64,000 bases of DNA, from contig JAGTRW010000033.1 in the NCBI GenBank assembly GCA_018262095.1, positions 1 to 64,000 of the forward strand, given 5' to 3'. Source of the stretch: Pseudomonadota bacterium (lineage in GTDB: Bacteria; Pseudomonadota; Gammaproteobacteria; Burkholderiales; Rhodocyclaceae). Positions 1 through 64,000 of this stretch are shown in pieces. Positions within the stretch are counted from its first letter, which is position 1; each line of letters opens with the position of its first letter. Made by a program: the position numbers and the translations under genes. Below the pieces are notes generated by a model. It was not told where the DNA came from and made no database searches. It saw only the letters and a program-made list of their open reading frames with translations.

Positions 1-183
1 ACCGACGATTCCCCACGAAAGATCGCCTGAAGCCAGCACGGCGTCGGTGAACATCGCCTGGTGCGCACGGTGAAACGCGCCGATTCCCAGATGAACGATC
101 GACCCGACCACCTTGCTGCGGTCGTAGGCCGGCTTGGCAACCGACGCAGGCAACTGGGAAAGACTCTTTTCGCAAAGACGCAT
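1..183 (-). CDS. Mannitol dehydrogenase / fructuronate reductase family protein, N-terminal part only
   Basis: Only the first 61 codons are inside the window; the gene runs off the left edge. The translation contains VHLGIGAFHRAHQA, the N-terminal nucleotide-binding region of the polyol-specific long-chain dehydrogenase family (UxuB, UxaB, MtlK), which interconverts keto-sugars or keto-hexonates and the reduced alcohol with NAD(H). The start at 183 is supported by an upstream AAGGAGAT at good spacing. It is divergent from a GntR regulator and close to a TRAP transporter, which favours a hexuronate/hexonate or sugar-alcohol catabolic role. The exact substrate cannot be assigned from the fragment. 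Confidence 0.85.
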   Translation of the reverse strand, partial: MRLCEKSLSQLPASVAKPAYDRSKVVGSIVHLGIGAFHRAHQAMFTDAVLASGDLSWGIVG

Positions 184-280
184 GTTCAGTATCTCCTTGT
201 ATTTTTATCGAAAATTCAGACAGAAAAATACGCACTAGCGACCTGCTACCAGCGTATTTCCTAGTCACGGCCAAACTTGA

Positions 281-298
281 ATACTTGTATACTAGCAT
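281..298. promoter_or_regulatory. Candidate GntR/FadR-type operator in the divergent intergenic region
   Basis: The interval between the dehydrogenase and GntR genes contains CTTGTATACTAG at 284-295, a 12-bp palindrome with 10 of 12 positions symmetric around GTATAC. FadR-subfamily regulators of uronate genes often bind short palindromes centred on a TATAC-like core. The placement between divergent genes fits autoregulation, but assigning this site to the adjacent regulator is inference. Confidence 0.4.
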
Positions 299-343
299 CC
301 AAAAAAAACAATTCAACAACTTTCTTTAGGTTAGAATAATTCG

Positions 344-1054
344 ATGGAAATAGAAAACTCTGACGACTTCGCAACAGCGACTTTTCGCCCCAAGGAATCA
401 GTTTCAATGGGCGCGCAGTTGCACCGCATCCTGCGCACGGCGATCATCCGCGGTGAACTCGTTCCGGGTCAGGCGATTTCCGAAATCGAAATGAGCAAGC
501 GCTTTTCGATCAGCCGGCAACCGGTGCGCGAAGCGTTCATCAAGCTCGGCGAAGAGCGGCTGATTGAAGTCATGCCGCAGCGCGGCACTTACGTGCGCAA
601 GATTTCGGTCAAGGAAGTGCTCGACGCGCGCCATTTGCGCGAGATCATCGAGCTTTCGATCGTGCGCGAGGTCACCGAGAAGCACGATGCGTCGTTGATC
701 AAGACGCTACGCCAGCTCATCGCGCAGCAACAGAAGGTCAAACCCGGCGACAGCCGCAGCTTCCTGGCGCTTGACGAGGAATTGCATCGTACGCTGGCGC
801 TGCACGCCGGCCGCGAGCTGGCTTGGCGGGTCACCGAGAGCATCAAGGCGCAGATGGACCGCGTGCGTTTTCTGACCTTCGATTTCGCGACGCCCATGCC
901 GCAACTCGTTGGCGAACACGCAAAGATCGTCGACGCCATCGAGTCAGGCGACGCCGAACTCGCTGCGCAGAGGATGCAAAGCCATCTGCGCGCGATACTC
1001 ACTTCACTGCCGCTGATCGCCGAGCGCTACCCCGAGCATTTCGTCGACGAGTGA
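344..1054 (+). CDS. GntR family transcriptional regulator, FadR subfamily
   Basis: A 236-residue protein with an N-terminal winged helix-turn-helix (about residues 22-90, including SRQPVREAFIKL and PQRGTYV) and an all-helical FCD effector domain (about 95-225). FCD-type metal and ligand residues appear around LDEELHRTL and the HAKIVDAI / HLRAIL helices. The family represses sugar-acid, uronate or short organic acid operons and is released by the substrate. It is divergent from the dehydrogenase gene and convergent with the TRAP operon, so it is the likely local regulator of both. The effector is unknown. Confidence 0.88.
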   Translation: MEIENSDDFATATFRPKESVSMGAQLHRILRTAIIRGELVPGQAISEIEMSKRFSISRQPVREAFIKLGEERLIEVMPQRGTYVRKISVKEVLDARHLREIIELSIVREVTEKHDASLIKTLRQLIAQQQKVKPGDSRSFLALDEELHRTLALHAGRELAWRVTESIKAQMDRVRFLTFDFATPMPQLVGEHAKIVDAIESGDAELAAQRMQSHLRAILTSLPLIAERYPEHFVDE

Positions 1055-1065
1055 GGCACCGCCGG

Positions 1066-1083
1066 CGGGCCGGTCCCGGCCCG
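1066..1083. terminator. GC-rich hairpin between convergent genes
   Basis: CGGGCCGG and CCGGCCCG form a perfect 8-bp stem around a 2-nt centre, directly after the GntR stop and before the end of the convergent TRAP small-subunit gene. There is no T-tract, so it may be only a transcription barrier or RNA-stabilising hairpin rather than an efficient intrinsic terminator. Confidence 0.35.
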
Positions 1084-1101
1084 CTTGGCGTCAAATCAGC
1101 T

Positions 1102-1629
1102 TCAGTGATTGAGATCTTCGCGGCCTTGATCGACGACCAGCGCTGGATTGACGATACTCGCCAGCTCAAGGTACATGTTCTTGAGCGTATAGAGCACCAT
1201 GATTCCACCGGTAATCGGCATGCAGGCATAGAGCCATTTCTTCGACATGGCGAAGGCGGTCGTCTGCTCTTCGGTCTGCAACATCAGTTGAAGCGCATAC
1301 CAGAAGAAAATCGCGATGAAGACCAGCGACATCACTTCGACCAGCAAACGATAGGCAAAGCGCGCGCGAACGCTCTTGAGGTACTTGGAAATCCAGTCGC
1401 CGACCGAAAAATGGCTGTGCGTCACCCACACTGCAGCGGCGCCGTAGAAGACCAGCGCGCCGTAGAGCAGCTCAAGGATTTCGTCGAACCAGTGCATCGA
1501 CATGAACGGAAAGAAACGCACGACGATGTTGAGCGTCAGGATGAAGGTAATCGCCGCAAACAGCACGATACAGATCCATTCGAGGACCAGCGTCAGTCCT
1601 TTGTCGATGCGATTAAAGGTCTGCTTCAT
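1102..1629 (-). CDS. TRAP transporter small permease subunit (DctQ family)
   Basis: A 175-residue membrane protein with four predicted membrane segments (about residues 15-36, 48-68, 92-112 and 133-155) and the DctQ-type region around the short SMHWFDEI stretch. TRAP small subunits sit in the inner membrane beside the large DctM channel subunit and help accept substrate from the periplasmic binding protein; uptake is driven by a sodium or proton gradient. It is the last gene of a minus-strand operon (binding protein, large subunit, small subunit), 34 bp after the large-subunit gene. This P-M-Q order differs from the commoner P-Q-M. Confidence 0.9.
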   Translation of the reverse strand: MKQTFNRIDKGLTLVLEWICIVLFAAITFILTLNIVVRFFPFMSMHWFDEILELLYGALVFYGAAAVWVTHSHFSVGDWISKYLKSVRARFAYRLLVEVMSLVFIAIFFWYALQLMLQTEEQTTAFAMSKKWLYACMPITGGIMVLYTLKNMYLELASIVNPALVVDQGREDLNH

Positions 1630-1663
1630 GATTTGACTCCTTGGATAGACAGTGGCAGTGAGT

Positions 1664-2953
1664 TCAATTCGCCACCCCCATCACGTAGTTGGGCAGCCAC
1701 AGCGCGATTTCCGGGACGAAGGCACAAAGGATGGTGACGGCAAGGATCGCGACCAGATAGGGAACACACTCGTAAGCGAGGTTCCACAGCCCGACCTTGG
1801 CAAAGCTCTCGACCGCAAAGAGACACATGCCGACCGGCGGCGTCAGGTTGCCGATCATGATCAACAGCGTCATCACGACGCCGAAATTGACCATATCGAC
1901 GCCGAACAGCGGGCAAATTTTCATGAAAATCGGCAGCGTGATCAGGAAGATCGCGTTGCCGTCGAGGAAGCAGCCGAGCACCAGAATGATCGCCATGACG
2001 ATCCACATGAAGGCCGTCGCCGAAGCGCCCATCGCGGTGAGCTGCATGATCAACGCGTCGGGAATGCGCTCGAAGATGGTGAACCAGCCGAAGAAGTTGG
2101 CGGTCGCGATGATGAACATCAGGCCGCAGGTCTGCTTGAGCGAAGCGAACAGGATCGGCGGCAGATCCTTGAATTTGAGATCCCGGTAACAGAAACCGAG
2201 CGCCGCGGCATAGAGCGTCGCGATCACCGACGCTTCGGTGGCGGTAAAGAAGCCAGTGGTGATACCGCCGATGATGATTACCGGCGCCATCAAGGGAAAA
2301 AAGGCCGCCTGGGTACTGTCGATGATTTCGCGCAGATTGGCGCGCGGATCTTTGGGCAGACCGCGCCGGCCCGCCATCAACCAGATCGCGATCATCATCG
2401 CCAAGCCCATCACGATGCCGGGAACAGCGCCGGCGAGAAACAGCCGGCTGACCGACACGGAAGTAATTGCGCCGTAAAGCACGAAGGGAATCGACGGCGG
2501 AATCACTGGACCGATGGTCGATGCAGCGGCGACGATGGACGCCGAAATCGTCGGCTTGTAACCGGCATCGACCATCGCGCGGTGCTGAACCTGGCCGAGG
2601 CCGGCGGCGTCGGCAACCGCCGATCCCGACATGCCGGAGAAAATCATTGAAGACACGACGCTGACCTGGCCGAGGCCGCCCGGCACGTGACCGACCAGCG
2701 CGCGCGCGAAACGGAACAGGCGCCCCGTGGTGCCACCGGTATTCATTAGATTGCCGGCGAGGATGAAGAAGGGAATGGCCAGCAGCGTAAACCCGGTCGT
2801 TCCCGAATACATGCGCTGCGGCAGCATGGCCAGGAAAGCGCTCTGCCCCTGAAAAACAAAGAAAGCGACGGCGGTCAGGCCGATGGCGACGGCGATCGGC
2901 ACGTCGATCAGCAGCAACAACAGCAGCGTGGCGAAAATAGCAAGCGTCAGCAT
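1664..2953 (-). CDS. TRAP transporter large permease subunit (DctM family)
   Basis: A 429-residue polytopic protein with about 12 hydrophobic segments, of normal length for the family. It shows conserved DctM features, for example GMSGSAVADAAGLG in the first half and the GCFLDGNAIFLI and NLTPPVGMCLF segments in the second. It forms the cation-coupled channel of a tripartite ATP-independent periplasmic transporter. The neighbouring dehydrogenase and FadR-type regulator suggest a sugar acid such as a hexuronate rather than a C4-dicarboxylate, but the sequence alone does not fix this. Confidence 0.93.
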   Translation of the reverse strand: MLTLAIFATLLLLLLIDVPIAVAIGLTAVAFFVFQGQSAFLAMLPQRMYSGTTGFTLLAIPFFILAGNLMNTGGTTGRLFRFARALVGHVPGGLGQVSVVSSMIFSGMSGSAVADAAGLGQVQHRAMVDAGYKPTISASIVAAASTIGPVIPPSIPFVLYGAITSVSVSRLFLAGAVPGIVMGLAMMIAIWLMAGRRGLPKDPRANLREIIDSTQAAFFPLMAPVIIIGGITTGFFTATEASVIATLYAAALGFCYRDLKFKDLPPILFASLKQTCGLMFIIATANFFGWFTIFERIPDALIMQLTAMGASATAFMWIVMAIILVLGCFLDGNAIFLITLPIFMKICPLFGVDMVNFGVVMTLLIMIGNLTPPVGMCLFAVESFAKVGLWNLAYECVPYLVAILAVTILCAFVPEIALWLPNYVMGVAN

Positions 2954-3008
2954 GAATAACCCTTTGCGGCGGTGGAGTCGGTACGAAAAATCGAAGTTCG
3001 GCAGATAT

Positions 3009-3041
3009 TAAAAAGGCGGGGCATCGCCTGGACGCCCCGCC
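3009..3041 (-). terminator. Intra-operon attenuator/terminator after the TRAP binding-protein gene
   Basis: On the minus strand, GGCGGGGC (3041-3034) pairs perfectly with GCCCCGCC (3022-3015) across an 11-nt loop and is followed immediately by a run of five T residues. It lies between the binding-protein gene and the large permease gene. Partial termination here would give excess binding protein over membrane subunits, which is the usual stoichiometry in TRAP and ABC operons. Confidence 0.7.
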
Positions 3042-3058
3042 GACTTTCCGCAGAAAAA

Positions 3059-4039
3059 TTACTTGCTGTTTTTCTCGACCATGTCCATGAAACGCTTGAA
3101 GTTATCGGCGCCGACGCGGGCTTTGACCTTGTCCCAGGCGGGGCCCATCGCTGCTTTCCACGGCGCCAGGTCAGGACGAGCAATCTTGATTCCCTTGGTC
3201 GTTTCAAGATCCTTGAGCTGAGTCGCCTCGGCGTCGCGCAAGGCCTTGCGCGCAGACTTCGCGGCGATCGCCGATTCCTCGGCGACGATCTTCTGCTGCG
3301 CCGGATTGAGCTTGTCCCAGCTCTTCTTGTTGACCACATGCACCATCGAACTGTAGGTGTAATTGAGGATGGTCATGTACGGCTGCGTTTCGTAGAGCTT
3401 GAGGTCGTAGATCGTCCCGACCGGGTTTTCCTGACCGTCGACGACGCCCTGCTTCATCGCCATCACCAGTTCGGAGAAGGCGATGGTCACCGCGTTGCCG
3501 CCCGCCGCTTCGACGAAGGCCTGGTAGGCGAAGGCCGGCGGCGTGCGAATCTTCATCCCCTTGAGGTCGGCCGGCGTCATCACCGGTTTCTTGGAGTTGG
3601 TCAGCTGACGGAAACCCCACTCCCAGTCGGACAGATGGACCAGGTTCTTCTTCATCAGCTCGGGCTCGGCCCAGGCCTTGAAATCGCCGTCGATGATCTT
3701 GTCGGCGGTGGCGTAATCCTTGAAGGCGAAGGGCGTGCTGATGACGTCGTAGAAGGGCAGGTGCTTGGCCAATTGATCCTGCCCCGAAAGGCTCATATCG
3801 ACTGCGCCGAGCATCACCTGTTCGAGGACTTCGGGGGGCGAACCCAGCGCGTTGTTGCCAAACAGGCCGATCTTGACCTCGCCGTTGGTGCGCTTTTCAA
3901 CGTTGGCCTTGAACTGCATGGCGGCGATGCCGCACGGGTGCGTATCCGAGGCGAAGTGGCCGAGTTTGAGTTCAACAGCGGCCTGAGCGCCGGTGGCGCC
4001 CAAAGCGATAAGAATCGCCAGTGCAAGTTTCTTCATCAT
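3059..4039 (-). CDS. TRAP transporter periplasmic substrate-binding protein (DctP family)
   Basis: A 326-residue exported protein with a signal peptide (two starting Met, Lys-Lys, then a hydrophobic stretch ending near AQA) followed by VELKLGHFASDTHP, typical of mature DctP proteins. The ligand-binding Arg region is visible as LKGMKIRTPP, and the VDGQENPVGTIYDLKLYE segment is characteristic. It binds the carboxylated substrate in the periplasm and hands it to the two membrane subunits encoded downstream. ATG at 4039 or 4036 could start translation; both follow AAAGGGGAAAG. A near-consensus sigma-70 promoter lies upstream. Confidence 0.93.
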   Translation of the reverse strand: MMKKLALAILIALGATGAQAAVELKLGHFASDTHPCGIAAMQFKANVEKRTNGEVKIGLFGNNALGSPPEVLEQVMLGAVDMSLSGQDQLAKHLPFYDVISTPFAFKDYATADKIIDGDFKAWAEPELMKKNLVHLSDWEWGFRQLTNSKKPVMTPADLKGMKIRTPPAFAYQAFVEAAGGNAVTIAFSELVMAMKQGVVDGQENPVGTIYDLKLYETQPYMTILNYTYSSMVHVVNKKSWDKLNPAQQKIVAEESAIAAKSARKALRDAEATQLKDLETTKGIKIARPDLAPWKAAMGPAWDKVKARVGADNFKRFMDMVEKNSK

Positions 4040-4079
4040 CTTTCCCCTTTTTTATTGAATTGATCAGTACCCGGGCAAG

Positions 4080-4107
4080 AGCATAAGACTTACGCTGAGC
4101 GTGTCAA
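4080..4107 (-). promoter_or_regulatory. Sigma-70 type promoter of the TRAP operon
   Basis: Read on the minus strand, TTGACA (4107-4102) is followed after 16 nt by TATGCT (4085-4080). The -35 box is perfect and the -10 box is good. The predicted transcription start is about 35 nt before the binding-protein start codon, and no other promoter-like pair is evident in this interval. Confidence 0.55.
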
Positions 4108-4250
4108 GGCTTTTGGACCATTATTCCATTTTCGCACAACCGAGAGCAAAGAGCGCGCCACAAATGTGCCGCGCCGGCGATAGCGCACCAGCCCAAGGCG
4201 CGCTACGCCATGGGCGCCAGAGCGGTTCGCGGATCAGGCCTAAACGCCGC

Positions 4251-5561
4251 TCAGTCGCGTTCGAACAGGGCGATCGATTCGACGTGCGAGGTCTGCGGGA
4301 ACATATTGACGACGCCGGCGCCGCGTAGCCGATAACCCTTCTGGGAGACCAGAATCGCCGCGTCGCGCGCGAGCGTCGCCGGATTGCACGACACATAGAC
4401 AATACGCCGCAGACCGTCAGCTCCGATCGAATTGACCAGCGCGACGGCGCCTTCGCGCGGCGGGTCGATCAGCATGCTGTCGAAATGGCCCAGTGCGGCG
4501 AGCGATGCCGGCGTGGTATCAAAGAGATTGGCGACGTGGTAGTCAACGCGCTCGCGCAAGCCGTTGGCTGCGGCATTCTGCGCCGCGCGGCGCAGCAGTT
4601 CGGCGCTGCCCTCGACGCCGACGACGAGCGCCCCACGGCGCGCGATCGGCAAGGTAAAGTTGCCCAGCCCGCAGAACATGTCGGCGATGCGCTGCCCCGC
4701 TTGCGGGTCGAGCAGCGTCAGCGCGCGACGCACCAGCACGCGGTTGATCGCGAAATTGACCTGGGTAAACTCGGTCGGCGAAAAGAAGTGTTCGACGTCA
4801 AAATCGGGCAGGCGGTAGGAAAGCTGCGGCGCGTCCTGCGGATAAAAACGGTAGGCGCTGGCCGGACCTTGCGGCTGCAAATAGAAAACGACGCCATGCT
4901 GGTCGGCGAAGGCGCGCAGCAAGGATTCGTCGGCCGCCGTCAGCGGCTTGAGGATGCGCAGGACCAGCGCGGTGATCGATTTGCCTATCGACTCGCCGAC
5001 CGCGACTTCGATCTGCGGCAGTGCGTTGTTCACCGACAGGGATTGCACCAGTTGGCGCAACGGCATCAGCAGCGCCGAGACATGCGGCGGCAGGATCGCG
5101 CACTGACGCATTTCGGCGACGAAGCTGCTCTTGCGTTCGTGAAAGCCGATCAGCACGCCACCTTTTCTTGGCACCAGATGGACCGACCAGCGCGCGCGCT
5201 GGCGATACGCCCAGGGCGCGCCGTAAATCGGCGAATAAAGCTCGCCGGGCTGGATCCGCGCCAGATGCCAGAGGTTGGCTTCGAGCACGCGCTGCTTGGC
5301 GGCAACCTGTGCGTCGGCATCGAGGTGCTGCATGCTGCAACCGCCGCAGACGCCAAAATGCGGGCAGCTTGGCGTCACCCGCTGCGGCGAAGCTTTGACG
5401 ATGCGCTCGCTGCGCGCCACTTCGTAGCTCGGCTTCTGGCGGTACGAAACGTAGTCGACGAGTTCGCCAGGCAGCGCGCCTTCGACGAAAATCGTCTTGC
5501 CGTCAAGCCGCGTGATGCCGCGCGCGTCGTGATCGAGCGATTCAATGATTCCGGTCGGCAT
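4251..5561 (-). CDS. rlmD: 23S rRNA (uracil(1939)-C(5))-methyltransferase
   Basis: A 436-residue RlmD/RumA. It has an N-terminal TRAM-like domain (about residues 1-60), a [4Fe-4S] cluster site with closely spaced cysteines in CPHFGVCGGC plus a later Cys in RQCAIL, and a Rossmann methyltransferase domain (DMFCGLGNFTLPIA, IDPPREG). The catalytic Cys is in the YVSCNPATLARD motif. It methylates U1939 of 23S rRNA using S-adenosylmethionine. I chose the ATG at 5561 because the longer reading frame to 5789 runs into the upstream gene and adds 76 residues without family similarity. Confidence 0.93.
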   Translation of the reverse strand: MPTGIIESLDHDARGITRLDGKTIFVEGALPGELVDYVSYRQKPSYEVARSERIVKASPQRVTPSCPHFGVCGGCSMQHLDADAQVAAKQRVLEANLWHLARIQPGELYSPIYGAPWAYRQRARWSVHLVPRKGGVLIGFHERKSSFVAEMRQCAILPPHVSALLMPLRQLVQSLSVNNALPQIEVAVGESIGKSITALVLRILKPLTAADESLLRAFADQHGVVFYLQPQGPASAYRFYPQDAPQLSYRLPDFDVEHFFSPTEFTQVNFAINRVLVRRALTLLDPQAGQRIADMFCGLGNFTLPIARRGALVVGVEGSAELLRRAAQNAAANGLRERVDYHVANLFDTTPASLAALGHFDSMLIDPPREGAVALVNSIGADGLRRIVYVSCNPATLARDAAILVSQKGYRLRGAGVVNMFPQTSHVESIALFERD

Positions 5562-5590
5562 GCCGCGCCCCCTAGCGAAAACGCGCCATT

Positions 5591-6310
5591 TTAGCGCTGT
5601 TCGGCCAAATCGGCCGCACCGAAGCGGCCGACCAGCATTTGCCGCTTGCCAGCGAAACCGGGACGCTTGGCGACCGCGAAGCCGGCAGCGGCGAGCGCCC
5701 GGCGAACGCTGCCGGCGACCGACCAGGTGGCCAGCGTCGCGCCGGGCTGCGCCAGACGCGCCAGCGACTGGCACAGTGCCGGCGACCACAGTTCGGGATT
5801 CTTGGCCGGCGAAAAGCCGTCGAGATAGAAGGCGTCGGCGCGCGAATCAAGCGTCGGCAGCGTCGTGACCGCGTCGCCCAAATGCAGCGTCAGGCGCACC
5901 CGGCCAGCGTCGAACTCGAGCTCATGCGCGCCTTCTTCGAGCGCCGGCCAGTGCCGGCAAAGCTCGTCGGCCAGCAGCGCCAGCTCGGGCCAGGCGGCAT
6001 GGGTGCGCGCCAGGTCGGCGGCGGCCAGCGGGTGTTTTTCGAGCGAAACGAAATGCAGCACCTGGCAGCGCAGCGGATCGTCGCGCCAGGCCAGCCAGGT
6101 CGCCAGAAAGTTGAGCCCAAGGCCGAAACCGGTCTCGACGATGACAAACTGAGCGCGATGCGCCCAACGATCCGGCAGGCAATTGCCCGCCAGAAAGACG
6201 TGATTCGCCTGGGCGTGCGCCCCGGCCGCCGAATGATAGACGTCGCCATAGCCTGGCGAGAACGGCGTACCGTCGGCAGCAAGCGTCAGGCGAGCGGGTT
6301 CGAGTGGCAT
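5591..6310 (-). CDS. mnmD: tRNA (mnm5s2U34)-methyltransferase domain protein, stand-alone (MnmD / MnmC N-terminal domain)
   Basis: A 239-residue protein matching only the methyltransferase half of Mnm[12 protein letters not shown] is the SAM-binding loop and [17 protein letters not shown] is the conserved MnmC segment. In Enterobacteria this domain is fused to an FAD-dependent oxidase that converts cmnm5 to nm5 at the tRNA wobble uridine. Here the frame ends right after the methyltransferase domain and no oxidase domain follows before rlmD, 30 bp downstream. Stand-alone MnmD is known in other bacteria. An oxidase partner elsewhere in the genome is possible. Confidence 0.88.
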
Positions 6311-6329
6311 CGGTTAGCAGTTCGCGCGG

Positions 6330-7250
6330 CTAGGCGTTCGGCGGCAGGTTGGTCTGCTCGGCGCGCTGCAGCCAGTCGGCGATGTGCTGGTGCGTCGCCG
6401 TGTAGATTCCGCTGGCGACCAGGATGACGATCCCGACCAACGACCAGTGGTCGGGAAAATCGCCGAAGACGACAAAGCCGATGATCAGCACCCAGATCAG
6501 CTGCGAGTAGCCAAAAGGCGCCAGACGCGACGCCGGGGCATGATCGTAAGCCTTGATCAGGATCAGATGGCCGATTCCGGCGAGCATGCCGAGGACGACG
6601 AAAGCGGCAGCGTCGAGCGCGTTCTGCGGCAAGGCCCACGAGTAGGGCAGCGCCGCCGACAAGATCAACGTGCCGATCAGACCGGAATAGAAGATCGAAA
6701 CATAGGGACTCTCCAGCCCGGCCAGCCTTCGCGTCAGGATCTGGTAGGCGGCGAAGGCAATGGCGTTGCCCAGCGGCAACAGCACAGCCCAGGAAAACAC
6801 GTTGCCGCCCGGACGGATGATGAACAACACGCCGACGAAGCCGCAACAGACGGCGACCCAGCGCGCCAACTCGACCTTCTCCTTGAGCAACAGCACCGAC
6901 ATCAGCGTCACCAGCAGCGGCGCGATAAAGGCAATCGCCGTCGATTCGGCGAGCGGCATGTATTTCAAGGCGCTGATGAAAAGGATGGAGGCCAGCGTCA
7001 GCGTCAGACCGCGCAGGATCTGGGCGCCGGGCCGCGCCGTTCGCACCAGCGCCAGACCGTAGCGCGGACCGAGAACGACAACCACCAGCAGCAGATGAAA
7101 CGCATAGCGCGCCCAAACGACCAGCGCCACCGGATAATTACGCGTCAGGTATTTGGAGAGCACATCGACGACCGAAAAAATGGCCACCGCGCTCATTACC
7201 ATCAGCATGCCGCGCAAGATCTGCGGCTTGGTCGTTGCGACGCTATTCAT
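6330..7250 (-). CDS. EamA/DMT superfamily permease
   Basis: About 306 residues with ten predicted membrane helices arranged as two EamA repeats (roughly residues 15-145 and 160-290). Typical sequences are the VVWARYAFHL and ALKYMPLAESTAIAFIAPLLVTL regions. The drug/metabolite transporter family exports or imports small metabolites, and the substrate cannot be predicted. The ATG at 7250 is preferred because the longer frame to 7286 adds 12 polar residues ahead of the first helix. It is probably co-transcribed with the two RNA methyltransferase genes downstream. Confidence 0.88.
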   Translation of the reverse strand: MNSVATTKPQILRGMLMVMSAVAIFSVVDVLSKYLTRNYPVALVVWARYAFHLLLVVVVLGPRYGLALVRTARPGAQILRGLTLTLASILFISALKYMPLAESTAIAFIAPLLVTLMSVLLLKEKVELARWVAVCCGFVGVLFIIRPGGNVFSWAVLLPLGNAIAFAAYQILTRRLAGLESPYVSIFYSGLIGTLILSAALPYSWALPQNALDAAAFVVLGMLAGIGHLILIKAYDHAPASRLAPFGYSQLIWVLIIGFVVFGDFPDHWSLVGIVILVASGIYTATHQHIADWLQRAEQTNLPPNA

Positions 7251-7483
7251 CGCGCCGCGTGTCCTCGGTTCGGAGCCCTGCGGCAATCGCTTGCTTGTTG
7301 GTCTTCGTAATTCGCCTGCCGCGCCGGCAAGTCCGTTCAGTACTGCACTGAGTCATCATTTTCTCCGCGGCCGGCAGTTTAGCGCAAAAGCGGCGCAAGG
7401 TCTGACGGCAACGGACTTCAGGGCCAACCGAGGGCCGCTGCAAGACCGTTCAACACCCGATCCGAGCGGCCTTCCTGGAAGTT

Positions 7484-9370
7484 TCAGCCAGCGCCCAGCG
7501 CCAGCGCCACCCGATAGGTGATGAACGATGCGCCGTAGGCCAAGGCAAAGAGATAGCCGGCCATGATCGCCGGCATCGTCCAGCCGCCGGTCTCGCGCTT
7601 GACCGTCGCCAGCGTAGACAAGCACTGCGGCGCGAAGACGTACCAGGCGAGCAAGGATAGCGCGGTGGCCAAGCTCCAACTCTGCGCGATCAGCGGCGCC
7701 AGCGCCTGCGCCGTATCACCGCCGCTCGCCGCCAGCGCGTAGACGGTGCCCAGCGCGCTGACCGCGACTTCGCGCGCCGCCATTCCAGGAACCAGCGCGA
7801 TGCTGATCTGCCAGTTGAAGCCGATCGGCGCGAAGACCACCGCCAGCCACTGACCGATCATGCCGGCCAGACTGTACTCGATGGCCGCGCCCGTAGCGCC
7901 GTCGGGCGGCGAAGGAAAGCTCGCCAGGAACCACAGCAGGATGGTCAGGATCATGATGATTCCGCCGACCCGGCGCATGAAGATCATCACTTTCTGCCAC
8001 AGGCCGATCGCGATATTGCGCACCGTCGGCAAGTGATAGCTGGGCAACTCCATCATCAGCGGACGCACCTGGCGCCCGGCCGCGGTGAATTGCTTGAGCC
8101 CCCAGGCCACCGCCAGCGCACCGACGATTCCCGCGAGGTAAAGCGCGAGCAGCACCAGCCCCTGCAATTCGAGCGCGCCCCACAACTCGCGCTGCGGGAT
8201 GAAAGCGCCGATCAGCAGCGCGTAGACCGGCAGCCTGGCCGAACAGGTCATCATCGGCGCCAGCATGATCGTCACCAGCCGGTCGCGCGGGTCGGCGATG
8301 GTGCGCGCCGCCATGATTCCGGGAATGGCGCAGGCGAAACTCGAGAGCAACGGAATGAACGAACGGCCTGAGAGGCCGACGCCGCCCATCAGCCGGTCGA
8401 GCAGGAAAGCGGCGCGCGGCAGGTAGCCCGACTCCTCGAGCACCAGGATGAAGAAGTAGAGGATCACGATCTGCGGCAGAAAAACCACCACGCCGCCGGC
8501 GCCGGCGATGATGCCGTCGACCAGCAGGCTCTTGATCCAGCCATCCGCAAGCAGCGCGCCGACCGCCTCGGAGAGACCGGTCGTCGCGTTCTTGATCAGC
8601 TCCATCGGCAGCGCGGCCCACGAAAATACCGCCTGAAACACCAGGAACAGCACCATCGCCAAGAGCAGCGGACCAACCACCGGGTGCAGCACGACGCCGT
8701 CGATGCGGTCGCTGGCCGTATGCGGAACCACCGCGTCGAGGCCCAGGCGCTGCAGGATCTGACGCACGACCAGGTGGTCGGATTCATTGCCCGGATCGGC
8801 CGCCGCCGCGCCCGGCGCGGTCAACGAACGCCAGATCGCCGGGTCGTCGAAGCGCGCGAGCAAGGACTCGACGCCGGAACTCTGAATGCCGACGGTGCTG
8901 ACCACCGGCATGCCGAGTTCGGCGGCGAGCGACTGCGCGGCCACCTTGATGCCGCGCTTTTCGGCCAGATCGGCCATGTTGAGCGCGACCACGCAAGGCA
9001 GGCCAAGGCGTTTGACGGCCAGCGCCAGACGCAGGTTGCGCCGCAGGTTGGTGGCATCGACGACACAGACGACGAGGTCCGGCCGCTTTTCGCCGACGGC
9101 GCGACCGAACAGCACGTCGCAGGTCACGCGCTCGTCGGGCGAGCGCGGATAGAGGCTGTAGGCGCCCGGCAGGTCGAGCACGCGCAGCGTCTTGCCGGCC
9201 GGCGTGGTGAGCCGGCCTTCCTTGCGCTCGACGGTGACGCCGGCGTAGTTGGCGACCTTTTGCCGGCTGCCGGTGAGCAGGTTGAAGAGCGCGGTCTTGC
9301 CGCAGTTCGGGTTGCCGACCAGCGCCAGCAGCGGCCCGCTCGGGTGCACGTGGATGACGGCCTGATTCAT
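7484..9370 (-). CDS. feoB: Ferrous iron transporter B
   Basis: A 628-residue FeoB with an N-terminal G domain: G1 GNPNCGKT, switch I NYAGVTVERKEG, G3 DLPGAYSL, G4 NMAD. A helical GDI-like segment is followed by a membrane domain with Gate and core motifs (LEESGYLPRAAFLLD, PMMTCSARLPVYALL, PGMAAREVAVSALG). It imports Fe2+ across the inner membrane, driven or gated by nucleotide. It is shorter than the E. coli protein but within the family range, and no FeoC gene is seen. It overlaps feoA by 4 bp and belongs to an operon preceded by Fur-like boxes. Confidence 0.97.
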   Translation of the reverse strand: MNQAVIHVHPSGPLLALVGNPNCGKTALFNLLTGSRQKVANYAGVTVERKEGRLTTPAGKTLRVLDLPGAYSLYPRSPDERVTCDVLFGRAVGEKRPDLVVCVVDATNLRRNLRLALAVKRLGLPCVVALNMADLAEKRGIKVAAQSLAAELGMPVVSTVGIQSSGVESLLARFDDPAIWRSLTAPGAAAADPGNESDHLVVRQILQRLGLDAVVPHTASDRIDGVVLHPVVGPLLLAMVLFLVFQAVFSWAALPMELIKNATTGLSEAVGALLADGWIKSLLVDGIIAGAGGVVVFLPQIVILYFFILVLEESGYLPRAAFLLDRLMGGVGLSGRSFIPLLSSFACAIPGIMAARTIADPRDRLVTIMLAPMMTCSARLPVYALLIGAFIPQRELWGALELQGLVLLALYLAGIVGALAVAWGLKQFTAAGRQVRPLMMELPSYHLPTVRNIAIGLWQKVMIFMRRVGGIIMILTILLWFLASFPSPPDGATGAAIEYSLAGMIGQWLAVVFAPIGFNWQISIALVPGMAAREVAVSALGTVYALAASGGDTAQALAPLIAQSWSLATALSLLAWYVFAPQCLSTLATVKRETGGWTMPAIMAGYLFALAYGASFITYRVALALGAG

Positions 9371-9675
9371 GCCCGGCTCCCTTCAAGAACGACCGCGGCG
9401 AGCTCGACCTGCGCCGCCGGCAGCACGCGCACGCAGGCCGCTTCGGCGCGGCGCAGGGCGAAGGTCGATTGGCCGATGCGCACCACCAGCGGATCGCCGC
9501 CGGGCAGCGCGCGCGCCATCAGCATCACCTGCTCGCCGACGATAAAGCCGATTTCCTCGAGCCAGCGCGCCCACTCGGGCGCCGCTTGCGGTGCCAGCAC
9601 CTGGTGCACGGTCAGCGCTTGACCGATCGATGCATGATCGAGCGTCGCATCCAAATTTCGATTTTCTTTCACCAT
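9367..9675 (-). CDS. feoA: FeoA family ferrous iron transport accessory protein
   Basis: About 102 residues with an SH3-like FeoA domain (LEEIGFIVGEQVMLMARALPGGDPLVVRIG pattern read in short pieces: EIGF, GEQV, GDPLVVRI, FALRRAEA). FeoA binds FeoB and modulates its GTPase or transport activity. I favour ATG at 9675 (or GTG at 9672) because GGAG lies just upstream; the longer frame from 9696 would place that ribosome-binding site inside the gene. ATGA overlaps the feoB start. Confidence 0.93.
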   Translation of the reverse strand: MVKENRNLDATLDHASIGQALTVHQVLAPQAAPEWARWLEEIGFIVGEQVMLMARALPGGDPLVVRIGQSTFALRRAEAACVRVLPAAQVELAAVVLEGSRA

Positions 9676-9699
9676 AATCTCCAAAAATGGGTTCACGCT

Positions 9700-10506
9700 T
9701 TACTGGAAGCGCCAGGTCAGGCCGACGGTCGCGGTATCGGTCGTCGTTCGCGGGCTGTCGTTGTTGACCGAGCGAATCAGGCCGAGCGCAAAATCGAGAT
9801 CCTTGCCTGGCGAATAGATCGCGCCCAACTCGACATAATTCGAGCGCAGCGTGCTGCCTGCCGCGCGCGCCGATTCAGCGCCCAAATCAAGCGCGAGTTT
9901 CCATTGCTCGGCGACGTCCCATACCGGGGCGATCGAAAATCGCGTCGTCGTCGTATCGGGATTGATTTCGCTGTCGCGGTAACGGTCACGACCGACGCCG
10001 GCGTTGAGGTGCACCGCGCCGAACGGAACGTCCTGGCTGTAGATCAGCGTCAGCTTGCCCGAGGTCTTGCCGGTCCCCAGCCCATCGACTTCGCGCCCCG
10101 AACTGACCGGGAAAAGAATTTCCGGCTTGAGCGCCAGGCTGCTGCCGCTTTCTTCGTTTTCGTAGAAGCGCCACTTGGCGCCGAGCGACGGATTGGTTCC
10201 GCCATTCGCGTCGCCACCGGGGGAATCCGGTCGAATCCACGAATAATTCAAACCGACATAGACGTCGAGCGACTCGCTCAGACCTCGCGTGTAGACCACC
10301 GGCAGGCTGCGCGTCCGGTCGGTACTGCCATCGCTCTTGGCGCGCGCCTCGCCAAAGGAAAACTCAAGCTGGTTGCCGCCGCTGCCCTGCGTCCCGGTAT
10401 CGTCGGTGATCAGCGGTTGCAAGGCCAGGACCGGCGACGACAGGCAGGCGAGCAGCAGCAGTGGGGAAAAAACTCGCAAGGGCGATCGAACAAAAACAGG
10501 GCGCAT
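9700..10506 (-). CDS. Outer-membrane beta-barrel protein (MetA-pathway/phenol-degradation transporter-like), Fur-linked
   Basis: A 268-residue exported protein: signal peptide ending near VLA, then alternating beta-strand segments and a C-terminal strand ending WRFQ, the aromatic terminus expected for BAM-inserted barrels. It resembles the family annotated as transporter or MetA-pathway of phenol degradation (PF13557-like). It is the first gene of a transcript continuing into feoA and feoB (24-nt gap) and sits directly behind two Fur-box-like sites. This context suggests an outer-membrane role in Fe2+ entry rather than phenol metabolism; that role is inference. Confidence 0.75.
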   Translation of the reverse strand: MRPVFVRSPLRVFSPLLLLACLSSPVLALQPLITDDTGTQGSGGNQLEFSFGEARAKSDGSTDRTRSLPVVYTRGLSESLDVYVGLNYSWIRPDSPGGDANGGTNPSLGAKWRFYENEESGSSLALKPEILFPVSSGREVDGLGTGKTSGKLTLIYSQDVPFGAVHLNAGVGRDRYRDSEINPDTTTTRFSIAPVWDVAEQWKLALDLGAESARAAGSTLRSNYVELGAIYSPGKDLDFALGLIRSVNNDSPRTTTDTATVGLTWRFQ

Positions 10507-10537
10507 CAGGAAACTCCTTCATTACAGGTCGATTTAT

Positions 10538-10574
10538 TGGGAACGGTTCTCATCTTACTTGAGAACCGTTCTCA
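10538..10574 (-). promoter_or_regulatory. Tandem Fur-box-like operators upstream of the feo operon
   Basis: TGAGAACCGTTCTCA at 10560-10574 is a perfect 7-1-7 inverted repeat, the architecture of Fur boxes. A second box, TGGGAACGGTTCTCA at 10538-10552, differs from 7-1-7 symmetry at one pair. Their centres are 22 bp apart, about two helical turns. The inner halves also form an 11-bp perfect inverted repeat (10542-10552 and 10560-10570). The placement 32 bp or more before the barrel-feoA-feoB start fits iron-dependent repression. Confidence 0.72.
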
Positions 10575-10788
10575 CTTGCAAGCGCTTTATCCGAAGTCGA
10601 AAAGCGCTCTGGCGTGGCCCGCAGACGCCCTGCCCGGCAATTCGTTAGCGAGTTTGAACCGGATTTAATCAGTGCGCACTTTTTCGTGCGCGCGACGGCG
10701 AATGCAAGCGCCACAGCAGTCCCGCCGCGAAGACGGTATACTTCGCCGCTCTGGCGTCTTCGGCCGCCCAATCGACAAAAACGCAACA

Positions 10789-13113
10789 ATGACAAACAGC
10801 AGCCCGCCCTCCCCCGTCGTGTCCCTCCCGCTGCCCGACCAGACCTCGCCAGCGCTACCCGCGCAATGGCTCGCCGCAGTCAACACCGAGCTTGCCGCTG
10901 GAGAAAAAGTTCTCGCCTGGCTGGAGATCGACCTTGACGCTCAGCTGCGTTTTTCGCCGGGACTGGTTCTGCTGACCAACCAGCGGCTGCTGGCCGGTTC
11001 GGCCGACGAGGCGAGTTGGCAGACGCACGGTTTCCGCGACGGCATGACGCTGACGCGGCGCGACCATTGCGGCGTCGGCAGTCTCGAGCTCTTTGCCGAC
11101 GATGCGCGGCTGGCGATCTGGCGCTACACGCTGTCGGCCGACATCGCCGCCGGACGGCTGATCGAACACTTCACGCAGCAGCTCGCCTTCTACCTGACCG
11201 GAGAGCTTCCGCCACCGCCCAAGCATGCGCTGTGTCCGAAATGCGAAACGCCGCTGCTCGCCGGCCAGGAAGAATGCCCGCAGTGCAGCAAGGAAATCCA
11301 TACGCCGCCGTCGACGTGGACGCTGTTCCGCCTGTGGCGCTTCGCCTATCCCTACCGCTGGCGGCTCTTGGCCGGCTTCGTTTTGTCGCTGGGATCAACC
11401 GCCGCGACGCTGGTGCCGCCCTACCTCACCATGCCGCTGATGGACAAGGTGCTGATTCCCTACCAGAACGGCAAGCCGATCGACACCGCGCTGGTCACGC
11501 TCTATCTTTCCGGACTGTTCGGCGCCGCGCTGCTCGCCTGGGTACTCGGCTGGGCGCGCACCTACATCCTGGCGCTGGTCTCCGAGCGCATCGGCGCCGA
11601 CCTGCGAACGACGACCTACGAACACCTGCTCAGACTGTCGCAGGAGTATTTCGGCGGCAAGCGCACCGGCGACCTGATGGCGCGCATCGGCTCCGAGACC
11701 GACCGCATCAACATCTTCATCTCGCTGCATTTCCTCGACTTCGTCACCGACGTGCTGATGATCGCCATGACCACCAGCATCCTGGTTTCGATCAATCCGC
11801 GCCTGGCGCTGGTGACGCTGTTGCCGCTGCCGATCATCGCCTGGCTGATCCATACCGTTCGCGAGAAACTGCGCACCGGTTTCGAACGCGTCGACCGCAT
11901 CTGGGCCGAGGTTACCAACGTGCTCGCCGACACCATCCCCGGCATCCGGGTGGTCAAGGCCTTCGCCCAGGAAAGCCGCGAGGCGGCGCGTTTCCGCGCG
12001 GCCAACGCGCACAACCTCGAGGTCAACGACAAGGTCAACAGGATCTGGTCACTATTCACGCCGACGGTGACGCTGCTCACCGAAGTCGGCCTGCTGATCG
12101 TCTGGGCCTTCGGCATCTGGCAGATTTCGCGCAACGACATCACGGTCGGCGTGCTCACCGCCTTCCTGGCCTATATTGGCAGGTTCTATCTGCGCCTCGA
12201 CTCGATGAGCCGCATCGTTTCCGTCACGCAAAAGGCGGCAGCCGGCGCCAAGCGCATCTTCGACATCCTCGACCACGTCTCGAGCGTTCCCGAACCGGCC
12301 AACCCGGTCCATCTGCCCAAGGTCAGCGGGCGCATCGAGCTGCGCGACGTCGGTTTCCGCTACGGCACGCGCAGCGTCACGCGCGACATCAGCCTGACCA
12401 TAGCCCCTGGCGAGATGATCGGTCTCGTGGGACACAGCGGTTCGGGCAAGAGCACCATGGTCAACCTGATCTGCCGCTTCTACGACGTCACCGAAGGCGC
12501 GATCCTGCTCGACGGCGTCGATATCCGTTCGCTGCCGGTCGCCGAATACCGCAAGAACATCGGCCTGGTGCTGCAGGAGCCTTTCCTGTTCTTCGGAACG
12601 ATCGCCGAGAACATCGCCTACGGCAAGCCCGACGCGACGCGCGAAGAAATCGTCGCCGCCGCGCGCGCCGCGCACGCGCACGAATTCATCCTGCGCCTGG
12701 CGCACGGTTACGATTCGCTGGTCGGCGAACGCGGCCAGGCGCTCTCGGGCGGCGAGCGCCAGCGTATCTCGATTGCTCGCGCGCTGCTCATCGACCCCAA
12801 GATCCTGATCCTCGACGAGGCGACCTCGTCGGTCGACACGACGACCGAGAAGGAAATCCAGAAGGCGCTCGACAACCTGGTGCGCGGTCGCACGACGATC
12901 GCCATTGCGCACCGTCTGTCGACGCTGCGCGACGCCAACCGCCTGGTCGTCCTCGACCGCGGCAGCGTCGTCGAAGTCGGCAACCACGACGAACTGATGG
13001 CGCGCGAAGGCCACTACTACAAGCTCTACGAAGCGCAGGCACGCAACGTCGACATCGAGGACGAACTGCGCCGAGCCAATGGCGAGGGCAAGATCAGCGG
13101 AGAGCGCGAGTGA
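10789..13113 (+). CDS. Cyanophycin metabolism-associated ABC transporter (fused permease/ATPase)
   Basis: About 774 residues. It has an N-terminal soluble domain (about 1-150), a zinc-ribbon-like pair of CxxC motifs (CPKC and CPQC, about 173-190), a six-helix exporter transmembrane domain (about 205-490) and a nucleotide-binding domain with Walker A GHSGSGKST, signature LSGGERQRISIARAL, Walker B ILILDEATSSVD and the H-loop AHRLST. ATG at 10789 is preferred; the longer frame to 10672 adds a basic, non-conserved stretch. It overlaps the DUF1854 gene by 4 bp and precedes two cphA genes, the arrangement for which this family is named. The transported substrate is not known. Confidence 0.88.
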   Translation: MTNSSPPSPVVSLPLPDQTSPALPAQWLAAVNTELAAGEKVLAWLEIDLDAQLRFSPGLVLLTNQRLLAGSADEASWQTHGFRDGMTLTRRDHCGVGSLELFADDARLAIWRYTLSADIAAGRLIEHFTQQLAFYLTGELPPPPKHALCPKCETPLLAGQEECPQCSKEIHTPPSTWTLFRLWRFAYPYRWRLLAGFVLSLGSTAATLVPPYLTMPLMDKVLIPYQNGKPIDTALVTLYLSGLFGAALLAWVLGWARTYILALVSERIGADLRTTTYEHLLRLSQEYFGGKRTGDLMARIGSETDRINIFISLHFLDFVTDVLMIAMTTSILVSINPRLALVTLLPLPIIAWLIHTVREKLRTGFERVDRIWAEVTNVLADTIPGIRVVKAFAQESREAARFRAANAHNLEVNDKVNRIWSLFTPTVTLLTEVGLLIVWAFGIWQISRNDITVGVLTAFLAYIGRFYLRLDSMSRIVSVTQKAAAGAKRIFDILDHVSSVPEPANPVHLPKVSGRIELRDVGFRYGTRSVTRDISLTIAPGEMIGLVGHSGSGKSTMVNLICRFYDVTEGAILLDGVDIRSLPVAEYRKNIGLVLQEPFLFFGTIAENIAYGKPDATREEIVAAARAAHAHEFILRLAHGYDSLVGERGQALSGGERQRISIARALLIDPKILILDEATSSVDTTTEKEIQKALDNLVRGRTTIAIAHRLSTLRDANRLVVLDRGSVVEVGNHDELMAREGHYYKLYEAQARNVDIEDELRRANGEGKISGERE

Positions 13114-13577
13114 ACATCACCTATCAACTGCAGCATGACGCGCGCGGCCGCCTGAGCTTCACCGGCGAAGACGGCCAGACGCACGAAAACGTCGTCCCGG
13201 TTCGCGCCTTTCCGATCGCCGCGCCCGACGAAGGCATTGCGCTGTGCGACCCGCATGGCCACGAACTGGCCTGGATCGACCGTTTGAGCGAGCTGCCGCC
13301 GCCTTTGCGCACGCTGATCGAAGGCGAGCTGGCGAGCCGCGAGTTCATGCCGGTGATCAAGCAGATCGAAAGCGTTTCGAGCTATGCCACGCCGAGCACC
13401 TGGCAGATCGTGACCGACCACGGCGAAACGGACCTCGTACTCAAGGGCGAGGAGGACATCCGCCGCCTGGCGCCGCCCGCGCTGCTGATCGCCGACAGCA
13501 ACGGAATCAACTACCTGATCCACGACCGTTACGCGCTCGACAAAACCAGCCGCAAGATCCTCGATCGATTCTTGTAA
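13110..13577 (+). CDS. Cyanophycin metabolism-associated DUF1854 family protein
   Basis: 155 residues starting at GTG 13110 inside the ABC transporter stop (GTGA overlap), with AGCGGAGA as ribosome-binding site. The protein carries the DUF1854 pattern: a beta-rich N-terminal part with VVPVRAFPI, a central REFMPVIKQIESVSSYATPSTWQIVTDHG region (cited here as its middle third) and a terminal LIHDRYALDKTSRKILDRFL segment. No catalytic motif is visible. Translational coupling to the ABC gene suggests the two products work together. The function is not established. Confidence 0.85.
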   Translation: MNITYQLQHDARGRLSFTGEDGQTHENVVPVRAFPIAAPDEGIALCDPHGHELAWIDRLSELPPPLRTLIEGELASREFMPVIKQIESVSSYATPSTWQIVTDHGETDLVLKGEEDIRRLAPPALLIADSNGINYLIHDRYALDKTSRKILDRFL

Positions 13578-13581
13578 ATCG

Positions 13582-13757
13582 TAACCACAACGCGCACAAC
13601 GAACACAACGAACACAACGAACACAACGAACACAACGAAAAACAGAACAAATCCATGACTTCACGACGAATCCGACACTTCTGAAACGATTACGCGACGG
13701 TCGAATCAGCCTCTCGCGAACTGAATTTCGTTGTGCCCGCCGTGCTCGTTGTGGTTA
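13582..13757. repeat. Interspersed inverted-terminus intergenic element, copy A, with internal 9-bp tandem repeats
   Basis: The ends TAACCACAACG (13582-13592) and CGTTGTGGTTA (13747-13757) are perfect 11-bp inverted repeats. Inside the left end are five copies of CACAACGAA (13595-13639), preceded by the variant CACAACGCG (13586-13594). A second inverted motif, TTCGTTGTG, lies at 13727-13735. No open frame is evident inside. The element fills most of the gap between the DUF1854 gene and the first cphA gene. Copies B, C and D share the same ends. Confidence 0.75.
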
Positions 13758-13832
13758 ATTGCTGTCAGCCGAATACCCCGAGCCGCGTTATTCGGACGAT
13801 AATTGCACCCCTTCTGAGTCCACTCTGACGAT

Positions 13833-16010
13833 ATGAAAAACATCAAGTTTCTTGAATTCCGCCATCTGCGCGGACCGAACATCTGGACCTACCGCCCGGT
13901 CATTGAAGCCATCGTCGATATCGGGGAACTCGAAGACTTTCCGTCGAATACCTTGCCCGGTTTCGTCGATCGGCTCAAGGCGCTGCTGCCCTCGCTGATC
14001 GAGCACCGTTGCAGTTACGAGGAACGCGGCGGTTTCGTTCGCCGTCTCGAAGAAGGCACCTGGCCGGCGCACATCCTCGAACACGTCACGCTCGAACTGC
14101 AGAATCTGGCGGGGCTGCCGGGCGGTTTCGGCAAAGCGCGCGAGACCTCGGTGCGCGGCGTCTACAAAGTAGTCGTCCGCGCCTGGCAGGAAGACGTCAC
14201 GCACGCTGCGCTGCTCGAAGCGCGCGAGCTGATCATGTCGGCGATCGAAGATCGCCCGTTCGACGTCGAAGCGTCGATCGAAAAGCTCGCCGACATGGCC
14301 GACTCACTCTGCCTTGGCCCGTCGACCGCGAGCATCGTCGACGCCGCAGACGACCGCTACATCCCGTGCATCCGCCTGCTGGAAACCGGCAATCTGGTTC
14401 AACTGGGCTATGGTGCCGCGATGCGCCGCATCTGGACCGCCGAGACCGACCGTACCAGCGCGATCGCCGAGGGCATCTCGCGCGACAAGGACATGACCAA
14501 GTCGCTGCTGCAGTCGTGCGGCGTTCCGGTCCCCGAGGGGCGCGAAGTCGATAGCCCGGAAGACGCCTGGGAAGCGGCGCAGGACATCGGACTGCCGGTC
14601 TGCGTCAAGCCGGTCGATGGCAACCACGGGCGCGGCGTTTTCATCGACCTCAAGGGCCGTGAGGAAATTGAAATGGCCTTCAAGGTCGCCGTCGACGAAG
14701 GCAGCGGCGTTCTGGTCGAGCGCTCGATTCCCGGCACCGAGCACCGCCTGCTGATCATCGGCGGCAAGCTCGTCGCCGCCAACCGCGGCGACATGGTCAA
14801 GGTCACCGGCAACGGCAAATCGACGATCCTCGAACTGGTTGCCGAACAGATCAACTCCGATCCGCGCCGCGGCGCCAGCGAAAACCACCCGCTCAGCCTG
14901 ATCCGCATGGATTCGGCGGCCAAAATCGAGCTTTCGCGCCAAAAGCTCACGCCGGAAGCTATCCCCGACGCCGGCCGCGAGGTGCTGATCCAACGCAATG
15001 CCAACCATGAGTTCGACGTCACCGACGACGTACACCCGGACACCGCCGCGGCGGCTTCGCTGGCGGCGCGCATTGTCGGCCTCGATATCGCCGGCGTCGA
15101 TCTGGTCGTCGAAGACATTTCAAAGCCGCTGCGCGAACAAGGCGGCGCGATCGTCGAGGTCAATGCCGGTCCCGGCCTGCTGATGCACCTCAAGCCCGGC
15201 GTCGGCAAACCGCGTCCGGTCGGTCAGGCGATCGTCGAGCACCTGTTCCCCGACACCGCCACCAGCCGCATCCCGGTCGTCGGCATCACCGGTTCGCAGG
15301 GCAAGACTTCGGTCGCGCGCCTGCTCGCGCACCTGCTCCAACTCTCGGGAAAGAACGTCGGACTGGCCTGCAGCGACGGCCTGTTTCTTGGACCGCGGGC
15401 GCTCGAGAACAAGGACAGCGCCAATTGGCAATCGGCGCACCGCATGCTGATGGCGCGCGCCGTCGAAGCAGCCGTCTTCGAAAACGGCGCCGCCAGCATT
15501 CTGGGCGAAGGACTGGCGTACGACCGTTGCCAGGTCGGCGTCGTCACCAACCTCAAGCACGCCGAAGGACTTGAGGACTTCGACGTGCGTGACCTGGACA
15601 CCGTCTATAAGGTCTTGCGCACCCAAATCGACGTCGTTTTGCGCGGCGGCAAGTCGGTGCTCAACGCCGGCGATTCGCGCGTCGCCGAGATGGCCGAGCT
15701 ATCCGATGGTGAAGTGCTGTTTTTCGGCACCGATCCAGAGCTCCCGGTACTCACCGCGCACCGTGCCAAGAATGGTCGCAGCGTTTTTATCCGCGACGGC
15801 TGGGTCGCCCTGGCCAGCGGCAGCAGCGAGCAACAACTCATTCAAGTCAATAACTTGCCGATGATCGCGCCGCAAAGTCCCGGCTACCCGCTTGAAAACC
15901 TGTTGGCCGGTGTGGCCGCCGCCTGGGCGCTTGAACTGTCGCCCGATATCATTCGTGCTGGCGTCGCCACTTACGTCCCCGCCAGCAAAACCTCGGGCCT
16001 TGCCGCCTGA
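13833..16010 (+). CDS. cphA': Cyanophycin synthetase paralogue, short form (CphA')
   Basis: 725 residues with the cyanophycin synthetase order: N-terminal domain (about 1-160), ATP-grasp domain (about 200-470; VKPVDGNHGRGVF, IVEVNAGPGL) and a MurE-like ligase domain with P-loop GITGSQGKTSVARLL. It ends early compared with the 860-residue paralogue next door, lacking roughly the last 130-150 residues of the Mur ligase C-terminal region, and its P-loop has SQGKTS where the paralogue has TNGKTT. Short CphA' proteins paired with full CphA are known in betaproteobacteria such as Cupriavidus. It may elongate or prime the Asp-Arg polymer with its partner; the division of labour is inferred. Confidence 0.88.
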   Translation: MKNIKFLEFRHLRGPNIWTYRPVIEAIVDIGELEDFPSNTLPGFVDRLKALLPSLIEHRCSYEERGGFVRRLEEGTWPAHILEHVTLELQNLAGLPGGFGKARETSVRGVYKVVVRAWQEDVTHAALLEARELIMSAIEDRPFDVEASIEKLADMADSLCLGPSTASIVDAADDRYIPCIRLLETGNLVQLGYGAAMRRIWTAETDRTSAIAEGISRDKDMTKSLLQSCGVPVPEGREVDSPEDAWEAAQDIGLPVCVKPVDGNHGRGVFIDLKGREEIEMAFKVAVDEGSGVLVERSIPGTEHRLLIIGGKLVAANRGDMVKVTGNGKSTILELVAEQINSDPRRGASENHPLSLIRMDSAAKIELSRQKLTPEAIPDAGREVLIQRNANHEFDVTDDVHPDTAAAASLAARIVGLDIAGVDLVVEDISKPLREQGGAIVEVNAGPGLLMHLKPGVGKPRPVGQAIVEHLFPDTATSRIPVVGITGSQGKTSVARLLAHLLQLSGKNVGLACSDGLFLGPRALENKDSANWQSAHRMLMARAVEAAVFENGAASILGEGLAYDRCQVGVVTNLKHAEGLEDFDVRDLDTVYKVLRTQIDVVLRGGKSVLNAGDSRVAEMAELSDGEVLFFGTDPELPVLTAHRAKNGRSVFIRDGWVALASGSSEQQLIQVNNLPMIAPQSPGYPLENLLAGVAAAWALELSPDIIRAGVATYVPASKTSGLAA

Positions 16011-16036
16011 CCCTAACGCTACAGGAACAAAAGCAA

Positions 16037-18619
16037 ATGGAAGTCTCCCGCATCCGAGCATTGCGCGGCCCCAATCTGTGGAGCCGGCATACCGCCATCG
16101 AGGCGATCATCACCTGCAGCGAAAGCGAGCGCACGATAGGCACCATCCCCGGTTTCGAAGCGCGCTTGCGCGAACGCTTCCCGGAAATCGCGCTGCTCCA
16201 GCCGACGGTCAGCCATGACGTGGTATCGATGGCGCACGCGCTTGAATACGCGGCGCTCGGACTGCAGGCGCAGGCCGGCTGCCCGGTGACTTTCAGCCGC
16301 ACCGCGCAGACCCTCGAAGCGGGCGTCTACCAGGTGATCGTCGAATACAGCGAGGAAGAAGTTGGCCGACTGGCCTTCGAACTCGCGCAGCAGCTCTGCC
16401 AGGCCGCCGTCGACGATTCGCCGTTCGATATCGCCGGCGCGCTCGCTCGCTTACGCGAACTCGACGAAGACGTTCGCCTCGGGCCGTCGACCGGCTCTAT
16501 CGTTTACGCCGCGCTGGCGCGCAAGATCCCCTACCGTCGCCTCACCCAAGGCAGCATGGTGCAGTTCGGCTGGGGCAGCAAGCAGCGCCGCATCCAGGCC
16601 GCCGAAACCGACCGCACCAGCGCCGTCGCCGAAGCGATCGCGCAGGACAAGGAATTGACCAAGAAGCTGCTGCAGGCCGCCGGCGTTCCGGTGCCGACCG
16701 GGCGACCGGTCGAAGATGCGCAAGACGCCTGGAAAGCCGCCGGCGAGATCGGTGGCGCGGTCGTCGTCAAACCGCAGGACGGCAATCAGGGCAAGGGCGT
16801 TGCGGTCAATCTGACGACGCGCGAGCAGATCGAAGCCGCCTACGAAGTCGCCCACAAGGTCAGCGACGAGGTGCTGGTCGAACGCTATCTTCCGGGTCAG
16901 GACTATCGCTTGCTGGTGATCGGCGACAAGCTCGTCGCCGCCGCGCGCCGCGAACCGCCGCTGGTGATCGGCAACGGCGAGCAGACCGTTCGCCAGCTGG
17001 TCGATCAGGTCAACAGCGACCCGCGGCGCGGTGTCGGCCACGCCACCTCGCTGACGCGAATCCGTTTCGACGACATCGCGCTCGCCCGCCTGGCCGAAGA
17101 CGGACTGACCGCCGACTCGGTCCCGCCCAAGGGAATGCGTGTGATCCTGCGCAACAACGCCAACCTGTCGACCGGCGGAACGGCGACCGACGTCACCGAC
17201 GACGTCCATCCCGATTTCGCGGCGCGCGCGATCGCCGCCGCGCAGATGGTCGGCCTCGACATCGCCGGCGTCGACATCGTCTGCAACAACGTGTTGCGCC
17301 CGCTCGAGGAACAGGGCGGCGGCATCGTCGAACTCAACGCCGCGCCAGGCTTGCGCATGCACCTGCAGCCGTCGTACGGCAAGGGCCGCGCGGTCGGCGA
17401 AGCGATCATCGCCAATATGTTCGCGCCCGGCGACGACGCGCGCATCCCGCTCGTCGCGGTCGCCGGAACCAACGGCAAGACCACCACCGTTCGCCTGATC
17501 GCCAGCATTCTCGCCAACAATGGCCTGCGCGTCGGGATGACCACCACCGACGGCGTTTATGTCGAGAACAAGCGCATCGACACCGGCGACTGCAGCGGTC
17601 CGAAGAGCGCCCGCAACGTGCTGTTCCACCCCGACGTCGACGCCGCGGTGCTCGAAACGGCGCGCGGCGGCGTACTGCGCGAAGGCCTCGGTTTCGACCG
17701 CTGCGACGTCGCGGTGGTGACCAATATCGGCAAGGGCGATCACCTGGGCCTTTCTTACATCAGCACCGTCGAGGACCTCTCGGTAGTCAAGCGCGTGATC
17801 GTGCAGAACGTCAAGCCCGAGACCGGCGTCGCCGTACTCAACGCCGCCGATCCGATGGTCGCGCGAATGGCCGATTCGTGCCCCGGCCAGGTCACTTTCT
17901 TTGCCTGCGACCGCAACCATCCGGTGATGGCGATGCACCGCGCGCGCGGCAAACGAATCATCTACCTCGACAATGATGCGATCGTCGCCTCCGAAGGCGA
18001 GTTCAGCGAGCGCATCGCGGTCAAGGACATCCCGGTCACTGCCGGCGGCGCGATCGGCTTCCAGGTCGAAAACGCGATGGCCGCCATCGGTACCGGCTGG
18101 GCGCTCGGCCTGCCCTGGGAAGTCATCCGCCAAGGCCTGGCCGGCTTCATCAACGACGCCGAATCGGCGCCGGGTCGCTTCAACCGCTTCGACTATCGCG
18201 GCGCGACGCTGATCGCCGACTACGGTCACAACCCCGACGCCATCGCGGCGCTGGTCAGAGCCATCGACAACCTGCCCGCCGTGCCGGGAAGCCGCCGCTC
18301 GGTGGTGATCAGCGGCGCTGGCGACCGGCGCGACGAGGACATCCGCCAGCAGACCGAGATCCTCGGCGACGCCTTCGACACGGTGCTGCTCTATCAGGAT
18401 CAGTGCCAACGCGGTCGCGCCGACGGCGAGGTGCTGGCGCTGCTGCAACAGGGCCTCAAGAACGCCAAGCGCACCAAGCAGATCAAGGAAATCCACGGCG
18501 AATTCCTGGCCATCGACAGCGCGCTCGAAGGCCTCAAACCGGGCGACCTGTGCCTGATCCTGATCGACCAGGTCGAAGAAGCGCTGGCGCACATCGCCAA
18601 GCGCGTCGCCGAAGCCTGA
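16037..18619 (+). CDS. cphA: Cyanophycin synthetase
   Basis: 860 residues, the usual full length. It has an N-terminal domain, an ATP-grasp domain (VVVKPQDGNQGKGVAV, GGGIVELNAAPGLRMHL) that adds aspartate to the backbone, a Mur-ligase-like domain (AGTNGKTTTVRL, ETARGGVLREGLGFDRCDVAVVTN read in parts, FNRFDYRG, ADYGHNPDAI) and its C-terminal lobe, which adds arginine to the aspartate side chain. It makes the nitrogen and carbon reserve polymer multi-L-arginyl-poly-L-aspartate in the cytoplasm. It lies 26 bp after cphA', so the two are surely co-transcribed. No cyanophycinase gene is in the window. Confidence 0.97.
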   Translation: MEVSRIRALRGPNLWSRHTAIEAIITCSESERTIGTIPGFEARLRERFPEIALLQPTVSHDVVSMAHALEYAALGLQAQAGCPVTFSRTAQTLEAGVYQVIVEYSEEEVGRLAFELAQQLCQAAVDDSPFDIAGALARLRELDEDVRLGPSTGSIVYAALARKIPYRRLTQGSMVQFGWGSKQRRIQAAETDRTSAVAEAIAQDKELTKKLLQAAGVPVPTGRPVEDAQDAWKAAGEIGGAVVVKPQDGNQGKGVAVNLTTREQIEAAYEVAHKVSDEVLVERYLPGQDYRLLVIGDKLVAAARREPPLVIGNGEQTVRQLVDQVNSDPRRGVGHATSLTRIRFDDIALARLAEDGLTADSVPPKGMRVILRNNANLSTGGTATDVTDDVHPDFAARAIAAAQMVGLDIAGVDIVCNNVLRPLEEQGGGIVELNAAPGLRMHLQPSYGKGRAVGEAIIANMFAPGDDARIPLVAVAGTNGKTTTVRLIASILANNGLRVGMTTTDGVYVENKRIDTGDCSGPKSARNVLFHPDVDAAVLETARGGVLREGLGFDRCDVAVVTNIGKGDHLGLSYISTVEDLSVVKRVIVQNVKPETGVAVLNAADPMVARMADSCPGQVTFFACDRNHPVMAMHRARGKRIIYLDNDAIVASEGEFSERIAVKDIPVTAGGAIGFQVENAMAAIGTGWALGLPWEVIRQGLAGFINDAESAPGRFNRFDYRGATLIADYGHNPDAIAALVRAIDNLPAVPGSRRSVVISGAGDRRDEDIRQQTEILGDAFDTVLLYQDQCQRGRADGEVLALLQQGLKNAKRTKQIKEIHGEFLAIDSALEGLKPGDLCLILIDQVEEALAHIAKRVAEA

Positions 18620-18645
18620 ACCGCTAAACCTAAAATCTGCAGTTC

Positions 18646-18751
18646 TAACCACAACGACACAACGAAGAACCCTGGCTTTTGCTGTTCTTGAGGTCCATCT
18701 CATGAGTAATACACGAGCACCTCGCAAGTAATTGTTTTTTCGTTGTGTTTA
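18646..18751. repeat. Interspersed inverted-terminus intergenic element, copy B
   Basis: The left end TAACCACAACG (18646-18656) is followed by ACACAACGAAGAAC; the right end is CGTTGTGTTTA (18741-18751), differing from the perfect inverse at one position. It is the shortest copy (106 bp), lies between the convergent cphA and racemase genes, and is preceded by a T-run (18734-18740) before the right end. It could act as a bidirectional terminator-like hairpin. Confidence 0.65.
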
Positions 18752-18765
18752 ACTGAATTTTCAGG

Positions 18766-20226
18766 CTAAACAGCCGTCCGCTGGCACAGGCTGACGCACT
18801 TCCTGGCCAGGATTTCGGTCGGATCGAGAATTGCGACGACCTTGCCGGCGACCGCGAAGGCGTCGTTCTGCGCGATCAACAGCGGTAGCTCGGTACAGCC
18901 GAGAATGATCACTTCGGCACCGCGTTCAACCAGAGAGGCGAGCGCGTGCAGCAGGTCGTCGACGCAGGGCCCCGCGGTAAAACCGGCCTTGACGCCCTGC
19001 TCGCCATAGATCGCGTCCATCACCAGCGCCTGGTTCTGGGGGTCGGGGACCAGCAGCGTCAATCCCACCTTGGCGACCACGTCGTGGTAAACGCCGCTCT
19101 TGACCGTCCCGTCGGTCGCCAGCAGGCCGATCAGCGTCGGCTCGGGAAACGTTTTCTTGATGTGCTCGACCGTCTCGAACAGCATGTTGACCACCGGTAT
19201 CGACAGATGCGGCGCGATGCGCTCGATGAAGGCGTGCGCGGTATTGCACGGAATCGCGATGAGGTCGGCGTCGTCGGCTTCGAGCTTTTTGCACGTCGAA
19301 TAGAGCGCGATCGTCGGATCGGCGCCGTCGCCGATCAGATACTCGGTCCGGTCGGGGATCTGCGGGTTCTGCTCGACGACCAGCTTGACGTGCTCCTGGT
19401 CGCGCAGCGCGTGCGTGTTGCGAACGATTTTGCTCATGAAATCGACCGTCGCCGCCGGGCCGACGCCGCCGACGACGCCGATCTTGAACGGCCGCGGCGC
19501 AGCGCTGGCGTGCTGCGCGACGGCATAGCGCGCATAGACCTGATTGGCGTCGAAAATCGGCAGGCCGCGTTCGGCGAGCGCTTCGACGACCAGCGCGATC
19601 TCGGCAAACCCTGGAACGATCAGCTCAGCGCCCTGCGCGGAGAGATCGCTGCAGGCCTTGGCCAACAAGTCGACCGAAGCGCCTTGCAGGTAACCGGCCT
19701 TGATCCCTTCGGCGCCGTAGATCGCCGCCATCAGACAAGCGCGCTGAACGTCGTCGCGCGGATAAACGAGTTCCCAGCGGTCGGCGGCAAAGTAACGCTC
19801 GAACAGGCGCTGACCGCGGACATAGTCCGAAGTCAGCACGCCCAGTTTGCGCACCGCCGGATGGCGACGCCTGATGTATTCCACCAGCGCCTCCATGAAA
19901 TTGACGATGGGCACGCGGACTTCGGCCTGCAGTTCGTCGAGAAAGACATGACTGATGAAGCACGGCAGAATGATCGCATCGACCTGGCGCGATTCGAAGC
20001 TGCGGATCAAGTCATAAACGTAGAGCTGGCGGCCGCTCTGGCTCGCCGACCGAGCGCCCGGCGAATCGCCTTCGCGAAAGGGATGCTGTTCGAAGATGAA
20101 CTCCGGCTGCTGCGCGCCGGAGGTCGCGGCGACCGCGCGAACGAGCTTGAAGAAGACGTCGGCGGCACTCAAGGTACCGAGACCGCCGACGATGCCGTAG
20201 CAGTATCTGCTGCGCTTTTCGGTCAT
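18766..20226 (-). CDS. Tandem-fused aspartate/glutamate racemase family protein
   Basis: 486 residues made of two Asp/Glu racemase domains in a row (about 8-240 and 247-482). Each begins with a matching strand-loop (YGIVGGLGTLSAAD and IGVVGGVGPAATVDF). The second domain keeps both catalytic cysteines, C327 in IPCNTAH and C444 in LGCTELP. The first keeps only C89 in LPCFISH; the second Cys position is Phe207 (VPGFAEI). The N-terminal half is therefore probably not a racemase and may be structural or regulatory. It lies 20 bp after aspA on the same strand and next to cphA, which points to aspartate as substrate. Confidence 0.85.
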   Translation of the reverse strand: MTEKRSRYCYGIVGGLGTLSAADVFFKLVRAVAATSGAQQPEFIFEQHPFREGDSPGARSASQSGRQLYVYDLIRSFESRQVDAIILPCFISHVFLDELQAEVRVPIVNFMEALVEYIRRRHPAVRKLGVLTSDYVRGQRLFERYFAADRWELVYPRDDVQRACLMAAIYGAEGIKAGYLQGASVDLLAKACSDLSAQGAELIVPGFAEIALVVEALAERGLPIFDANQVYARYAVAQHASAAPRPFKIGVVGGVGPAATVDFMSKIVRNTHALRDQEHVKLVVEQNPQIPDRTEYLIGDGADPTIALYSTCKKLEADDADLIAIPCNTAHAFIERIAPHLSIPVVNMLFETVEHIKKTFPEPTLIGLLATDGTVKSGVYHDVVAKVGLTLLVPDPQNQALVMDAIYGEQGVKAGFTAGPCVDDLLHALASLVERGAEVIILGCTELPLLIAQNDAFAVAGKVVAILDPTEILARKCVSLCQRTAV

Positions 20227-20246
20227 CGCCGGTTCCGCCGCCGTCG

Positions 20247-21686
<1,440 letters not shown>

Positions 21687-21751
21687 GCTTTTCTCCATGA
21701 CGGGTTGCGGTGTAATGATGCTAGCGCCGTTGCGAAGATTCTGGTCACGTC

Positions 21752-21766
21752 ATGCAAAAATCGCAT
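21752..21766. promoter_or_regulatory. LysR-type T-N11-A box between aspA and the LysR gene
   Basis: ATGC-AAAAATC-GCAT at 21752-21766 is a perfect 4-bp inverted repeat in the T-N11-A format of LysR binding sites. It lies 51 bp before the LysR start and 66 bp before the aspA start, the expected place for shared control of a divergent pair. Confidence 0.5.
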
Positions 21767-21816
21767 AACCTGTCGTCAAAACCCGAATAGCAGCGAAGCC
21801 AGAGCGGAGACAAAAC

Positions 21817-22728
21817 ATGCAAATAAAATGGCTCGAGGACTTTCTCAGCCTCAGCGACGCGCGCGCCTTCTCGCGCGCGGCCGAGCGCCGCAACCTCTCG
21901 CAGCCGGCCTTGAGCCGCCACATCCAGGCGCTCGAAGACTGGCTGGGCGTCGAACTGGTCGATCGCCGGCAGCAAGGCGTGCAGTTGACGGCGGCCGGCC
22001 GGATCTTCCGCGGCTTCGCCGCCGACCTGCTGCGCCAGACCTACGACATGCGCACGGTAATCCGCGGGCAGGCGCCCAGCGGCAACGACATGGTCCGTTT
22101 TTCCGTCGCCCACACCTTGTCGCTGACCTATTTTCCGCACTGGCTCAAGATCCTCAAGCAGAAGCTTGGCAACGTCGTCGCGCACGTCAGCGCGGTCAAC
22201 GTCCAGGAGGCCGCTGGCGCGCTGATCGAGGGGGCGACCGACCTGCTGATCATCTACCACCATCCGCAGTTGCCGGTCTTGCTCGACGCGCATCGCTTTC
22301 CGCACCTGATGCTGTCGACCGACCGGATGCTGCCGTTTTCAGCGCCGCGCGACGATGGTCGCCCGCGCTATACGCTGCCGGGCAGCGGCTCGTCGCCAGT
22401 CCCTTTGCTCGCCTATTCGTCGGGAACCTATCTCGCGCACGTCGTCGAAATGATCCTGCTCGGTGCCGCCGAACGCTGCTGCTTCGAGCACTCGTTCGAC
22501 ACGCACATGGCCGAGGCCTTGAAAGAAATGATCATCGAGGGGCACGGTCTGGGCTGGCTGCCGGAGAGTTGCGTCGGGCGCGAAATGGCCGACGGTCTAC
22601 TGGTCACGGCCGGGCCTGCGCGCTGGACCTGCCCGCTTGAAGTGCGCCTTTATCGCTGCGCCGACAGCAGCAACCCGATGGTCGAGAAAATATGGGCCTT
22701 CCTGCTCGCCGGATCAGCCACTGCCTGA
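21817..22728 (+). CDS. LysR family transcriptional regulator
   Basis: 303 residues: an N-terminal winged helix-turn-helix (WLEDFLSLSDARAFSRAAERRNLSQPALSRHI region, about residues 5-65) and a periplasmic-binding-protein-like effector domain (about 92-298). It is divergent from aspA with a T-N11-A box in between, so it is the likely regulator of aspA and the downstream racemase. The ligand is unknown; a C4-dicarboxylate or aspartate would be a reasonable guess. It is convergent with the next gene, with only 6 bp between stops. Confidence 0.92.
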   Translation: MQIKWLEDFLSLSDARAFSRAAERRNLSQPALSRHIQALEDWLGVELVDRRQQGVQLTAAGRIFRGFAADLLRQTYDMRTVIRGQAPSGNDMVRFSVAHTLSLTYFPHWLKILKQKLGNVVAHVSAVNVQEAAGALIEGATDLLIIYHHPQLPVLLDAHRFPHLMLSTDRMLPFSAPRDDGRPRYTLPGSGSSPVPLLAYSSGTYLAHVVEMILLGAAERCCFEHSFDTHMAEALKEMIIEGHGLGWLPESCVGREMADGLLVTAGPARWTCPLEVRLYRCADSSNPMVEKIWAFLLAGSATA

Positions 22729-22734
22729 ACCGTC

Positions 22735-23673
22735 TTAGCGCGCGCCGCCCGGTTTGAAGCGCGTCAGCGGCAACAGCAGATCGTGGGCGTAGCCGATCAG
22801 ATTCAGGCGCTGCCGAAGTTCGGCGAGCTTCGCCTGAACCTCGTCGCGCGCCTTGCCGTCGATCATGCAGAACAGGTTGTACGGCCAGTCGGGCAGACGG
22901 CGTTGGCGCAGATAGCACAGCGTGATTCCCGGCTCGCGCGAAAGCAATGCGCCGACCCGGCCAAGCTCGTCATCCGGCACGTCATGCACCAGCATGGCAC
23001 CATCGCCCTGCGGGTGATCGCGCACGACGATGCCGAAGCGCTTGATGATGCCCTGCGCGCACCAGCGGCCGATTCGCTCGAGGACCTCGCCCTCGTCGCA
23101 ACCGACGCGGCTGGCGAGGATCGCGAAAGGCCGGATGAAGAGCGGCAAGCCCTCCTGCAAGGCCATCACCAGGCGCCGCTCGATTTCGTCAAGCATCGTC
23201 GGCGGCACAAAAGCTGCGCTCGCCGGGCCGACCGGGTACTCCCGCAGGAGCGGCAGCGGCAACAGCGGATAGCCGGCGGCCTGGGCGATGGCGCCAAGCG
23301 CCGCCTGCAGTCGCCCTTCCGAACCGGCGGTGACGACGAACCACAGGTTGTAGTGGTGCTCGCGTTCATGGTGGTGATTGACTTCGGGGAAGCGATTGAC
23401 CGCGTCGGCGACGACGGCGAGTTTCTCCGCCGGAACGGCCATCGCCACCAGCGTGCTGGCGCCGATCCGCTTGGGCGCAAAAACGGCGCCGACGCGGGCG
23501 ATCTTTCCCTCGCGGCGCAGCTGTTCGAGCATGCGCAGCACGGCACCTTCGGCAACGCCGAGCCGGGCGGCGAGCTCGGCAAAAGGCGCCGGGCAGAGCG
23601 GAAAATTGCGCTGAAAATCGTTGAGCAGGTGAACATCGAGCGAACGACCCGCGGTGTTTTCGAGCAAGGACAT
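22735..23673 (-). CDS. Two-domain Lrp/AsnC-like protein, siroheme decarboxylase family (AhbA/B, NirDL-like)
   Basis: About 312 residues with two Lrp/AsnC-like halves, each a winged-helix-like segment plus an alpha-beta fold (first about 10-130, second about 170-300). Segments such as LNDFQRNFPLC, VGAVFAPKRIG, EREHHYNLWFVV, and RRLPDWPYNLFCMI match proteins that decarboxylate siroheme (NirD/L/G/H for heme d1, AhbA/B for the alternative heme route). In those enzymes the fold is used for catalysis rather than DNA binding. ATG 23673 is chosen; the longer frame to 23859 has no family similarity. No other nir or ahb gene is nearby, so whether it serves heme d1 synthesis is unproven. Confidence 0.75.
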   Translation of the reverse strand: MSLLENTAGRSLDVHLLNDFQRNFPLCPAPFAELAARLGVAEGAVLRMLEQLRREGKIARVGAVFAPKRIGASTLVAMAVPAEKLAVVADAVNRFPEVNHHHEREHHYNLWFVVTAGSEGRLQAALGAIAQAAGYPLLPLPLLREYPVGPASAAFVPPTMLDEIERRLVMALQEGLPLFIRPFAILASRVGCDEGEVLERIGRWCAQGIIKRFGIVVRDHPQGDGAMLVHDVPDDELGRVGALLSREPGITLCYLRQRRLPDWPYNLFCMIDGKARDEVQAKLAELRQRLNLIGYAHDLLLPLTRFKPGGAR

Positions 23674-23751
23674 CAGAACCCCATACGTGCGAAGCAAAAG
23701 ACGCGAAAATTCCGAAACGGAAAAGCTCGCGCCGTCCATTATGCGAATACT

Positions 23752-23765
23752 TTGGATTAGGTCAA
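23752..23765. promoter_or_regulatory. Weak FNR/Dnr-like box
   Basis: TTGGATTAGGTCAA keeps the outer TTG and CAA of the FNR consensus but has three mismatches in the inner positions. It lies between the siroheme-decarboxylase-like gene and the divergent SCO gene. Anaerobic or nitrogen-oxide control would make sense for both, but the match is marginal. Confidence 0.25.
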
Positions 23766-23842
23766 ATAAATTCCGGATAGTTGCCGGACAATGCAAAAGT
23801 AGATCTTTCGGTGGATAATCGCCAAAGCCTCGGAGCAACACG

Positions 23843-23899
23843 ATGACCAAACCACTCAACTGGCCGCTCGCCGGTCACTGCCAGAAGCATCGCCGGTGA
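23843..23899 (+). CDS. Possible 18-residue leader ORF coupled to the SCO gene
   Basis: ATG at 23843 follows GGAG at 8-nt spacing and opens an 18-codon frame whose TGA (23897-23899) overlaps the GTG start of the SCO gene. The predicted peptide is basic with one Cys and two His (short segment GHCQKHRR). It could be a translationally coupling leader, or chance. There is no homology evidence. Confidence 0.3.
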   Translation: MTKPLNWPLAGHCQKHRR

Positions 23900-24519
23900 A
23901 CCGCCGCGCACTCTGGATCCTGCTCTGCGTCGGGCTGGCGGCGCTGCTCGCCTGGCTCAGTTTCGCCTGGCAGCCGCCGACTGGCGTCGCTACGCTGCAC
24001 AATTCAGCGCAGCGCAGCGAAACGCCCACTGGCGGCGACTTTACGCTTTACAGCGCGGACGGCCCGGTGGCCTTGGCGGACTATCGCGGCAAGGTGGTAC
24101 TGCTCTATTTTGGCTATACCTTCTGCCCCGACGTCTGCCCGACGTCGCTGTCGGTGATCGCTCAGGCGCTGTCGATGCTCACCGCGGGCGAGCTCGAAAG
24201 AGTCAGCAGCTTCCTGATCTCAGTCGACCCCGAGCGCGACACGATGGCCGTGCTCAAGGCCTATGCGCCCTTCTTCCACCCCAACATCGTCGGCATCAGC
24301 GGCAGCGCCTATCAGGTCGCCCAGGTCGCGCGGCAATACGGGGCGCGCTACATGAAGCAAAAACCGGACAGCGATGGCCGCTATGCGGTCGATCACTCGT
24401 CGTACACTTACGTCATCGGCGCCGATGGAAAGCTCGCCGCCAGCCTGCCCTACGCTTCGCCGCCGCAGCACATCGTCGATGCCATCCGCGCGCAGCTTGG
24501 CGCCGCGCCGGCCAACTGA
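23896..24519 (+). CDS. SCO1/SenC family copper chaperone
   Basis: 207 residues with an N-terminal membrane anchor (about residues 5-24) and a thioredoxin-like domain facing the periplasm. The copper-binding CPDVCP motif and the distal His in VDHSSYTYV are all present. SCO proteins deliver copper to the CuA site of cytochrome oxidases or nitrous-oxide reductase, or act as thiol-disulfide partners. The start is GTG 23896. It lies 32 bp upstream of a PCuAC chaperone gene, a common pairing for CuA assembly. Confidence 0.93.
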   Translation: MNRRALWILLCVGLAALLAWLSFAWQPPTGVATLHNSAQRSETPTGGDFTLYSADGPVALADYRGKVVLLYFGYTFCPDVCPTSLSVIAQALSMLTAGELERVSSFLISVDPERDTMAVLKAYAPFFHPNIVGISGSAYQVAQVARQYGARYMKQKPDSDGRYAVDHSSYTYVIGADGKLAASLPYASPPQHIVDAIRAQLGAAPAN

Positions 24520-24551
24520 TTCTTGCCCCGCAACCGCACAAAGGAAATTTC

Positions 24552-25037
24552 ATGAAGCACTCAACGATACGCCGCGCGCTGCTGCTCGCCGCCGCATTTC
24601 CGCTGCTCTCGTTCGCCGCCGACGGCGCGCTGCGCATCGATGATCCCTACGTCCGCCTGGTGCCGCCCAACGCCCCGGCGAGCGCCGCGTTCATGGTCAT
24701 CAGCAACAGCGGCAGTACAGAGCGCCAGCTGCTCAAGGCGCAAAGCCCGGCCGCCAAGTCCGTCGAGCTGCACACCCACATTAATGACCACGGCGTCATG
24801 AAAATGCGTCAAGTGGATCGCATCGCGATCAAGGCCAATGGCCAGACCGAGCTCAAGCCGGGTAGTTACCACATCATGCTGATCGACCTGGCGCAGGCGC
24901 TCAACGAAGGCGATTCGGTGCCGCTCACGCTGTCCTTCGATGACGGCAGCACCCAGCAGATCAGCGCGCCGGTGCGCAGAATTCAGGCTGCCGGGGCGCC
25001 CGCCCCGGCCATGGATCACGGCGCGATGAAGCACTAA
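24552..25037 (+). CDS. Periplasmic copper chaperone PCu(A)C family protein
   Basis: 161 residues with a signal peptide ending near SFA and a cupredoxin-like domain. The copper ligands appear as His-x-His and a Met in ELHTHINDHGVMKM and a later SYHIM segment, matching the H(M)x10Mx21HxM pattern of PCuAC in approximate spacing. A His/Met-rich tail (MDHGAMKH) may bind further copper. It passes Cu(I) to CuA centres in cooperation with SCO, encoded immediately upstream. Confidence 0.92.
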   Translation: MKHSTIRRALLLAAAFPLLSFAADGALRIDDPYVRLVPPNAPASAAFMVISNSGSTERQLLKAQSPAAKSVELHTHINDHGVMKMRQVDRIAIKANGQTELKPGSYHIMLIDLAQALNEGDSVPLTLSFDDGSTQQISAPVRRIQAAGAPAPAMDHGAMKH

Positions 25038-25076
25038 ACCGGCCGCCACAAAAACACGCGAAACGCGAGTAGCGCG

Positions 25077-25403
25077 ATGGATCACTCGTCGCCCCGGCCG
25101 ATTCCCAACCGCGCGCAAACGCTCGACGTGCTACGGCTGATGGGGAACTATCGGCCGCTGCTGATGCTGCCCGGCGACGACGACGGCTATGGCGCGCGCT
25201 GGCTGCTCGACGGCGGCGAGGTACCGCCGGGAATCGCCAAATACCTGATCGACGGCGGCTTTGTCGCGCCCACCGGGACGACCGGTTTCGGCGCCCGCGA
25301 GCTGACGCTCACCGAGTCGGGCCGCCGCTTGCGCGACAACGGCTTGCGCTGGTGGGCCGGCCTCGGCCTGCTGCAGCGCTGGTGGGTGATCGTCCGGGGC
25401 TGA
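25077..25403 (+). CDS. Small hypothetical protein with winged-helix-like C-terminal part
   Basis: 108 residues; not recognised. It is soluble with a central acidic GDDDGYGARWLLDGGEVPPG-like stretch (quoted from the middle) and a C-terminal ELTLTESGRRLRDNGLRWW segment that resembles the recognition region of small winged-helix proteins. It follows the copper chaperones by 39 bp and precedes hcp. It may belong to the SCO-PCuAC transcript; hcp has its own promoter in the gap after it. Confidence 0.6.
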   Translation: MDHSSPRPIPNRAQTLDVLRLMGNYRPLLMLPGDDDGYGARWLLDGGEVPPGIAKYLIDGGFVAPTGTTGFGARELTLTESGRRLRDNGLRWWAGLGLLQRWWVIVRG

Positions 25404-25424
25404 CGCGCAGCGCCGGCGACGCTT

Positions 25425-25466
25425 TTGACCTCGATCAAATACTGTCGGCAAGGGGCTCGCTATAGT
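25425..25466 (+). promoter_or_regulatory. Class II FNR-type promoter of hcp-hcr
   Basis: TTGACCTCGATCAA at 25425-25438 matches the FNR consensus TTGAT-N4-ATCAA at 9 of 10 positions. TATAGT at 25461-25466 is a good -10 box. A start site about 7 nt further (near 25473) puts the FNR box centre at -41.5, the exact class II activator position. The hcp start codon follows about 35 nt later. Direct anaerobic activation is strongly suggested. Confidence 0.75.
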
Positions 25467-25507
25467 TCGCCGCGCTGCGAACCCCCAACCCTTTCAGGAC
25501 GCCTCCC

Positions 25508-27181
25508 ATGTTTTGTGTGCAATGCGAACAGACGATTTCAACGCCAGCCGGCAAAGGCTGCTCATTTTCTCAGGGGATGTGCGGCAAGACCGCCGACGTC
25601 TCCGACCTGCAGGACCTTCTCGTCTATGCCTTGCAGGGCACCTCGTACTATGCGCAAAAAGCGCGTGAGTTTGGCATCGTCGATCGCGCCGTCGACGCCT
25701 TCGTCGCGCAGGCCTTCTTCGCGACGCTGACCAACGTCAATTTCGAAGGGACACGCATCACCGGCTACGCGCGCCAGGCGCAGGACTACCGCGAAGTTTT
25801 GCGCAGCCGCTACGAAGCGGCCTGCCAAAACGCCGGAGCCGTTGCCGCCGAACCGACCCCGGCGGCGCGCTTTGAACTTGCCGCCGAAACGCTGGGACTC
25901 GCCGGGCTCAAAGCGCAAGCGCCGATCGCCGCGGTCAATCGCGGCAAGGGAACGATCAGCGAAGACGTGCTCGGCTTGCGCCTGCTTTGCCTCTACGGTC
26001 TCAAAGGCGCTGCGGCGTACATGGAGCACGCGCGCATCCTCGGCGAGACCGACGACGACGTCGCCGCCGAGTTTCACCGCATCATGGCCTGGCTCGGCAG
26101 CGACCCGGAAGACATGGGCGAGCTCTTGGCGACGTCGATGGCGATCGGCGCGCTCAACTACCGCGTGATGGAAATGCTCGACCGCGGCGAGACGCAGAAA
26201 TTTGGCCACCCGGTGCCGACCCAGGTCAACGTCAAGCCGGTCGCCGGCAAGGCGATCCTGGTCTCGGGACACGATCTGTGCGACCTCAGGATGATCCTCG
26301 AGCAGACCGTCGGCACCGGCATCAAGGTCTACACCAACGGCGAAATGCTGCCGGCGCACGGCTACCCCGAGCTCAAGAAATACCCGCATCTGGTCGGCAA
26401 CTACGGCAGCGCCTGGCAGAACCAGCAGCGCGAATTCGCCGCCTTCCCGGGCGCCATCGTGATGACGTCGAACTGCCTGATCGATCCCAACGTCGGCCAG
26501 TACGGCGAGCGCATCTTCACGCGCAGCATCGTCGGCTGGCCCGGCGTACAGCATATCGAAGGCGACGATTTTTCCCAGGTGATCGCCTGCGCGCAGGCGC
26601 AGGCCGGCTTCCCGTACGACGAGATCGCGCAGAGAATCACCGTCGGTTTCGGCCGCAACGCGCTGCTGAACGCCGCGCCGGCGGTCATCGAGCAGGTCCG
26701 CGCCGGCAATATCAAGCACTTCTTCCTGGTCGGCGGCTGCGACGGCGACAAGCGCGAACGCAGCTACTACGAGGAGTTCGCCACCAGCGCGCCGCAGGAC
26801 ACGGTGATCCTGACGCTGGCCTGCGGCAAGTACCGTTTCAACAAGAAGAACTTTGGCGAGATCAACGGCATCCCGCGCCTGATCGACATCGGCCAGTGCA
26901 ACGACAGCTACGCGGCGATCCAGCTGGCGATCGCGCTGGCGCGAGAATTCGACTGCGACATCAACGAACTGCCGCTCAACCTGGTGCTGAGCTGGTTCGA
27001 GCAGAAGGCCATCGTCGTTCTGCTCACGCTGCTCTCGCTGGGCGTAAAGAACATCCGCGTCGGCCCGAGCATCCCCGGTTTCCTGACGCCGAACCTGGTC
27101 GCCATCCTCAACGAAAAATTCGGCCTGACGCCGATCGGCACGGTCGCCGACGACCTGGCGACGATGCTCAAGGCCGCCTGA
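25508..27181 (+). CDS. hcp: Hydroxylamine reductase / hybrid cluster protein
   Basis: 557 residues, closely resembling E. coli Hcp. The N-terminal cysteines CVQC, then GCSFSQGMC, bind the small Fe-S cluster. The hybrid 4Fe-2S-2O cluster ligands lie in segments such as [26 protein letters not shown] and IGQCNDSY. Hcp reduces NO to N2O and hydroxylamine to ammonia and is implicated in protein S-nitrosylation in anaerobic E. coli. It is cytoplasmic, FNR-box controlled, and followed by its reductase gene hcr. Confidence 0.97.
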
Positions 27182-27199
27182 GCGAACTGCCCCTGCGGC

Positions 27200-27238
27200 C
27201 GCCGGCGTAGCGCGCCGGCGACCGCCCCGCCCTTTTTT
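27200..27238 (+). terminator. Hairpin plus T-run between hcp and hcr
   Basis: CGCCGGCG (27200-27207) and CGCCGGCG (27213-27220) are self-complementary and can form an 8-bp stem with a 5-nt loop. A run of six T residues follows 12 nt later (27233-27238). The distance is longer than for a canonical intrinsic terminator, so partial attenuation giving more Hcp than Hcr is possible but uncertain. Confidence 0.3.
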
Positions 27239-27250
27239 ATTGAAACCGCC

Positions 27251-28294
27251 ATGACTCCCCAAATCCAGACCGCATCCGGCGCCACGGCGCCGCTCGTCTG
27301 TCGCGACCGCGTCGAGGAAACTGCCGACGCCGCGACCTTCGTGTTCACCGCCGCCGACGCTGCGCCGATCGCCTACAAGGCCGGACAATTCATCGTCTTT
27401 TGCGTCGACGTCGACGGCCAGAAGCTGCACCGCGCCTACTCGCTGTCGTCGACGCCGAGCCGCCCGGAAAATCTGACGATCACCGTCAAGCGGGTTCCCG
27501 GCGGCCAGGTCTCCAACCACCTGCTCGACCACCTGCGCCCCGGTCATGCCCTTGCGGCACTGGCGCCGGCCGGCGACTTCAACGTCGTCGATCGGCCGTC
27601 GACCGGCCACGTCGTCCTGCTCAGCGCCGGCTGCGGCATCACCCCCTGCCTGTCGATCGCGCGCTGGCTGCTCGACACGAGCCCGGCGACGAGCATCGAC
27701 TTCATCCACAGCGCGCGCTCGGGCGACGACGTCATCGCCGCCGCCGAACTCGATCGCCTGCACGCCGCACACGCCAACTTCCGCCTGACGCGCGTCCTCG
27801 AACAGCCGGCGCGCGCCAGCGATCGCGCCGGGCTGCTGGCGCGCCCGCTGTTCGACCAGTTGCTGCCCGACCTGCACGGACGAACGATCTTCTGCTGCGG
27901 CCCGCAGCCCTACATGGACGCGGTGCGCGCGTTCGCCGACGAACGCGGTTTCGACATGGGCTATTTCCACTGCGAGAGCTTTGCCGCCACGAGCGCTGCC
28001 CGCGCCGCTCAAACGAGCGCTGGCGCCGGGCAAAGCTACACGCTGAGCGCGCCGACCTTCGCCAAGAGCGGCGAAATCGCCAGCACGCAGAGCCTGCTCG
28101 AGGCGCTCGAAAGCGCCGGTCTGCCGATCATCGGCGCCTGCCGCAGCGGCGTCTGCGGGTCGTGCAAGTGCCGGGTGGTCAGCGGTGAAGTGACGACGAC
28201 GAGTTCGGCGACGCTGTCCGGCGAAGAAATCGACTCGGGATACGTCCTCGCCTGCAGCAGCACGGCGCGTTCCGACCTGGTCGTCGACCTGTAG
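27251..28294 (+). CDS. hcr: Hybrid cluster protein reductase (FAD/NAD(P)H oxidoreductase with C-terminal 2Fe-2S ferredoxin domain)
   Basis: 347 residues: FAD-binding domain (about 12-115; HRAYSLSSTP is the FAD motif), NAD(P)-binding domain (about 118-240; LLSAGCGITPCLS, IFCCGPQPYM) and plant-type ferredoxin domain (about 265-347) with cluster cysteines in CRSGVCGSCKC and the later VLACSS. It transfers electrons from NADH to Hcp. Adjacent hcp and shared FNR control support the assignment over other phenol-hydroxylase-type reductases. Confidence 0.92.
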   Translation: MTPQIQTASGATAPLVCRDRVEETADAATFVFTAADAAPIAYKAGQFIVFCVDVDGQKLHRAYSLSSTPSRPENLTITVKRVPGGQVSNHLLDHLRPGHALAALAPAGDFNVVDRPSTGHVVLLSAGCGITPCLSIARWLLDTSPATSIDFIHSARSGDDVIAAAELDRLHAAHANFRLTRVLEQPARASDRAGLLARPLFDQLLPDLHGRTIFCCGPQPYMDAVRAFADERGFDMGYFHCESFAATSAARAAQTSAGAGQSYTLSAPTFAKSGEIASTQSLLEALESAGLPIIGACRSGVCGSCKCRVVSGEVTTTSSATLSGEEIDSGYVLACSSTARSDLVVDL

Positions 28295-28405
28295 CGCCAG
28301 GCCGGCCGCACCGCACCGGTGCGTTGACGTCCAAATGGGTGCCTTGACACAGCAAAAGCACCTGAAAGGAAAGCCGGCGCACCGATTCGCGGCGATTTCT
28401 TATGG

Positions 28406-28421
28406 TGGCACGGCAGTTGCA
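28406..28421 (+). promoter_or_regulatory. Sigma-54 (RpoN) -24/-12 promoter
   Basis: TGGCACGGCAGTTGCA matches the consensus TGGCACG-N4-TTGCW at every fixed position with exact spacing. The predicted start (near 28432) lies about 18 nt before the ATG of the large GGDEF-EAL gene, leaving room for the GAGAGGA ribosome-binding site. A sigma-54 activator (for example a NtrC- or NorR-like protein) would be required; its site was not identified. Confidence 0.75.
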
Positions 28422-28449
28422 TAGGGTTGCTCATTGAGAGGAACCCTTC

Positions 28450-31400
28450 ATGTTCTCAGCAGTGATGCGCTTTATCGGTCGTTTGAGCGTCGGCCGCAAG
28501 TTGATTCTGATCTACGCACTCGATCTCTCGGCGGTCATTTTCGTTTCCGGCATTCTGATCAGCGAGAAGTTCATCGCCATCGACTTCGCGCGCAAGGAGG
28601 TCGTCGGCAATCAGTACATCGCGGTCGTTCGCGATACGCTGGTCGGTTTGCACGGCGGCAGTGCGCTGCCCAGCGCCGAGAAACTGCGGGCTGCCGAAAC
28701 GGCTTATGGTGGCGGGATGGACAGCCACGCGCTGGCCGAAGAGCTCGCCGCGCTGCTCGAAGCGCCGACCGGGCGCGACCTGAGGCTGGCGACGCGCGCC
28801 GGGCAGGCGCTGATTCAGCGCATCGGCAACCAGTCGAATCTGATTCTCGACCCGGACCTCGACAGCTATTACACGATGTCGCTGATCGTGCTGCGTTTCC
28901 CCGAGCTCTTCGAACTGATCGGCCTGATCGAAGGCAAGACAGAGCAACTCGTCCGCGCACCGCGCGCCGCGCATAACCAGCTGCAGACCGAGTATCTGAT
29001 CCTCGAAGGCCGTCTCGACGCCATCGACAAGGGAATCGACGCCGATTTCGCGGAAGCGATCGCCGCCAACCACTCGCCGCTCAAGGCCCGGATGATCGCT
29101 TCGCGCCGCCAGTTGCGCGAAGCGATCAATACCTATCGCGGCAACGCGCACCGAATCGCCATCGACAACGTTCGTGGCGCCAAGGCGCCCGATATGGCCA
29201 GCGCCGCGCAGGCGCTGCTGGCGCAGCAGGAAACGGCGTGGACCACCGCCGAGGCCATGCTCGGAGAACTGCTCAAGTCGCGCATCGAAACGCTGTTCGA
29301 GCGCATGTGGATCCATCTCGGGACTGCGGCCGCGCTGTTGCTGCTGATCCTCTCGGTGGTCTATTTCGTCGCGCGCCAGATCGTGCTGCCGGTCACCCGA
29401 CTGGCCAAGGTCGCCGACCAGGTGCGGGCGAGTGGCAACTACGAATTGCGCGCACAGTGGGATTCGGGCGACGAGCTCGGCCGCCTGGTCAATGGCTTCA
29501 ACGTCATGCTCGAGCAGCTCAACCACAGCCGCCTGTCCGAACAGGAAATGGCGGCCAGCACGCGTGCCGCCGCCGCGCAGCGCGAGTTGTTAGAAGCCAT
29601 CCCGATCCCGATGGTGGTGACCGCGATTCCCCATCACGAAGTGTTGCACAGCAACGGCCCGGCGCAGGACTGGATCGAAGGGTACAGTACCGACCCCTGG
29701 CTCACCGGACTGACTGCGCCGGCACGCGTACGCTTCTTTCAGCAGTTGTCGGACCTGGGCGCGGCCAACGAGTTCGAGGTACTCTGGCATGGCGCCGAAG
29801 CGAACAGCTGGGCGCTGATCTCGGCGCGCCGCCTGCGTTACCAGGACAAGGATGCGATGCTGACGACGTTTACGCCGATCAATGGTCTGAAATTGATGGA
29901 ACAACGCCTAGAGCTGTGGGCCAAGGTCTTCGAAGCATCCTCCGAGAACATCATGATCACCGATGCCAAGCGCCGCATCGTCTCGGTCAATCGCGCTTTC
30001 TGCCGCGGCAGCGGCTACGAAGAGGCCGAAGTCATCGGACAGCTGCCGAACCTGCTGCGCTCCGATCGCCATCCCGATGATTTCATCGATGACATCTGGC
30101 GCCTGGCCAGCCTGCGCGGTTCGTGGCAGGGCGAAGTCTGGCTGCAGCGCAAGAGCGGCGAAGAGATCCTGCTGCGCACCGTGGTCAATGCCGTACGCGA
30201 CGGTCACGGCGAGATCACCCATTTCATTGCCGTCGCGCACGACATCAGCGAACACAAGGCCAACGAGCAACGCATCAACCACCTCGCGCATCACGACGCA
30301 CTGACCGATCTGCCCAACCGCTCGCTGTGCATCGAACGCTTGCGCATGTCGATGCAGCAAGCGCAGCGGCAGCACTGCCGCGTCGGCGTGCTGTTCATCG
30401 ATCTGGACCGCTTCAAGAACATCAACGACTCGCTCGGTCACCACATCGGCGACGGCCTGTTGCGCTCGGTCGCGCAGCGGCTGCTGGCGGCGGTGCGGCT
30501 CGGCGATACAGTGAGCCGGCTGGGCGGCGACGAGTTCGTGGTGATTTTGAACGGCGTCGCCGACAATCAAGAAATCATGCAGATCGTCGACCACCGGCTG
30601 ATCCCCTTGATCGGCCAAGCGCACGAGGTCGACGGTGCCGAACTGCACGTCTCGTGCAGCGTCGGCATTGCCGTCTACCCGGACGACGGCAGCGAGATCG
30701 AAGCCTTGATGCGCAACGCCGATGCCGCGATGTATCAGGCCAAGTCTTCGGGGCGCAACAACGCGCAGTTTTTCACCGCGCAGATGGCGCTGCATGCCAA
30801 CGAGCGGATGAACATCGAAAACGATCTGCGTTATGCCGTCGAACGCGGCGAACTGCGGCTCCATTATCAGCCACGCGTCGATTGCCGCAGCGGCCGCCTG
30901 CTCGGCACCGAGGCGCTGGTGCGCTGGCAACACCCGCAGCGCGGACTGATCGCTCCGGCGCGCTTCATTCCGATCGCCGAGGAATCCGGCCTGATCGTCC
31001 CGATCGGCGCCTGGATCATCGACCAAGCCTGCCGCCAACAGGCGGCCTGGCGCGACCAGGGGGCCGGCGAAATCGCCATCTCGATCAACCTCTCGGCGGT
31101 GCAGCTGCGCGATCCCGAACTCGCGACGACCATCAAGTCAGCGCTGGCCGCTCGCCAGATCAGGCCGCAGCTGATCGAACTCGAACTGACCGAATCGCTG
31201 CTGATGGAACACGCCGGCGCGACCATCGAGCTGCTGCACAAGCTCAAGGCGCTGGGCGTTTCGCTCTCGGTCGACGACTTCGGCACCGGCTATTCGAGCC
31301 TCAACTATCTGCATCGATTCCCGATCGACAAGCTCAAGATCGATCAGTCATTCGTTGCCGACATGCTCGACGACCCCAACGATCTGGCGATCACCCGCGC

Positions 31401-31587
31401 GATCATCGGCCTCGGCCACACGCTCGGCCTCAAAGTCGTCGCCGAGGGCGTCGAGCACGTCGAACAAGCGCGAATGCTCGCTGCGGCGGGCTGTGACGAG
31501 TTGCAGGGTTACCTCTTCAGCCACCCCTTGCCGGCCGACGAGTTGCTCGCCTGGAAAGCGGCGAATGAGCGCTCCACTCCGCACTAG
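28450..31587 (+). CDS. Membrane-bound GGDEF-EAL protein with HAMP and PAS domains
   Basis: 1045 residues. TM1 about 17-38, periplasmic helical sensor region about 40-285, TM2 about 288-310, HAMP about 310-365, a PAS-like segment about 375-480, PAS about 488-603, GGDEF domain about 612-770 with intact RLGGDEF (692-696) and EAL domain about 790-1030 with TEALVRW (821-823), plus ELTESL and DDFGTGYSSL motifs. Both catalytic motifs for c-di-GMP synthesis and hydrolysis look intact; which activity dominates cannot be told. It is expressed from a predicted sigma-54 promoter just after hcr and is convergent with another GGDEF-EAL gene. Confidence 0.93.
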   Translation: MFSAVMRFIGRLSVGRKLILIYALDLSAVIFVSGILISEKFIAIDFARKEVVGNQYIAVVRDTLVGLHGGSALPSAEKLRAAETAYGGGMDSHALAEELAALLEAPTGRDLRLATRAGQALIQRIGNQSNLILDPDLDSYYTMSLIVLRFPELFELIGLIEGKTEQLVRAPRAAHNQLQTEYLILEGRLDAIDKGIDADFAEAIAANHSPLKARMIASRRQLREAINTYRGNAHRIAIDNVRGAKAPDMASAAQALLAQQETAWTTAEAMLGELLKSRIETLFERMWIHLGTAAALLLLILSVVYFVARQIVLPVTRLAKVADQVRASGNYELRAQWDSGDELGRLVNGFNVMLEQLNHSRLSEQEMAASTRAAAAQRELLEAIPIPMVVTAIPHHEVLHSNGPAQDWIEGYSTDPWLTGLTAPARVRFFQQLSDLGAANEFEVLWHGAEANSWALISARRLRYQDKDAMLTTFTPINGLKLMEQRLELWAKVFEASSENIMITDAKRRIVSVNRAFCRGSGYEEAEVIGQLPNLLRSDRHPDDFIDDIWRLASLRGSWQGEVWLQRKSGEEILLRTVVNAVRDGHGEITHFIAVAHDISEHKANEQRINHLAHHDALTDLPNRSLCIERLRMSMQQAQRQHCRVGVLFIDLDRFKNINDSLGHHIGDGLLRSVAQRLLAAVRLGDTVSRLGGDEFVVILNGVADNQEIMQIVDHRLIPLIGQAHEVDGAELHVSCSVGIAVYPDDGSEIEALMRNADAAMYQAKSSGRNNAQFFTAQMALHANERMNIENDLRYAVERGELRLHYQPRVDCRSGRLLGTEALVRWQHPQRGLIAPARFIPIAEESGLIVPIGAWIIDQACRQQAAWRDQGAGEIAISINLSAVQLRDPELATTIKSALAARQIRPQLIELELTESLLMEHAGATIELLHKLKALGVSLSVDDFGTGYSSLNYLHRFPIDKLKIDQSFVADMLDDPNDLAITRAIIGLGHTLGLKVVAEGVEHVEQARMLAAAGCDELQGYLFSHPLPADELLAWKAANERSTPH

Positions 31588-31609
31588 ACGACGCGCGGGC
31601 GTCTAGTGC
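31581..31609. terminator. Perfect inverted repeat shared by the 3' ends of two convergent genes
   Basis: GCACTAGACG (31581-31590) and CGTCTAGTGC (31600-31609) form a perfect 10-bp stem with a 9-nt loop. The TAG stop codon of each convergent GGDEF-EAL gene lies inside one arm, so the hairpin can form in both transcripts. There is no strong T-tract on either strand. Confidence 0.55.
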
Positions 31610-34600
31610 ACAACTGCGGTCGGTGACAGCGCGCGAGCTGCTTGAACTTGGGCGGCCCGCGCCTGCCGTTCAAAGCGATCGAGCGGCAACGGTCGAGCGA
31701 AATAATAACCCTGATAGCCATGGCAGCCGATGCTCGCCAGACGCTCTTTCTGAGCTTCGTTCTCGACGCCTTCGGCGATGACCACCAGGCCAAGGCTTTG
31801 CCCGAGCGCGACGATGGTGCGAACGATGGCCTCATCGCTGGCGTCGGAGAGCAACTCGCTGACCAAGGACCGATCGATCTTGAGCTGATCGAGCGGCAAA
31901 CGCTTCAGGTACGACAGCGACGAATAGCCCGTACCGAAGTCGTCGAGCGAGAAACCGATTCCCTTCGCCCGCAGGAGGGTCATCTTGCCAATGGCCTCAT
32001 CGACATCTTCCACCAACATGCTTTCCGTCAGTTCCAGCTTGAGCCGGTACGGATTGGCGCCGCTGCACTCGAGCGCCGCCAGCACCTGACTCACAAAATC
32101 TTGGTGGTGAAGCTGGCGGGCGCTGACATTCACTGAAAGAACGAGATGGTCGAAGCCTGACCGTTGCGCCCAGTTCGCCAATTGCGCACAGGCGGTGTCG
32201 ACCACCCATTGGCCGATCGAAAGAATCAGCCCGCTTTCTTCGGCCAAGGGAATAAACTCCTCTGGAGCGACGAGCCCGCGCCCAGGGTGCTGCCAGCGCA
32301 ACAGCGCTTCGGCGCCAAGCAGGGCGCCCGATGAATCGACCAACGGCTGATAGTGCATGACGAACTGCTCTTTGAGAATCGCCTCGCGCAGCTCGGATTT
32401 CAACGCCGCATGGGCTTTTACCATGGACTGCATCTGCGGATCGAAGAAACACAGGGCGTCGCGCCCGGCCGCCTTGGCCTGGTACATCGCCAGATCGGCT
32501 CGCTTCAAGAGCTCGCTGACGCCGAGCCGGCTTTCGAACAGCGCGATGCCGATGCTGGCTGAGCTCTGATACGTCGCGCGGGCGACTTGGCAGGTCTGAT
32601 TGAGCGCCGCCAGGATTTTCTTGCCGACGAGTTCGGCCTGGTTCGCCGCCTCGGCGTCGATCGCGCTCAAGCCGTCGAGCATCACCACGAATTCGTCGCC
32701 GCCGATGCGCGCCACGGTATCGCCTTCGCGGACGCAGGCGAGCAGACGCTGGGCGACCTGCTGCAGCAGCAGGTCACCGACGTCGTGACCGAACGTATCG
32801 TTGAGTTCCTTGAAATGATCGAGGTCGATGAACAGCAGAGCGCCCTGGCGATGGTGTCGGGAGCGGCCGGCAAGCGCCTGTTCCAGTCGATCGAAAAGAA
32901 GCCGCCGGTTGGGCAGGCTGGTCAGTTGGTCGTAGAAGGCAAGGTTCTTGATCTTCTCTTCGGCCATCTTGCTCTCGGTGATGTCCAGGAACACTGAAAT
33001 CCCGGCGACCACCTCGCCGCGCGAGTTCCTGATCGGTGCCGCGCGCGACATGACGATGCGCTCGCTGCGATCGGCGCGGCGAATCACGAATTCCCTGGCG
33101 CCCGTCTCGCCTAAACGGATTGCGCGAGCCAGCGGAATTTCACTGCTGTCCAGCGGACGCCCATCAAGGTCGAACAGCGACCGGTCGGAAAGGAAGCGGT
33201 CGATGCTCAAACTGTAAACGGCGCGCTGTCGATCTTCGCCGTGAATCAATAACCCTGCGTCGTTCAAATAGCGTAGCGTGCCATCGTTCGCGTTCGCAAT
33301 CGCAATACCTGCCGGCGTCTGGTCCATCGCCGCACGAAGAATCGCCTGAGTTTCATGCAAGGCCTCCTCGGTCCGGTATTTCTCGGTGACATCGGAAAAG
33401 ACCAGAACGACACCGACGATTTCGCCACGCGCATTGCGAATCGGCGAAGCGCTGTCGGCTATCCGGTATTCGTCGCCATCGCGCGCGAGCAGCACCGTGT
33501 GACTGGCCAGACCGACGACCTTGCCTTGCTCAATCACCCGGTGCACCGGATTGGCGACGGTCTGGCGGGTGTCGGCATCGATAATGCGGAACACTTCGCC
33601 AAGTGGACGGCCGCGGGCCTCGTCGAAAGCCCAGCCGGTCAGTCGCTCGGCCGTCGGATTCATTCGCGTCACCCGGCCGTCGATATCGGTGGCGATCACG
33701 GCGTCGCCGATCGAATGCAGGGTAATCGTCAGATTTTCTTCGCTGGCGCGCAGCGCCTCGATCGATCGTCGCAGTTCGCTGATATCGCGGAACTCGCTGA
33801 CGCGGACCATCCGGCCCTGGTAAGGAATGCTTTTGCCCTGGACGATGAGCGGACAGCGCGTACCATCGCGGCGCAATCCTTCGATTTCGTAGGCTGGCCG
33901 ATAGTCGCCCGCCGTTCGGCGCCTGACCAACTCGCGCCACTCGGGAGCGATCAGTTGCATGCCGTCCATGCCGATCAACTCGTCGACCGGGTAACCGGAG
34001 AGTTCGGCAAGCGCCTGGTTGCAGTCGATATTGACCCCGCGATCATGCACTGCAATACCGCCAAAAGACGCGTCTTGCAGCGCTCTGAACCGCGCCTCGC
34101 TCTCCTGCAAAGCCGCCTCGCGTCGGCGCAAGGTCCTGAGCAGCGCTTCGCCCTGCTCTTTTTCTTCAAGCAAGGCGCTGGTGACGCGGCGCAAGGCACG
34201 CAGCGGCAAGATCTGCATGACGACGAAAACCAGGGCGCCGAGCAACAGGCCAAGCAGGCCTGCGGTCGCCGTCTTGAACGCCACGCTGCGTAGCGAAGCG
34301 CTGACCTCGACCCGACCGACGACACCTTCGCCATCGAACAAGGGATGACTGCGCGTCAAGAGCAGCGATTTTTCGACCTGGCCGGCTTCGGCGAGCAGTG
34401 CGTCCTGCGCGTCAAATACCCGAATCTGTTCGTCTTCGAGCCGTCCCGATTTGCGCGCCAGCAGTCCCCGTAGCGGGCCTTCAGCGTACCGCCATGAATC
34501 GGGCGCCGCAGCGATCAAGCCATTGAGCGCCGCGGCCGCAGTCCGCGCTTTGGCGGACAGTTCTTCGGCGCGATCGTGGTAAGCCACCAGGCCATAGCCG

Positions 34601-34686
34601 AGCGGCAGGCACAGCGCAAGCAGCAGCGAGATGGCCGCGGCCACGCCGTTGATGATGCGCGCAATGTCTTCCCGCTTGATTTTCAT
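31603..34686 (-). CDS. Membrane GGDEF-EAL protein with three PAS domains
   Basis: About 1027 residues. TM1 about 13-34, short periplasmic part, TM2 about 134-158, coiled linker, PAS about 200-310, PAS about 320-440, PAS about 450-575, GGDEF about 580-745 with intact RIGGDEF, EAL about 765-1010 with AEALLRW, ELTESML and DDFGTGYSSL. Probably a c-di-GMP cyclase/phosphodiesterase responding to PAS ligands or redox. ATG 34686 is preferred over a TTG at 34698. It is the last of four minus-strand signalling genes (kinase, regulator, MCP, this gene) that may form one operon. Confidence 0.93.
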   Translation of the reverse strand: MKIKREDIARIINGVAAAISLLLALCLPLGYGLVAYHDRAEELSAKARTAAAALNGLIAAAPDSWRYAEGPLRGLLARKSGRLEDEQIRVFDAQDALLAEAGQVEKSLLLTRSHPLFDGEGVVGRVEVSASLRSVAFKTATAGLLGLLLGALVFVVMQILPLRALRRVTSALLEEKEQGEALLRTLRRREAALQESEARFRALQDASFGGIAVHDRGVNIDCNQALAELSGYPVDELIGMDGMQLIAPEWRELVRRRTAGDYRPAYEIEGLRRDGTRCPLIVQGKSIPYQGRMVRVSEFRDISELRRSIEALRASEENLTITLHSIGDAVIATDIDGRVTRMNPTAERLTGWAFDEARGRPLGEVFRIIDADTRQTVANPVHRVIEQGKVVGLASHTVLLARDGDEYRIADSASPIRNARGEIVGVVLVFSDVTEKYRTEEALHETQAILRAAMDQTPAGIAIANANDGTLRYLNDAGLLIHGEDRQRAVYSLSIDRFLSDRSLFDLDGRPLDSSEIPLARAIRLGETGAREFVIRRADRSERIVMSRAAPIRNSRGEVVAGISVFLDITESKMAEEKIKNLAFYDQLTSLPNRRLLFDRLEQALAGRSRHHRQGALLFIDLDHFKELNDTFGHDVGDLLLQQVAQRLLACVREGDTVARIGGDEFVVMLDGLSAIDAEAANQAELVGKKILAALNQTCQVARATYQSSASIGIALFESRLGVSELLKRADLAMYQAKAAGRDALCFFDPQMQSMVKAHAALKSELREAILKEQFVMHYQPLVDSSGALLGAEALLRWQHPGRGLVAPEEFIPLAEESGLILSIGQWVVDTACAQLANWAQRSGFDHLVLSVNVSARQLHHQDFVSQVLAALECSGANPYRLKLELTESMLVEDVDEAIGKMTLLRAKGIGFSLDDFGTGYSSLSYLKRLPLDQLKIDRSLVSELLSDASDEAIVRTIVALGQSLGLVVIAEGVENEAQKERLASIGCHGYQGYYFARPLPLDRFERQARAAQVQAARALSPTAVVH

Positions 34687-34780
34687 CTCAGTTCGCAATC
34701 ACTCGGGGTTCCCGGCCCCTGTGCCGCACCGGACGCACCGGACGCACTGGCCGCCAGGCGACCCGACAGGCGTTCACCGA

Positions 34781-36391
34781 CTACAGCCGGTAAGCCGAGA
34801 CGATCTGGCTCATTTCCTTGGCCACCGCGTCAAGCTGGCGCGCCGATTCGGCGCTGTTCTGCGCCGCGGCGCTGCTCTCCTCGGCCATCTGGGCGATGCT
34901 CTCGACGCTGCCGGCGATGGTGTTGCTGGCCTGGCTTTGTTCGCGGATCGCCGCGGTGATTTCCTCGACCATCGCCACCGCGTGCTGGCTGGCCTGGGTG
35001 ATCCGGCCGATCGCCGCGCTGGCGTTGCCGGCGCGCGCCACGCCGGTCTCGACCAAGGCCACGGCCTCGCTCATTCCTTCGGCCACTTCCTTCGAGACAC
35101 TTCTGATCGAACCGATCATCGTCGAAATCTCGGTTGTCGAACTCGCCGTACGCTCGGCGAGCTTGCGTACTTCGTCGGCAACGACGGCAAAACCGCGTCC
35201 CTGCTCACCGGCGCGCGCCGCTTCGATTGCCGCGTTCAAGGCCAGCAGGTTGGTCTGTTCGGCAACCTCCTTGATCACCGCGACGATCGTCGAGATCTGT
35301 TCGCTCGAAGCTTCAAGCTCGCGGATTCGCGCCGACGCCTGGCCGACCGATTCGGCGATCTGGTTGATGTCACCGACGGTCTGCGCGATCACCGTTTCGC
35401 CTTCACTCGCGTATCGACCCGATTCGCTGGAGAGCGAATGCGCTTCGTCCGAGCGGTCGCTGACGTGCGTGATGCTGACCGTCATCTGCTCGACGCTGGC
35501 GGCCATGCTCGACGCCGAATCGCTCTGCTGCGCCGAAGCGGCGGCGACCTGGTTCGAAGCCAGCGCGAGTTGTGCCGACGCATCGGCAACCTGGTGCGTG
35601 CTTTGGGTGATGGCACGCAGGCTCACGCACAACTTGTCGATCAGGCGGTTCAACGCCGCCGAAACCGAAGCGATCTCGTCATTGCCGACCACTTCGGCGC
35701 GCGCCGTGAAATCGAGGTCGCCTTCAACGCGCGAAATCGCCCGTTGTATCGACGACAGCGAGCGATTGATGCCGCGGATCACGACGAAGCTGATTCCGGC
35801 GATCAGCAACGAGGCGATCAGCGTGAGCGCAATGGTGATCCACAGACCGCGTTGGGCGGTCGCTTCGGCGGTCACGGCGTGCTGTTCAGCGGCAGCATCG
35901 TTAAGCGCGATATGCTCGTCGATCAGCTTGACGAGCTGTGCACGGCTGGCGCTCATCGCCGCAGTTTGTTCGAGCGCACCAGCCTTGTCGTTGGCGCGCG
36001 ACTTGTCGACCACCGCCGGCAGCCTGCCGAGATAGTCCGCGGTCGCCGCCTTTTCGGCTTTGAGCAATTCGAGGCCCTTGGGCGAACTCTGCATCTTTTC
36101 GTAGCTGGCGAGCGAATCGCTCATTCCCTTGGCGGCCGTGGCCATGGTCTTTTCGAGTTCGGCCATCTGCTCCTTTTGCGCACTGCCGATGTGCCGGTAC
36201 AGGCTCAAGGCGATGACCTGCTGGTGCGACTTTAGCTGGTAGATCGTCTGGATTCCTGGAATGGTTCTGTTGTTGGAATACTGCAGCGCGTCGTCGATTC
36301 CGTTGGCGACGAAAATACCGAGCCCGCCGACGATAACCAGTGCGGAAATGGCGCTCGCCGCCATGACCTTCAATTTGTTCGAAATGCTCAT
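34781..36391 (-). CDS. Methyl-accepting chemotaxis protein with four-helix-bundle sensor
   Basis: 536 residues: TM1 about 10-32, 4HB_MCP periplasmic domain about 33-185, TM2 about 188-210, HAMP about 211-265, and a long cytoplasmic signalling coiled coil. The hairpin tip is canonical ([20 protein letters not shown], then [18 protein letters not shown]). ATG 36391 is supported by GGGAG upstream; the 743-residue longer frame covers the response-regulator gene and is not real. It clusters with a 7TMR-DISM kinase and a response regulator upstream and a GGDEF-EAL gene downstream. Confidence 0.93.
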
Positions 36392-36498
36392 CGTGTAATT
36401 TCTCCCGTAACAAAAGAACGAGCGGCAAAAGCCACGGCAAGACTGCAAAAAAGAGGGTTTTTGAGACTTGAGTACGACCCGCGCATGGCGCGCGACCG

Positions 36499-37218
36499 CT
36501 ACTCGCTCAATTGCACGTGGCCGGAAAACTCGTAGCCACGCCCGTAGGCAGAACGCAGCGGCAGTTTGAGCCCGACCTTGTCGCCGACCTTGCGGCGCAG
36601 GCGGCTGATCAGCGCTTCGAGGCGATGCGCGCTGCCCGCGTCGAAGATGCCGTCGACCTGTACGATCAATTCCTCGCGCGAAGCGAAGCGCTGCTCGCCG
36701 CCAAAGAGCGTTCTGAGGACGGCCAGTTCGCTGGCCGAGAGCAGTACGGCGACACCGTTGGGCGAGGTCAGCACGCGCGCGACGACGTCGAGCTGCCATG
36801 GGCGCTCGACGATAGTCTGCGGCGTCAGCAGCGAGCTGGCGAAATCCGGGACCGCCGCCGAAACGCGTCGATGGACCGAGAGCAGCGTCGCCTCCAGTTC
36901 CTCCGGATCGACCGGCTTGACCAGATAGGCGTCGGCACCATCCTTGAGACAGGCGATGCGTAGTTCGCGCTCGTCGCGCCCAGTGCACATCACGACGCCG
37001 ATGCGCTGGCACGGGTGCACCTCGCGGAACAGTTCGAGCCCGCTGCCGTCGGGCAGATTGATGTCGAGCACGATCAGATTCGGCGCCTGCGCAAGCGCCG
37101 CGCTGGCGGCGGCCAAGGTTCCCGCGCTACGCACGCGAAAACCCGAGCCGGACAGGTAAATGGCGAGTTCCTCGCAGAGCTCTTGGTCGTCCTCGACGAG
37201 CAGTACCGACGGTTTCAT
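36499..37218 (-). CDS. Response regulator, OmpR-like (REC plus winged helix)
   Basis: 239 residues. Receiver domain about 1-118 with acidic pocket VEDD, phospho-acceptor Asp in [13 protein letters not shown] and Lys in YLVKPVD; a winged-helix DNA-binding domain about 150-235 with [18 protein letters not shown] and AYGRGYEF. It overlaps the upstream histidine kinase gene by 4 bp (ATGA), so the two form a two-component pair. Target genes are unknown; the adjacent MCP and GGDEF-EAL genes are candidates. Confidence 0.93.
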
Positions 37219-39197
37219 GACGTTTGTCCAGCCGTAGCCTGCCTAATCGGCAGCCGCAATTCAAAAGTCGCTCCGGCGCCCGGACGCGAAATACAATCGG
37301 CGCTGCCACCATGGTGGCGAACCACGTTGGCGACCAGCGACAGACCGATACCGAAGCCGGCGCTGCCCTTGCCGGCCGAGCGCGGGAAGATGCCGAACAG
37401 GCGCTGGCGGTCGGCCTCGGCGATTCCCGGCCCGCCATCGCTGACGCGGTAGACGACCGTTCCGGGGTGCGCCGCGTCACAGCCGACGCTCAGCGTGATC
37501 GGCGAATCCGGCGGCGAATACTTGATCGCGTTGTCGAGCAGATTGACGAGTGCCAGCGTCACCAGTTCGGAATCGATCGTGATCTCGGCCGGCAAGTCGT
37601 CGGCGGCAACGTATTCGATAGTGCGACCCGAATGCGCTGCGCCGATCTGGGCGCAGGCCTCGAGCGCCGGAAAGCCCGGCGAGCATTCGTCAAAATCAGC
37701 AGCGAAATCAGCGCCGGCCAGGCGCTGCAAGCGCAGGCTGCGGTCGATCAATTCGCTCATGCGACGCGCCGCCTTGGCCAGCCGAGCTATCCTTTGCCGT
37801 ACCGCCTCATCGGCATCGACCAGTCCGACGCGCAGATTGCTCAACCCATAGACGATGAAACCCAAGGGATTGCGCAATTCATGCGCGACAAAGGCGAAGA
37901 GCCGCGTCTGCTCGTCGCGCAAGGTCTTCTCCTGCTCGACCAGCGAGCGGTTGAGCCGCGCGTCGGCGATGGCGCGCAGCCGTTCGTCGTAAATCGATTT
38001 GACGTCGAGCAGCAATCCCATATTCACCAGCAGGCAATACGAAAGAACGGCTCCGATGACGCTCGTTTCGATCCACCCGGCGCCGTCGATGGCCCCCCAG
38101 GCCGTCAGGACCGGCATCAGCGTCGGCAGCATAAAACCTGTCGCGCCAGCAAAGAAGCAGATCGCTCGACGCCGACCGGCGCGATACGCTTGCCAGGACA
38201 ACCAGGCGAACAGTGCGATCGACAGCACCACGGTCAGTTGCATGAGCGGCCCGACGACGCGAAACTGATCGAGCGGGATGCTCAGTGTCGAAGCGACGCA
38301 GACCAGCACCGCCCACTTGAGCCAGGCGTTGAGGCGCGGAAAAAAGGCTTGCGTGCGCAGCGCCTGCTGCATGAACAGCAAGACCACCGCGGGGAGCAGG
38401 CAGACGTTGATGTTGTGAAGGGCGTCGGCGATCGCCGGCGAATTCGGAAAAGCGAATTGCGCGGTGAATCCCAGCGCGGTCGCCAGAAACTGCCCCAAGA
38501 ACAGGCACGACGCGATAAACACCAGATAGCGCCGGTCGCGGATCATCACGCCGCCGCAGAAGCTCATCAGCAAGGTGCTGACGATCACGCCGAAAGCCAC
38601 GCCGATCGCCATCAATTCGGACTGCGCGGCAAGGCGAAAGGCTTCGGGTTGCCATAGCGTCAGCGAAAACATCAGCGACGAAGTGCTCTCGACGCGCAGG
38701 TAAAAGACGCGACGCTGGTCGTCGGGCAGCACCACGGGAAACAACGGATAGCGGTAACGACAAGGGCGGGCGGCGAAAGGCTGACGGTCGCCGGCACGCA
38801 GAATCAGCGTTTGCCCGCCCTTGCCGTCAGGACCGTAAAAACGGTAATCGTCGATCACCGCATTGCCCGCCTCGAGCCGCCACTGCGCAGGGGCGTCGGC
38901 CTCGCGTTGCAGCGGGATGCGCAGCCAGACGACGTCGCGCGTAAATCCCAGCGACACGCCGTGCTGCTGCGCCACAAAGCGGTTCTGCATCGATGGCGCG
39001 GCGACGTCATCGATCGTCAGCAAGCCACCGGGGTCGCGCAGCAGCGCGATCTGATCGCCCAGCGTGCGCTGTTCCTCGCCGACCAGCAAAGGTCGCAGGC
39101 CGTCGCGGTCGGCGGCCGTTGCCGAAGCGCAGAGAACCAGCAGCGCCGTCAAACAGAGCAGAGAATGCCGCAGTGCTGCGATCATTAGCCGAAGCAT
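37215..39197 (-). CDS. Histidine kinase with 7TMR-DISM sensory module
   Basis: About 660 residues: signal-like N-terminus, periplasmic 7TMR-DISMED2-type beta domain (about 35-170), seven membrane helices (about 195-400), coiled linker, HisKA with phospho-acceptor His in FVAHELRNPLG (about residue 439) and an HATPase domain with N box LVNLLDNAIKYSP and G boxes DGGPGIA and GFGIGLSL. 7TMR-DISM receptors are thought to sense extracellular ligands such as carbohydrates. ATG 39197 or 39185 are the plausible starts; none has a strong ribosome-binding site. Its partner regulator overlaps it by 4 bp. Confidence 0.92.
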   Translation of the reverse strand: MLRLMIAALRHSLLCLTALLVLCASATAADRDGLRPLLVGEEQRTLGDQIALLRDPGGLLTIDDVAAPSMQNRFVAQQHGVSLGFTRDVVWLRIPLQREADAPAQWRLEAGNAVIDDYRFYGPDGKGGQTLILRAGDRQPFAARPCRYRYPLFPVVLPDDQRRVFYLRVESTSSLMFSLTLWQPEAFRLAAQSELMAIGVAFGVIVSTLLMSFCGGVMIRDRRYLVFIASCLFLGQFLATALGFTAQFAFPNSPAIADALHNINVCLLPAVVLLFMQQALRTQAFFPRLNAWLKWAVLVCVASTLSIPLDQFRVVGPLMQLTVVLSIALFAWLSWQAYRAGRRRAICFFAGATGFMLPTLMPVLTAWGAIDGAGWIETSVIGAVLSYCLLVNMGLLLDVKSIYDERLRAIADARLNRSLVEQEKTLRDEQTRLFAFVAHELRNPLGFIVYGLSNLRVGLVDADEAVRQRIARLAKAARRMSELIDRSLRLQRLAGADFAADFDECSPGFPALEACAQIGAAHSGRTIEYVAADDLPAEITIDSELVTLALVNLLDNAIKYSPPDSPITLSVGCDAAHPGTVVYRVSDGGPGIAEADRQRLFGIFPRSAGKGSAGFGIGLSLVANVVRHHGGSADCISRPGAGATFELRLPIRQATAGQTS

Positions 39198-39412
39198 GTC
39201 AAAAGTGAAGGCCGGTAAGATATCCGACGACCAAAGCCAAGGCAAATACTCACACATACTGACACGCCTAACAAAAAAATTGCCTATCTCGGCGCTGTCG
39301 TGGCTGGCATAATCACGCTCCTCGCGGCTTTTTTTCGCCGAGTGCTGTCGTTTTCTAGCGTTTCAAGTCGGTCGCCCGCGCCTCAAAAGACGGGCAAACA
39401 ATGGAGTAGATT

Positions 39413-41173
39413 ATGCGCTTTTCGAACATGCGGATCGCTTATCGATTGCTGGTTGTCGTACTGGTCGGCGCCTTGGGGCTGGCGATCTTCACCTTTGTTT
39501 CGCTCTCCAATTTGCGCACCACCCTCGAGTCGGAGCGCGAAAACAAGACCAAGGAACACGTCGAGGTCGCGCAGACCTTGATCCGTGGAATTGTCGACGA
39601 TGCGTCAAAGAGCGGGCGTTCGAGCAAAGAGGCGCAGCGACAGGCCTTAAGCGCATTGCGCGCGGTACGCTATGCCGGTGACGAGTATTACTGGGTTAAC
39701 GACTCCGCCGGAATGATGTTGATGCATCCGATCGACAAGGCCCTTGAAAACACCTCGGTGATGGGCGTCAAGAACAGCAAGGGCGTCGCCATCTTCTCGA
39801 GCATGATCGACGTCGCACGCACCAACGGCGGCGGTTTCTATCACTACGAATGGAAGAGCCACGACGATCCGGCGCCACGCGCCAAGATTGCCTATGTCAC
39901 TTACATTCCGGAGTGGGATTGGATTATCGGGACGGCCGTCTATGTGGACGACATCGACGCCCTCTACCTGACCCAGGCGTGGCGTTTGGGCGGCATCGGC
40001 CTGATCACCTTGTTGATTTCCGTGCTCACCGCCCTACTGATCACGCGCACCGTGGTCAAGCCGCTGTCGGCGGTGGCCTTGCAGATGAACGAACTGGCCA
40101 GCGGCCGCCTCGATATCAAGATAGAGAACACCGATCGCGGCGATGAAATCGGCGCGATGACGCGTGCGTTAAGTTCGGTGCAGACCAACCTGCTGGCCAT
40201 TGCCGGCGCCGCCGATGAGATCGCGCAGGGCAATCTGACGGTCACCATCGAGCCGCGTTCGGAATGGGACCGGCTGGGAATCGCGCTCAAGACCATGCTC
40301 GTGCAACTGCGCCGTCTGGTCGCCGAAACCGCGAGCACGGCGAAGGCGGTGCATGACGGTGCGACGACGATTTCGGCTTCGGTCGAGAGTCAGGCGACGG
40401 CATCGAGCGAGTTGTCGTCTTCGGTCGCCGAGATCACCTCGACCATGGAGGAGCTCTCGGCATCATCGTCGCAGATCTCCGAGCACTCCGGCGCCGTCGT
40501 CGAGATTGCCAACAAGACGCTCGACAGCAGCCGCATGGGAACCGAGGCGATGGAGCAGCTCGCCGCGCGCATGGCCAGCATCCGCGACGAAAATCGCAGC
40601 AGTCTTGACGACATCATCGGACTGGGCAAGACGTCCAAGGAAATCAGCAAGGTGATGACGATCATCAACGTCATTGCCGATCAAACCAAGCTGATCGCCT
40701 TCAATGCGGCGCTGGAAGCAGCCAGTGCCGGCGAGTCCGGTCGGCGTTTCAGCGTCGTGGCCGCAGAAATTCGCCGACTGGCCGACAGCGTCACCGATTC
40801 CACCGGTGAAATCGAAAGCAAGGTCAGCGAGATTCAGGACTCGATCAGCCGCCTGGTGATCACCTCGGAAAAAGGCGCCAGCGGCATCATCGAAGGCATG
40901 GAGGCAACCACGCACACCGCCGACCGGCTCAGCGAACTCGTTGAAGCGGCAAGCAAGACGGCCAGTGCGGCGCAGCAGATTTCGCTGTCGACGCAGCAGC
41001 AGAAGACGGCCGTCAGCCAAGTGGTGATCGCGTTGCGCGAGATCGTCGGCGCCACGCATCACACGGCGCAGTCGATGTCGCAGCTTTCAGACGTCAGTCG
41101 CAACATGGCCGGCTTGTCGTCCGACATGGATGGTCAGGTCTCTCGTTTCCGGCTGAACGCCAAGGCCGGCTGA
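39413..41173 (+). CDS. Methyl-accepting chemotaxis protein with single Cache domain, Wsp-like cluster receptor
   Basis: 586 residues. TM1 about 10-30, sCache_2 domain about 35-185 (YYWVNDSAGMMLMHP and GFYHYEW, EWDWIIGTAVYVDD are typical), TM2 about 192-212, HAMP about 213-265, then signalling domain. Its hairpin tip (ADQTKLIAFNAALEAASAGE, then GRRFSVVAAEIRRLAD) departs from the canonical flagellar form, as in receptors of alternative-function chemosensory systems. GGAG 6 nt upstream supports ATG 39413. It is followed 10 bp later by cheB, so it is the dedicated receptor of this cluster. Confidence 0.93.
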   Translation: MRFSNMRIAYRLLVVVLVGALGLAIFTFVSLSNLRTTLESERENKTKEHVEVAQTLIRGIVDDASKSGRSSKEAQRQALSALRAVRYAGDEYYWVNDSAGMMLMHPIDKALENTSVMGVKNSKGVAIFSSMIDVARTNGGGFYHYEWKSHDDPAPRAKIAYVTYIPEWDWIIGTAVYVDDIDALYLTQAWRLGGIGLITLLISVLTALLITRTVVKPLSAVALQMNELASGRLDIKIENTDRGDEIGAMTRALSSVQTNLLAIAGAADEIAQGNLTVTIEPRSEWDRLGIALKTMLVQLRRLVAETASTAKAVHDGATTISASVESQATASSELSSSVAEITSTMEELSASSSQISEHSGAVVEIANKTLDSSRMGTEAMEQLAARMASIRDENRSSLDDIIGLGKTSKEISKVMTIINVIADQTKLIAFNAALEAASAGESGRRFSVVAAEIRRLADSVTDSTGEIESKVSEIQDSISRLVITSEKGASGIIEGMEATTHTADRLSELVEAASKTASAAQQISLSTQQQKTAVSQVVIALREIVGATHHTAQSMSQLSDVSRNMAGLSSDMDGQVSRFRLNAKAG

Positions 41174-41183
41174 GCCGTTCGCG

Positions 41184-42006
41184 ATGGCCATCCGGGTCCT
41201 GCTGGTCGACGACAGCGCCGTAGTGCGCAATTTGCTGCGCGCCATTTTCGAAAAAGACGATGCTTTCGAGATCATGGGCGAGGCGGCCAACGGCTTGGAA
41301 GCCGTCGCGCAAGTCAGGCGCGAGCGCCCCGGACTGATCGCCATGGACCTCGAAATGCCGCTGATGGGCGGCGTCGAGGCCATCGAAGAAATCATGAGCT
41401 TTTGTCCGGTGCCGATCCTGGTGGTCACTGATCACGCCAACGCGCAGCATGCCTACGCCGCCGTCGCGCACGGTGCGATCGATGTCATGGCCAAGTCAGG
41501 CTTGTCCGAAAACGGGGGAAAGGGGCTCCTCGCTCGGGCGCATCTGGTGGCGTCGATCCCGGTGATCACGCACATCAAATCGTTGCGCCGACCGGCGCCA
41601 AAACCGGCGGCGGCACTCGCTCTGCCGCCCCGGGCAAGGAACTTGTCGCGGCCCGGCGCGGTATTCGGAGTCGTTTCTTCAACCGGCGGACCGCAAGCAC
41701 TGTGCCGCCTGTTAAGCCAGCTTCCGGTCAACTTCAATTGCCCGATTCTGATCTCCCAGCACGTCATTCCGGGTTTCGCCGCGGGCATGGCGAAATGGCT
41801 GGCGACCGAATCGAGCCTGCCGCGCCATGGGTCTGGCCCGCATCAAGGCAGTTGGCGGTACGACTTTGGCGCAGGACGCGGCCTCATCGGTGATTTACGG
41901 AATGAACCGGGTAGCCATCGAGGGCGGCGCCGTGCAGCGGGTGCTGCCGCTCGACGAAATCGCCGCAGCAATGGTGCAATTGGCTTGCGTGGCGGAGCGC
42001 TCATGA
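41184..42006 (+). pseudogene. cheB: cheB with an internal frame-shifting deletion in the methylesterase domain
   Basis: The N-terminal receiver domain (VDDSAVVRN, AMDLEMPLMGG) and the first third of the CheB methylesterase domain are intact, with Ser in VSSTGGPQ and His in SQHVIPGF. After AKWLATESSL (to about 41820) the frame is lost. The genuine C-terminus resumes in the next frame at about 41824 as AMGLARIKAVGGTTLAQDAA through IEGGAVQRVLPLDEIA, and ends at TGA 42004-42006 overlapping cheR by 4 bp. By family comparison about 75-80 codons are missing, including the GMGxDG catalytic Asp. A true deletion or an assembly collapse would look the same. Confidence 0.88.
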
Positions 42007-43466
42007 ACGACGAGGAGCTGCTTCCCTTTCAGGAGCTGGTACACCAGCGCAGCGGTTTGCAACTCGAAGCCGTCGCCGAATCCTGCCTGATGCTGGCGGT
42101 TCAGAAACGCATGAGCGCGACCAAAGCCAAGCCAAGTTCGGCCTACTACATGCACTTGCTGGGCGACGACGCTGAATTCGACGAACTGGTTTCATTGCTG
42201 ACCATCAACGAAACCTATTTCTACCGCGAGCCCAAACAGCTTGAGCTGCTCACCGAGCTGTTCTTGCCGGCCTTGCTGGCCAAAGCCGGCCACAGCGCAC
42301 GACGGCCGCTGCGCATTCTGAGCGCTGGTTGTTCGACCGGCGAGGAGCCGTATTCGATCGCCATCGCCATTCGCGAAAAACTCGGTGAAAGCGCGAGCCG
42401 CCTGGTGTCGATCACCGCCTGCGACATCGACCAACACGCGCTACGTCGTGCCCGCCAGGCGCTCTACTCCGAGTATTCGTTTCGCGCCATACCGCCGGCC
42501 TTGCGCCAACGCTATTTCACTGCACTGCCCGGTCGCGGCTACCTGCTCGATGAACAGATACGCTCGCTGGTAGAGTTTCATTCGCATAATCTGCTGGCCA
42601 GCCGGATGCCCGAGCAGCTGCTTGATTTCGATGTGATCTTCTTTCGCAACGTCTCGATCTATTTCGATGCACCGAGCCGTGAACGAATCCTGCGGACGCT
42701 GCACGCGACGATGCGCGAAACGGGCTATCTGGTGCTCGGAACGGCAGAAACCTTGGCCAATGACCTGGGCGTCTTTGAGCTGCGCGAGGATGAGCGAGGC
42801 TTTTATTTCGTCAAGGGCGAAACCCCGCCGGCGCCCAAGCCTTTGCTCAGGCGCGAGCATCGTCCGCGCCTCGCCGTGCCGGCGAGCGCGCCGCGTGCCG
42901 CGGCGAAGCCCCGCCGGCTTGCCGATCAGCCGGCGACGCCGGCCGTAATCAGCACCGAGAAGATCGACGCGATCCGGGCGCTGCTTCGTGCCGAGCAATA
43001 CGGCGCGGCACTCGAACAGCTGGCGCCTTTGCGCCGGGCGGCGCCCACGGAGATCGACGCGCAGTTACTGGAAAGCTACGCCTTGTTGCAATCGCGTCGT
43101 TTTGCCGAGGCCGTCGTGCTGGCGCAACAGTTGCTCGAGCGTGACCATTGGTCGGTAGACGCCATGATGCTGCTCGGCTTTGCCGCCAAATGGCAAAACG
43201 ACAGCGAGGCGGCGATCGAGCACTTCAAGAGCGCTGTTTACTCGCGCCCGGATTGCTGGCCGGCGCACTATTACCTGGGGGGTTTATGGCATGAAACGCA
43301 GCCCGCTAAAGCACGGCGCGAATACCGTACGGCGCTGATCCAGATGACCGCGAACCCCGACCCGGATGGTGGCTTGCGCTTGCCGCTCGACCTCCCCGTC
43401 GCCGACATCCGCTTCCTCTGCGAGCGGCGCGGCGCAGCTGAAAAGAGAGCTCCTCGTGGCACTTGA
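42003..43466 (+). CDS. cheR: CheR methyltransferase with C-terminal TPR-like repeats (WspC-like)
   Basis: 487 residues: CheR N-terminal helical domain and SAM-dependent methyltransferase domain (ILSAGCSTGEEPYSIA, DIDQHALRRARQ, FFRNVSIYF) to about residue 275, a Pro/Ala/Arg linker, then TPR-like helices (about 315-440; VVLAQQLLERDHWSVDAMMLLG). CheR methylates receptor glutamates. The TPR tail is typical of WspC-type enzymes in c-di-GMP-controlling systems. Because cheB is frame-shifted upstream, the cheB N-terminal frame now reads straight into this gene as one 760-codon frame; the native start is ATG 42003 within the ATGA overlap. Confidence 0.92.
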   Translation: MNDEELLPFQELVHQRSGLQLEAVAESCLMLAVQKRMSATKAKPSSAYYMHLLGDDAEFDELVSLLTINETYFYREPKQLELLTELFLPALLAKAGHSARRPLRILSAGCSTGEEPYSIAIAIREKLGESASRLVSITACDIDQHALRRARQALYSEYSFRAIPPALRQRYFTALPGRGYLLDEQIRSLVEFHSHNLLASRMPEQLLDFDVIFFRNVSIYFDAPSRERILRTLHATMRETGYLVLGTAETLANDLGVFELREDERGFYFVKGETPPAPKPLLRREHRPRLAVPASAPRAAAKPRRLADQPATPAVISTEKIDAIRALLRAEQYGAALEQLAPLRRAAPTEIDAQLLESYALLQSRRFAEAVVLAQQLLERDHWSVDAMMLLGFAAKWQNDSEAAIEHFKSAVYSRPDCWPAHYYLGGLWHETQPAKARREYRTALIQMTANPDPDGGLRLPLDLPVADIRFLCERRGAAEKRAPRGT

Positions 43467-45549
43467 CATCAAGCGCTTCACCGCGCGCTTCGTCGACGAA
43501 GCGCGCGATCATCTGCAGAAGCTGGAAGACGGTCTGGCGCTCTTGCACCAGGGCGCATCCGACCCGGAGGTCGTCAACTCGATTTTCCGCTCGGCGCATA
43601 CCATCAAGGGATCGTCGCGCATGCTCAAGCTGATGCCGATCAGCGACGCCGCGCATCTGCTTGAGGATGTCCTGGGCGCCCTGCGCGAAGGCGTGTTGAC
43701 CTATTCGAGCTCGCTTGGCCTGCTCTTGCAACGCGCAACGGATGCGCTTGCCGCGCAGGTCGAACAGGTCGCCAGCGGCGAGCAACTGGCGCCACCGGAC
43801 TGCGCGTTGTGCGCCGAACTGGCGCGCTTGCTGGGCCACGACCAAGAGCTGCCGCCGGCGACGCCGCCAGCGGTGGCGGCCAAGGTCGCTGCGCACCCGG
43901 CCGACGAGATCAAGCTGCGCGCCGCCGAATCGGTCCGGGTACCGCTCGGCAGACTCGACGAACTGGTCAAGCTGATGGGCGAAATGGTGTCATCGCACGC
44001 CCGCTTGCGTCAGCGCGTCAGCGATTGCCGCGCCATCGAACACGAACAGCTGGCGGCTAGCGGCAAAGGCATCGCCCGGCTCGCCGCGTTTTCTCACGAC
44101 CTCAAGGATGACGTGCTGGCGCAGGAAGTGCTGATGGAAGAACTGCACGGCAAGGCGCTGATTCTGCGCATGTTACCGCTGGCGATGGTGTTCGATTCGG
44201 CGCCGCACATGGTGCGCGATCTGGCGCGCTCGATCGGCAAGGAAATCGACTGCGTGATCAGCGGCAACGATATCGAACTCGACCGACAGCTGATCGACCG
44301 CTTGGGCGACCCCATCGTTCACCTGCTGCGCAATGCCGTCGGGCACGGCATCGAAGCGCCGGATCAACGCGAACGAGCGGGCAAACCACGGCGCGGGCGG
44401 GTCAGCCTGTCGGCGCGCCAGGATGCGGGCGGCGTCATCATCGAGATTGCCGACGACGGACAGGGGTTGCCGCTCGCAGCGATCCGCGACAAGGCGGTGA
44501 AAAAAGGCCTGTTCAACGCCGAGCAGGCGATGGCGCTGAGCGAAGCTGAGCTCAGCGACCTGATATTGCTTCCAGGATTCAGCACCAGCGCGATCATCAC
44601 CGACGTTTCCGGACGCGGCGTCGGCATGGACGTCGTCAAACGCTGCGTGGTCGATGAACTGCAGGGCTCGCTTCAGCTGGCGAGCAAGCCGGCGGCCGGC
44701 ACCACCGTGACCTTGCATCTGCCGCGCTCTTTGGCGGTGATGCGCGTATTATTGGTTGAAGCGGGCGGCCGAACCGTCGGTTTCACCGCGCCCCACGTCA
44801 GCCAATTGTTGCAGGTGCCGGCCAGAGAGCTGCTCGACGTCGCCGAGCGTCAGGCGCTGATTTTTCACAACGAACTGGTTCCCGTCGTCGGTCTCGCGGA
44901 AATGCTAGCGCTGCGCGAATCGCCGGCTCGCGAAGAGGAATTGCTGGTGGTGATACAGGCCGGCAACGAAAAGCTGGCCTTGCGTGTCGATCGTCTGATC
45001 GACGAGCGCAACCTGGTGATCAAGCCTTTGCCGCGCCATCTGACGCACCTGCCGCTGGTCAGCGGCATGGTGATGACCGGCCGCAATGAGTTGGTGAGCG
45101 TGCTGCAGGCGCCGGCGCTGCTTGCCCTGGCGCGGCGCAGCAATGTCGGCAGCAAGCCGGCCGGGCAGGCAGAGGCCTTGCAGCGGGTACGGGTGCTGGT
45201 GGTCGACGACTCGCTCAACACCCGCGATATCGAGAAAGACGTTCTCGAAGCGCACGGCTACCACGTCACCCTGGCCGAAGATGGCATCGATGGCCTGGCC
45301 AAGGCGCGCAACAGCCAATTCGATGCGGTCTTGACCGATGTCGAAATGCCGAACATGGACGGCTTCACGCTGACTGCTGCGCTACGTGAAGAGGAGAATT
45401 ACCGCGATGTGCCGATCATCATCATCACCTCGCGGCAGAAGGAGGAAGACCAGCGGCGCGGCATCCAGGTCGGCGCCGACGCCTACATCGTCAAGGGCGA
45501 CTTTGACCAGGGCCGTTTGATCGAGACGCTCAAAAGCCTGCTCGGATAG
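43456..45549 (+). CDS. cheA: Chemotaxis histidine kinase CheA with C-terminal receiver domain (WspE-like)
   Basis: 697 residues from GTG 43456, overlapping cheR by 11 bp. HPt domain with His48 in FRSAHTIKGSS, dimerisation helices, HATPase with HLLRNAVGHGIEAPDQR and G-box GRGVGMDVVKRCV, CheW-like domain (about 425-555), and a receiver domain (about 575-695; VVDDSLNTRD, LTDVEMPNMDGF, IIIITSRQKEEDQ). No separate P2 domain is evident. The fused receiver is typical of WspE-type kinases that act on a diguanylate cyclase regulator rather than flagellar CheY. The partner candidates follow directly. Confidence 0.94.
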   Translation: MALDIKRFTARFVDEARDHLQKLEDGLALLHQGASDPEVVNSIFRSAHTIKGSSRMLKLMPISDAAHLLEDVLGALREGVLTYSSSLGLLLQRATDALAAQVEQVASGEQLAPPDCALCAELARLLGHDQELPPATPPAVAAKVAAHPADEIKLRAAESVRVPLGRLDELVKLMGEMVSSHARLRQRVSDCRAIEHEQLAASGKGIARLAAFSHDLKDDVLAQEVLMEELHGKALILRMLPLAMVFDSAPHMVRDLARSIGKEIDCVISGNDIELDRQLIDRLGDPIVHLLRNAVGHGIEAPDQRERAGKPRRGRVSLSARQDAGGVIIEIADDGQGLPLAAIRDKAVKKGLFNAEQAMALSEAELSDLILLPGFSTSAIITDVSGRGVGMDVVKRCVVDELQGSLQLASKPAAGTTVTLHLPRSLAVMRVLLVEAGGRTVGFTAPHVSQLLQVPARELLDVAERQALIFHNELVPVVGLAEMLALRESPAREEELLVVIQAGNEKLALRVDRLIDERNLVIKPLPRHLTHLPLVSGMVMTGRNELVSVLQAPALLALARRSNVGSKPAGQAEALQRVRVLVVDDSLNTRDIEKDVLEAHGYHVTLAEDGIDGLAKARNSQFDAVLTDVEMPNMDGFTLTAALREEENYRDVPIIIITSRQKEEDQRRGIQVGADAYIVKGDFDQGRLIETLKSLLG

Positions 45550-45569
45550 ACCGTAGAAAAGGAAGAAGC

Positions 45570-45932
45570 ATGCGAATTCTGGTGGTAGATGACGACAGTT
45601 TTTCCGGCGAGATGACTTCTGCCATTCTCGAAGACGCGGGGCACCAAAGCGTCGTGGTCGACAGCGCGGTCGAGGCGGTTGAGACATTGGCTGATCCCGG
45701 GTTTGCCGTGGTGATTTCGGACATGAACATGCCCTTCGTCAGCGGGCTGGAGTTGTTCGCGACACTGCGCGAGCAGGGCTGCGACCTGCCATTCATCCTG
45801 CTCAGCGGCGACGACCCGGACGAACTGCGACAACGCGAACCTCGCCTCGATGCATGCCTGGCCAAGGATAGCGAGCTGCCAACGACCTTGCCGCAAGCGC
45901 TCGGCCGGGTCTTGGCGGCGCGTGCGCGGTGA
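45570..45932 (+). CDS. Single-domain response regulator
   Basis: 120 residues, receiver domain only: acidic VVDDDS, phospho-acceptor Asp in VVISDMNMPFVSG, Ser in ILLSGDDPDE and a Lys in CLAKDSEL. It lies 20 bp after cheA and overlaps the next gene (GTGA). It could be a CheY-like phosphate sink or output of the cluster's kinase. The usual CheY aromatic switch residue near the terminus is not obvious. Confidence 0.88.
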   Translation: MRILVVDDDSFSGEMTSAILEDAGHQSVVVDSAVEAVETLADPGFAVVISDMNMPFVSGLELFATLREQGCDLPFILLSGDDPDELRQREPRLDACLAKDSELPTTLPQALGRVLAARAR

Positions 45933-47593
45933 AAGAGAAAATGAAAAAGGAATGCTCTGAAGATTTGCAGCAAACGGTCTTGCGCCTGCAGCGCGAGTAT
46001 CTGGAGCGTCTACCGAGATCGCTGGAACTCGCGCGCGACAGGGTGAATGCACTACGCCAAGGCGCGGCAAACGAAAACACGCTGGCCGATCTCTACCGCT
46101 GCTTTCATAACATCAAGGGAACGGCATCGACGCTTGGTTTGCGCGCCATCAGCGAGGGCAGTTCGGAGGCCTCCGAACTCGTTGCGCAGTTGCGGCGGCT
46201 CGATTGCCGTACGCATCGACAGGCGATCGCTGGACTCAACGCACGTTTGAGCGAACTCGAAACCTTGGCGGGCGAAGCTGTTTATCCTGATCCAGTCGCC
46301 ACCGAAGCTGACGCTGCGCTGATGTCGCATGTCAAAGCCGGTTCGCGTACCGGCTCGCAGCGCGGCTGCATTTTCCTGTTCGACACGGCGCCGGACGCCA
46401 TCTCCCTGGCCAATCAACTGGCGTGTTTCGGCTACCAGATCAGTTACTTCTCGACCAGCGACGAACTGCGCGCGGCGATGCACGAACGGCAACCTGACGC
46501 GGTGGTGATGACGGTGAGCGCGATCGACGAACTGGCCGATTTGCGCGATCAGCACCCGCTTCCCTTCCTCTACCTTTCCGAAAGCAATGGCTTCGCGGCG
46601 CGGCTCAAGGTGGTCAAGGCGGGCGGCAAGGCCTTTTTCCTCAAGCCGATCGCCGCCCATGAAATCGTCAATACCCTCGACGAACTGACGATCGAGCGCG
46701 AACCCGATCCGTTCCGGATACTGATCGTCGATGACGAACCGGAAATGGCCGATTACCTCAGCCTGATTCTCGATGCAACCGGCATGCTTTCGCGCCGCCT
46801 CAACGAGCCGACGCGAATTCTCGAGGTGCTCACCGAATTCCAGCCCGATCTGGTGTTGATGGACATTTACATGCCGGGCTGTTCGGGACGAGAAATTTCC
46901 AGCCTGATCCGCCAGGACCCGAGGTTCGTGAGTATTCCGATCATTTTCCTGTCGAGCGAAACCGACAAGACCGTTCAGCTTCGCGCCATGCGCGTCGGCG
47001 CCGACGGTTTCCTGACCAAGCCCATTCTGCCTGAAGACCTGATCTCTGCCGTCGTGGTGCGCGCCGAACGCACGCGCATCCTGCGTTCATTGATGATGCG
47101 TGACGGCTTGACCGGCCTGCTCAATCACACCACGCTGACGCAGTTTCTCGAAACCTCGGTGGCGGGAGCCCGCCGTCATCAGACGCGGCTGTGTTTCGCG
47201 ATGCTCGATCTGGACTTTTTCAAAGCGGTCAATGATCGCTATGGTCACCCGGTCGGCGATCAGGTGCTGGTCGCGCTGGCCAGGATGCTCAAGCAACGCC
47301 TGCGCAGTTCGGACCTGGTGGGACGCTACGGTGGCGAGGAATTCGCCGTCATCTTCATGGAAACGAGCGAGGAAACCGCCGCTCAGACGCTGCAAAAAAT
47401 CCTCAACGATTTTTCGACGCTCAGCTTCAAGGCCGGCGCAAACTATTTTTCGTGCTCGTTCAGCGCTGGCGTTTCCGGGTTTCCGAGTTTCAAGAGCGCC
47501 GAACAGCTGGTGCTCGCCGCCGACCAGGCGCTTTACCGCGCCAAGAACAACGGACGCAACCAGATCGTTCCGGCTAAACAAACCGCCGATTGA
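45929..47593 (+). CDS. HPt - degenerate REC - REC - GGDEF response regulator (WspR-like output)
   Basis: 554 residues: HPt domain (about 15-115, His60 in CFHNIKGTAS), a degenerate receiver-like domain (about 140-245; no phospho-acceptor Asp at the usual place but KAFFLKP retained), a genuine receiver (about 255-375; IVDDEPEM, VLMDIYMPG, FLTKPI) and a diguanylate cyclase domain with RYGGEEF. It is the likely c-di-GMP-producing output of the adjacent CheA, analogous to WspR but with extra phosphotransfer modules. Translation probably begins at GTG 45929, or at ATG 45941. Confidence 0.92.
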   Translation: MKEKMKKECSEDLQQTVLRLQREYLERLPRSLELARDRVNALRQGAANENTLADLYRCFHNIKGTASTLGLRAISEGSSEASELVAQLRRLDCRTHRQAIAGLNARLSELETLAGEAVYPDPVATEADAALMSHVKAGSRTGSQRGCIFLFDTAPDAISLANQLACFGYQISYFSTSDELRAAMHERQPDAVVMTVSAIDELADLRDQHPLPFLYLSESNGFAARLKVVKAGGKAFFLKPIAAHEIVNTLDELTIEREPDPFRILIVDDEPEMADYLSLILDATGMLSRRLNEPTRILEVLTEFQPDLVLMDIYMPGCSGREISSLIRQDPRFVSIPIIFLSSETDKTVQLRAMRVGADGFLTKPILPEDLISAVVVRAERTRILRSLMMRDGLTGLLNHTTLTQFLETSVAGARRHQTRLCFAMLDLDFFKAVNDRYGHPVGDQVLVALARMLKQRLRSSDLVGRYGGEEFAVIFMETSEETAAQTLQKILNDFSTLSFKAGANYFSCSFSAGVSGFPSFKSAEQLVLAADQALYRAKNNGRNQIVPAKQTAD

Positions 47594-47607
47594 ATCGGGG
47601 AATAACG

Positions 47608-48126
47608 ATGGAAGAACGTGCAACAACGCTCGACGACATCCTCGCGCGCAAGCGTCAAACCGGCGGCGAGGTGGTCAACGTGGACGAACCGGCGGTCAAG
47701 CTGGTCTTCTGCTCGCTGGGCGAACAGTGGTATGCCTTTTACGGCGAGGTCATCCGCGAGGTGCTGGCTGACCACGAGGTCTATTACCTGCCCGGCTGCC
47801 CGTCGTCGATGGAAGGCGTCATCAATGTGCGCGGCGACATCGAATCGGTGATCAGTTTGCGCAGCGTGCTCGGTTTGCCCGAAGTCAAGATTGCCGCCTC
47901 GTCGCGCATTCTGTTGGGGAAAACCAGCGCCATGAGCAGCGGCATTCGCGTCGACTGCGTCGAGGAAGTGCTCGACGTACTGCAAAGCGCCATCCAGTCG
48001 CCACCGCACACGCTACCTGAACACCTGCGCCCGGTCGTGCTCGGCATCGTCATGTACCACGAGCATCCGGTACACCTGCTCGACCTCGCGCGAATTTTCA
48101 CCGACTATCGCGAGGGCTTGTGCTGA
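47608..48126 (+). CDS. cheW: CheW-like adaptor protein
   Basis: 172 residues with a full CheW fold: KLVFCSLGEQWYAFYGEVIREVL, YYLPGCPSSMEGVINVRGDIESVISLR (read in parts) and a C-terminal half ending HLLDLARIF. CheW couples receptors to CheA. ATG 47608 is used because GGGGAAT precedes it; a TTG at 47590 would be weaker. It overlaps the second CheW-like gene by one base, giving two adaptors as in Wsp systems (WspB and WspD). Confidence 0.9.
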   Translation: MEERATTLDDILARKRQTGGEVVNVDEPAVKLVFCSLGEQWYAFYGEVIREVLADHEVYYLPGCPSSMEGVINVRGDIESVISLRSVLGLPEVKIAASSRILLGKTSAMSSGIRVDCVEEVLDVLQSAIQSPPHTLPEHLRPVVLGIVMYHEHPVHLLDLARIFTDYREGLC

Positions 48127-48482
48127 TGGCGCAAGCCGAGACGCTCGAGATCATCAGCTTCGCGGCCGGCGCCTGCCGTTTTGCGGTCGAAGCGAGGCAG
48201 GTCGAAGCGCTGCTCAGCGACGGACCGCAGACCTTGGTGGCGGTCGAGTCCTTGCTCGGTTTGCCTCTGCTTGAAGCTGCCCCGCGCCCTTGCCTGCGCC
48301 TCGGAAAATACCGCGTGAGCGTCAGCGAGCCCGTCGATCTGCGCTCGCTGCCGGTCGATAGTATTTACCCGCTGCCCGAACTGGTCGCGCTGCGGATCCA
48401 GATCAAGGGCGTTCGCGCGCTGGTGCTTGACGCGCACGGGGCAATGCTGCTGCTCGATTTACGGGGCTTGCTGGCAAGCTAA
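48126..48482 (+). CDS. Short, divergent CheW-like protein
   Basis: 118 residues with the start of a CheW fold (ETLEIISFAAGACRFAVEARQVEALL) but a much-reduced body: the conserved GV(I)NLRG loop is missing, replaced by VAVESLLGLPL. The TGA of the preceding gene overlaps the ATG. It may be a degraded second adaptor (the WspD position) or a specialised minimal one. Confidence 0.7.
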   Translation: MAQAETLEIISFAAGACRFAVEARQVEALLSDGPQTLVAVESLLGLPLLEAAPRPCLRLGKYRVSVSEPVDLRSLPVDSIYPLPELVALRIQIKGVRALVLDAHGAMLLLDLRGLLAS

Positions 48483-48567
48483 CCACTGATTCGGCTAGAA
48501 TCGTCGCCTGCCCTGCCCGCTCGCCACAGACATCGCGGCGCCAGAGCATTCCGCAAGGACTGTCGCC

Positions 48568-49044
48568 ATGCGCCATCGCCGCCCGCCGTTTTCCCTCGTC
48601 GATCTGGCGATCATCCTGGCGCTCGCCTGCCTCGCCGTGATCGGCTACAAAGTCTCGCCGCTGCTGACCCAAGCCGACCTGACAAGCGCCCCACTGCCCG
48701 CTTGCGACCTCAACACGCAAGCCTGCGCAGCCGAATTGCCCGGCGGCGGCCGCGTCGAGCTGACGATCACGCCGCGCCCGATTCCGGTCGTCAAACCGCT
48801 ACAGGTCAGCGTTCGCCTCTCGGGAATGGCTGCCGACAAGCTTGAAATCGACTTCGCCGGGCACTCGATGAACATGGGCTACAACCGCCTGGCGCTCGTC
48901 GCCGACGGCGACGGGGCCTATCGCGGCGCCGCCATGCTTCCCGTCTGCATCAGCGGCCGCATGGTCTGGCAGGCGACGCTACTGATCGACAGCGCTGGCC
49001 GGAAAATCGCCGTCCCCTTCCTGTTCGAAGCACCAGAAAATTAG
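48568..49044 (+). CDS. Membrane-anchored periplasmic protein, YtkA/FixH-like
   Basis: 158 residues with one N-terminal membrane segment (about 12-32) and a periplasmic beta-sandwich. FAGHSMNMGYNRLAL, MLPVCISGRMVWQATLLID and a paired Cys at CDLNTQAC resemble FixH/YtkA-like domains that act in metal or oxidase assembly. Exact function is not known. It follows the chemosensory cluster by about 85 bp and is convergent with a GGDEF gene; it need not belong to the cluster. Confidence 0.6.
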   Translation: MRHRRPPFSLVDLAIILALACLAVIGYKVSPLLTQADLTSAPLPACDLNTQACAAELPGGGRVELTITPRPIPVVKPLQVSVRLSGMAADKLEIDFAGHSMNMGYNRLALVADGDGAYRGAAMLPVCISGRMVWQATLLIDSAGRKIAVPFLFEAPEN

Positions 49045-49077
49045 CAGTCAGCGGCCCGGCCCGCCGATCGCTGCTAA
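49041..49077. terminator. Inverted repeat at the 3' ends of two convergent genes
   Basis: TTAGCAG (49041-49047) and CTGCTAA (49071-49077) are perfect inverse arms, with further imperfect GC-rich pairing (GCGGCCCGG...CCGCCG) inside. The TAG stops of both genes (49042-49044 plus strand; 49076-49074 minus strand) lie in the arms, the same design as at 31581-31609. Confidence 0.45.
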
Positions 49078-50225
49078 TCGGCATCGAGCAGCAGTTGCGG
49101 CGAACAGCCGGACAGCCAGGCGCCAGGCGCGAAGACGCAGCGATTGCGCCCGTCCGCCTTGGCGCGGTAGAGCGCCTCGTCGGCGCGCTTGATCCAATCA
49201 TCGAGCGTCTCATTCTCGCTCCTGGCCGCAACGCCGATGCTCAGCGAAGGCGAGATGGCGCGCTCATCGTCGTCGCGTAAACCCGCTGCCGCGACTCGCG
49301 CGCGCAGGCGTTCGGCCAGCTCGGCGAGCGCCGGCCTGCCGATACGCGGCACGACGATCAGGAATTCGTCGCCGCCCCAGCGAATGACCGTATCGAGGCT
49401 GCGGGTGCATTTTTGCAAGAGCGCCGCCACGGTGAGCAAGACCTGGTCGCCGACGTCGTGACCGTTGAGGTCGTTGATCGCCTTGAAATGATCGATATCG
49501 CAAACGATGATCGCCGAAGAGTTCTCGTCGGCCGGTTCCAGCGCCGCTCGGCGCAGCATTTCAAGCCCATAGCGCCGATTGGCCAGCCCGGTCAGCGGAT
49601 CGGTCGACGCCTGTTTGAACAGATGATTCGAGCGTGCGTCGGCTTTGACCAGCGCCAGTTTGAATTTCACCAGCCCGCTCAGACACGCCAGCAGCACCAG
49701 ATGCGAAGCGAGCAGATTGACCAGCAGCGCCGTGTCGCTGGCTTCGCCCGAAGCGAAGCGCAGCATGCGCGCGATGCTCACCGCAGCGATCAGCGCAAAA
49801 AGAGCGCAGGCGGCCCATGGTCCGTGACGCGTCTCGAGCATCAGCATGGCAATCGCATACGCCAGCGGCAGCCACATGAGCAGGGAAATGAACGCGTAGT
49901 TGCCGACCAGCGGTCCATTCCCCTGGACGGCCGCCACCAGTTGGATGACGAGCAGGCCGATCACTGAAAGGAAGCCCGCCCAGCGCGCGATCATGATGGT
50001 GCGGGGCCAGCGATAGAGCATTGCCGCAGAGGCGACGAAGACGGCCAGCATCGTCGGGTAGGCGACGCGGCAAAGCCCGTCGAGCAGGCCGAGCCTCGAC
50101 TCCAGGGTCCACACCGCGCCGATCGCCACGATGCCGGCGACAAACAGCGACAGCATCAGGCTGCGCAGCAAGCCGTCGGTACGCCGGCTGGCGCCGGACT
50201 CGTTGGACTCGTACGGTCTTTCCAT
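49074..50225 (-). CDS. Membrane diguanylate cyclase (GGDEF)
   Basis: About 383 residues with six predicted membrane helices in the first 190 residues and a C-terminal GGDEF domain (about 215-375) with intact RWGGDEF, DPLTGLANRRYG and KADGRNR motifs. No RxxD inhibitory site was verified. It should synthesise c-di-GMP from GTP in response to a membrane-perceived cue. ATG 50225 is preferred over the longer frame to 50300, which adds a Cys/Ala/Pro-rich stretch without a membrane segment. Confidence 0.9.
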   Translation of the reverse strand: MERPYESNESGASRRTDGLLRSLMLSLFVAGIVAIGAVWTLESRLGLLDGLCRVAYPTMLAVFVASAAMLYRWPRTIMIARWAGFLSVIGLLVIQLVAAVQGNGPLVGNYAFISLLMWLPLAYAIAMLMLETRHGPWAACALFALIAAVSIARMLRFASGEASDTALLVNLLASHLVLLACLSGLVKFKLALVKADARSNHLFKQASTDPLTGLANRRYGLEMLRRAALEPADENSSAIIVCDIDHFKAINDLNGHDVGDQVLLTVAALLQKCTRSLDTVIRWGGDEFLIVVPRIGRPALAELAERLRARVAAAGLRDDDERAISPSLSIGVAARSENETLDDWIKRADEALYRAKADGRNRCVFAPGAWLSGCSPQLLLDAD

Positions 50226-50364
50226 CTTGACAGGCCCTCTAGCCGGAGCAGCGCACTGCGCTGGCACGCTTGCTCGGCGCATTGAACACGGCAGTCGCAC
50301 AACGGCGCGCCGGGCCGGGATTATCGCAGATATCGGTCGGCCTGACGACGCCCGCCAATCCGGG

Positions 50365-51693
50365 TCAGTTGACGGCTTTGGGTTGCTCGGCGGCGTCCTC
50401 CGGCAGCTTGAGCATCCCGGTGTGGAAGTCGTATTCGAAGACCTCGCCGTAGCGCCCCCATTCGATGGCGACTTTGAGCACGCGCTCGGCTTCTTCTTCC
50501 TTCATGAACTCTTCGAGACGGCGCAGGAAAGGTTCTTCGCCCAGTTCGCCGTCGGCTTCCTGTTCCAGGCTATGGCGGATTTCGGCAGCCAACGGCACGT
50601 GCTGCAATAGCTGTTGACCGAAGATGTCGCGACGCAACGCCTGATCGGCATGCGAATAGTGTTGGCCAAGCGCGGTGAGGGTGATGTCGCCCTGAGCGAT
50701 ATGGACCAGTTCGAGCAGGCGCAAGGCCTCATAGACCGGCAGCAGTTCCTCGTCGGAGAGCTCGGATTCCTCGGCCAGTTGCGGCAGATCGGCATGGCCG
50801 CTGAAGGGCGCCGCGGCGAGCATTTCGAGCAGGCCTTCCATCTGGCTGACCTCGGCGTCGGGCAGGCGGTAGCCGAGGTGCACCGGAACGACTTCGCCAG
50901 CCGTCAGCGCCGCGATGTCGGCCGGAGAAAGCGTCATCTGCGCGTAGACTTCGTCGATCAGGCCGCGCACCTCCATGCTGTCGACGTTGCGCGGGCGCGG
51001 CAGATGAACCGGGATTTCGACGCGAACACGACCGGGGTCGCTGGAAAAGATCAGGATGCGGTCGGCCATCAGCACCGCTTCCTCGATATTGTGCGAGACG
51101 ACCAGCAATCCCTTGATCGGCGTCTTGCCGCTGTCCCACAGTTCGAGCATGTCGTTGCGCAAGGTTTCGCCGGTCAGCACGTCGAGCGCCGAGAAGGCTT
51201 CGTCCATCAACATGACGTCGGGGTTCATCACCAGCGCGCGGGCGATGCCGACGCGTTGCCGCATGCCGCCCGAGAGCTCGCGCGGCAGCGCGCCCTCGAA
51301 GCCGGCCAGTCCGATCAGATCGATCACCGCTGCGGCGCGCAGGTTGCGCTCGGCGCGGGCGACGCCTTGCGCCTCGAGTCCCAGTTCGACGTTCTGCTGT
51401 ACCGTCAGCCACGGAAACAGCGCGAACGACTGGAAAACCATCGCGATGCCGCGTGCCGGCCCGTAGAGCGGCTGGCCGCGATAATGAACCTGGCCGTGGT
51501 CGGCCGCAATCAGCCCGGCCAGGATGCGCAGAAGCGTCGATTTCCCCGAACCGGACTTGCCGAGCAAGGCGACGATCTCGCCTTCGCGCAACGCGAAATC
51601 GACGCCTTCGAGCACCGCGCGGTCGGTGCCGTCGGCGGTACGGAACGACTTGCCAACCGCTTTCAATTCAATCAACGGGGTGACGTTTTTCAT
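50365..51693 (-). CDS. NitT/TauT-type ABC transporter ATP-binding protein with C-terminal AAA-associated domain
   Basis: 442 residues. ABC ATPase domain about 5-260 with Walker A GKSGSGKST, Q-loop FQSFALFPWLT, signature [15 protein letters not shown], Walker B VMLMDEAFSALD and H-loop SHNIEEA; followed by an AAA-associated C-terminal domain (about 290-430). The ATPase resembles nitrate/sulfonate/taurine importers (SsuB, NrtD). ATG 51693 is chosen as the longer frame overlaps the permease gene. It forms an operon with the fused permease 10 bp upstream. Confidence 0.9.
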   Translation of the reverse strand: MKNVTPLIELKAVGKSFRTADGTDRAVLEGVDFALREGEIVALLGKSGSGKSTLLRILAGLIAADHGQVHYRGQPLYGPARGIAMVFQSFALFPWLTVQQNVELGLEAQGVARAERNLRAAAVIDLIGLAGFEGALPRELSGGMRQRVGIARALVMNPDVMLMDEAFSALDVLTGETLRNDMLELWDSGKTPIKGLLVVSHNIEEAVLMADRILIFSSDPGRVRVEIPVHLPRPRNVDSMEVRGLIDEVYAQMTLSPADIAALTAGEVVPVHLGYRLPDAEVSQMEGLLEMLAAAPFSGHADLPQLAEESELSDEELLPVYEALRLLELVHIAQGDITLTALGQHYSHADQALRRDIFGQQLLQHVPLAAEIRHSLEQEADGELGEEPFLRRLEEFMKEEEAERVLKVAIEWGRYGEVFEYDFHTGMLKLPEDAAEQPKAVN

Positions 51694-51703
51694 TTTCAAT
51701 TCC

Positions 51704-53425
51704 TTAGAAGCGCATTCTTTCTTCGGCCAGTTCGTAGAGCTTTCGCCAGACAAAGCGGTTGAAGCCCATCACGAAGACGCACATCACGCCGATGCCCAGC
51801 GCGATGCGCGGGAAATCGCCCTGCGCGGTCATCTGCGCGATATAGCTGCCGAGTCCGGCGGCAGTCAGCGTGGTGTCGCCCCAGCTCACGTATTCGGCGA
51901 CGATGCTGGCGTTCCATGAACCGCCCGAGGCGGTGATGGCGCCGGTGACGAAGCTCGGGAACACCGCCGGCAGCAGGAAGCGCTTCCATTTGAGCCAGCG
52001 CGACAGTCCCAGGTTGGCGGCGGCGAAGCGCAGTTCGGTCGGAATCGTCGAAGCACCGGCGATGACGTTGAACAGGATGTACCACTGGGTGCCGAAGACC
52101 ATCAGCGGTGACAGCCAGATGTCCGGATTGAGGTGAAAATGAACCAGTGCCAACACCACCAGCGGGAACATCAGGTTGGCCGGGAACGCCGCCATGAACT
52201 GCGCAATCGGCTGCACTCTTTCGGCCAGGCGGGGATTCATTCCGATCTTGATGCCGATCGGCACCCACACCAGCGAAGCGAGGATGATCAGTACCACCAC
52301 GCGCAGCATGGTCAGGCAGCCGAGACCGAAGACGCGGCCGAATTCGCCCCAGCCGACGCCGGTGTGGATGAAGACCACCAGCTTCCAGGTGGCGATCAGC
52401 GCCAGCGCGGTAATCACCGCGTCGACGCCACGCGTCGACCACTGGGTCGGGCGTGTCGCGCGGGCCTGGATCGACGTGCCATCGTGCGTCTTGCGAAAAT
52501 AGAGCAGGCTACGCTCCATGAACGCGATGATGCGATCGAACAACGGTTGCAGCAAGTCGGTGCGGCGCAGCCAGGTCAGCAGCCACGATTGTTGAGCGTC
52601 GTCTCCCGGCGTTTCCTCGAACTTGAATTTGTTGGCCCAGGCCAGCAGCGGGCGGAACAGCAACTGGTCGTAGGCCATGATGCCGAGCAGCATGGCGACG
52701 ATCGCCCAGCCGATCGCCACGAGATTCTGTTCGACGATGGCCTGCGCGATGTACGAACCGATTCCCGGCAGCTTGATGTCCTGGCCGGAAACCGAGATCG
52801 CTTCCGACGCGACGACGAAGAACCAGCCGCCCGACATCGACATCATCATGTTCCACAGCAAGGCCGGCAGCGCGAACGGCAGCTCGAGGCGCCAGAAGCG
52901 TTGCCACGACGAGAGTTGGAAAACGCGCGCTGCTTCAGAAAGTTCGCTCGGCACGGTGCGTAGCGACTGGTAGAGGCTGAACGCCATGTTCCAGGCCTGC
53001 GAAGTGAAGATCGCAAAGATCGCCGCGCATTCGACGCCGAGCAAATTGCCGGGAAACAGCGCGATGAAGCCGGTGACGGTAATCGACAGGAAGCCGAGCA
53101 CCGGGATCGATTGCAACACGTCGAGCGCCGGAATCATGATCTTTTCTGCCGTGCGATAGCGCGCGGCAAGCGCGGCAAAGGCAAAGCTGAAGAGCAACGA
53201 GCAGAACAGCGCGGCGAGCATGCGCAGACTGGTACGCAACAGGTAGTAGGGCAGGTACGACGGATCGAGCGAGATGGCCAGGGACTCGCCCAAATGATAG
53301 GGGCGCGTCATCTGCGACGAACCGTAGGCGAGCAACATCAAGGCGCCCAAGATCATGGGCAGCAGCGCCCAGTCCCAGCGATTGGGCGTGGCGACGGCGT
53401 TGCCCAAAGGCTTGAAGTCGAACAT
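51704..53425 (-). CDS. NitT/TauT-type ABC transporter permease, two fused permease domains
   Basis: 573 residues with two copies of the BPD_transp_1 fold, each with its EAA loop (SELSEAARVFQLSSWQRFWRLELP and TELRFAAANLGLSRWLKWKRFLLP, quoted as separate segments) and a linker of about 70 residues carrying polar residues. A single protein therefore supplies both membrane halves of the importer. No periplasmic binding protein gene is adjacent. Substrate is unknown. ATG 53425 preferred (MFDF). Confidence 0.9.
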   Translation of the reverse strand: MFDFKPLGNAVATPNRWDWALLPMILGALMLLAYGSSQMTRPYHLGESLAISLDPSYLPYYLLRTSLRMLAALFCSLLFSFAFAALAARYRTAEKIMIPALDVLQSIPVLGFLSITVTGFIALFPGNLLGVECAAIFAIFTSQAWNMAFSLYQSLRTVPSELSEAARVFQLSSWQRFWRLELPFALPALLWNMMMSMSGGWFFVVASEAISVSGQDIKLPGIGSYIAQAIVEQNLVAIGWAIVAMLLGIMAYDQLLFRPLLAWANKFKFEETPGDDAQQSWLLTWLRRTDLLQPLFDRIIAFMERSLLYFRKTHDGTSIQARATRPTQWSTRGVDAVITALALIATWKLVVFIHTGVGWGEFGRVFGLGCLTMLRVVVLIILASLVWVPIGIKIGMNPRLAERVQPIAQFMAAFPANLMFPLVVLALVHFHLNPDIWLSPLMVFGTQWYILFNVIAGASTIPTELRFAAANLGLSRWLKWKRFLLPAVFPSFVTGAITASGGSWNASIVAEYVSWGDTTLTAAGLGSYIAQMTAQGDFPRIALGIGVMCVFVMGFNRFVWRKLYELAEERMRF

Positions 53426-53816
53426 GACGGTCCTCCGACCCAATTTTGTAATCGCGCGATGCTACGCGCTAATTGTGACAAAGTGACGTTCGCCGCGAAG
53501 TTTCTGCGCGCCTTCGACTTGCCACTCCGGGGGATATTTCCATCGCCGCACACGCCGGGCACCGAGCGATGGCAGTTGGCGCGCCAGCACTGACGGTTCA
53601 ACCCGCACCGGGCGCAACTGCAGAGATTTTAACGTAACGCAGCGGCCCGGTATCGTCGTGGTCGACGCCGAAGCGATTGGCGGCCACGGCAAGCTCAGCG
53701 GTGGAGTCAAGCACATCGCCTTCAATGATCACGTCGTTAAAAATCCGGTCTTACGTCGTGGCGCATTGGTCGCCTTGCTGATGAGTCCGACCGGCCAGGC
53801 CACCGGCGGCCGCGCC
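53426..53816. other. Gene-poor interval with no confident coding region
   Basis: About 390 bp between the fused permease and the remnant below. A minus-strand frame from GTG 53732 to 53598 encodes 44 residues (short segment AANRFGVDHDDTG) with no recognised homology. The plus-strand frame running through here into the downstream remnant is also unrecognised before 53817. It may hold decayed coding sequence and the promoter of the permease gene. Confidence 0.4.
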
Positions 53817-53978
53817 AACAGCCTGCGGGTACCGGCCAACAAGACCTTCAAGCCGGACCCCAGGATTCCGCTGCTCGACGACGTGCGCCTGATCAAGTAC
53901 GACTTCGAGAAATACGGCAAGGCCGCCGAACACCGTCGGCTACTCGACCGCTGGACAAAGGAAGTCGAATCGCGCCGC
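53817..53978 (+). pseudogene. C-terminal remnant of an AfuA/FbpA-type substrate-binding protein
   Basis: The plus-strand translation matches the C-terminus of the binding protein encoded at 58183-59032: shared pattern NK, DPR, P, IKYD/INYD, KYG, AE-RRL, RW, V-S over 54 residues (for example LIKYDFEKYGKAAEHRR here against FINYDYAKYGASAERRR there). Nothing upstream resembles the rest of the protein, and the frame runs on past the end into the tail of the convergent HAD gene. It is a fragment of a second, lost binding-protein gene in opposite orientation. Confidence 0.75.
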
Positions 53979-53992
53979 GCTGAACCAGACGC

Positions 53993-54793
53993 TCAGCGGG
54001 TCTGTCCGCGCAACCGGCCTTGCGCCAATTCGGCGAGCATCGTCGCGATGCCGTCGAGGTGCAAGGCCGGAGCGACGTGATCGGCGGCCGCCTTGGCCGT
54101 CGGATGGCCGTTGCCCATCGCCACGCCGACGCCGGCGCCCCGCAGCATCTCGATGTCGTTGAGGCCGTCGCCGAAAGCGATCGCCTGTTCGGGCGCGAAG
54201 CCGGTCTGCGCCATCACCCACTGGCAAGCCGTCCACTTATTGACCGCGCGCGGCATGACGTCGATCACCCGCCGGTGCCAGCGCACCAGGTCGAACTCGG
54301 GAAAGCGCTCGAGGATCTGCGGATAGAGGCTCTCATCGAGGCTTTCGTCGAAGAACAGCCAGCCCTGATAGACATCCTGCGACAGATAGAAGCGCGAATC
54401 GCTTTGCACCGCCATGTCGACCGAGCCCATCGCCTCGACCACCCAGGGCAGCTGATCGCTGACGTAACCCTCGCTGCCGTTGTTGATTCCGAAAACGTGT
54501 CCCTGCGCCTGCATCCAGTCGAACAGCGCGAGCAGCGGTGCACGCGGCAGCGGGATGGCCAGCACCTCCTGGTCGTCCTTGAGGATGCGCGCGCCGTTCT
54601 GGGTGATCACGTAACTCGGCCTGATCTGATCGACGATAGTCTTGGCGTGGCCATAGCTGCGCCCGGTGGCGATCACCACCGTATTGCCGGCGCGCCGCAG
54701 CGCTTCGATGGCCGCCAGTGCCGACGCGGGAACCGCCATCGTCGCGTGGTCGAGCAGCGTATTGTCGATGTCGAAGAAATATATTTTTGTCAT
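53993..54793 (-). CDS. Cof-type HAD family hydrolase
   Basis: About 266 residues. HAD motif I FFDIDNTLLD, motif II ATGRS, motif III Lys in AVNKWTA and motif IV FGDGLNDIEML, with the large C2B-type cap (about 80-190). Cof-type enzymes dephosphorylate sugar phosphates and nucleotide or pyridoxal phosphates. ATG 54793 (MTKIYFF) preferred over 54805. It follows the ABC ATPase by about 58 bp on the same strand, so a role in dephosphorylating an imported phosphorylated compound is possible but only inferred. Confidence 0.88.
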   Translation of the reverse strand: MTKIYFFDIDNTLLDHATMAVPASALAAIEALRRAGNTVVIATGRSYGHAKTIVDQIRPSYVITQNGARILKDDQEVLAIPLPRAPLLALFDWMQAQGHVFGINNGSEGYVSDQLPWVVEAMGSVDMAVQSDSRFYLSQDVYQGWLFFDESLDESLYPQILERFPEFDLVRWHRRVIDVMPRAVNKWTACQWVMAQTGFAPEQAIAFGDGLNDIEMLRGAGVGVAMGNGHPTAKAAADHVAPALHLDGIATMLAELAQGRLRGQTR

Positions 54794-54851
54794 GTATTTG
54801 TGCAAAAAATTGCCTGTTTTGGAGCGCAGCGAGGCTGGCCGGGCCTGCAGT

Positions 54852-55907
<1,056 letters not shown>

Positions 55908-55968
55908 GCTGTTCTTTCGTCCAGGAATATTGTCCGATGTTGCCCGCTGTTGCCCAATCGCCGGCAGC

Positions 55969-58179
55969 TCACAGCGCCGGCAGCGGCGCGACGAGCGCGC
56001 CCGATTTTCGGCGGCCGAGGCGGCGCTCGCCGACCAGCAACTGAATCAGCGCGATGACCAGCGACATCAGGATGATCAGCACCGTGCAATAGGCCAGCGC
56101 GACGCCGTAATCGCCGTTGCCGACGCGGCCGATGATATAGGTCGTCGCCAGCTCGTTTTCGGCAGTGACCAGGAAAATCACCGCGCTGACGGTGGTCATC
56201 GCTCGCGCGAAACTGTAGACGAGCGCCGCGACCAGCGCCGGCTTGAGCAGCGGCAGCACGACGTGAAACAGCGTCTGCGCGGCCGACGCGCGCAGCATCA
56301 GCGACGCTTCGTCGAGCGACTTGTCGAGCTGCTTGAACGCCGCGGTGCCGGCGCGAACGCCGACCGGCAGGTTGCGGAACATGAAGCAGAGCACGATGAT
56401 CAGCCCGGTGCCGGTGAGTTCGACCGGCGGCACGTTGAACGCCAGGATGTAGCTCACGCCGAGCACCGTCCCCGGAATCGCGAAGGCGAGCAGCGCGACG
56501 AACTCGAAGAGTCCGCGCCCCTTGAACTCGGTTCGCGCCAGCAGGTAGGCGATGAGCAGACCGACGCCCGCGGTCATCGGTGCCGAGATTCCGGCGAGCT
56601 TGAGCGTGGTAAACAGCGAGTTCCACGCGGTGCCCGCCCAGATCAGCCCGAACTGCCCCCACTCGAGTCCGAAGGCGGTCTTGAAGTGGGTCAGCGTCAG
56701 GGTGTAATCGCGCCCCCAGGTCTGCACGAAGCCGCCGGCGAAGGCGAACAGGTAGACGATCACGGTGAACGCCAGCCACGGGTAGACCACCGCGTTGAGC
56801 AGGCGGCGAACCGAGTCGGGCAGCGCCATGGCGATCCCCGCGTCGCCCTTGCCGCTCACCGTGGTATAGCTCTGCTTGCCGAGCAGGCCGCGCTGGATGG
56901 CGAAGACGAGCAGCGCGAAAACCGTCAGGATCCACGCCAGCGACGCGGCGCGACCCTGATCGTACTGGGCGCCGACGATGGCGAAGAAGATGTCGGTCGA
57001 CAGCACCGAGAACTGACCGCCGACGACCACCGGGTTGCCGAAGTCGGCGATGCTCTCGATGAAGCCGACCAGGAAGGCGTTGGCGAGGCCCGGTTTGAGC
57101 AGCGGCAGCGTGATCGTCAGGAAGGTCTGCCGGCGGTCGGCGCGCAGCGTCTGCGCCGCCTCCTCGAGGCTCGGCGCGACGCCTTGCACGACGCCGCGCA
57201 TGATCATGAAGGCGATCGGCGTGAACGCGAAGAGCTGTGCGATCCAGACGCCGAGAACGCCGTAGAACCAGCGCGTCGGCTCGATGGCGAAGGCGTATTC
57301 GAGCAACTGGTTGACGATTCCGGCGCGGCCGAAGAGCAGGATCAGGCCCAGCCCGACGACGAATGGCGGGGTGATGATCGGCAGCAGCGCGACGACGCGC
57401 AGCGGCGCCTGGACGCGCGGACCGGCGCTGCGTTCGGCGAGCAGCGCCATCATCGTGCCGAGCACGGTGGTCCCGGCGGCGCTCGCCAGCGCCAGAAAGA
57501 GCGTATTCCAGGCGACGCCGCAACGCACGCCGCCGGCCAGGCAGGAAAGTCCCCAGACGCGCTCGTTGCCGATGCGCTCGTAGATCGCGGTCACCGACCA
57601 GATTCCGTCCTCGGTCAGGAAAGCGCCGTAGAGCGCCTTGCTCACCGGAAAGACGATGAACAGCACGAGCAGCGCCGAACACGAAACGACCGCCGAGGCG
57701 ATGAACTGATCGCCCTTGAAGTAGCCGCGCCGCGCCAGACCAAAGGCGCTGATCACGGTGAGCGCGAGCAGCGTCGCGAAAGCGCCGATACCGATGCCGA
57801 ACTGGTTGATCGCCAGCTCGCCGAACTGCGCGTTGAGATACTCGAACGACCAGCCGCGCGCGCCGATCGCAAAACCGCTGGCCAGCAGGCCGAGCAAGCC
57901 AATGAGCCCGCCGGCGAGCAGCCAGTGGCTCTGCGCGCGGCCGACCGGAACGCGCAGGCCGACCGCCGCGATGCCAAGGCCGAGCAGGCCGACGAGCAAC
58001 CAGGCGCGCCCGTTGGCCAATGCCTGAACGATGCCGTTGGCCGTCTCCAAGCCGCTCCAGACCTGCGGCAGCACGCTGTACCAGGCGGTATCCTGGATCG
58101 CGTACCACGGCACCACGAGGTAGGCCAAGAGGCCGGCCGCCAGCCACCACACCAGCGCCTTGTTGGGGTTCTTGTTCAT
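55969..58179 (-). CDS. ABC transporter permease, two fused permease domains (AfuB/FbpB type)
   Basis: 736 residues. An N-terminal extension with about five extra helices (about 10-200) is followed by two BPD_transp_1 units with EAA loops (PSLEEAAQTLRADRRQTFLTI and KSLDEASLMLRASAAQTLFHV, each a separate segment). It is longer than most FbpB proteins and comparable to AfuB. It lies only 3 bp after the frame-shifted binding-protein gene and feeds the ATPase gene downstream, so the operon structure is intact apart from the lesion in the binding protein. Confidence 0.92.
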   Translation of the reverse strand: MNKNPNKALVWWLAAGLLAYLVVPWYAIQDTAWYSVLPQVWSGLETANGIVQALANGRAWLLVGLLGLGIAAVGLRVPVGRAQSHWLLAGGLIGLLGLLASGFAIGARGWSFEYLNAQFGELAINQFGIGIGAFATLLALTVISAFGLARRGYFKGDQFIASAVVSCSALLVLFIVFPVSKALYGAFLTEDGIWSVTAIYERIGNERVWGLSCLAGGVRCGVAWNTLFLALASAAGTTVLGTMMALLAERSAGPRVQAPLRVVALLPIITPPFVVGLGLILLFGRAGIVNQLLEYAFAIEPTRWFYGVLGVWIAQLFAFTPIAFMIMRGVVQGVAPSLEEAAQTLRADRRQTFLTITLPLLKPGLANAFLVGFIESIADFGNPVVVGGQFSVLSTDIFFAIVGAQYDQGRAASLAWILTVFALLVFAIQRGLLGKQSYTTVSGKGDAGIAMALPDSVRRLLNAVVYPWLAFTVIVYLFAFAGGFVQTWGRDYTLTLTHFKTAFGLEWGQFGLIWAGTAWNSLFTTLKLAGISAPMTAGVGLLIAYLLARTEFKGRGLFEFVALLAFAIPGTVLGVSYILAFNVPPVELTGTGLIIVLCFMFRNLPVGVRAGTAAFKQLDKSLDEASLMLRASAAQTLFHVVLPLLKPALVAALVYSFARAMTTVSAVIFLVTAENELATTYIIGRVGNGDYGVALAYCTVLIILMSLVIALIQLLVGERRLGRRKSGALVAPLPAL

Positions 58180-58182
58180 TAT

Positions 58183-59032
58183 TTAACGCGGCAGCGAATT
58201 GACGTCCTTCTCCCAGCGCGCGATCAGTCGCCGGCGCTCGGCGCTGGCGCCGTACTTGGCGTAGTCGTAGTTGATGAACTTGATCTTGGTGAAGTCGGGA
58301 ACGCGCGGATCGACCTTGGCGAATTTGTTCGACGGCAGCTGGAACTGCTTGACCGCCGCAGCCATTTCCTGCGCCGCCGGCGTCAGCGCCCACTCGTAGA
58401 ACTTCTTGGCGGCGGCGAGATTGCGCGCGCCCTTGATGATGCTCATCGAACCGATCTCGGCGCCGGTCCCTTCGCTCGGCGTGATCGATTCGACCGGGAA
58501 GCCGTTGAGTTTTTCGCCCGGCGCGTCGTGCACGAAGCTGATCGACACCGCCGTTTCGCCGCGCGCGACGGCCTTGATCGGACCGGTACCGGTACGCGAA
58601 TACTGGCCGATGGGTGTTGTAGCCGAATCCGAGCGGCCCTGAGTAGATGCCGACGGTCCTGAATTTCGCCTGCTGCGCCTGCTGCTGTGCCCACGGCTGA
58701 AGCTGATCGAGGCTCGGCGATTTGTACTCGAGCGACAGCCCCTGCTCGGCGGCCTGCAGATGCGGGTCGCCGGTGCCGCCAAACCAGATGTCGGTCTTGG
58801 GGTTGTCCTTCTCGGCGATCAGTTGCGCCAGCGCCTCGCCCGAGCCCTTCATGCTGACGTTGATCTTGACCCCGGTGGTGCGCGCATAGACGGTGCCGAT
58901 CATATTGCACCACTCCGCTTGCGCCGAGCAGATCACGTTGACCTGGTCGGCGGCGTGCGCACCGGTTGCAGCGAAGGTGAACGACGCGGCGAGGCTAAGC
59001 CCGGCGGCGAGGTGACGAACATTTGCTGCCAT
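58183..59032 (-). pseudogene. AfuA/FbpA-type substrate-binding protein gene with internal frame-shifting deletion
   Basis: From ATG 59032 (GGGAG 7 nt upstream) the frame encodes a signal peptide ending AHAA and a normal binding-protein N-terminus (NVICSAQAEWCNMIG, KTDIWFGGTGDP) to GPLGFGYNT at about 58613. The family continuation of roughly 50-65 residues is absent. The protein resumes in another frame at about 58610 with GQYSRTGTGPIKAVARG and runs normally to its stop. A deletion whose length is not a multiple of three has removed the middle of the gene; the rest is undecayed. An assembly collapse is the alternative. Confidence 0.87.
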
Positions 59033-59082
59033 GAGGATTCTCCCTTGCTCTGATGGATTGGTTTGCAGCGATGCCGGCTGGT

Positions 59083-59904
59083 TCAGATCAGCTTGCGCCG
59101 GAAATAGGTAATGACCACTTCGCCGATCACGACGACCGCGAAGATCGTCAGCAGGATCACCGCGACGCGGTCCCACTGGAACAGATCGATTGCCGCGTTC
59201 ATCGCCATGCCGAGACCGCCGGCGCCGACCAGGCCGAGTACCGACGATTCGCGAACGTTGATGTCCCAGCGCAGCAGCATGATCGACCAGAACGCCGGCT
59301 TAACCGCCGGCCAGTAGCCGTAAAGGATCTGGCTGCCCTGCGTGGCACCGGCGGCCTTGAGCGCTTCGATCGAGCCGCGCGGCACCTCTTCGAGCGCTTC
59401 GCCGAGCAACTTGCCGACGAAGCCGACCGAGCGACAGGCGATGGCGACCGTACCGGCGAGCGGTCCGGGGCCGAATACCGCGACGAAAAGCAGTGCCCAG
59501 ACCAGCGAATTGACCGAGCGGCTGGCCACCAGCATGGTCTTGGCGAACAGGTTGAGCCCGGCGTGCGGCGTGATGTTGTGCGCCGCGAGGATCGCCAGCG
59601 GCAGCGCCAGGACCATCGAGAACAGCGTTCCCAGCGTCGCGATGTGGAAGGTCTCGAGCAGCGCCGCATGGACGGTCGCCGGGTAATACGGAAAATCGAG
59701 CGGCCACATGCGGCTGCCCATGTCGGCCATCTGCTCTGGGGCATCCCACAGGAACTCCCAGATCACGCTGATGCTGCTCAGCGAGAGCAGCACCGCAACG
59801 CCGATCAACAGCCACAGCGACAAGCGCGACAGCTTCTGCGCCAGCGTGTGACGTTGCCAGACGCGACTCATCAGCGGCGTCGCCGTCAGCTCATGACTCA
59901 CCAT
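59083..59904 (-). CDS. phnE: Phosphonate/phosphite-type ABC transporter permease (PhnE family), second copy
   Basis: 273 residues with about six membrane helices and the PhnE-type EAA loop (LGEALEEVPRGSIEALKAAGAT, GLVGAGGLGMAMNAAI). It pairs with the first PhnE to form the membrane channel. It overlaps that gene by 14 bp. ATG 59904 is the first start; 59871 is an alternative. Divergence from the other PhnE indicates a heterodimeric channel as in PtxC/HtxC-type or PhnE1E2 systems. Confidence 0.92.
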   Translation of the reverse strand: MVSHELTATPLMSRVWQRHTLAQKLSRLSLWLLIGVAVLLSLSSISVIWEFLWDAPEQMADMGSRMWPLDFPYYPATVHAALLETFHIATLGTLFSMVLALPLAILAAHNITPHAGLNLFAKTMLVASRSVNSLVWALLFVAVFGPGPLAGTVAIACRSVGFVGKLLGEALEEVPRGSIEALKAAGATQGSQILYGYWPAVKPAFWSIMLLRWDINVRESSVLGLVGAGGLGMAMNAAIDLFQWDRVAVILLTIFAVVVIGEVVITYFRRKLI

Positions 59905-60688
59905 TGAAAATCCTCTTGACGTAGTTGGCGAGCAGTTCGCCGAGCAGAACGACGGCGATGATGGTGATCAGGATCGCCAGCACGAAGTCGTATTCGAAGC
60001 GCTGGAAGGCGGCGAACAGCGTGCCGCCGATGCCGCCGGCGCCGACGATGCCGACCATCGTCGAATTGCGCAGATTGGCGTCGAGCTGGTAGGTGCAAAA
60101 GCCGACCAGCCGCCCCATCACCTGCGGCAGCACGCCGAAAGCGACGACGCTGGCAAACGGCGCGCCGGTCGCGCGGATCGCCTCGATCTGCTTCATCGAA
60201 ATTTCCTCGATCGCCTCCATGAACAGTTTGCCGACGAAACCGATCGACCCCATCACCAGTGCCAGCACGCCGGCAAGCGCGCCGAAGCCGACCGCCTTGA
60301 TGAAGATGATGGCGACGATCACCGGATTGAAGGCGCGGCACAGCGTGACGATCAGTCGCGCTGGCCAAGTCGCCCACGACGGCATCAGGTTGCGCGCGCC
60401 GAGGATGGCGATCGGCAGCGAAATCAGCACGCCGAAGAAAGTCGCCAGCACCGCGATCTGCATGCTCTCGATGAAACCGGTGAGCAGCTGGTCCCAGTTC
60501 TTGAAGCTCGGCGGGAACATGCGGTCGAGAAAGCGCGCGCCGTTGTCGATTCCCTTGACGAAACGCGGCCACGAGAAATCGAGCTGACCGAGCGCGTAGC
60601 ACGCATAGGCAAGGATAAACAGCGCCAGCAGCTTGGCGCCCAGCGAAGACTCGAATGGCCGCGCCGCGGGAATGCTGGCCGAGCTCAT
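59891..60688 (-). CDS. phnE: Phosphonate/phosphite-type ABC transporter permease (PhnE family), first copy
   Basis: 265 residues with about six membrane helices, EAA loop ([20 protein letters not shown]) and [22 protein letters not shown] motif (read in two parts). ATGA overlap of 4 bp with phnC. Function: inner-membrane path for phosphonate, phosphite or related phosphorus compounds. Substrate cannot be told from the permease. Confidence 0.93.
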
Positions 60689-61443
60689 TGCAACCAGCCC
60701 TCGCCGCCGTAGATCAGCTTGAGGTGATCGTCGGTCAAGCGGCTGGGCAGCCCGTCAAAGACCACGCGGCCACCGGTCATGCCGACGATGCGGTCGGCGA
60801 AGCGTTTGGCCAGTTCGACGTCGTGCATATTGACCAGCACCGGAATCTTGTTGTCCTCGCCCTGCGACTTGAGCAACTCCATGATTTCGACCGAGGTCTT
60901 GGGGTCGAGCGACGACGTCGGTTCGTCGGCGAGCAGCAGCTCGGGGCGCTGCATCAGCGCGCGCGCGATGCCGACGCGCTGGCGCTGGCCGCCGGACAGG
61001 CTGTCGGCGCGCTGGTTGGCAAAATTCGACAGGCCGATCACGTCGAGCAACTGGTAGGCATGCTCGATGTCCTCTTGCGGAAACCGTCTGAGCCAGGCCT
61101 TGAGCGGGCTGAGGTAGCCCAGGCGACCGCAGAGCAGGTTCTCCATCACGCTCAGCCGTTCGACCAGGTTGTATTCCTGAAAGACCATGCCGATGCGTCG
61201 GCGCAGCTCGCGCAACTGCCGACCGTGGATGCGCGAGAGGTCCTCGCCCTTGAACACGATCGTTCCGTCGCCCGGATCGACCAGGCGATTGATGATCCTG
61301 ACCAGCGTCGATTTGCCGGTTCCCGACGAACCGATGATCGCGGTCAGACCGCGTTCGTCGAAATCGAGATCGATCCCCTTGAGCACCGGAACGCCCGGTT
61401 TGTAGGCCTTGGTCAAGCCTTGAATACTCAATACCACTGACAT
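60685..61443 (-). CDS. phnC: Phosphonate/phosphite-type ABC transporter ATP-binding protein
   Basis: 252 residues: Walker [11 protein letters not shown]-loop [11 protein letters not shown], the PhnC-type segment [15 protein letters not shown], signature [15 protein letters not shown], Walker [13 protein letters not shown] and H-loop MHDVELA. ATG 61443 is used, as the TTG-initiated frame to 61485 lies inside repeat copy C. It starts 209 bp after the second phnD, with a repeat element in between. Confidence 0.94.
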
Positions 61444-61467
61444 CTCAATAACCCTTAAAAACTCAGT

Positions 61468-61622
61468 TAGCCACAACGAACACAACGATCACGAAGAAAA
61501 GACAACTACTTGCAACGTATTGATGAATCACCCAGAAGGCGAGTCACCGAAATCTCCAAAAAAAGATCTTCGTTGTCCCGCGGGATTTGCTTCGCGGCAT
61601 GTCCGTTGTGTCGTTGTGGTTC
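61468..61622. repeat. Interspersed inverted-terminus intergenic element, copy C
   Basis: Left end TAGCCACAACG (61468-61478), followed by AACACAACGATCACGAAG; right end CGTTGTGGTTC (61612-61622), with a second CGTTGTG just before it. Core CCACAACG/CGTTGTGG is perfectly inverted. The interior shares long similarity with copy D (GATCACGA near the left, AGATCTTCGTTGT near the centre, GCGGCATGT near the right). Length 155 bp. It sits between phnD copy 2 and phnC. Confidence 0.75.
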
Positions 61623-61651
61623 GAACTGTGGCTTCTGGGACGACCATTCAA

Positions 61652-62668
61652 TTACTTCTTCTTGGCGCGCTCGGCGTCGTAACCGGCGCGGCTCAGGCTC
61701 TGCCCGGCCGACACCGCGACCTGGCGAACCAGCTCCCAGTCCTTCTTGTAATCAGCTGGCAGGAAGCGGTCGCCGCCCAAGCCCTTGGCCATTTCCGGCG
61801 GAATCTTGTAATCGAAGAAGCAGGCCTTGATCTTCTCGACGAGCTTGGGTTCAAGGTCGTGCGCATAGGCATACGAATCGGTCGGGAACAGCGCGCTGGT
61901 ATAGAGCGTGGTGAAGTCGTCAGCCTTGACCACGCCGCGTTCGATCATGTGCTGCAACACGTCGCTGGCGACCGGCGCGGCGTCGTAGTCGCCCGATTTG
62001 ACGCCGAGAATCGACTGGTCGTGCTTGCCCGAGTAGACCACCTGGTAATCCTTGTCGGGGGTCAGCCCGAGCGGCGGGAACAGCGCGCGCGGCGCGAGGT
62101 TGCCGGAATTGGACGACGGCGAGGCGTGGGCGATCTTCTTGCCCTTGAGATCGGCGAGCTTCTTGTACGGGCTGTCCTTGCGAACGATCATCTGCACCGA
62201 GACGCCCTCCGGCCCCTTGGCTGTGCCGCGGATCGCGAACGGCACGGCGCCGGCGATATTGACCGCGAAGTTGGTCGGCCCGGTTGAAAATGCCGCGAGG
62301 TGCAAGCGGCCTGAGCGCATCGCCTCGATCTGCGCCGAATTGGACTGCACCGCGAAGAACATCGTCTTCTTGCCGACGCACTGCGAGAGGTAACCCATGA
62401 ACGGCTGGAACAGCTTCTCGTAGACCGACGGGTCCTCGACCGGGGTAAACGCGAAAACCAGCGTATTGGGGTCGCGAAACTTCTTGGGGTCGGTCGGCGC
62501 GTCGGCGACCATGTCCTTGTTGGCGTCGCAATACATCTCGTCGAGTTCGCCGCGGTAGGGACAGTTATCCTGCGCGACAAGCGCTGTGCTGCCGAGCGCT
62601 GCGCCGAGCAGCGCGCAAACGACGACCGATCGCCCGAACGCGCGGGCATTTTTGAGACTCATCTTCAT
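61652..62668 (-). CDS. phnD: Phosphonate/phosphite-type ABC transporter substrate-binding protein, copy 2
   Basis: 338 residues with a signal peptide and the PhnD fold (EDPSVYEKLFQPFMGYL, FSTGPTNFAVN, KHDQSILGVKSGDYDAAPVASD). The mature N-terminus carries CPYRGELDEMYCDANKDMVAD: two Cys that could be disulfide-linked and a DxNxDxxxD stretch resembling a calcium loop. It is a diverged tandem copy of the phnD upstream. ATG 62668 has AAAGGG upstream. Flanked on both sides by related repeat elements. Confidence 0.93.
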   Translation of the reverse strand: MKMSLKNARAFGRSVVVCALLGAALGSTALVAQDNCPYRGELDEMYCDANKDMVADAPTDPKKFRDPNTLVFAFTPVEDPSVYEKLFQPFMGYLSQCVGKKTMFFAVQSNSAQIEAMRSGRLHLAAFSTGPTNFAVNIAGAVPFAIRGTAKGPEGVSVQMIVRKDSPYKKLADLKGKKIAHASPSSNSGNLAPRALFPPLGLTPDKDYQVVYSGKHDQSILGVKSGDYDAAPVASDVLQHMIERGVVKADDFTTLYTSALFPTDSYAYAHDLEPKLVEKIKACFFDYKIPPEMAKGLGGDRFLPADYKKDWELVRQVAVSAGQSLSRAGYDAERAKKK

Positions 62669-62705
62669 TGCATCACCCTTTGTAGATATCCGCGAAAAAA
62701 TAGGT

Positions 62706-62844
62706 TAACCACAACGATCACGACGAGAAACAATTACCGGCAAGGTGTTGAAGCCCCCCCAGAAGGTGGGTTACCCCCCAAAGGATCTTCGTTGTGGCCG
62801 TCGTCCCCCAAGGGCATTTCCTGCGGGGCATGTCGTTGTGGTCA
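62706..62844. repeat. Interspersed inverted-terminus intergenic element, copy D
   Basis: Left end TAACCACAACG (62706-62716), then ATCACGACGAG; right end CGTTGTGGTCA (62834-62844). The core is perfectly inverted. The interior matches copy C in order and spacing, with AGGATCTTCGTTGTGG near the middle and GGGGCATGT near the right end. Length 139 bp. It sits between the two tandem phnD genes. Confidence 0.75.
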
Positions 62845-62850
62845 GAATAA

Positions 62851-63885
62851 TTAAGGCTTCTTGGCGCGCGCGGCGTCTTCCTTGGCTTTTTCCTTGGCGT
62901 AGCCGGCGCTGCCGTAGCTCTCTCCGGCCGCTTCGCCGACCTGCCTGACGATCGCCCAGTCCTTGAGGTAGCTGATCGGCGCGAAATGCGTCGCGCCTTC
63001 CATTCCCTTCGCCAGTTCGGGGTCGAACCTGTAGTCGTAGACGCACTTGACGATCTTGTCGCGCAGACCGGGCTCGAGGTCATGGGCATAGGCCAGCGAA
63101 TTGACCGGGAACTTGGCGCTGGTATAGATGATCCGGAAATCGTCCTCCTTGATCACGCCGCGCTTGGCCATCTGATGAAAGATGTCGGATGCCACCGGCG
63201 CGGCGTCGTAGTCGCCGGACAGCACACCCATGATCGACTGGTCGTGTTTGCCCGAGAACAACACCTGATAATCCTTTTCCGGCGTCACGCCGAGCGCCGG
63301 AAAGAGCGCGCGCGGCGCGGCGTTGCCCGACGTCGACGACGGCGACGTATGCGCGACCTTCTTGCCCTTGAGATCGGTGATCTTCTGGATCGGACTGTCC
63401 TTGCGCGTGATCAGGATCAGGTTGAAACCGTGCGCGCCCTTGTCGTCGGCGCGGATCGCGAAGGGAACGGCGCCGGCGACGTTGACCGCGAAATTGGTCG
63501 TCCCGGTCGAGAAGAACGCCAGATGCAGGCGGCCCGAGCGCATCGCCTCGATCTGCGCCGAGTTCGACTGCACCGAGAAGAAAACGGTCTTCTTGCCCGA
63601 GCATTGCGCGAGGTATTTGACGAAGGGATCGAAGGCCTTTTCATAGACCGATGGGTCTTCGAGCGGGGTAAACGAAAAGACCAGCGTTCCCGGATTCTTG
63701 AGCTTCTTCGGATCGGTCGGCTGATCGGCGACCAGATCCTTGTTGGCGTCGCAGTAAGCGGCATCGAGCTCGCCGCGGTTCGGGCAGGCGTCCTGCGCGC
63801 TGGCCAGCGGGCCATACGCTGCGGCGGCCAGCAAGGCCGCGCTGAACGCCAGGCGTACTGGCTTTTTGAATATCCCCCTGGGCAT
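62851..63885 (-). CDS. phnD: Phosphonate/phosphite-type ABC transporter substrate-binding protein, copy 1
   Basis: 344 residues, first gene of the phn operon. Signal peptide ends near ASA; the mature protein has the same Cys-containing N-terminus (CPNRGELDAAYCDANKDLVAD) and PhnD fold as copy 2, with KHDQSIMGVLSGDYDAAPVAS. AAGGAG precedes ATG 63885. A Lys/Ala/Asp-rich tail (KEKAKEDAARAKKP) is absent from copy 2 in that form. Two binding proteins for one PhnCEE core may broaden the substrate range. Confidence 0.93.
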   Translation of the reverse strand: MPRGIFKKPVRLAFSAALLAAAAYGPLASAQDACPNRGELDAAYCDANKDLVADQPTDPKKLKNPGTLVFSFTPLEDPSVYEKAFDPFVKYLAQCSGKKTVFFSVQSNSAQIEAMRSGRLHLAFFSTGTTNFAVNVAGAVPFAIRADDKGAHGFNLILITRKDSPIQKITDLKGKKVAHTSPSSTSGNAAPRALFPALGVTPEKDYQVLFSGKHDQSIMGVLSGDYDAAPVASDIFHQMAKRGVIKEDDFRIIYTSAKFPVNSLAYAHDLEPGLRDKIVKCVYDYRFDPELAKGMEGATHFAPISYLKDWAIVRQVGEAAGESYGSAGYAKEKAKEDAARAKKP

Positions 63886-63948
63886 TGCGCAATCTCCTTT
63901 TTTATAGCGTGATGAAGACCCGGCAAGGGATTTTCATCCGAGAAACAC

Positions 63949-63972
63949 GTTAGTATTCTGAATTCGACTAAC
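63949..63972. promoter_or_regulatory. Inverted repeat upstream of the phn operon
   Basis: GTTAGT (63949-63954) and ACTAAC (63967-63972) are perfect 6-bp inverse arms separated by 12 nt, about 64 bp before the first phnD start. It may be a regulator site or part of the promoter; no Pho-box repeat (CTGTCAT) was recognised in the visible upstream sequence. Confidence 0.35.
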
Positions 63973-64000
63973 TTCTGCAGCGATTCTAGCGCCCCGGAAA

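What the first reader, a model, noticed from the sequence alone, without database searches (positions are those of the whole stretch)
13582..62844. Four copies of an interspersed intergenic element with CCACAACG/CGTTGTGG termini
Intervals 13582-13757, 18646-18751, 61468-61622 and 62706-62844 each begin with (T)A(A/G)CCACAACG and end with its inverse, with ends perfect or one base off. All lie strictly between genes and contain further CACAACGA or TCGTTGTG motifs. Lengths vary (106-176 bp) while ends are conserved, which suggests a non-autonomous palindromic element or structured RNA/terminator family rather than chance.
Basis: partly seen in the sequence, partly recalled or inferred. Interest (0 to 1): 0.7.

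Follow-up and report, generated by a model that had tools for sequence, protein, structure and literature searches.

The report
Palindromic mobile elements at gene ends
The four repeats look like copies of a small mobile DNA element that lands at the ends of genes, and relatives with the same kind of ends in other bacteria carry a small nuclease gene that may be what moves them.

Summary
The four intervals belong to a family with about 96 catalogued copies in this genome. Both ends carry, in inverse orientation, usually three tandem 9-bp units (CACRRCG plus 1-2 nt). Forty of 96 copies align over at least 80% of their length with another copy. True ends lie about 16-21 bp outside ACCAC. Direct repeats of 5 bp or more flank 18 of 95 copies there (4.3 expected), and 12 of these 18 contain TGA or TCA. 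Window copy 2 is flanked by CTAAA, one copy holding a gene's stop codon. A copy between purD and a coproporphyrinogen oxidase gene is flanked by ATGATC, the intact stop/start overlap of two relatives. So these are insertions at gene ends. RNA covariation, strand preference and a RAYT partner were tested and not found. Relatives with other unit sequences are widespread. In 10 of 30 GxxExxY (PF13366, PD-(D/E)XK nuclease) loci such arms bracket the gene; controls 0 of 100. My reading: gene-less (MITE-like) members of a family whose full-length form is arm-GxxExxY-arm. Insertion is shown; mobilisation by the nuclease is inferred, and this genome has no detectable GxxExxY gene.

The parts
13578..13763 (.). 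Copy 1 (reader 13582-13757), outer limits approximate: six left units, three right units; starts right after the stop codon (13575-13577) of the + strand ORF 11016-13577. No clear target duplication.
   Evidence: Sequence, units, ORFs. Both flanks could be placed in 8 of 23 relative loci and all 8 lack the element.
18629..18765 (.). Copy 2 (reader 18646-18751) with full ends CCTAAAAT...ATTTTCAGG; lies between the converging ORFs 16037-18619 (+) and 18766-20226 (-).
   Evidence: Sequence, ORFs; aligns with L002 at 72% over 130 bp.
18624..18628 (.). Left copy of the target-site duplication CTAAA of copy 2.
   Evidence: Sequence.
18766..18770 (.). Right copy of the duplication CTAAA; bases 18766-18768 are the TAG stop codon of the - strand ORF 18766-20226.
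   Evidence: Sequence and ORF end.
61452..61639 (.). Copy 3 (reader 61468-61622), limits from the alignment with L022 and by eye; its right arm holds a nested 27-bp-type insert. No clear duplication.
   Evidence: Sequence; 76% over 190 bp with L022 and 86% over 127 bp with L017, both inverted; insert parsed.
62690..62856 (.). Copy 4 (reader 62706-62844), outer limits approximate; its outer end overlaps the stop codon (62851-62853) of the - strand ORF 62851-63885; nested insert in the right arm.
   Evidence: Sequence, ORFs, 74% over 106 bp with L056, insert parsed.

Best explanation
These are copies of a short, non-autonomous (MITE-like) mobile element. Each end carries about three tandem 9-bp units in inverse orientation (the arms) inside a terminal CCTRRAAA-like sequence. 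Insertion makes a 4-6 bp target-site duplication, biased to gene ends, where the duplication often takes in a stop codon or an ATGA stop/start overlap, so that both neighbouring genes stay intact. Shown: family, ends, duplications in part of the copies, empty sites, position. Inferred: that the bias comes from target choice together with loss of harmful insertions. The element belongs to a broad superfamily with the same architecture and other unit sequences; some members carry a single gene between the arms, for a GxxExxY protein with D...ExK...QxxxY motifs like Cas4/RecB-type PD-(D/E)XK nucleases. Shown: the bracketing and the motifs. Inferred: that this nuclease, or a relative that this genome lost or that was not assembled, recognises the arms and moves the elements, and that the window copies are gene-less forms moved in trans.
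For: Copy number far above reversed controls. Forty of 96 copies have near full-length partners. Direct repeats at a fixed offset: 10 vs 0.65 expected for 4-mers at 19/18 bp; at least 5 bp within 16-21 bp in 18 of 95 vs mean 4.3 and maximum 10 in 200 shuffles; repeats of 4 bp or more overlapping the stop codon in 28 of 53 vs mean 14.0, maximum 21 in 100 shuffles. Stop codon to ACCAC median 19 bp, IQR 13-28, n=73 tandem copies. Exact empty site ATGATC in G007 and G022 for a copy flanked by ATGATC; 8 of 8 placed relatives empty at copy 1. Element load differs greatly within the genus. Arms bracket GxxExxY genes in 10 of 30 loci vs 0 of 100 in four controls, also beside GxxExxY genes on Bacteroides and Gemmatirosa plasmids. 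All 10 bracketed proteins keep ExK and QxxxY, 8 of 10 the preceding D.
Against: G000 has no PF13366 match (assembly 97.68% complete). In all loci fetched up to a GxxExxY profile hit only L532-L561, so none was seen with CACRRCG arms. Twenty of 30 GxxExxY loci lack arms on both sides (19 without any, 1 with one side), and a search of viral contigs for GxxExxY found none. Most copies (77 of 95) show no duplication of 5 bp or more at the expected offset, and 4-bp repeats there (29 vs 13.7) are partly chance; control offsets gave 11 and 9. Tandem placement alone is not distinctive: 73/11/6 tandem/convergent/divergent against 17/2/4 for window intergenic gaps of 40 bp or more. In viral contigs 10 of 40 short arm pairs do not share a unit.
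Confidence: 0.6

Rival explanations
1. The copies are ordinary MITEs moved by a DDE-type insertion sequence; the GxxExxY gene is a passenger or an unrelated tenant of similar arms.
For: Terminal inverted repeats and 4-6 bp duplications are typical of DDE elements (general knowledge); G000 has no GxxExxY; 20 of 30 GxxExxY loci are not bracketed.
Against: No such insertion sequence was seen between these arms, but I did not search for DDE transposase families; arms bracket GxxExxY genes in 10 of 30 loci vs 0 of 100 controls.
Confidence: 0.28
2. The elements are structured RNA or bidirectional terminators kept at gene ends by selection; similarity comes from shared function and local duplication.
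For: Position just after stop codons, strong folding (64 of 73 z<-2), A-tract and T-tract flanks.
Against: No in-register covariation, G-U 33 vs A-C 39 and no strand preference, equal A and T tracts on both sides of tandem copies, no Rfam match, target duplications and empty sites. The one terminator-like site found in 61300-63000 lies outside the copies.
Confidence: 0.07
3. REPIN-type elements mobilised by a RAYT (Y1 transposase).
For: Palindromic, extragenic, high copy number.
Against: PF01797: 0 matches in G000 and 1 partial match in the element-rich G014, while 18 of 28 genus genomes have a match; 0 of 20 RAYT loci have arms on both sides.
Confidence: 0.03

Closest known systems
Prokaryotic MITEs, for example Chunjie of Geobacter uraniireducens (passages of the review PMC10969869; the Chunjie paper itself is not held, only its title was seen)
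   Same: Short, inverted ends, flanking direct repeats in part of the copies, intergenic, variable size; Chunjie's title reports insertion into an operon without disturbing it.
   Different: Arms of tandem 9-bp units, duplications that take in stop codons, relatives with a PD-(D/E)XK nuclease gene. Chunjie's sequence was not compared.
REP/REPIN with RAYT (PMC3116915, PMC8266576, PMC3733652: search listing only)
   Same: Palindromic, extragenic, many copies, thought to be moved in trans.
   Different: No RAYT in G000; larger; target duplications.
GxxExxY protein family (TIGR04256, PF13366)
   Same: Genes of this family are bracketed by the same kind of arms in 10 of 30 loci.
   Different: The window copies carry no gene and have CACRRCG units; no GxxExxY gene was found in G000.

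Membership tests
MITE | Short element with inverted ends and many related copies | tested here: met
   95 catalogued plus window copy 2, 69-243 bp between outer units; 40 of 96 with near full-length partners. One or two of the 95 (L062, L273) have a doubtful end.
MITE | Target-site duplication | tested here: met
   At least 5 bp in 18 of 95 vs 4.3 expected; window copy 2 CTAAA. Not visible in most copies.
MITE | Empty sites in relatives | tested here: met
   Copy 1: 8 of 8 placed relatives. purD junction: 9 of 12 relatives with both genes adjacent have a gap of 10 bp or less.
MITE | Ends match an autonomous element in the same genome | tested here: inconclusive
   No PF13366 and no PF01797 in G000; other transposase families were not searched; draft assembly of 82 contigs.
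arm-GxxExxY-arm element | Inverse arms of tandem 9-bp units | tested here: met
   unit sequence differs (CACRRCG vs CACAGAG, CACGGAG, CACGAAG).
arm-GxxExxY-arm element | GxxExxY gene between the arms or elsewhere in the genome | tested here: not met
   No PF13366 match in G000; copies are 69-243 bp. So the window copies are not filed as members that carry the gene, only as having the same end architecture.
REPIN/RAYT | RAYT gene in the genome | tested here: not met
   PF01797: 0 in G000, rings in 18 of 28 genus genomes.
Structured RNA or intrinsic terminator | Covariation or strand-specific terminator features | tested here: not met
   Rfam none.

The most novel reading that the evidence does not exclude
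A widespread class of bacterial mobile elements not described in the papers I could search: inverse arms of 9-bp units, moved by a single small Cas4/RecB-like PD-(D/E)XK nuclease (GxxExxY), which inserts at stop codons and stop/start overlaps so that operons survive, with unit sequence and nuclease diverging together between lineages and gene-less copies far outnumbering full-length ones.
Probability: 0.33. Interest if true: 0.9.

Novelty: new variant of a known kind. Interest (0 to 1): 0.7.

Why it matters
It offers a testable explanation for a common kind of unexplained repeat between genes (runs of CACAACG, CACAGAG, CACGAAG units), a possible job for the GxxExxY nuclease family, and a way for an insertion to enter an operon, even between overlapping genes, while both genes keep their stop and start codons. 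If the nuclease does move the elements, a Cas4-like enzyme would be acting as a transposition enzyme with a stop-codon target.

Tried and rejected
RAYT partner: absent in G000. RNA structure or terminator: no covariation, no strand bias; Rfam empty. PF05635 (23S intervening-sequence protein): no match in G000, but no control rang either, so undecided. Cargo in longer arm pairs of viral contigs: mixed ORFs, no common gene by eye. GxxExxY in viral contigs: none confirmed. No solved structure matched the GxxExxY profile at E<=1. Cas4 similarity is weak: PADLOC hits at E 0.0004-0.02 for two of four proteins, Pfam Cas4 below its cut-off.

Literature: unit sequences searched as strings gave three papers, judged unrelated from the listings and not opened. 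GxxExxY gave two papers; one passage of each was seen, in passing mentions. Searches found nothing. Searches (10 papers listed; 54 and 25 held, 15 and 10 listed) gave MITE and REP papers; only passages of PMC10969869 and PMC4853749 were seen. 'Not described' means not found in those searches of the held open-access library.

Rows dropped: of 103 script candidates, 8 with two mismatches in the outer units were removed; five of 95 could not be classed; the weak G020 locus was not used.
Full report
WHAT IS THERE. The four window intervals share inverse ends made of tandem 9-bp units: outer unit ACCACRRCG, then usually two more CACRRCG units separated by one or two bases, the other end being the inverse. 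CCACAACG is enriched in the window (8 vs 2.14 expected, 0 of 100 shuffles). In the whole genome (G000, 4,796,982 bases, 82 contigs, 97.68% complete) AACCACAACG occurs 78 times vs 9 for the reversed pattern and ACCACRRCGRNCACRRCG 110 times vs 0. From fetched stretches a script listed 103 candidates; 8 with two mismatches in the outer units were dropped, leaving 95 of 69-243 bp between outer units. The reversed sequences gave 5 candidates in 407,646 bases, overlapping loci counted repeatedly. Two of the 95 (L062, L273) have a doubtful end. Window copy 2 is a further copy that the script missed. Sixty-five of 95 have exactly three units in each arm; two have an arm of six.

UNIT CLASSES AND SPACERS. 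In an element the units are mostly of one class, CACRACG or CACRGCG, in both arms. Spacers are often GG then AA in one arm and AA then GG in the other, outer to inner. I looked for RNA-type covariation. The other variable position (4) agrees no better between cognate units (34/59, 26/55, 25/44) than between non-cognate ones (for example 45/59, 36/55). In transcript orientation G-U (33) is not preferred over A-C (39), and the asymmetric arms show no strand preference (8 vs 7). So the arms look like DNA signals rather than an RNA hairpin under selection, although they fold strongly, as any inverted repeat does (64 of 73 tandem copies with z<-2).

COPIES ARE RELATED BEYOND THE ENDS. All 96 compared elements have a partner at E<1e-6 and 40 of 96 one over at least 80% of the length, best 89% over 164 bp. 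Window copy 3 aligns with L022 at 76% over 190 bp, copy 2 with L002 at 72% over 130 bp, copy 4 with L056 at 74% over 106 bp; copy 1 matches others only in its arms.

POSITION. With a simple codon-usage gene caller of my own, 73 of 90 classifiable copies lie between same-strand genes, 11 between convergent and 6 between divergent genes; 3 of 95 overlap a called gene. The window's own intergenic gaps of 40 bp or more are 17, 2 and 4, so this split is not distinctive by itself. In tandem pairs the upstream stop codon lies a median 19 bp (IQR 13-28) from ACCAC, the next start a median 36 bp (19-50) beyond the far end; 50 of 73 are closer to the stop, 22 closer to the start.

ENDS AND TARGET DUPLICATION. 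Pooled flanks show conservation to about -13 (A-tract). A scan of direct repeats between left and right flanks peaks at 19 bp left and 18 bp right: 10 copies share a 4-mer there vs 0.65 expected. Repeats of at least 5 bp with ends 16-21 bp outside are found in 18 of 95 vs 4.3 on average and at most 10 in 200 shuffles; at least 4 bp gives 29 vs 13.7 (maximum 24), and control offsets give 11 and 9. Twelve of the 18 contain TGA or TCA: ATGAA (three times), TTCAT (twice), TTGAA, TTCAA, ATTCAA, TTGAAA, GTTGA, AATGA, CATGAG (my count). Repeats of at least 4 bp that overlap the upstream stop codon are found in 28 of 53 sides vs 14.0 on average, at most 21 in 100 shuffles. In copies with clear ends the element begins like CCTARAAA and ends like TTTTCCAGG or TTTCTAGG. 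In L022 and L281 the duplication ATGAA covers the stop codon of one gene and the start of the next. In the window, copy 2 (18629-18765) is flanked by CTAAA on both sides; the right copy contains the TAG stop codon of the - strand ORF 18766-20226. Copies 1, 3 and 4 show no clear duplication.

EMPTY SITES. At copy 1, both flanks could be placed in 8 of 23 relative loci, and all 8 have the gene pair without the element; copy 2's site could not be placed. A stronger case is a copy between purD and an oxygen-dependent coproporphyrinogen oxidase gene (L060; families). It is flanked by ATGATC on both sides, and relatives G007 and G022 have the two genes overlapping in ATGATC. Of 26 relative loci, 25 gave the purD end and 12 had the oxidase gene next to it: 2 overlap, 7 have gaps of 5-10 bp, and 3 have longer gaps (G003 90 bp, no arms seen; G010 144 bp with CACCAAGG units; G008 189 bp with CACAGAG units). 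Among the other 13, G014 has a CACGACG arm after purD, and G004, G012 and G024 have runs of GACAGAG-like units (read by eye). So elements with different units sit at the same gene end in different species.

DISTRIBUTION. The strict three-unit pattern is in 11 of 297 genomes of the family, mostly in G000 (67) and G014 (42); the reversed control gave 1 in G033 and 2 in G335 and 0 in the others. One element sequence is identical in G007 (L073) and in the Propionivibrio bin EsbE (L145), which places the genus. Contigs of the viral collection carry the same architecture with CACGAAG and CACAGAG units (the second hit its limit). Of 51 arm pairs in 169 viral loci, 40 are up to 300 bp, and in 30 of these 40 both arms share the unit.

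A GENE BETWEEN SUCH ARMS. From memory I suspected GxxExxY and four-helix-bundle genes near such repeats; that was only a lead. PF13366 has no match in G000, but 36 of 229 class genomes have one. In 10 of the 30 loci returned (L536 and L546 are close relatives) paired units occur on both sides of the gene in the expected orientation, 1 further locus has one side. The same test gave both sides in 0 of 20 RAYT loci, 0 of 30 shifted windows, 0 of 27 purD loci and 0 of 23 window-region relatives, with 2 one-sided cases in each of the second and third. In L532, L537 and L542 the arms lie directly before the start and after the stop codon. A Bacteroides finegoldii plasmid GxxExxY gene, between radA and a gene for an FAD-dependent protein, has CACAGAG-type arms (by eye). 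A Sphingomonas plasmid gene lies between fabD and fabG and a Bernardetia one between ade and a guanylyltransferase gene, with only partly similar flanks. On a Gemmatirosa plasmid the gene stands between two gene-less copies with CGCAGAG units; four 50-kb stretches of the record held 8 arm pairs, 5 with the same unit in both arms, vs 0 reversed. Four proteins were scanned: all match TIGR04256 (E<=3.3e-43) and PF13366 (E<=3.8e-42); two show weak Cas4 similarity. Of the 10 bracketed proteins all keep ExK and QxxxY and 8 the preceding D (read from the listing). That these are the RecB/Cas4-type motifs is recalled knowledge.

MECHANISM. Shown: a dispersed family with related copies, duplications in part of them, empty sites and gene-end positions; the same end architecture around a nuclease gene elsewhere. 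Inferred: the nuclease, or a relative that G000 lost or that did not assemble, recognises the arms and inserts elements at stop codons, and insertions elsewhere are lost or not made. Duplicating a stop/start overlap leaves both genes intact. Against this: G000 has no GxxExxY; a GxxExxY profile hit no fetched locus with CACRRCG arms; 20 of 30 GxxExxY loci are not bracketed; most copies have no recognisable duplication. A conventional transposase remains possible and was not searched for.

KNOWN OR NEW. It works like a MITE and meets the MITE tests except that no autonomous partner was found. It is not a REPIN (no RAYT in G000) and an RNA family is not supported. I found no description of the 9-bp-unit arms or of their link with GxxExxY in the searches listed in Tried and rejected.

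Noticed in passing
Window copies 3 and 4, and 13-15 arms among the 95 G000 copies: A nested insert of about 27 bp (CATGCC...GGGA-like, hairpin-like) sits inside an arm unit, always after the CA of CACRRCG, in either arm and in copies with different interiors; 14 elements by one parse, 15 of 190 arms by another. It may be a second mobile repeat that targets the arm unit.
   Followed up: partly
L263 1399-1518 and L296 1152-1384: Two near-identical copies; one carries an extra repeat of about 110 bp (GTCATTCCCGCGAACGCGGGAATCC...) in its interior, a nested insertion of another repeat family that also occurs in L021.
   Followed up: no
L551, about 1855-1900: The downstream arm after a GxxExxY gene appears to be read as the start of the next ORF (ATGAGTAACTCTGTGTCC...), so arm sequence may have become protein-coding.
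   Followed up: no
L189 (viral-collection contig IMGVR_UViG_3300029258_005854): A 13.8-kb stretch carries several arm pairs with GAA and AAC/GAC units, plus ORFs with repeated EGRRQKAEG-like peptides, another environmental repeat.
   Followed up: no
L524, L527, L528 (after purD in G004, G024, G012): Runs of GACAGAG-like units, in G012 with an inverse run, at the same gene end that carries CACRRCG, CACAGAG or CACCAAGG elements in other species; possibly further unit types of the same architecture.
   Followed up: no
G000 copy L003 (window copy 1) and L031: One arm is expanded to six units, in copy 1 as a near-perfect 9-bp tandem array, suggesting slippage.
   Followed up: no
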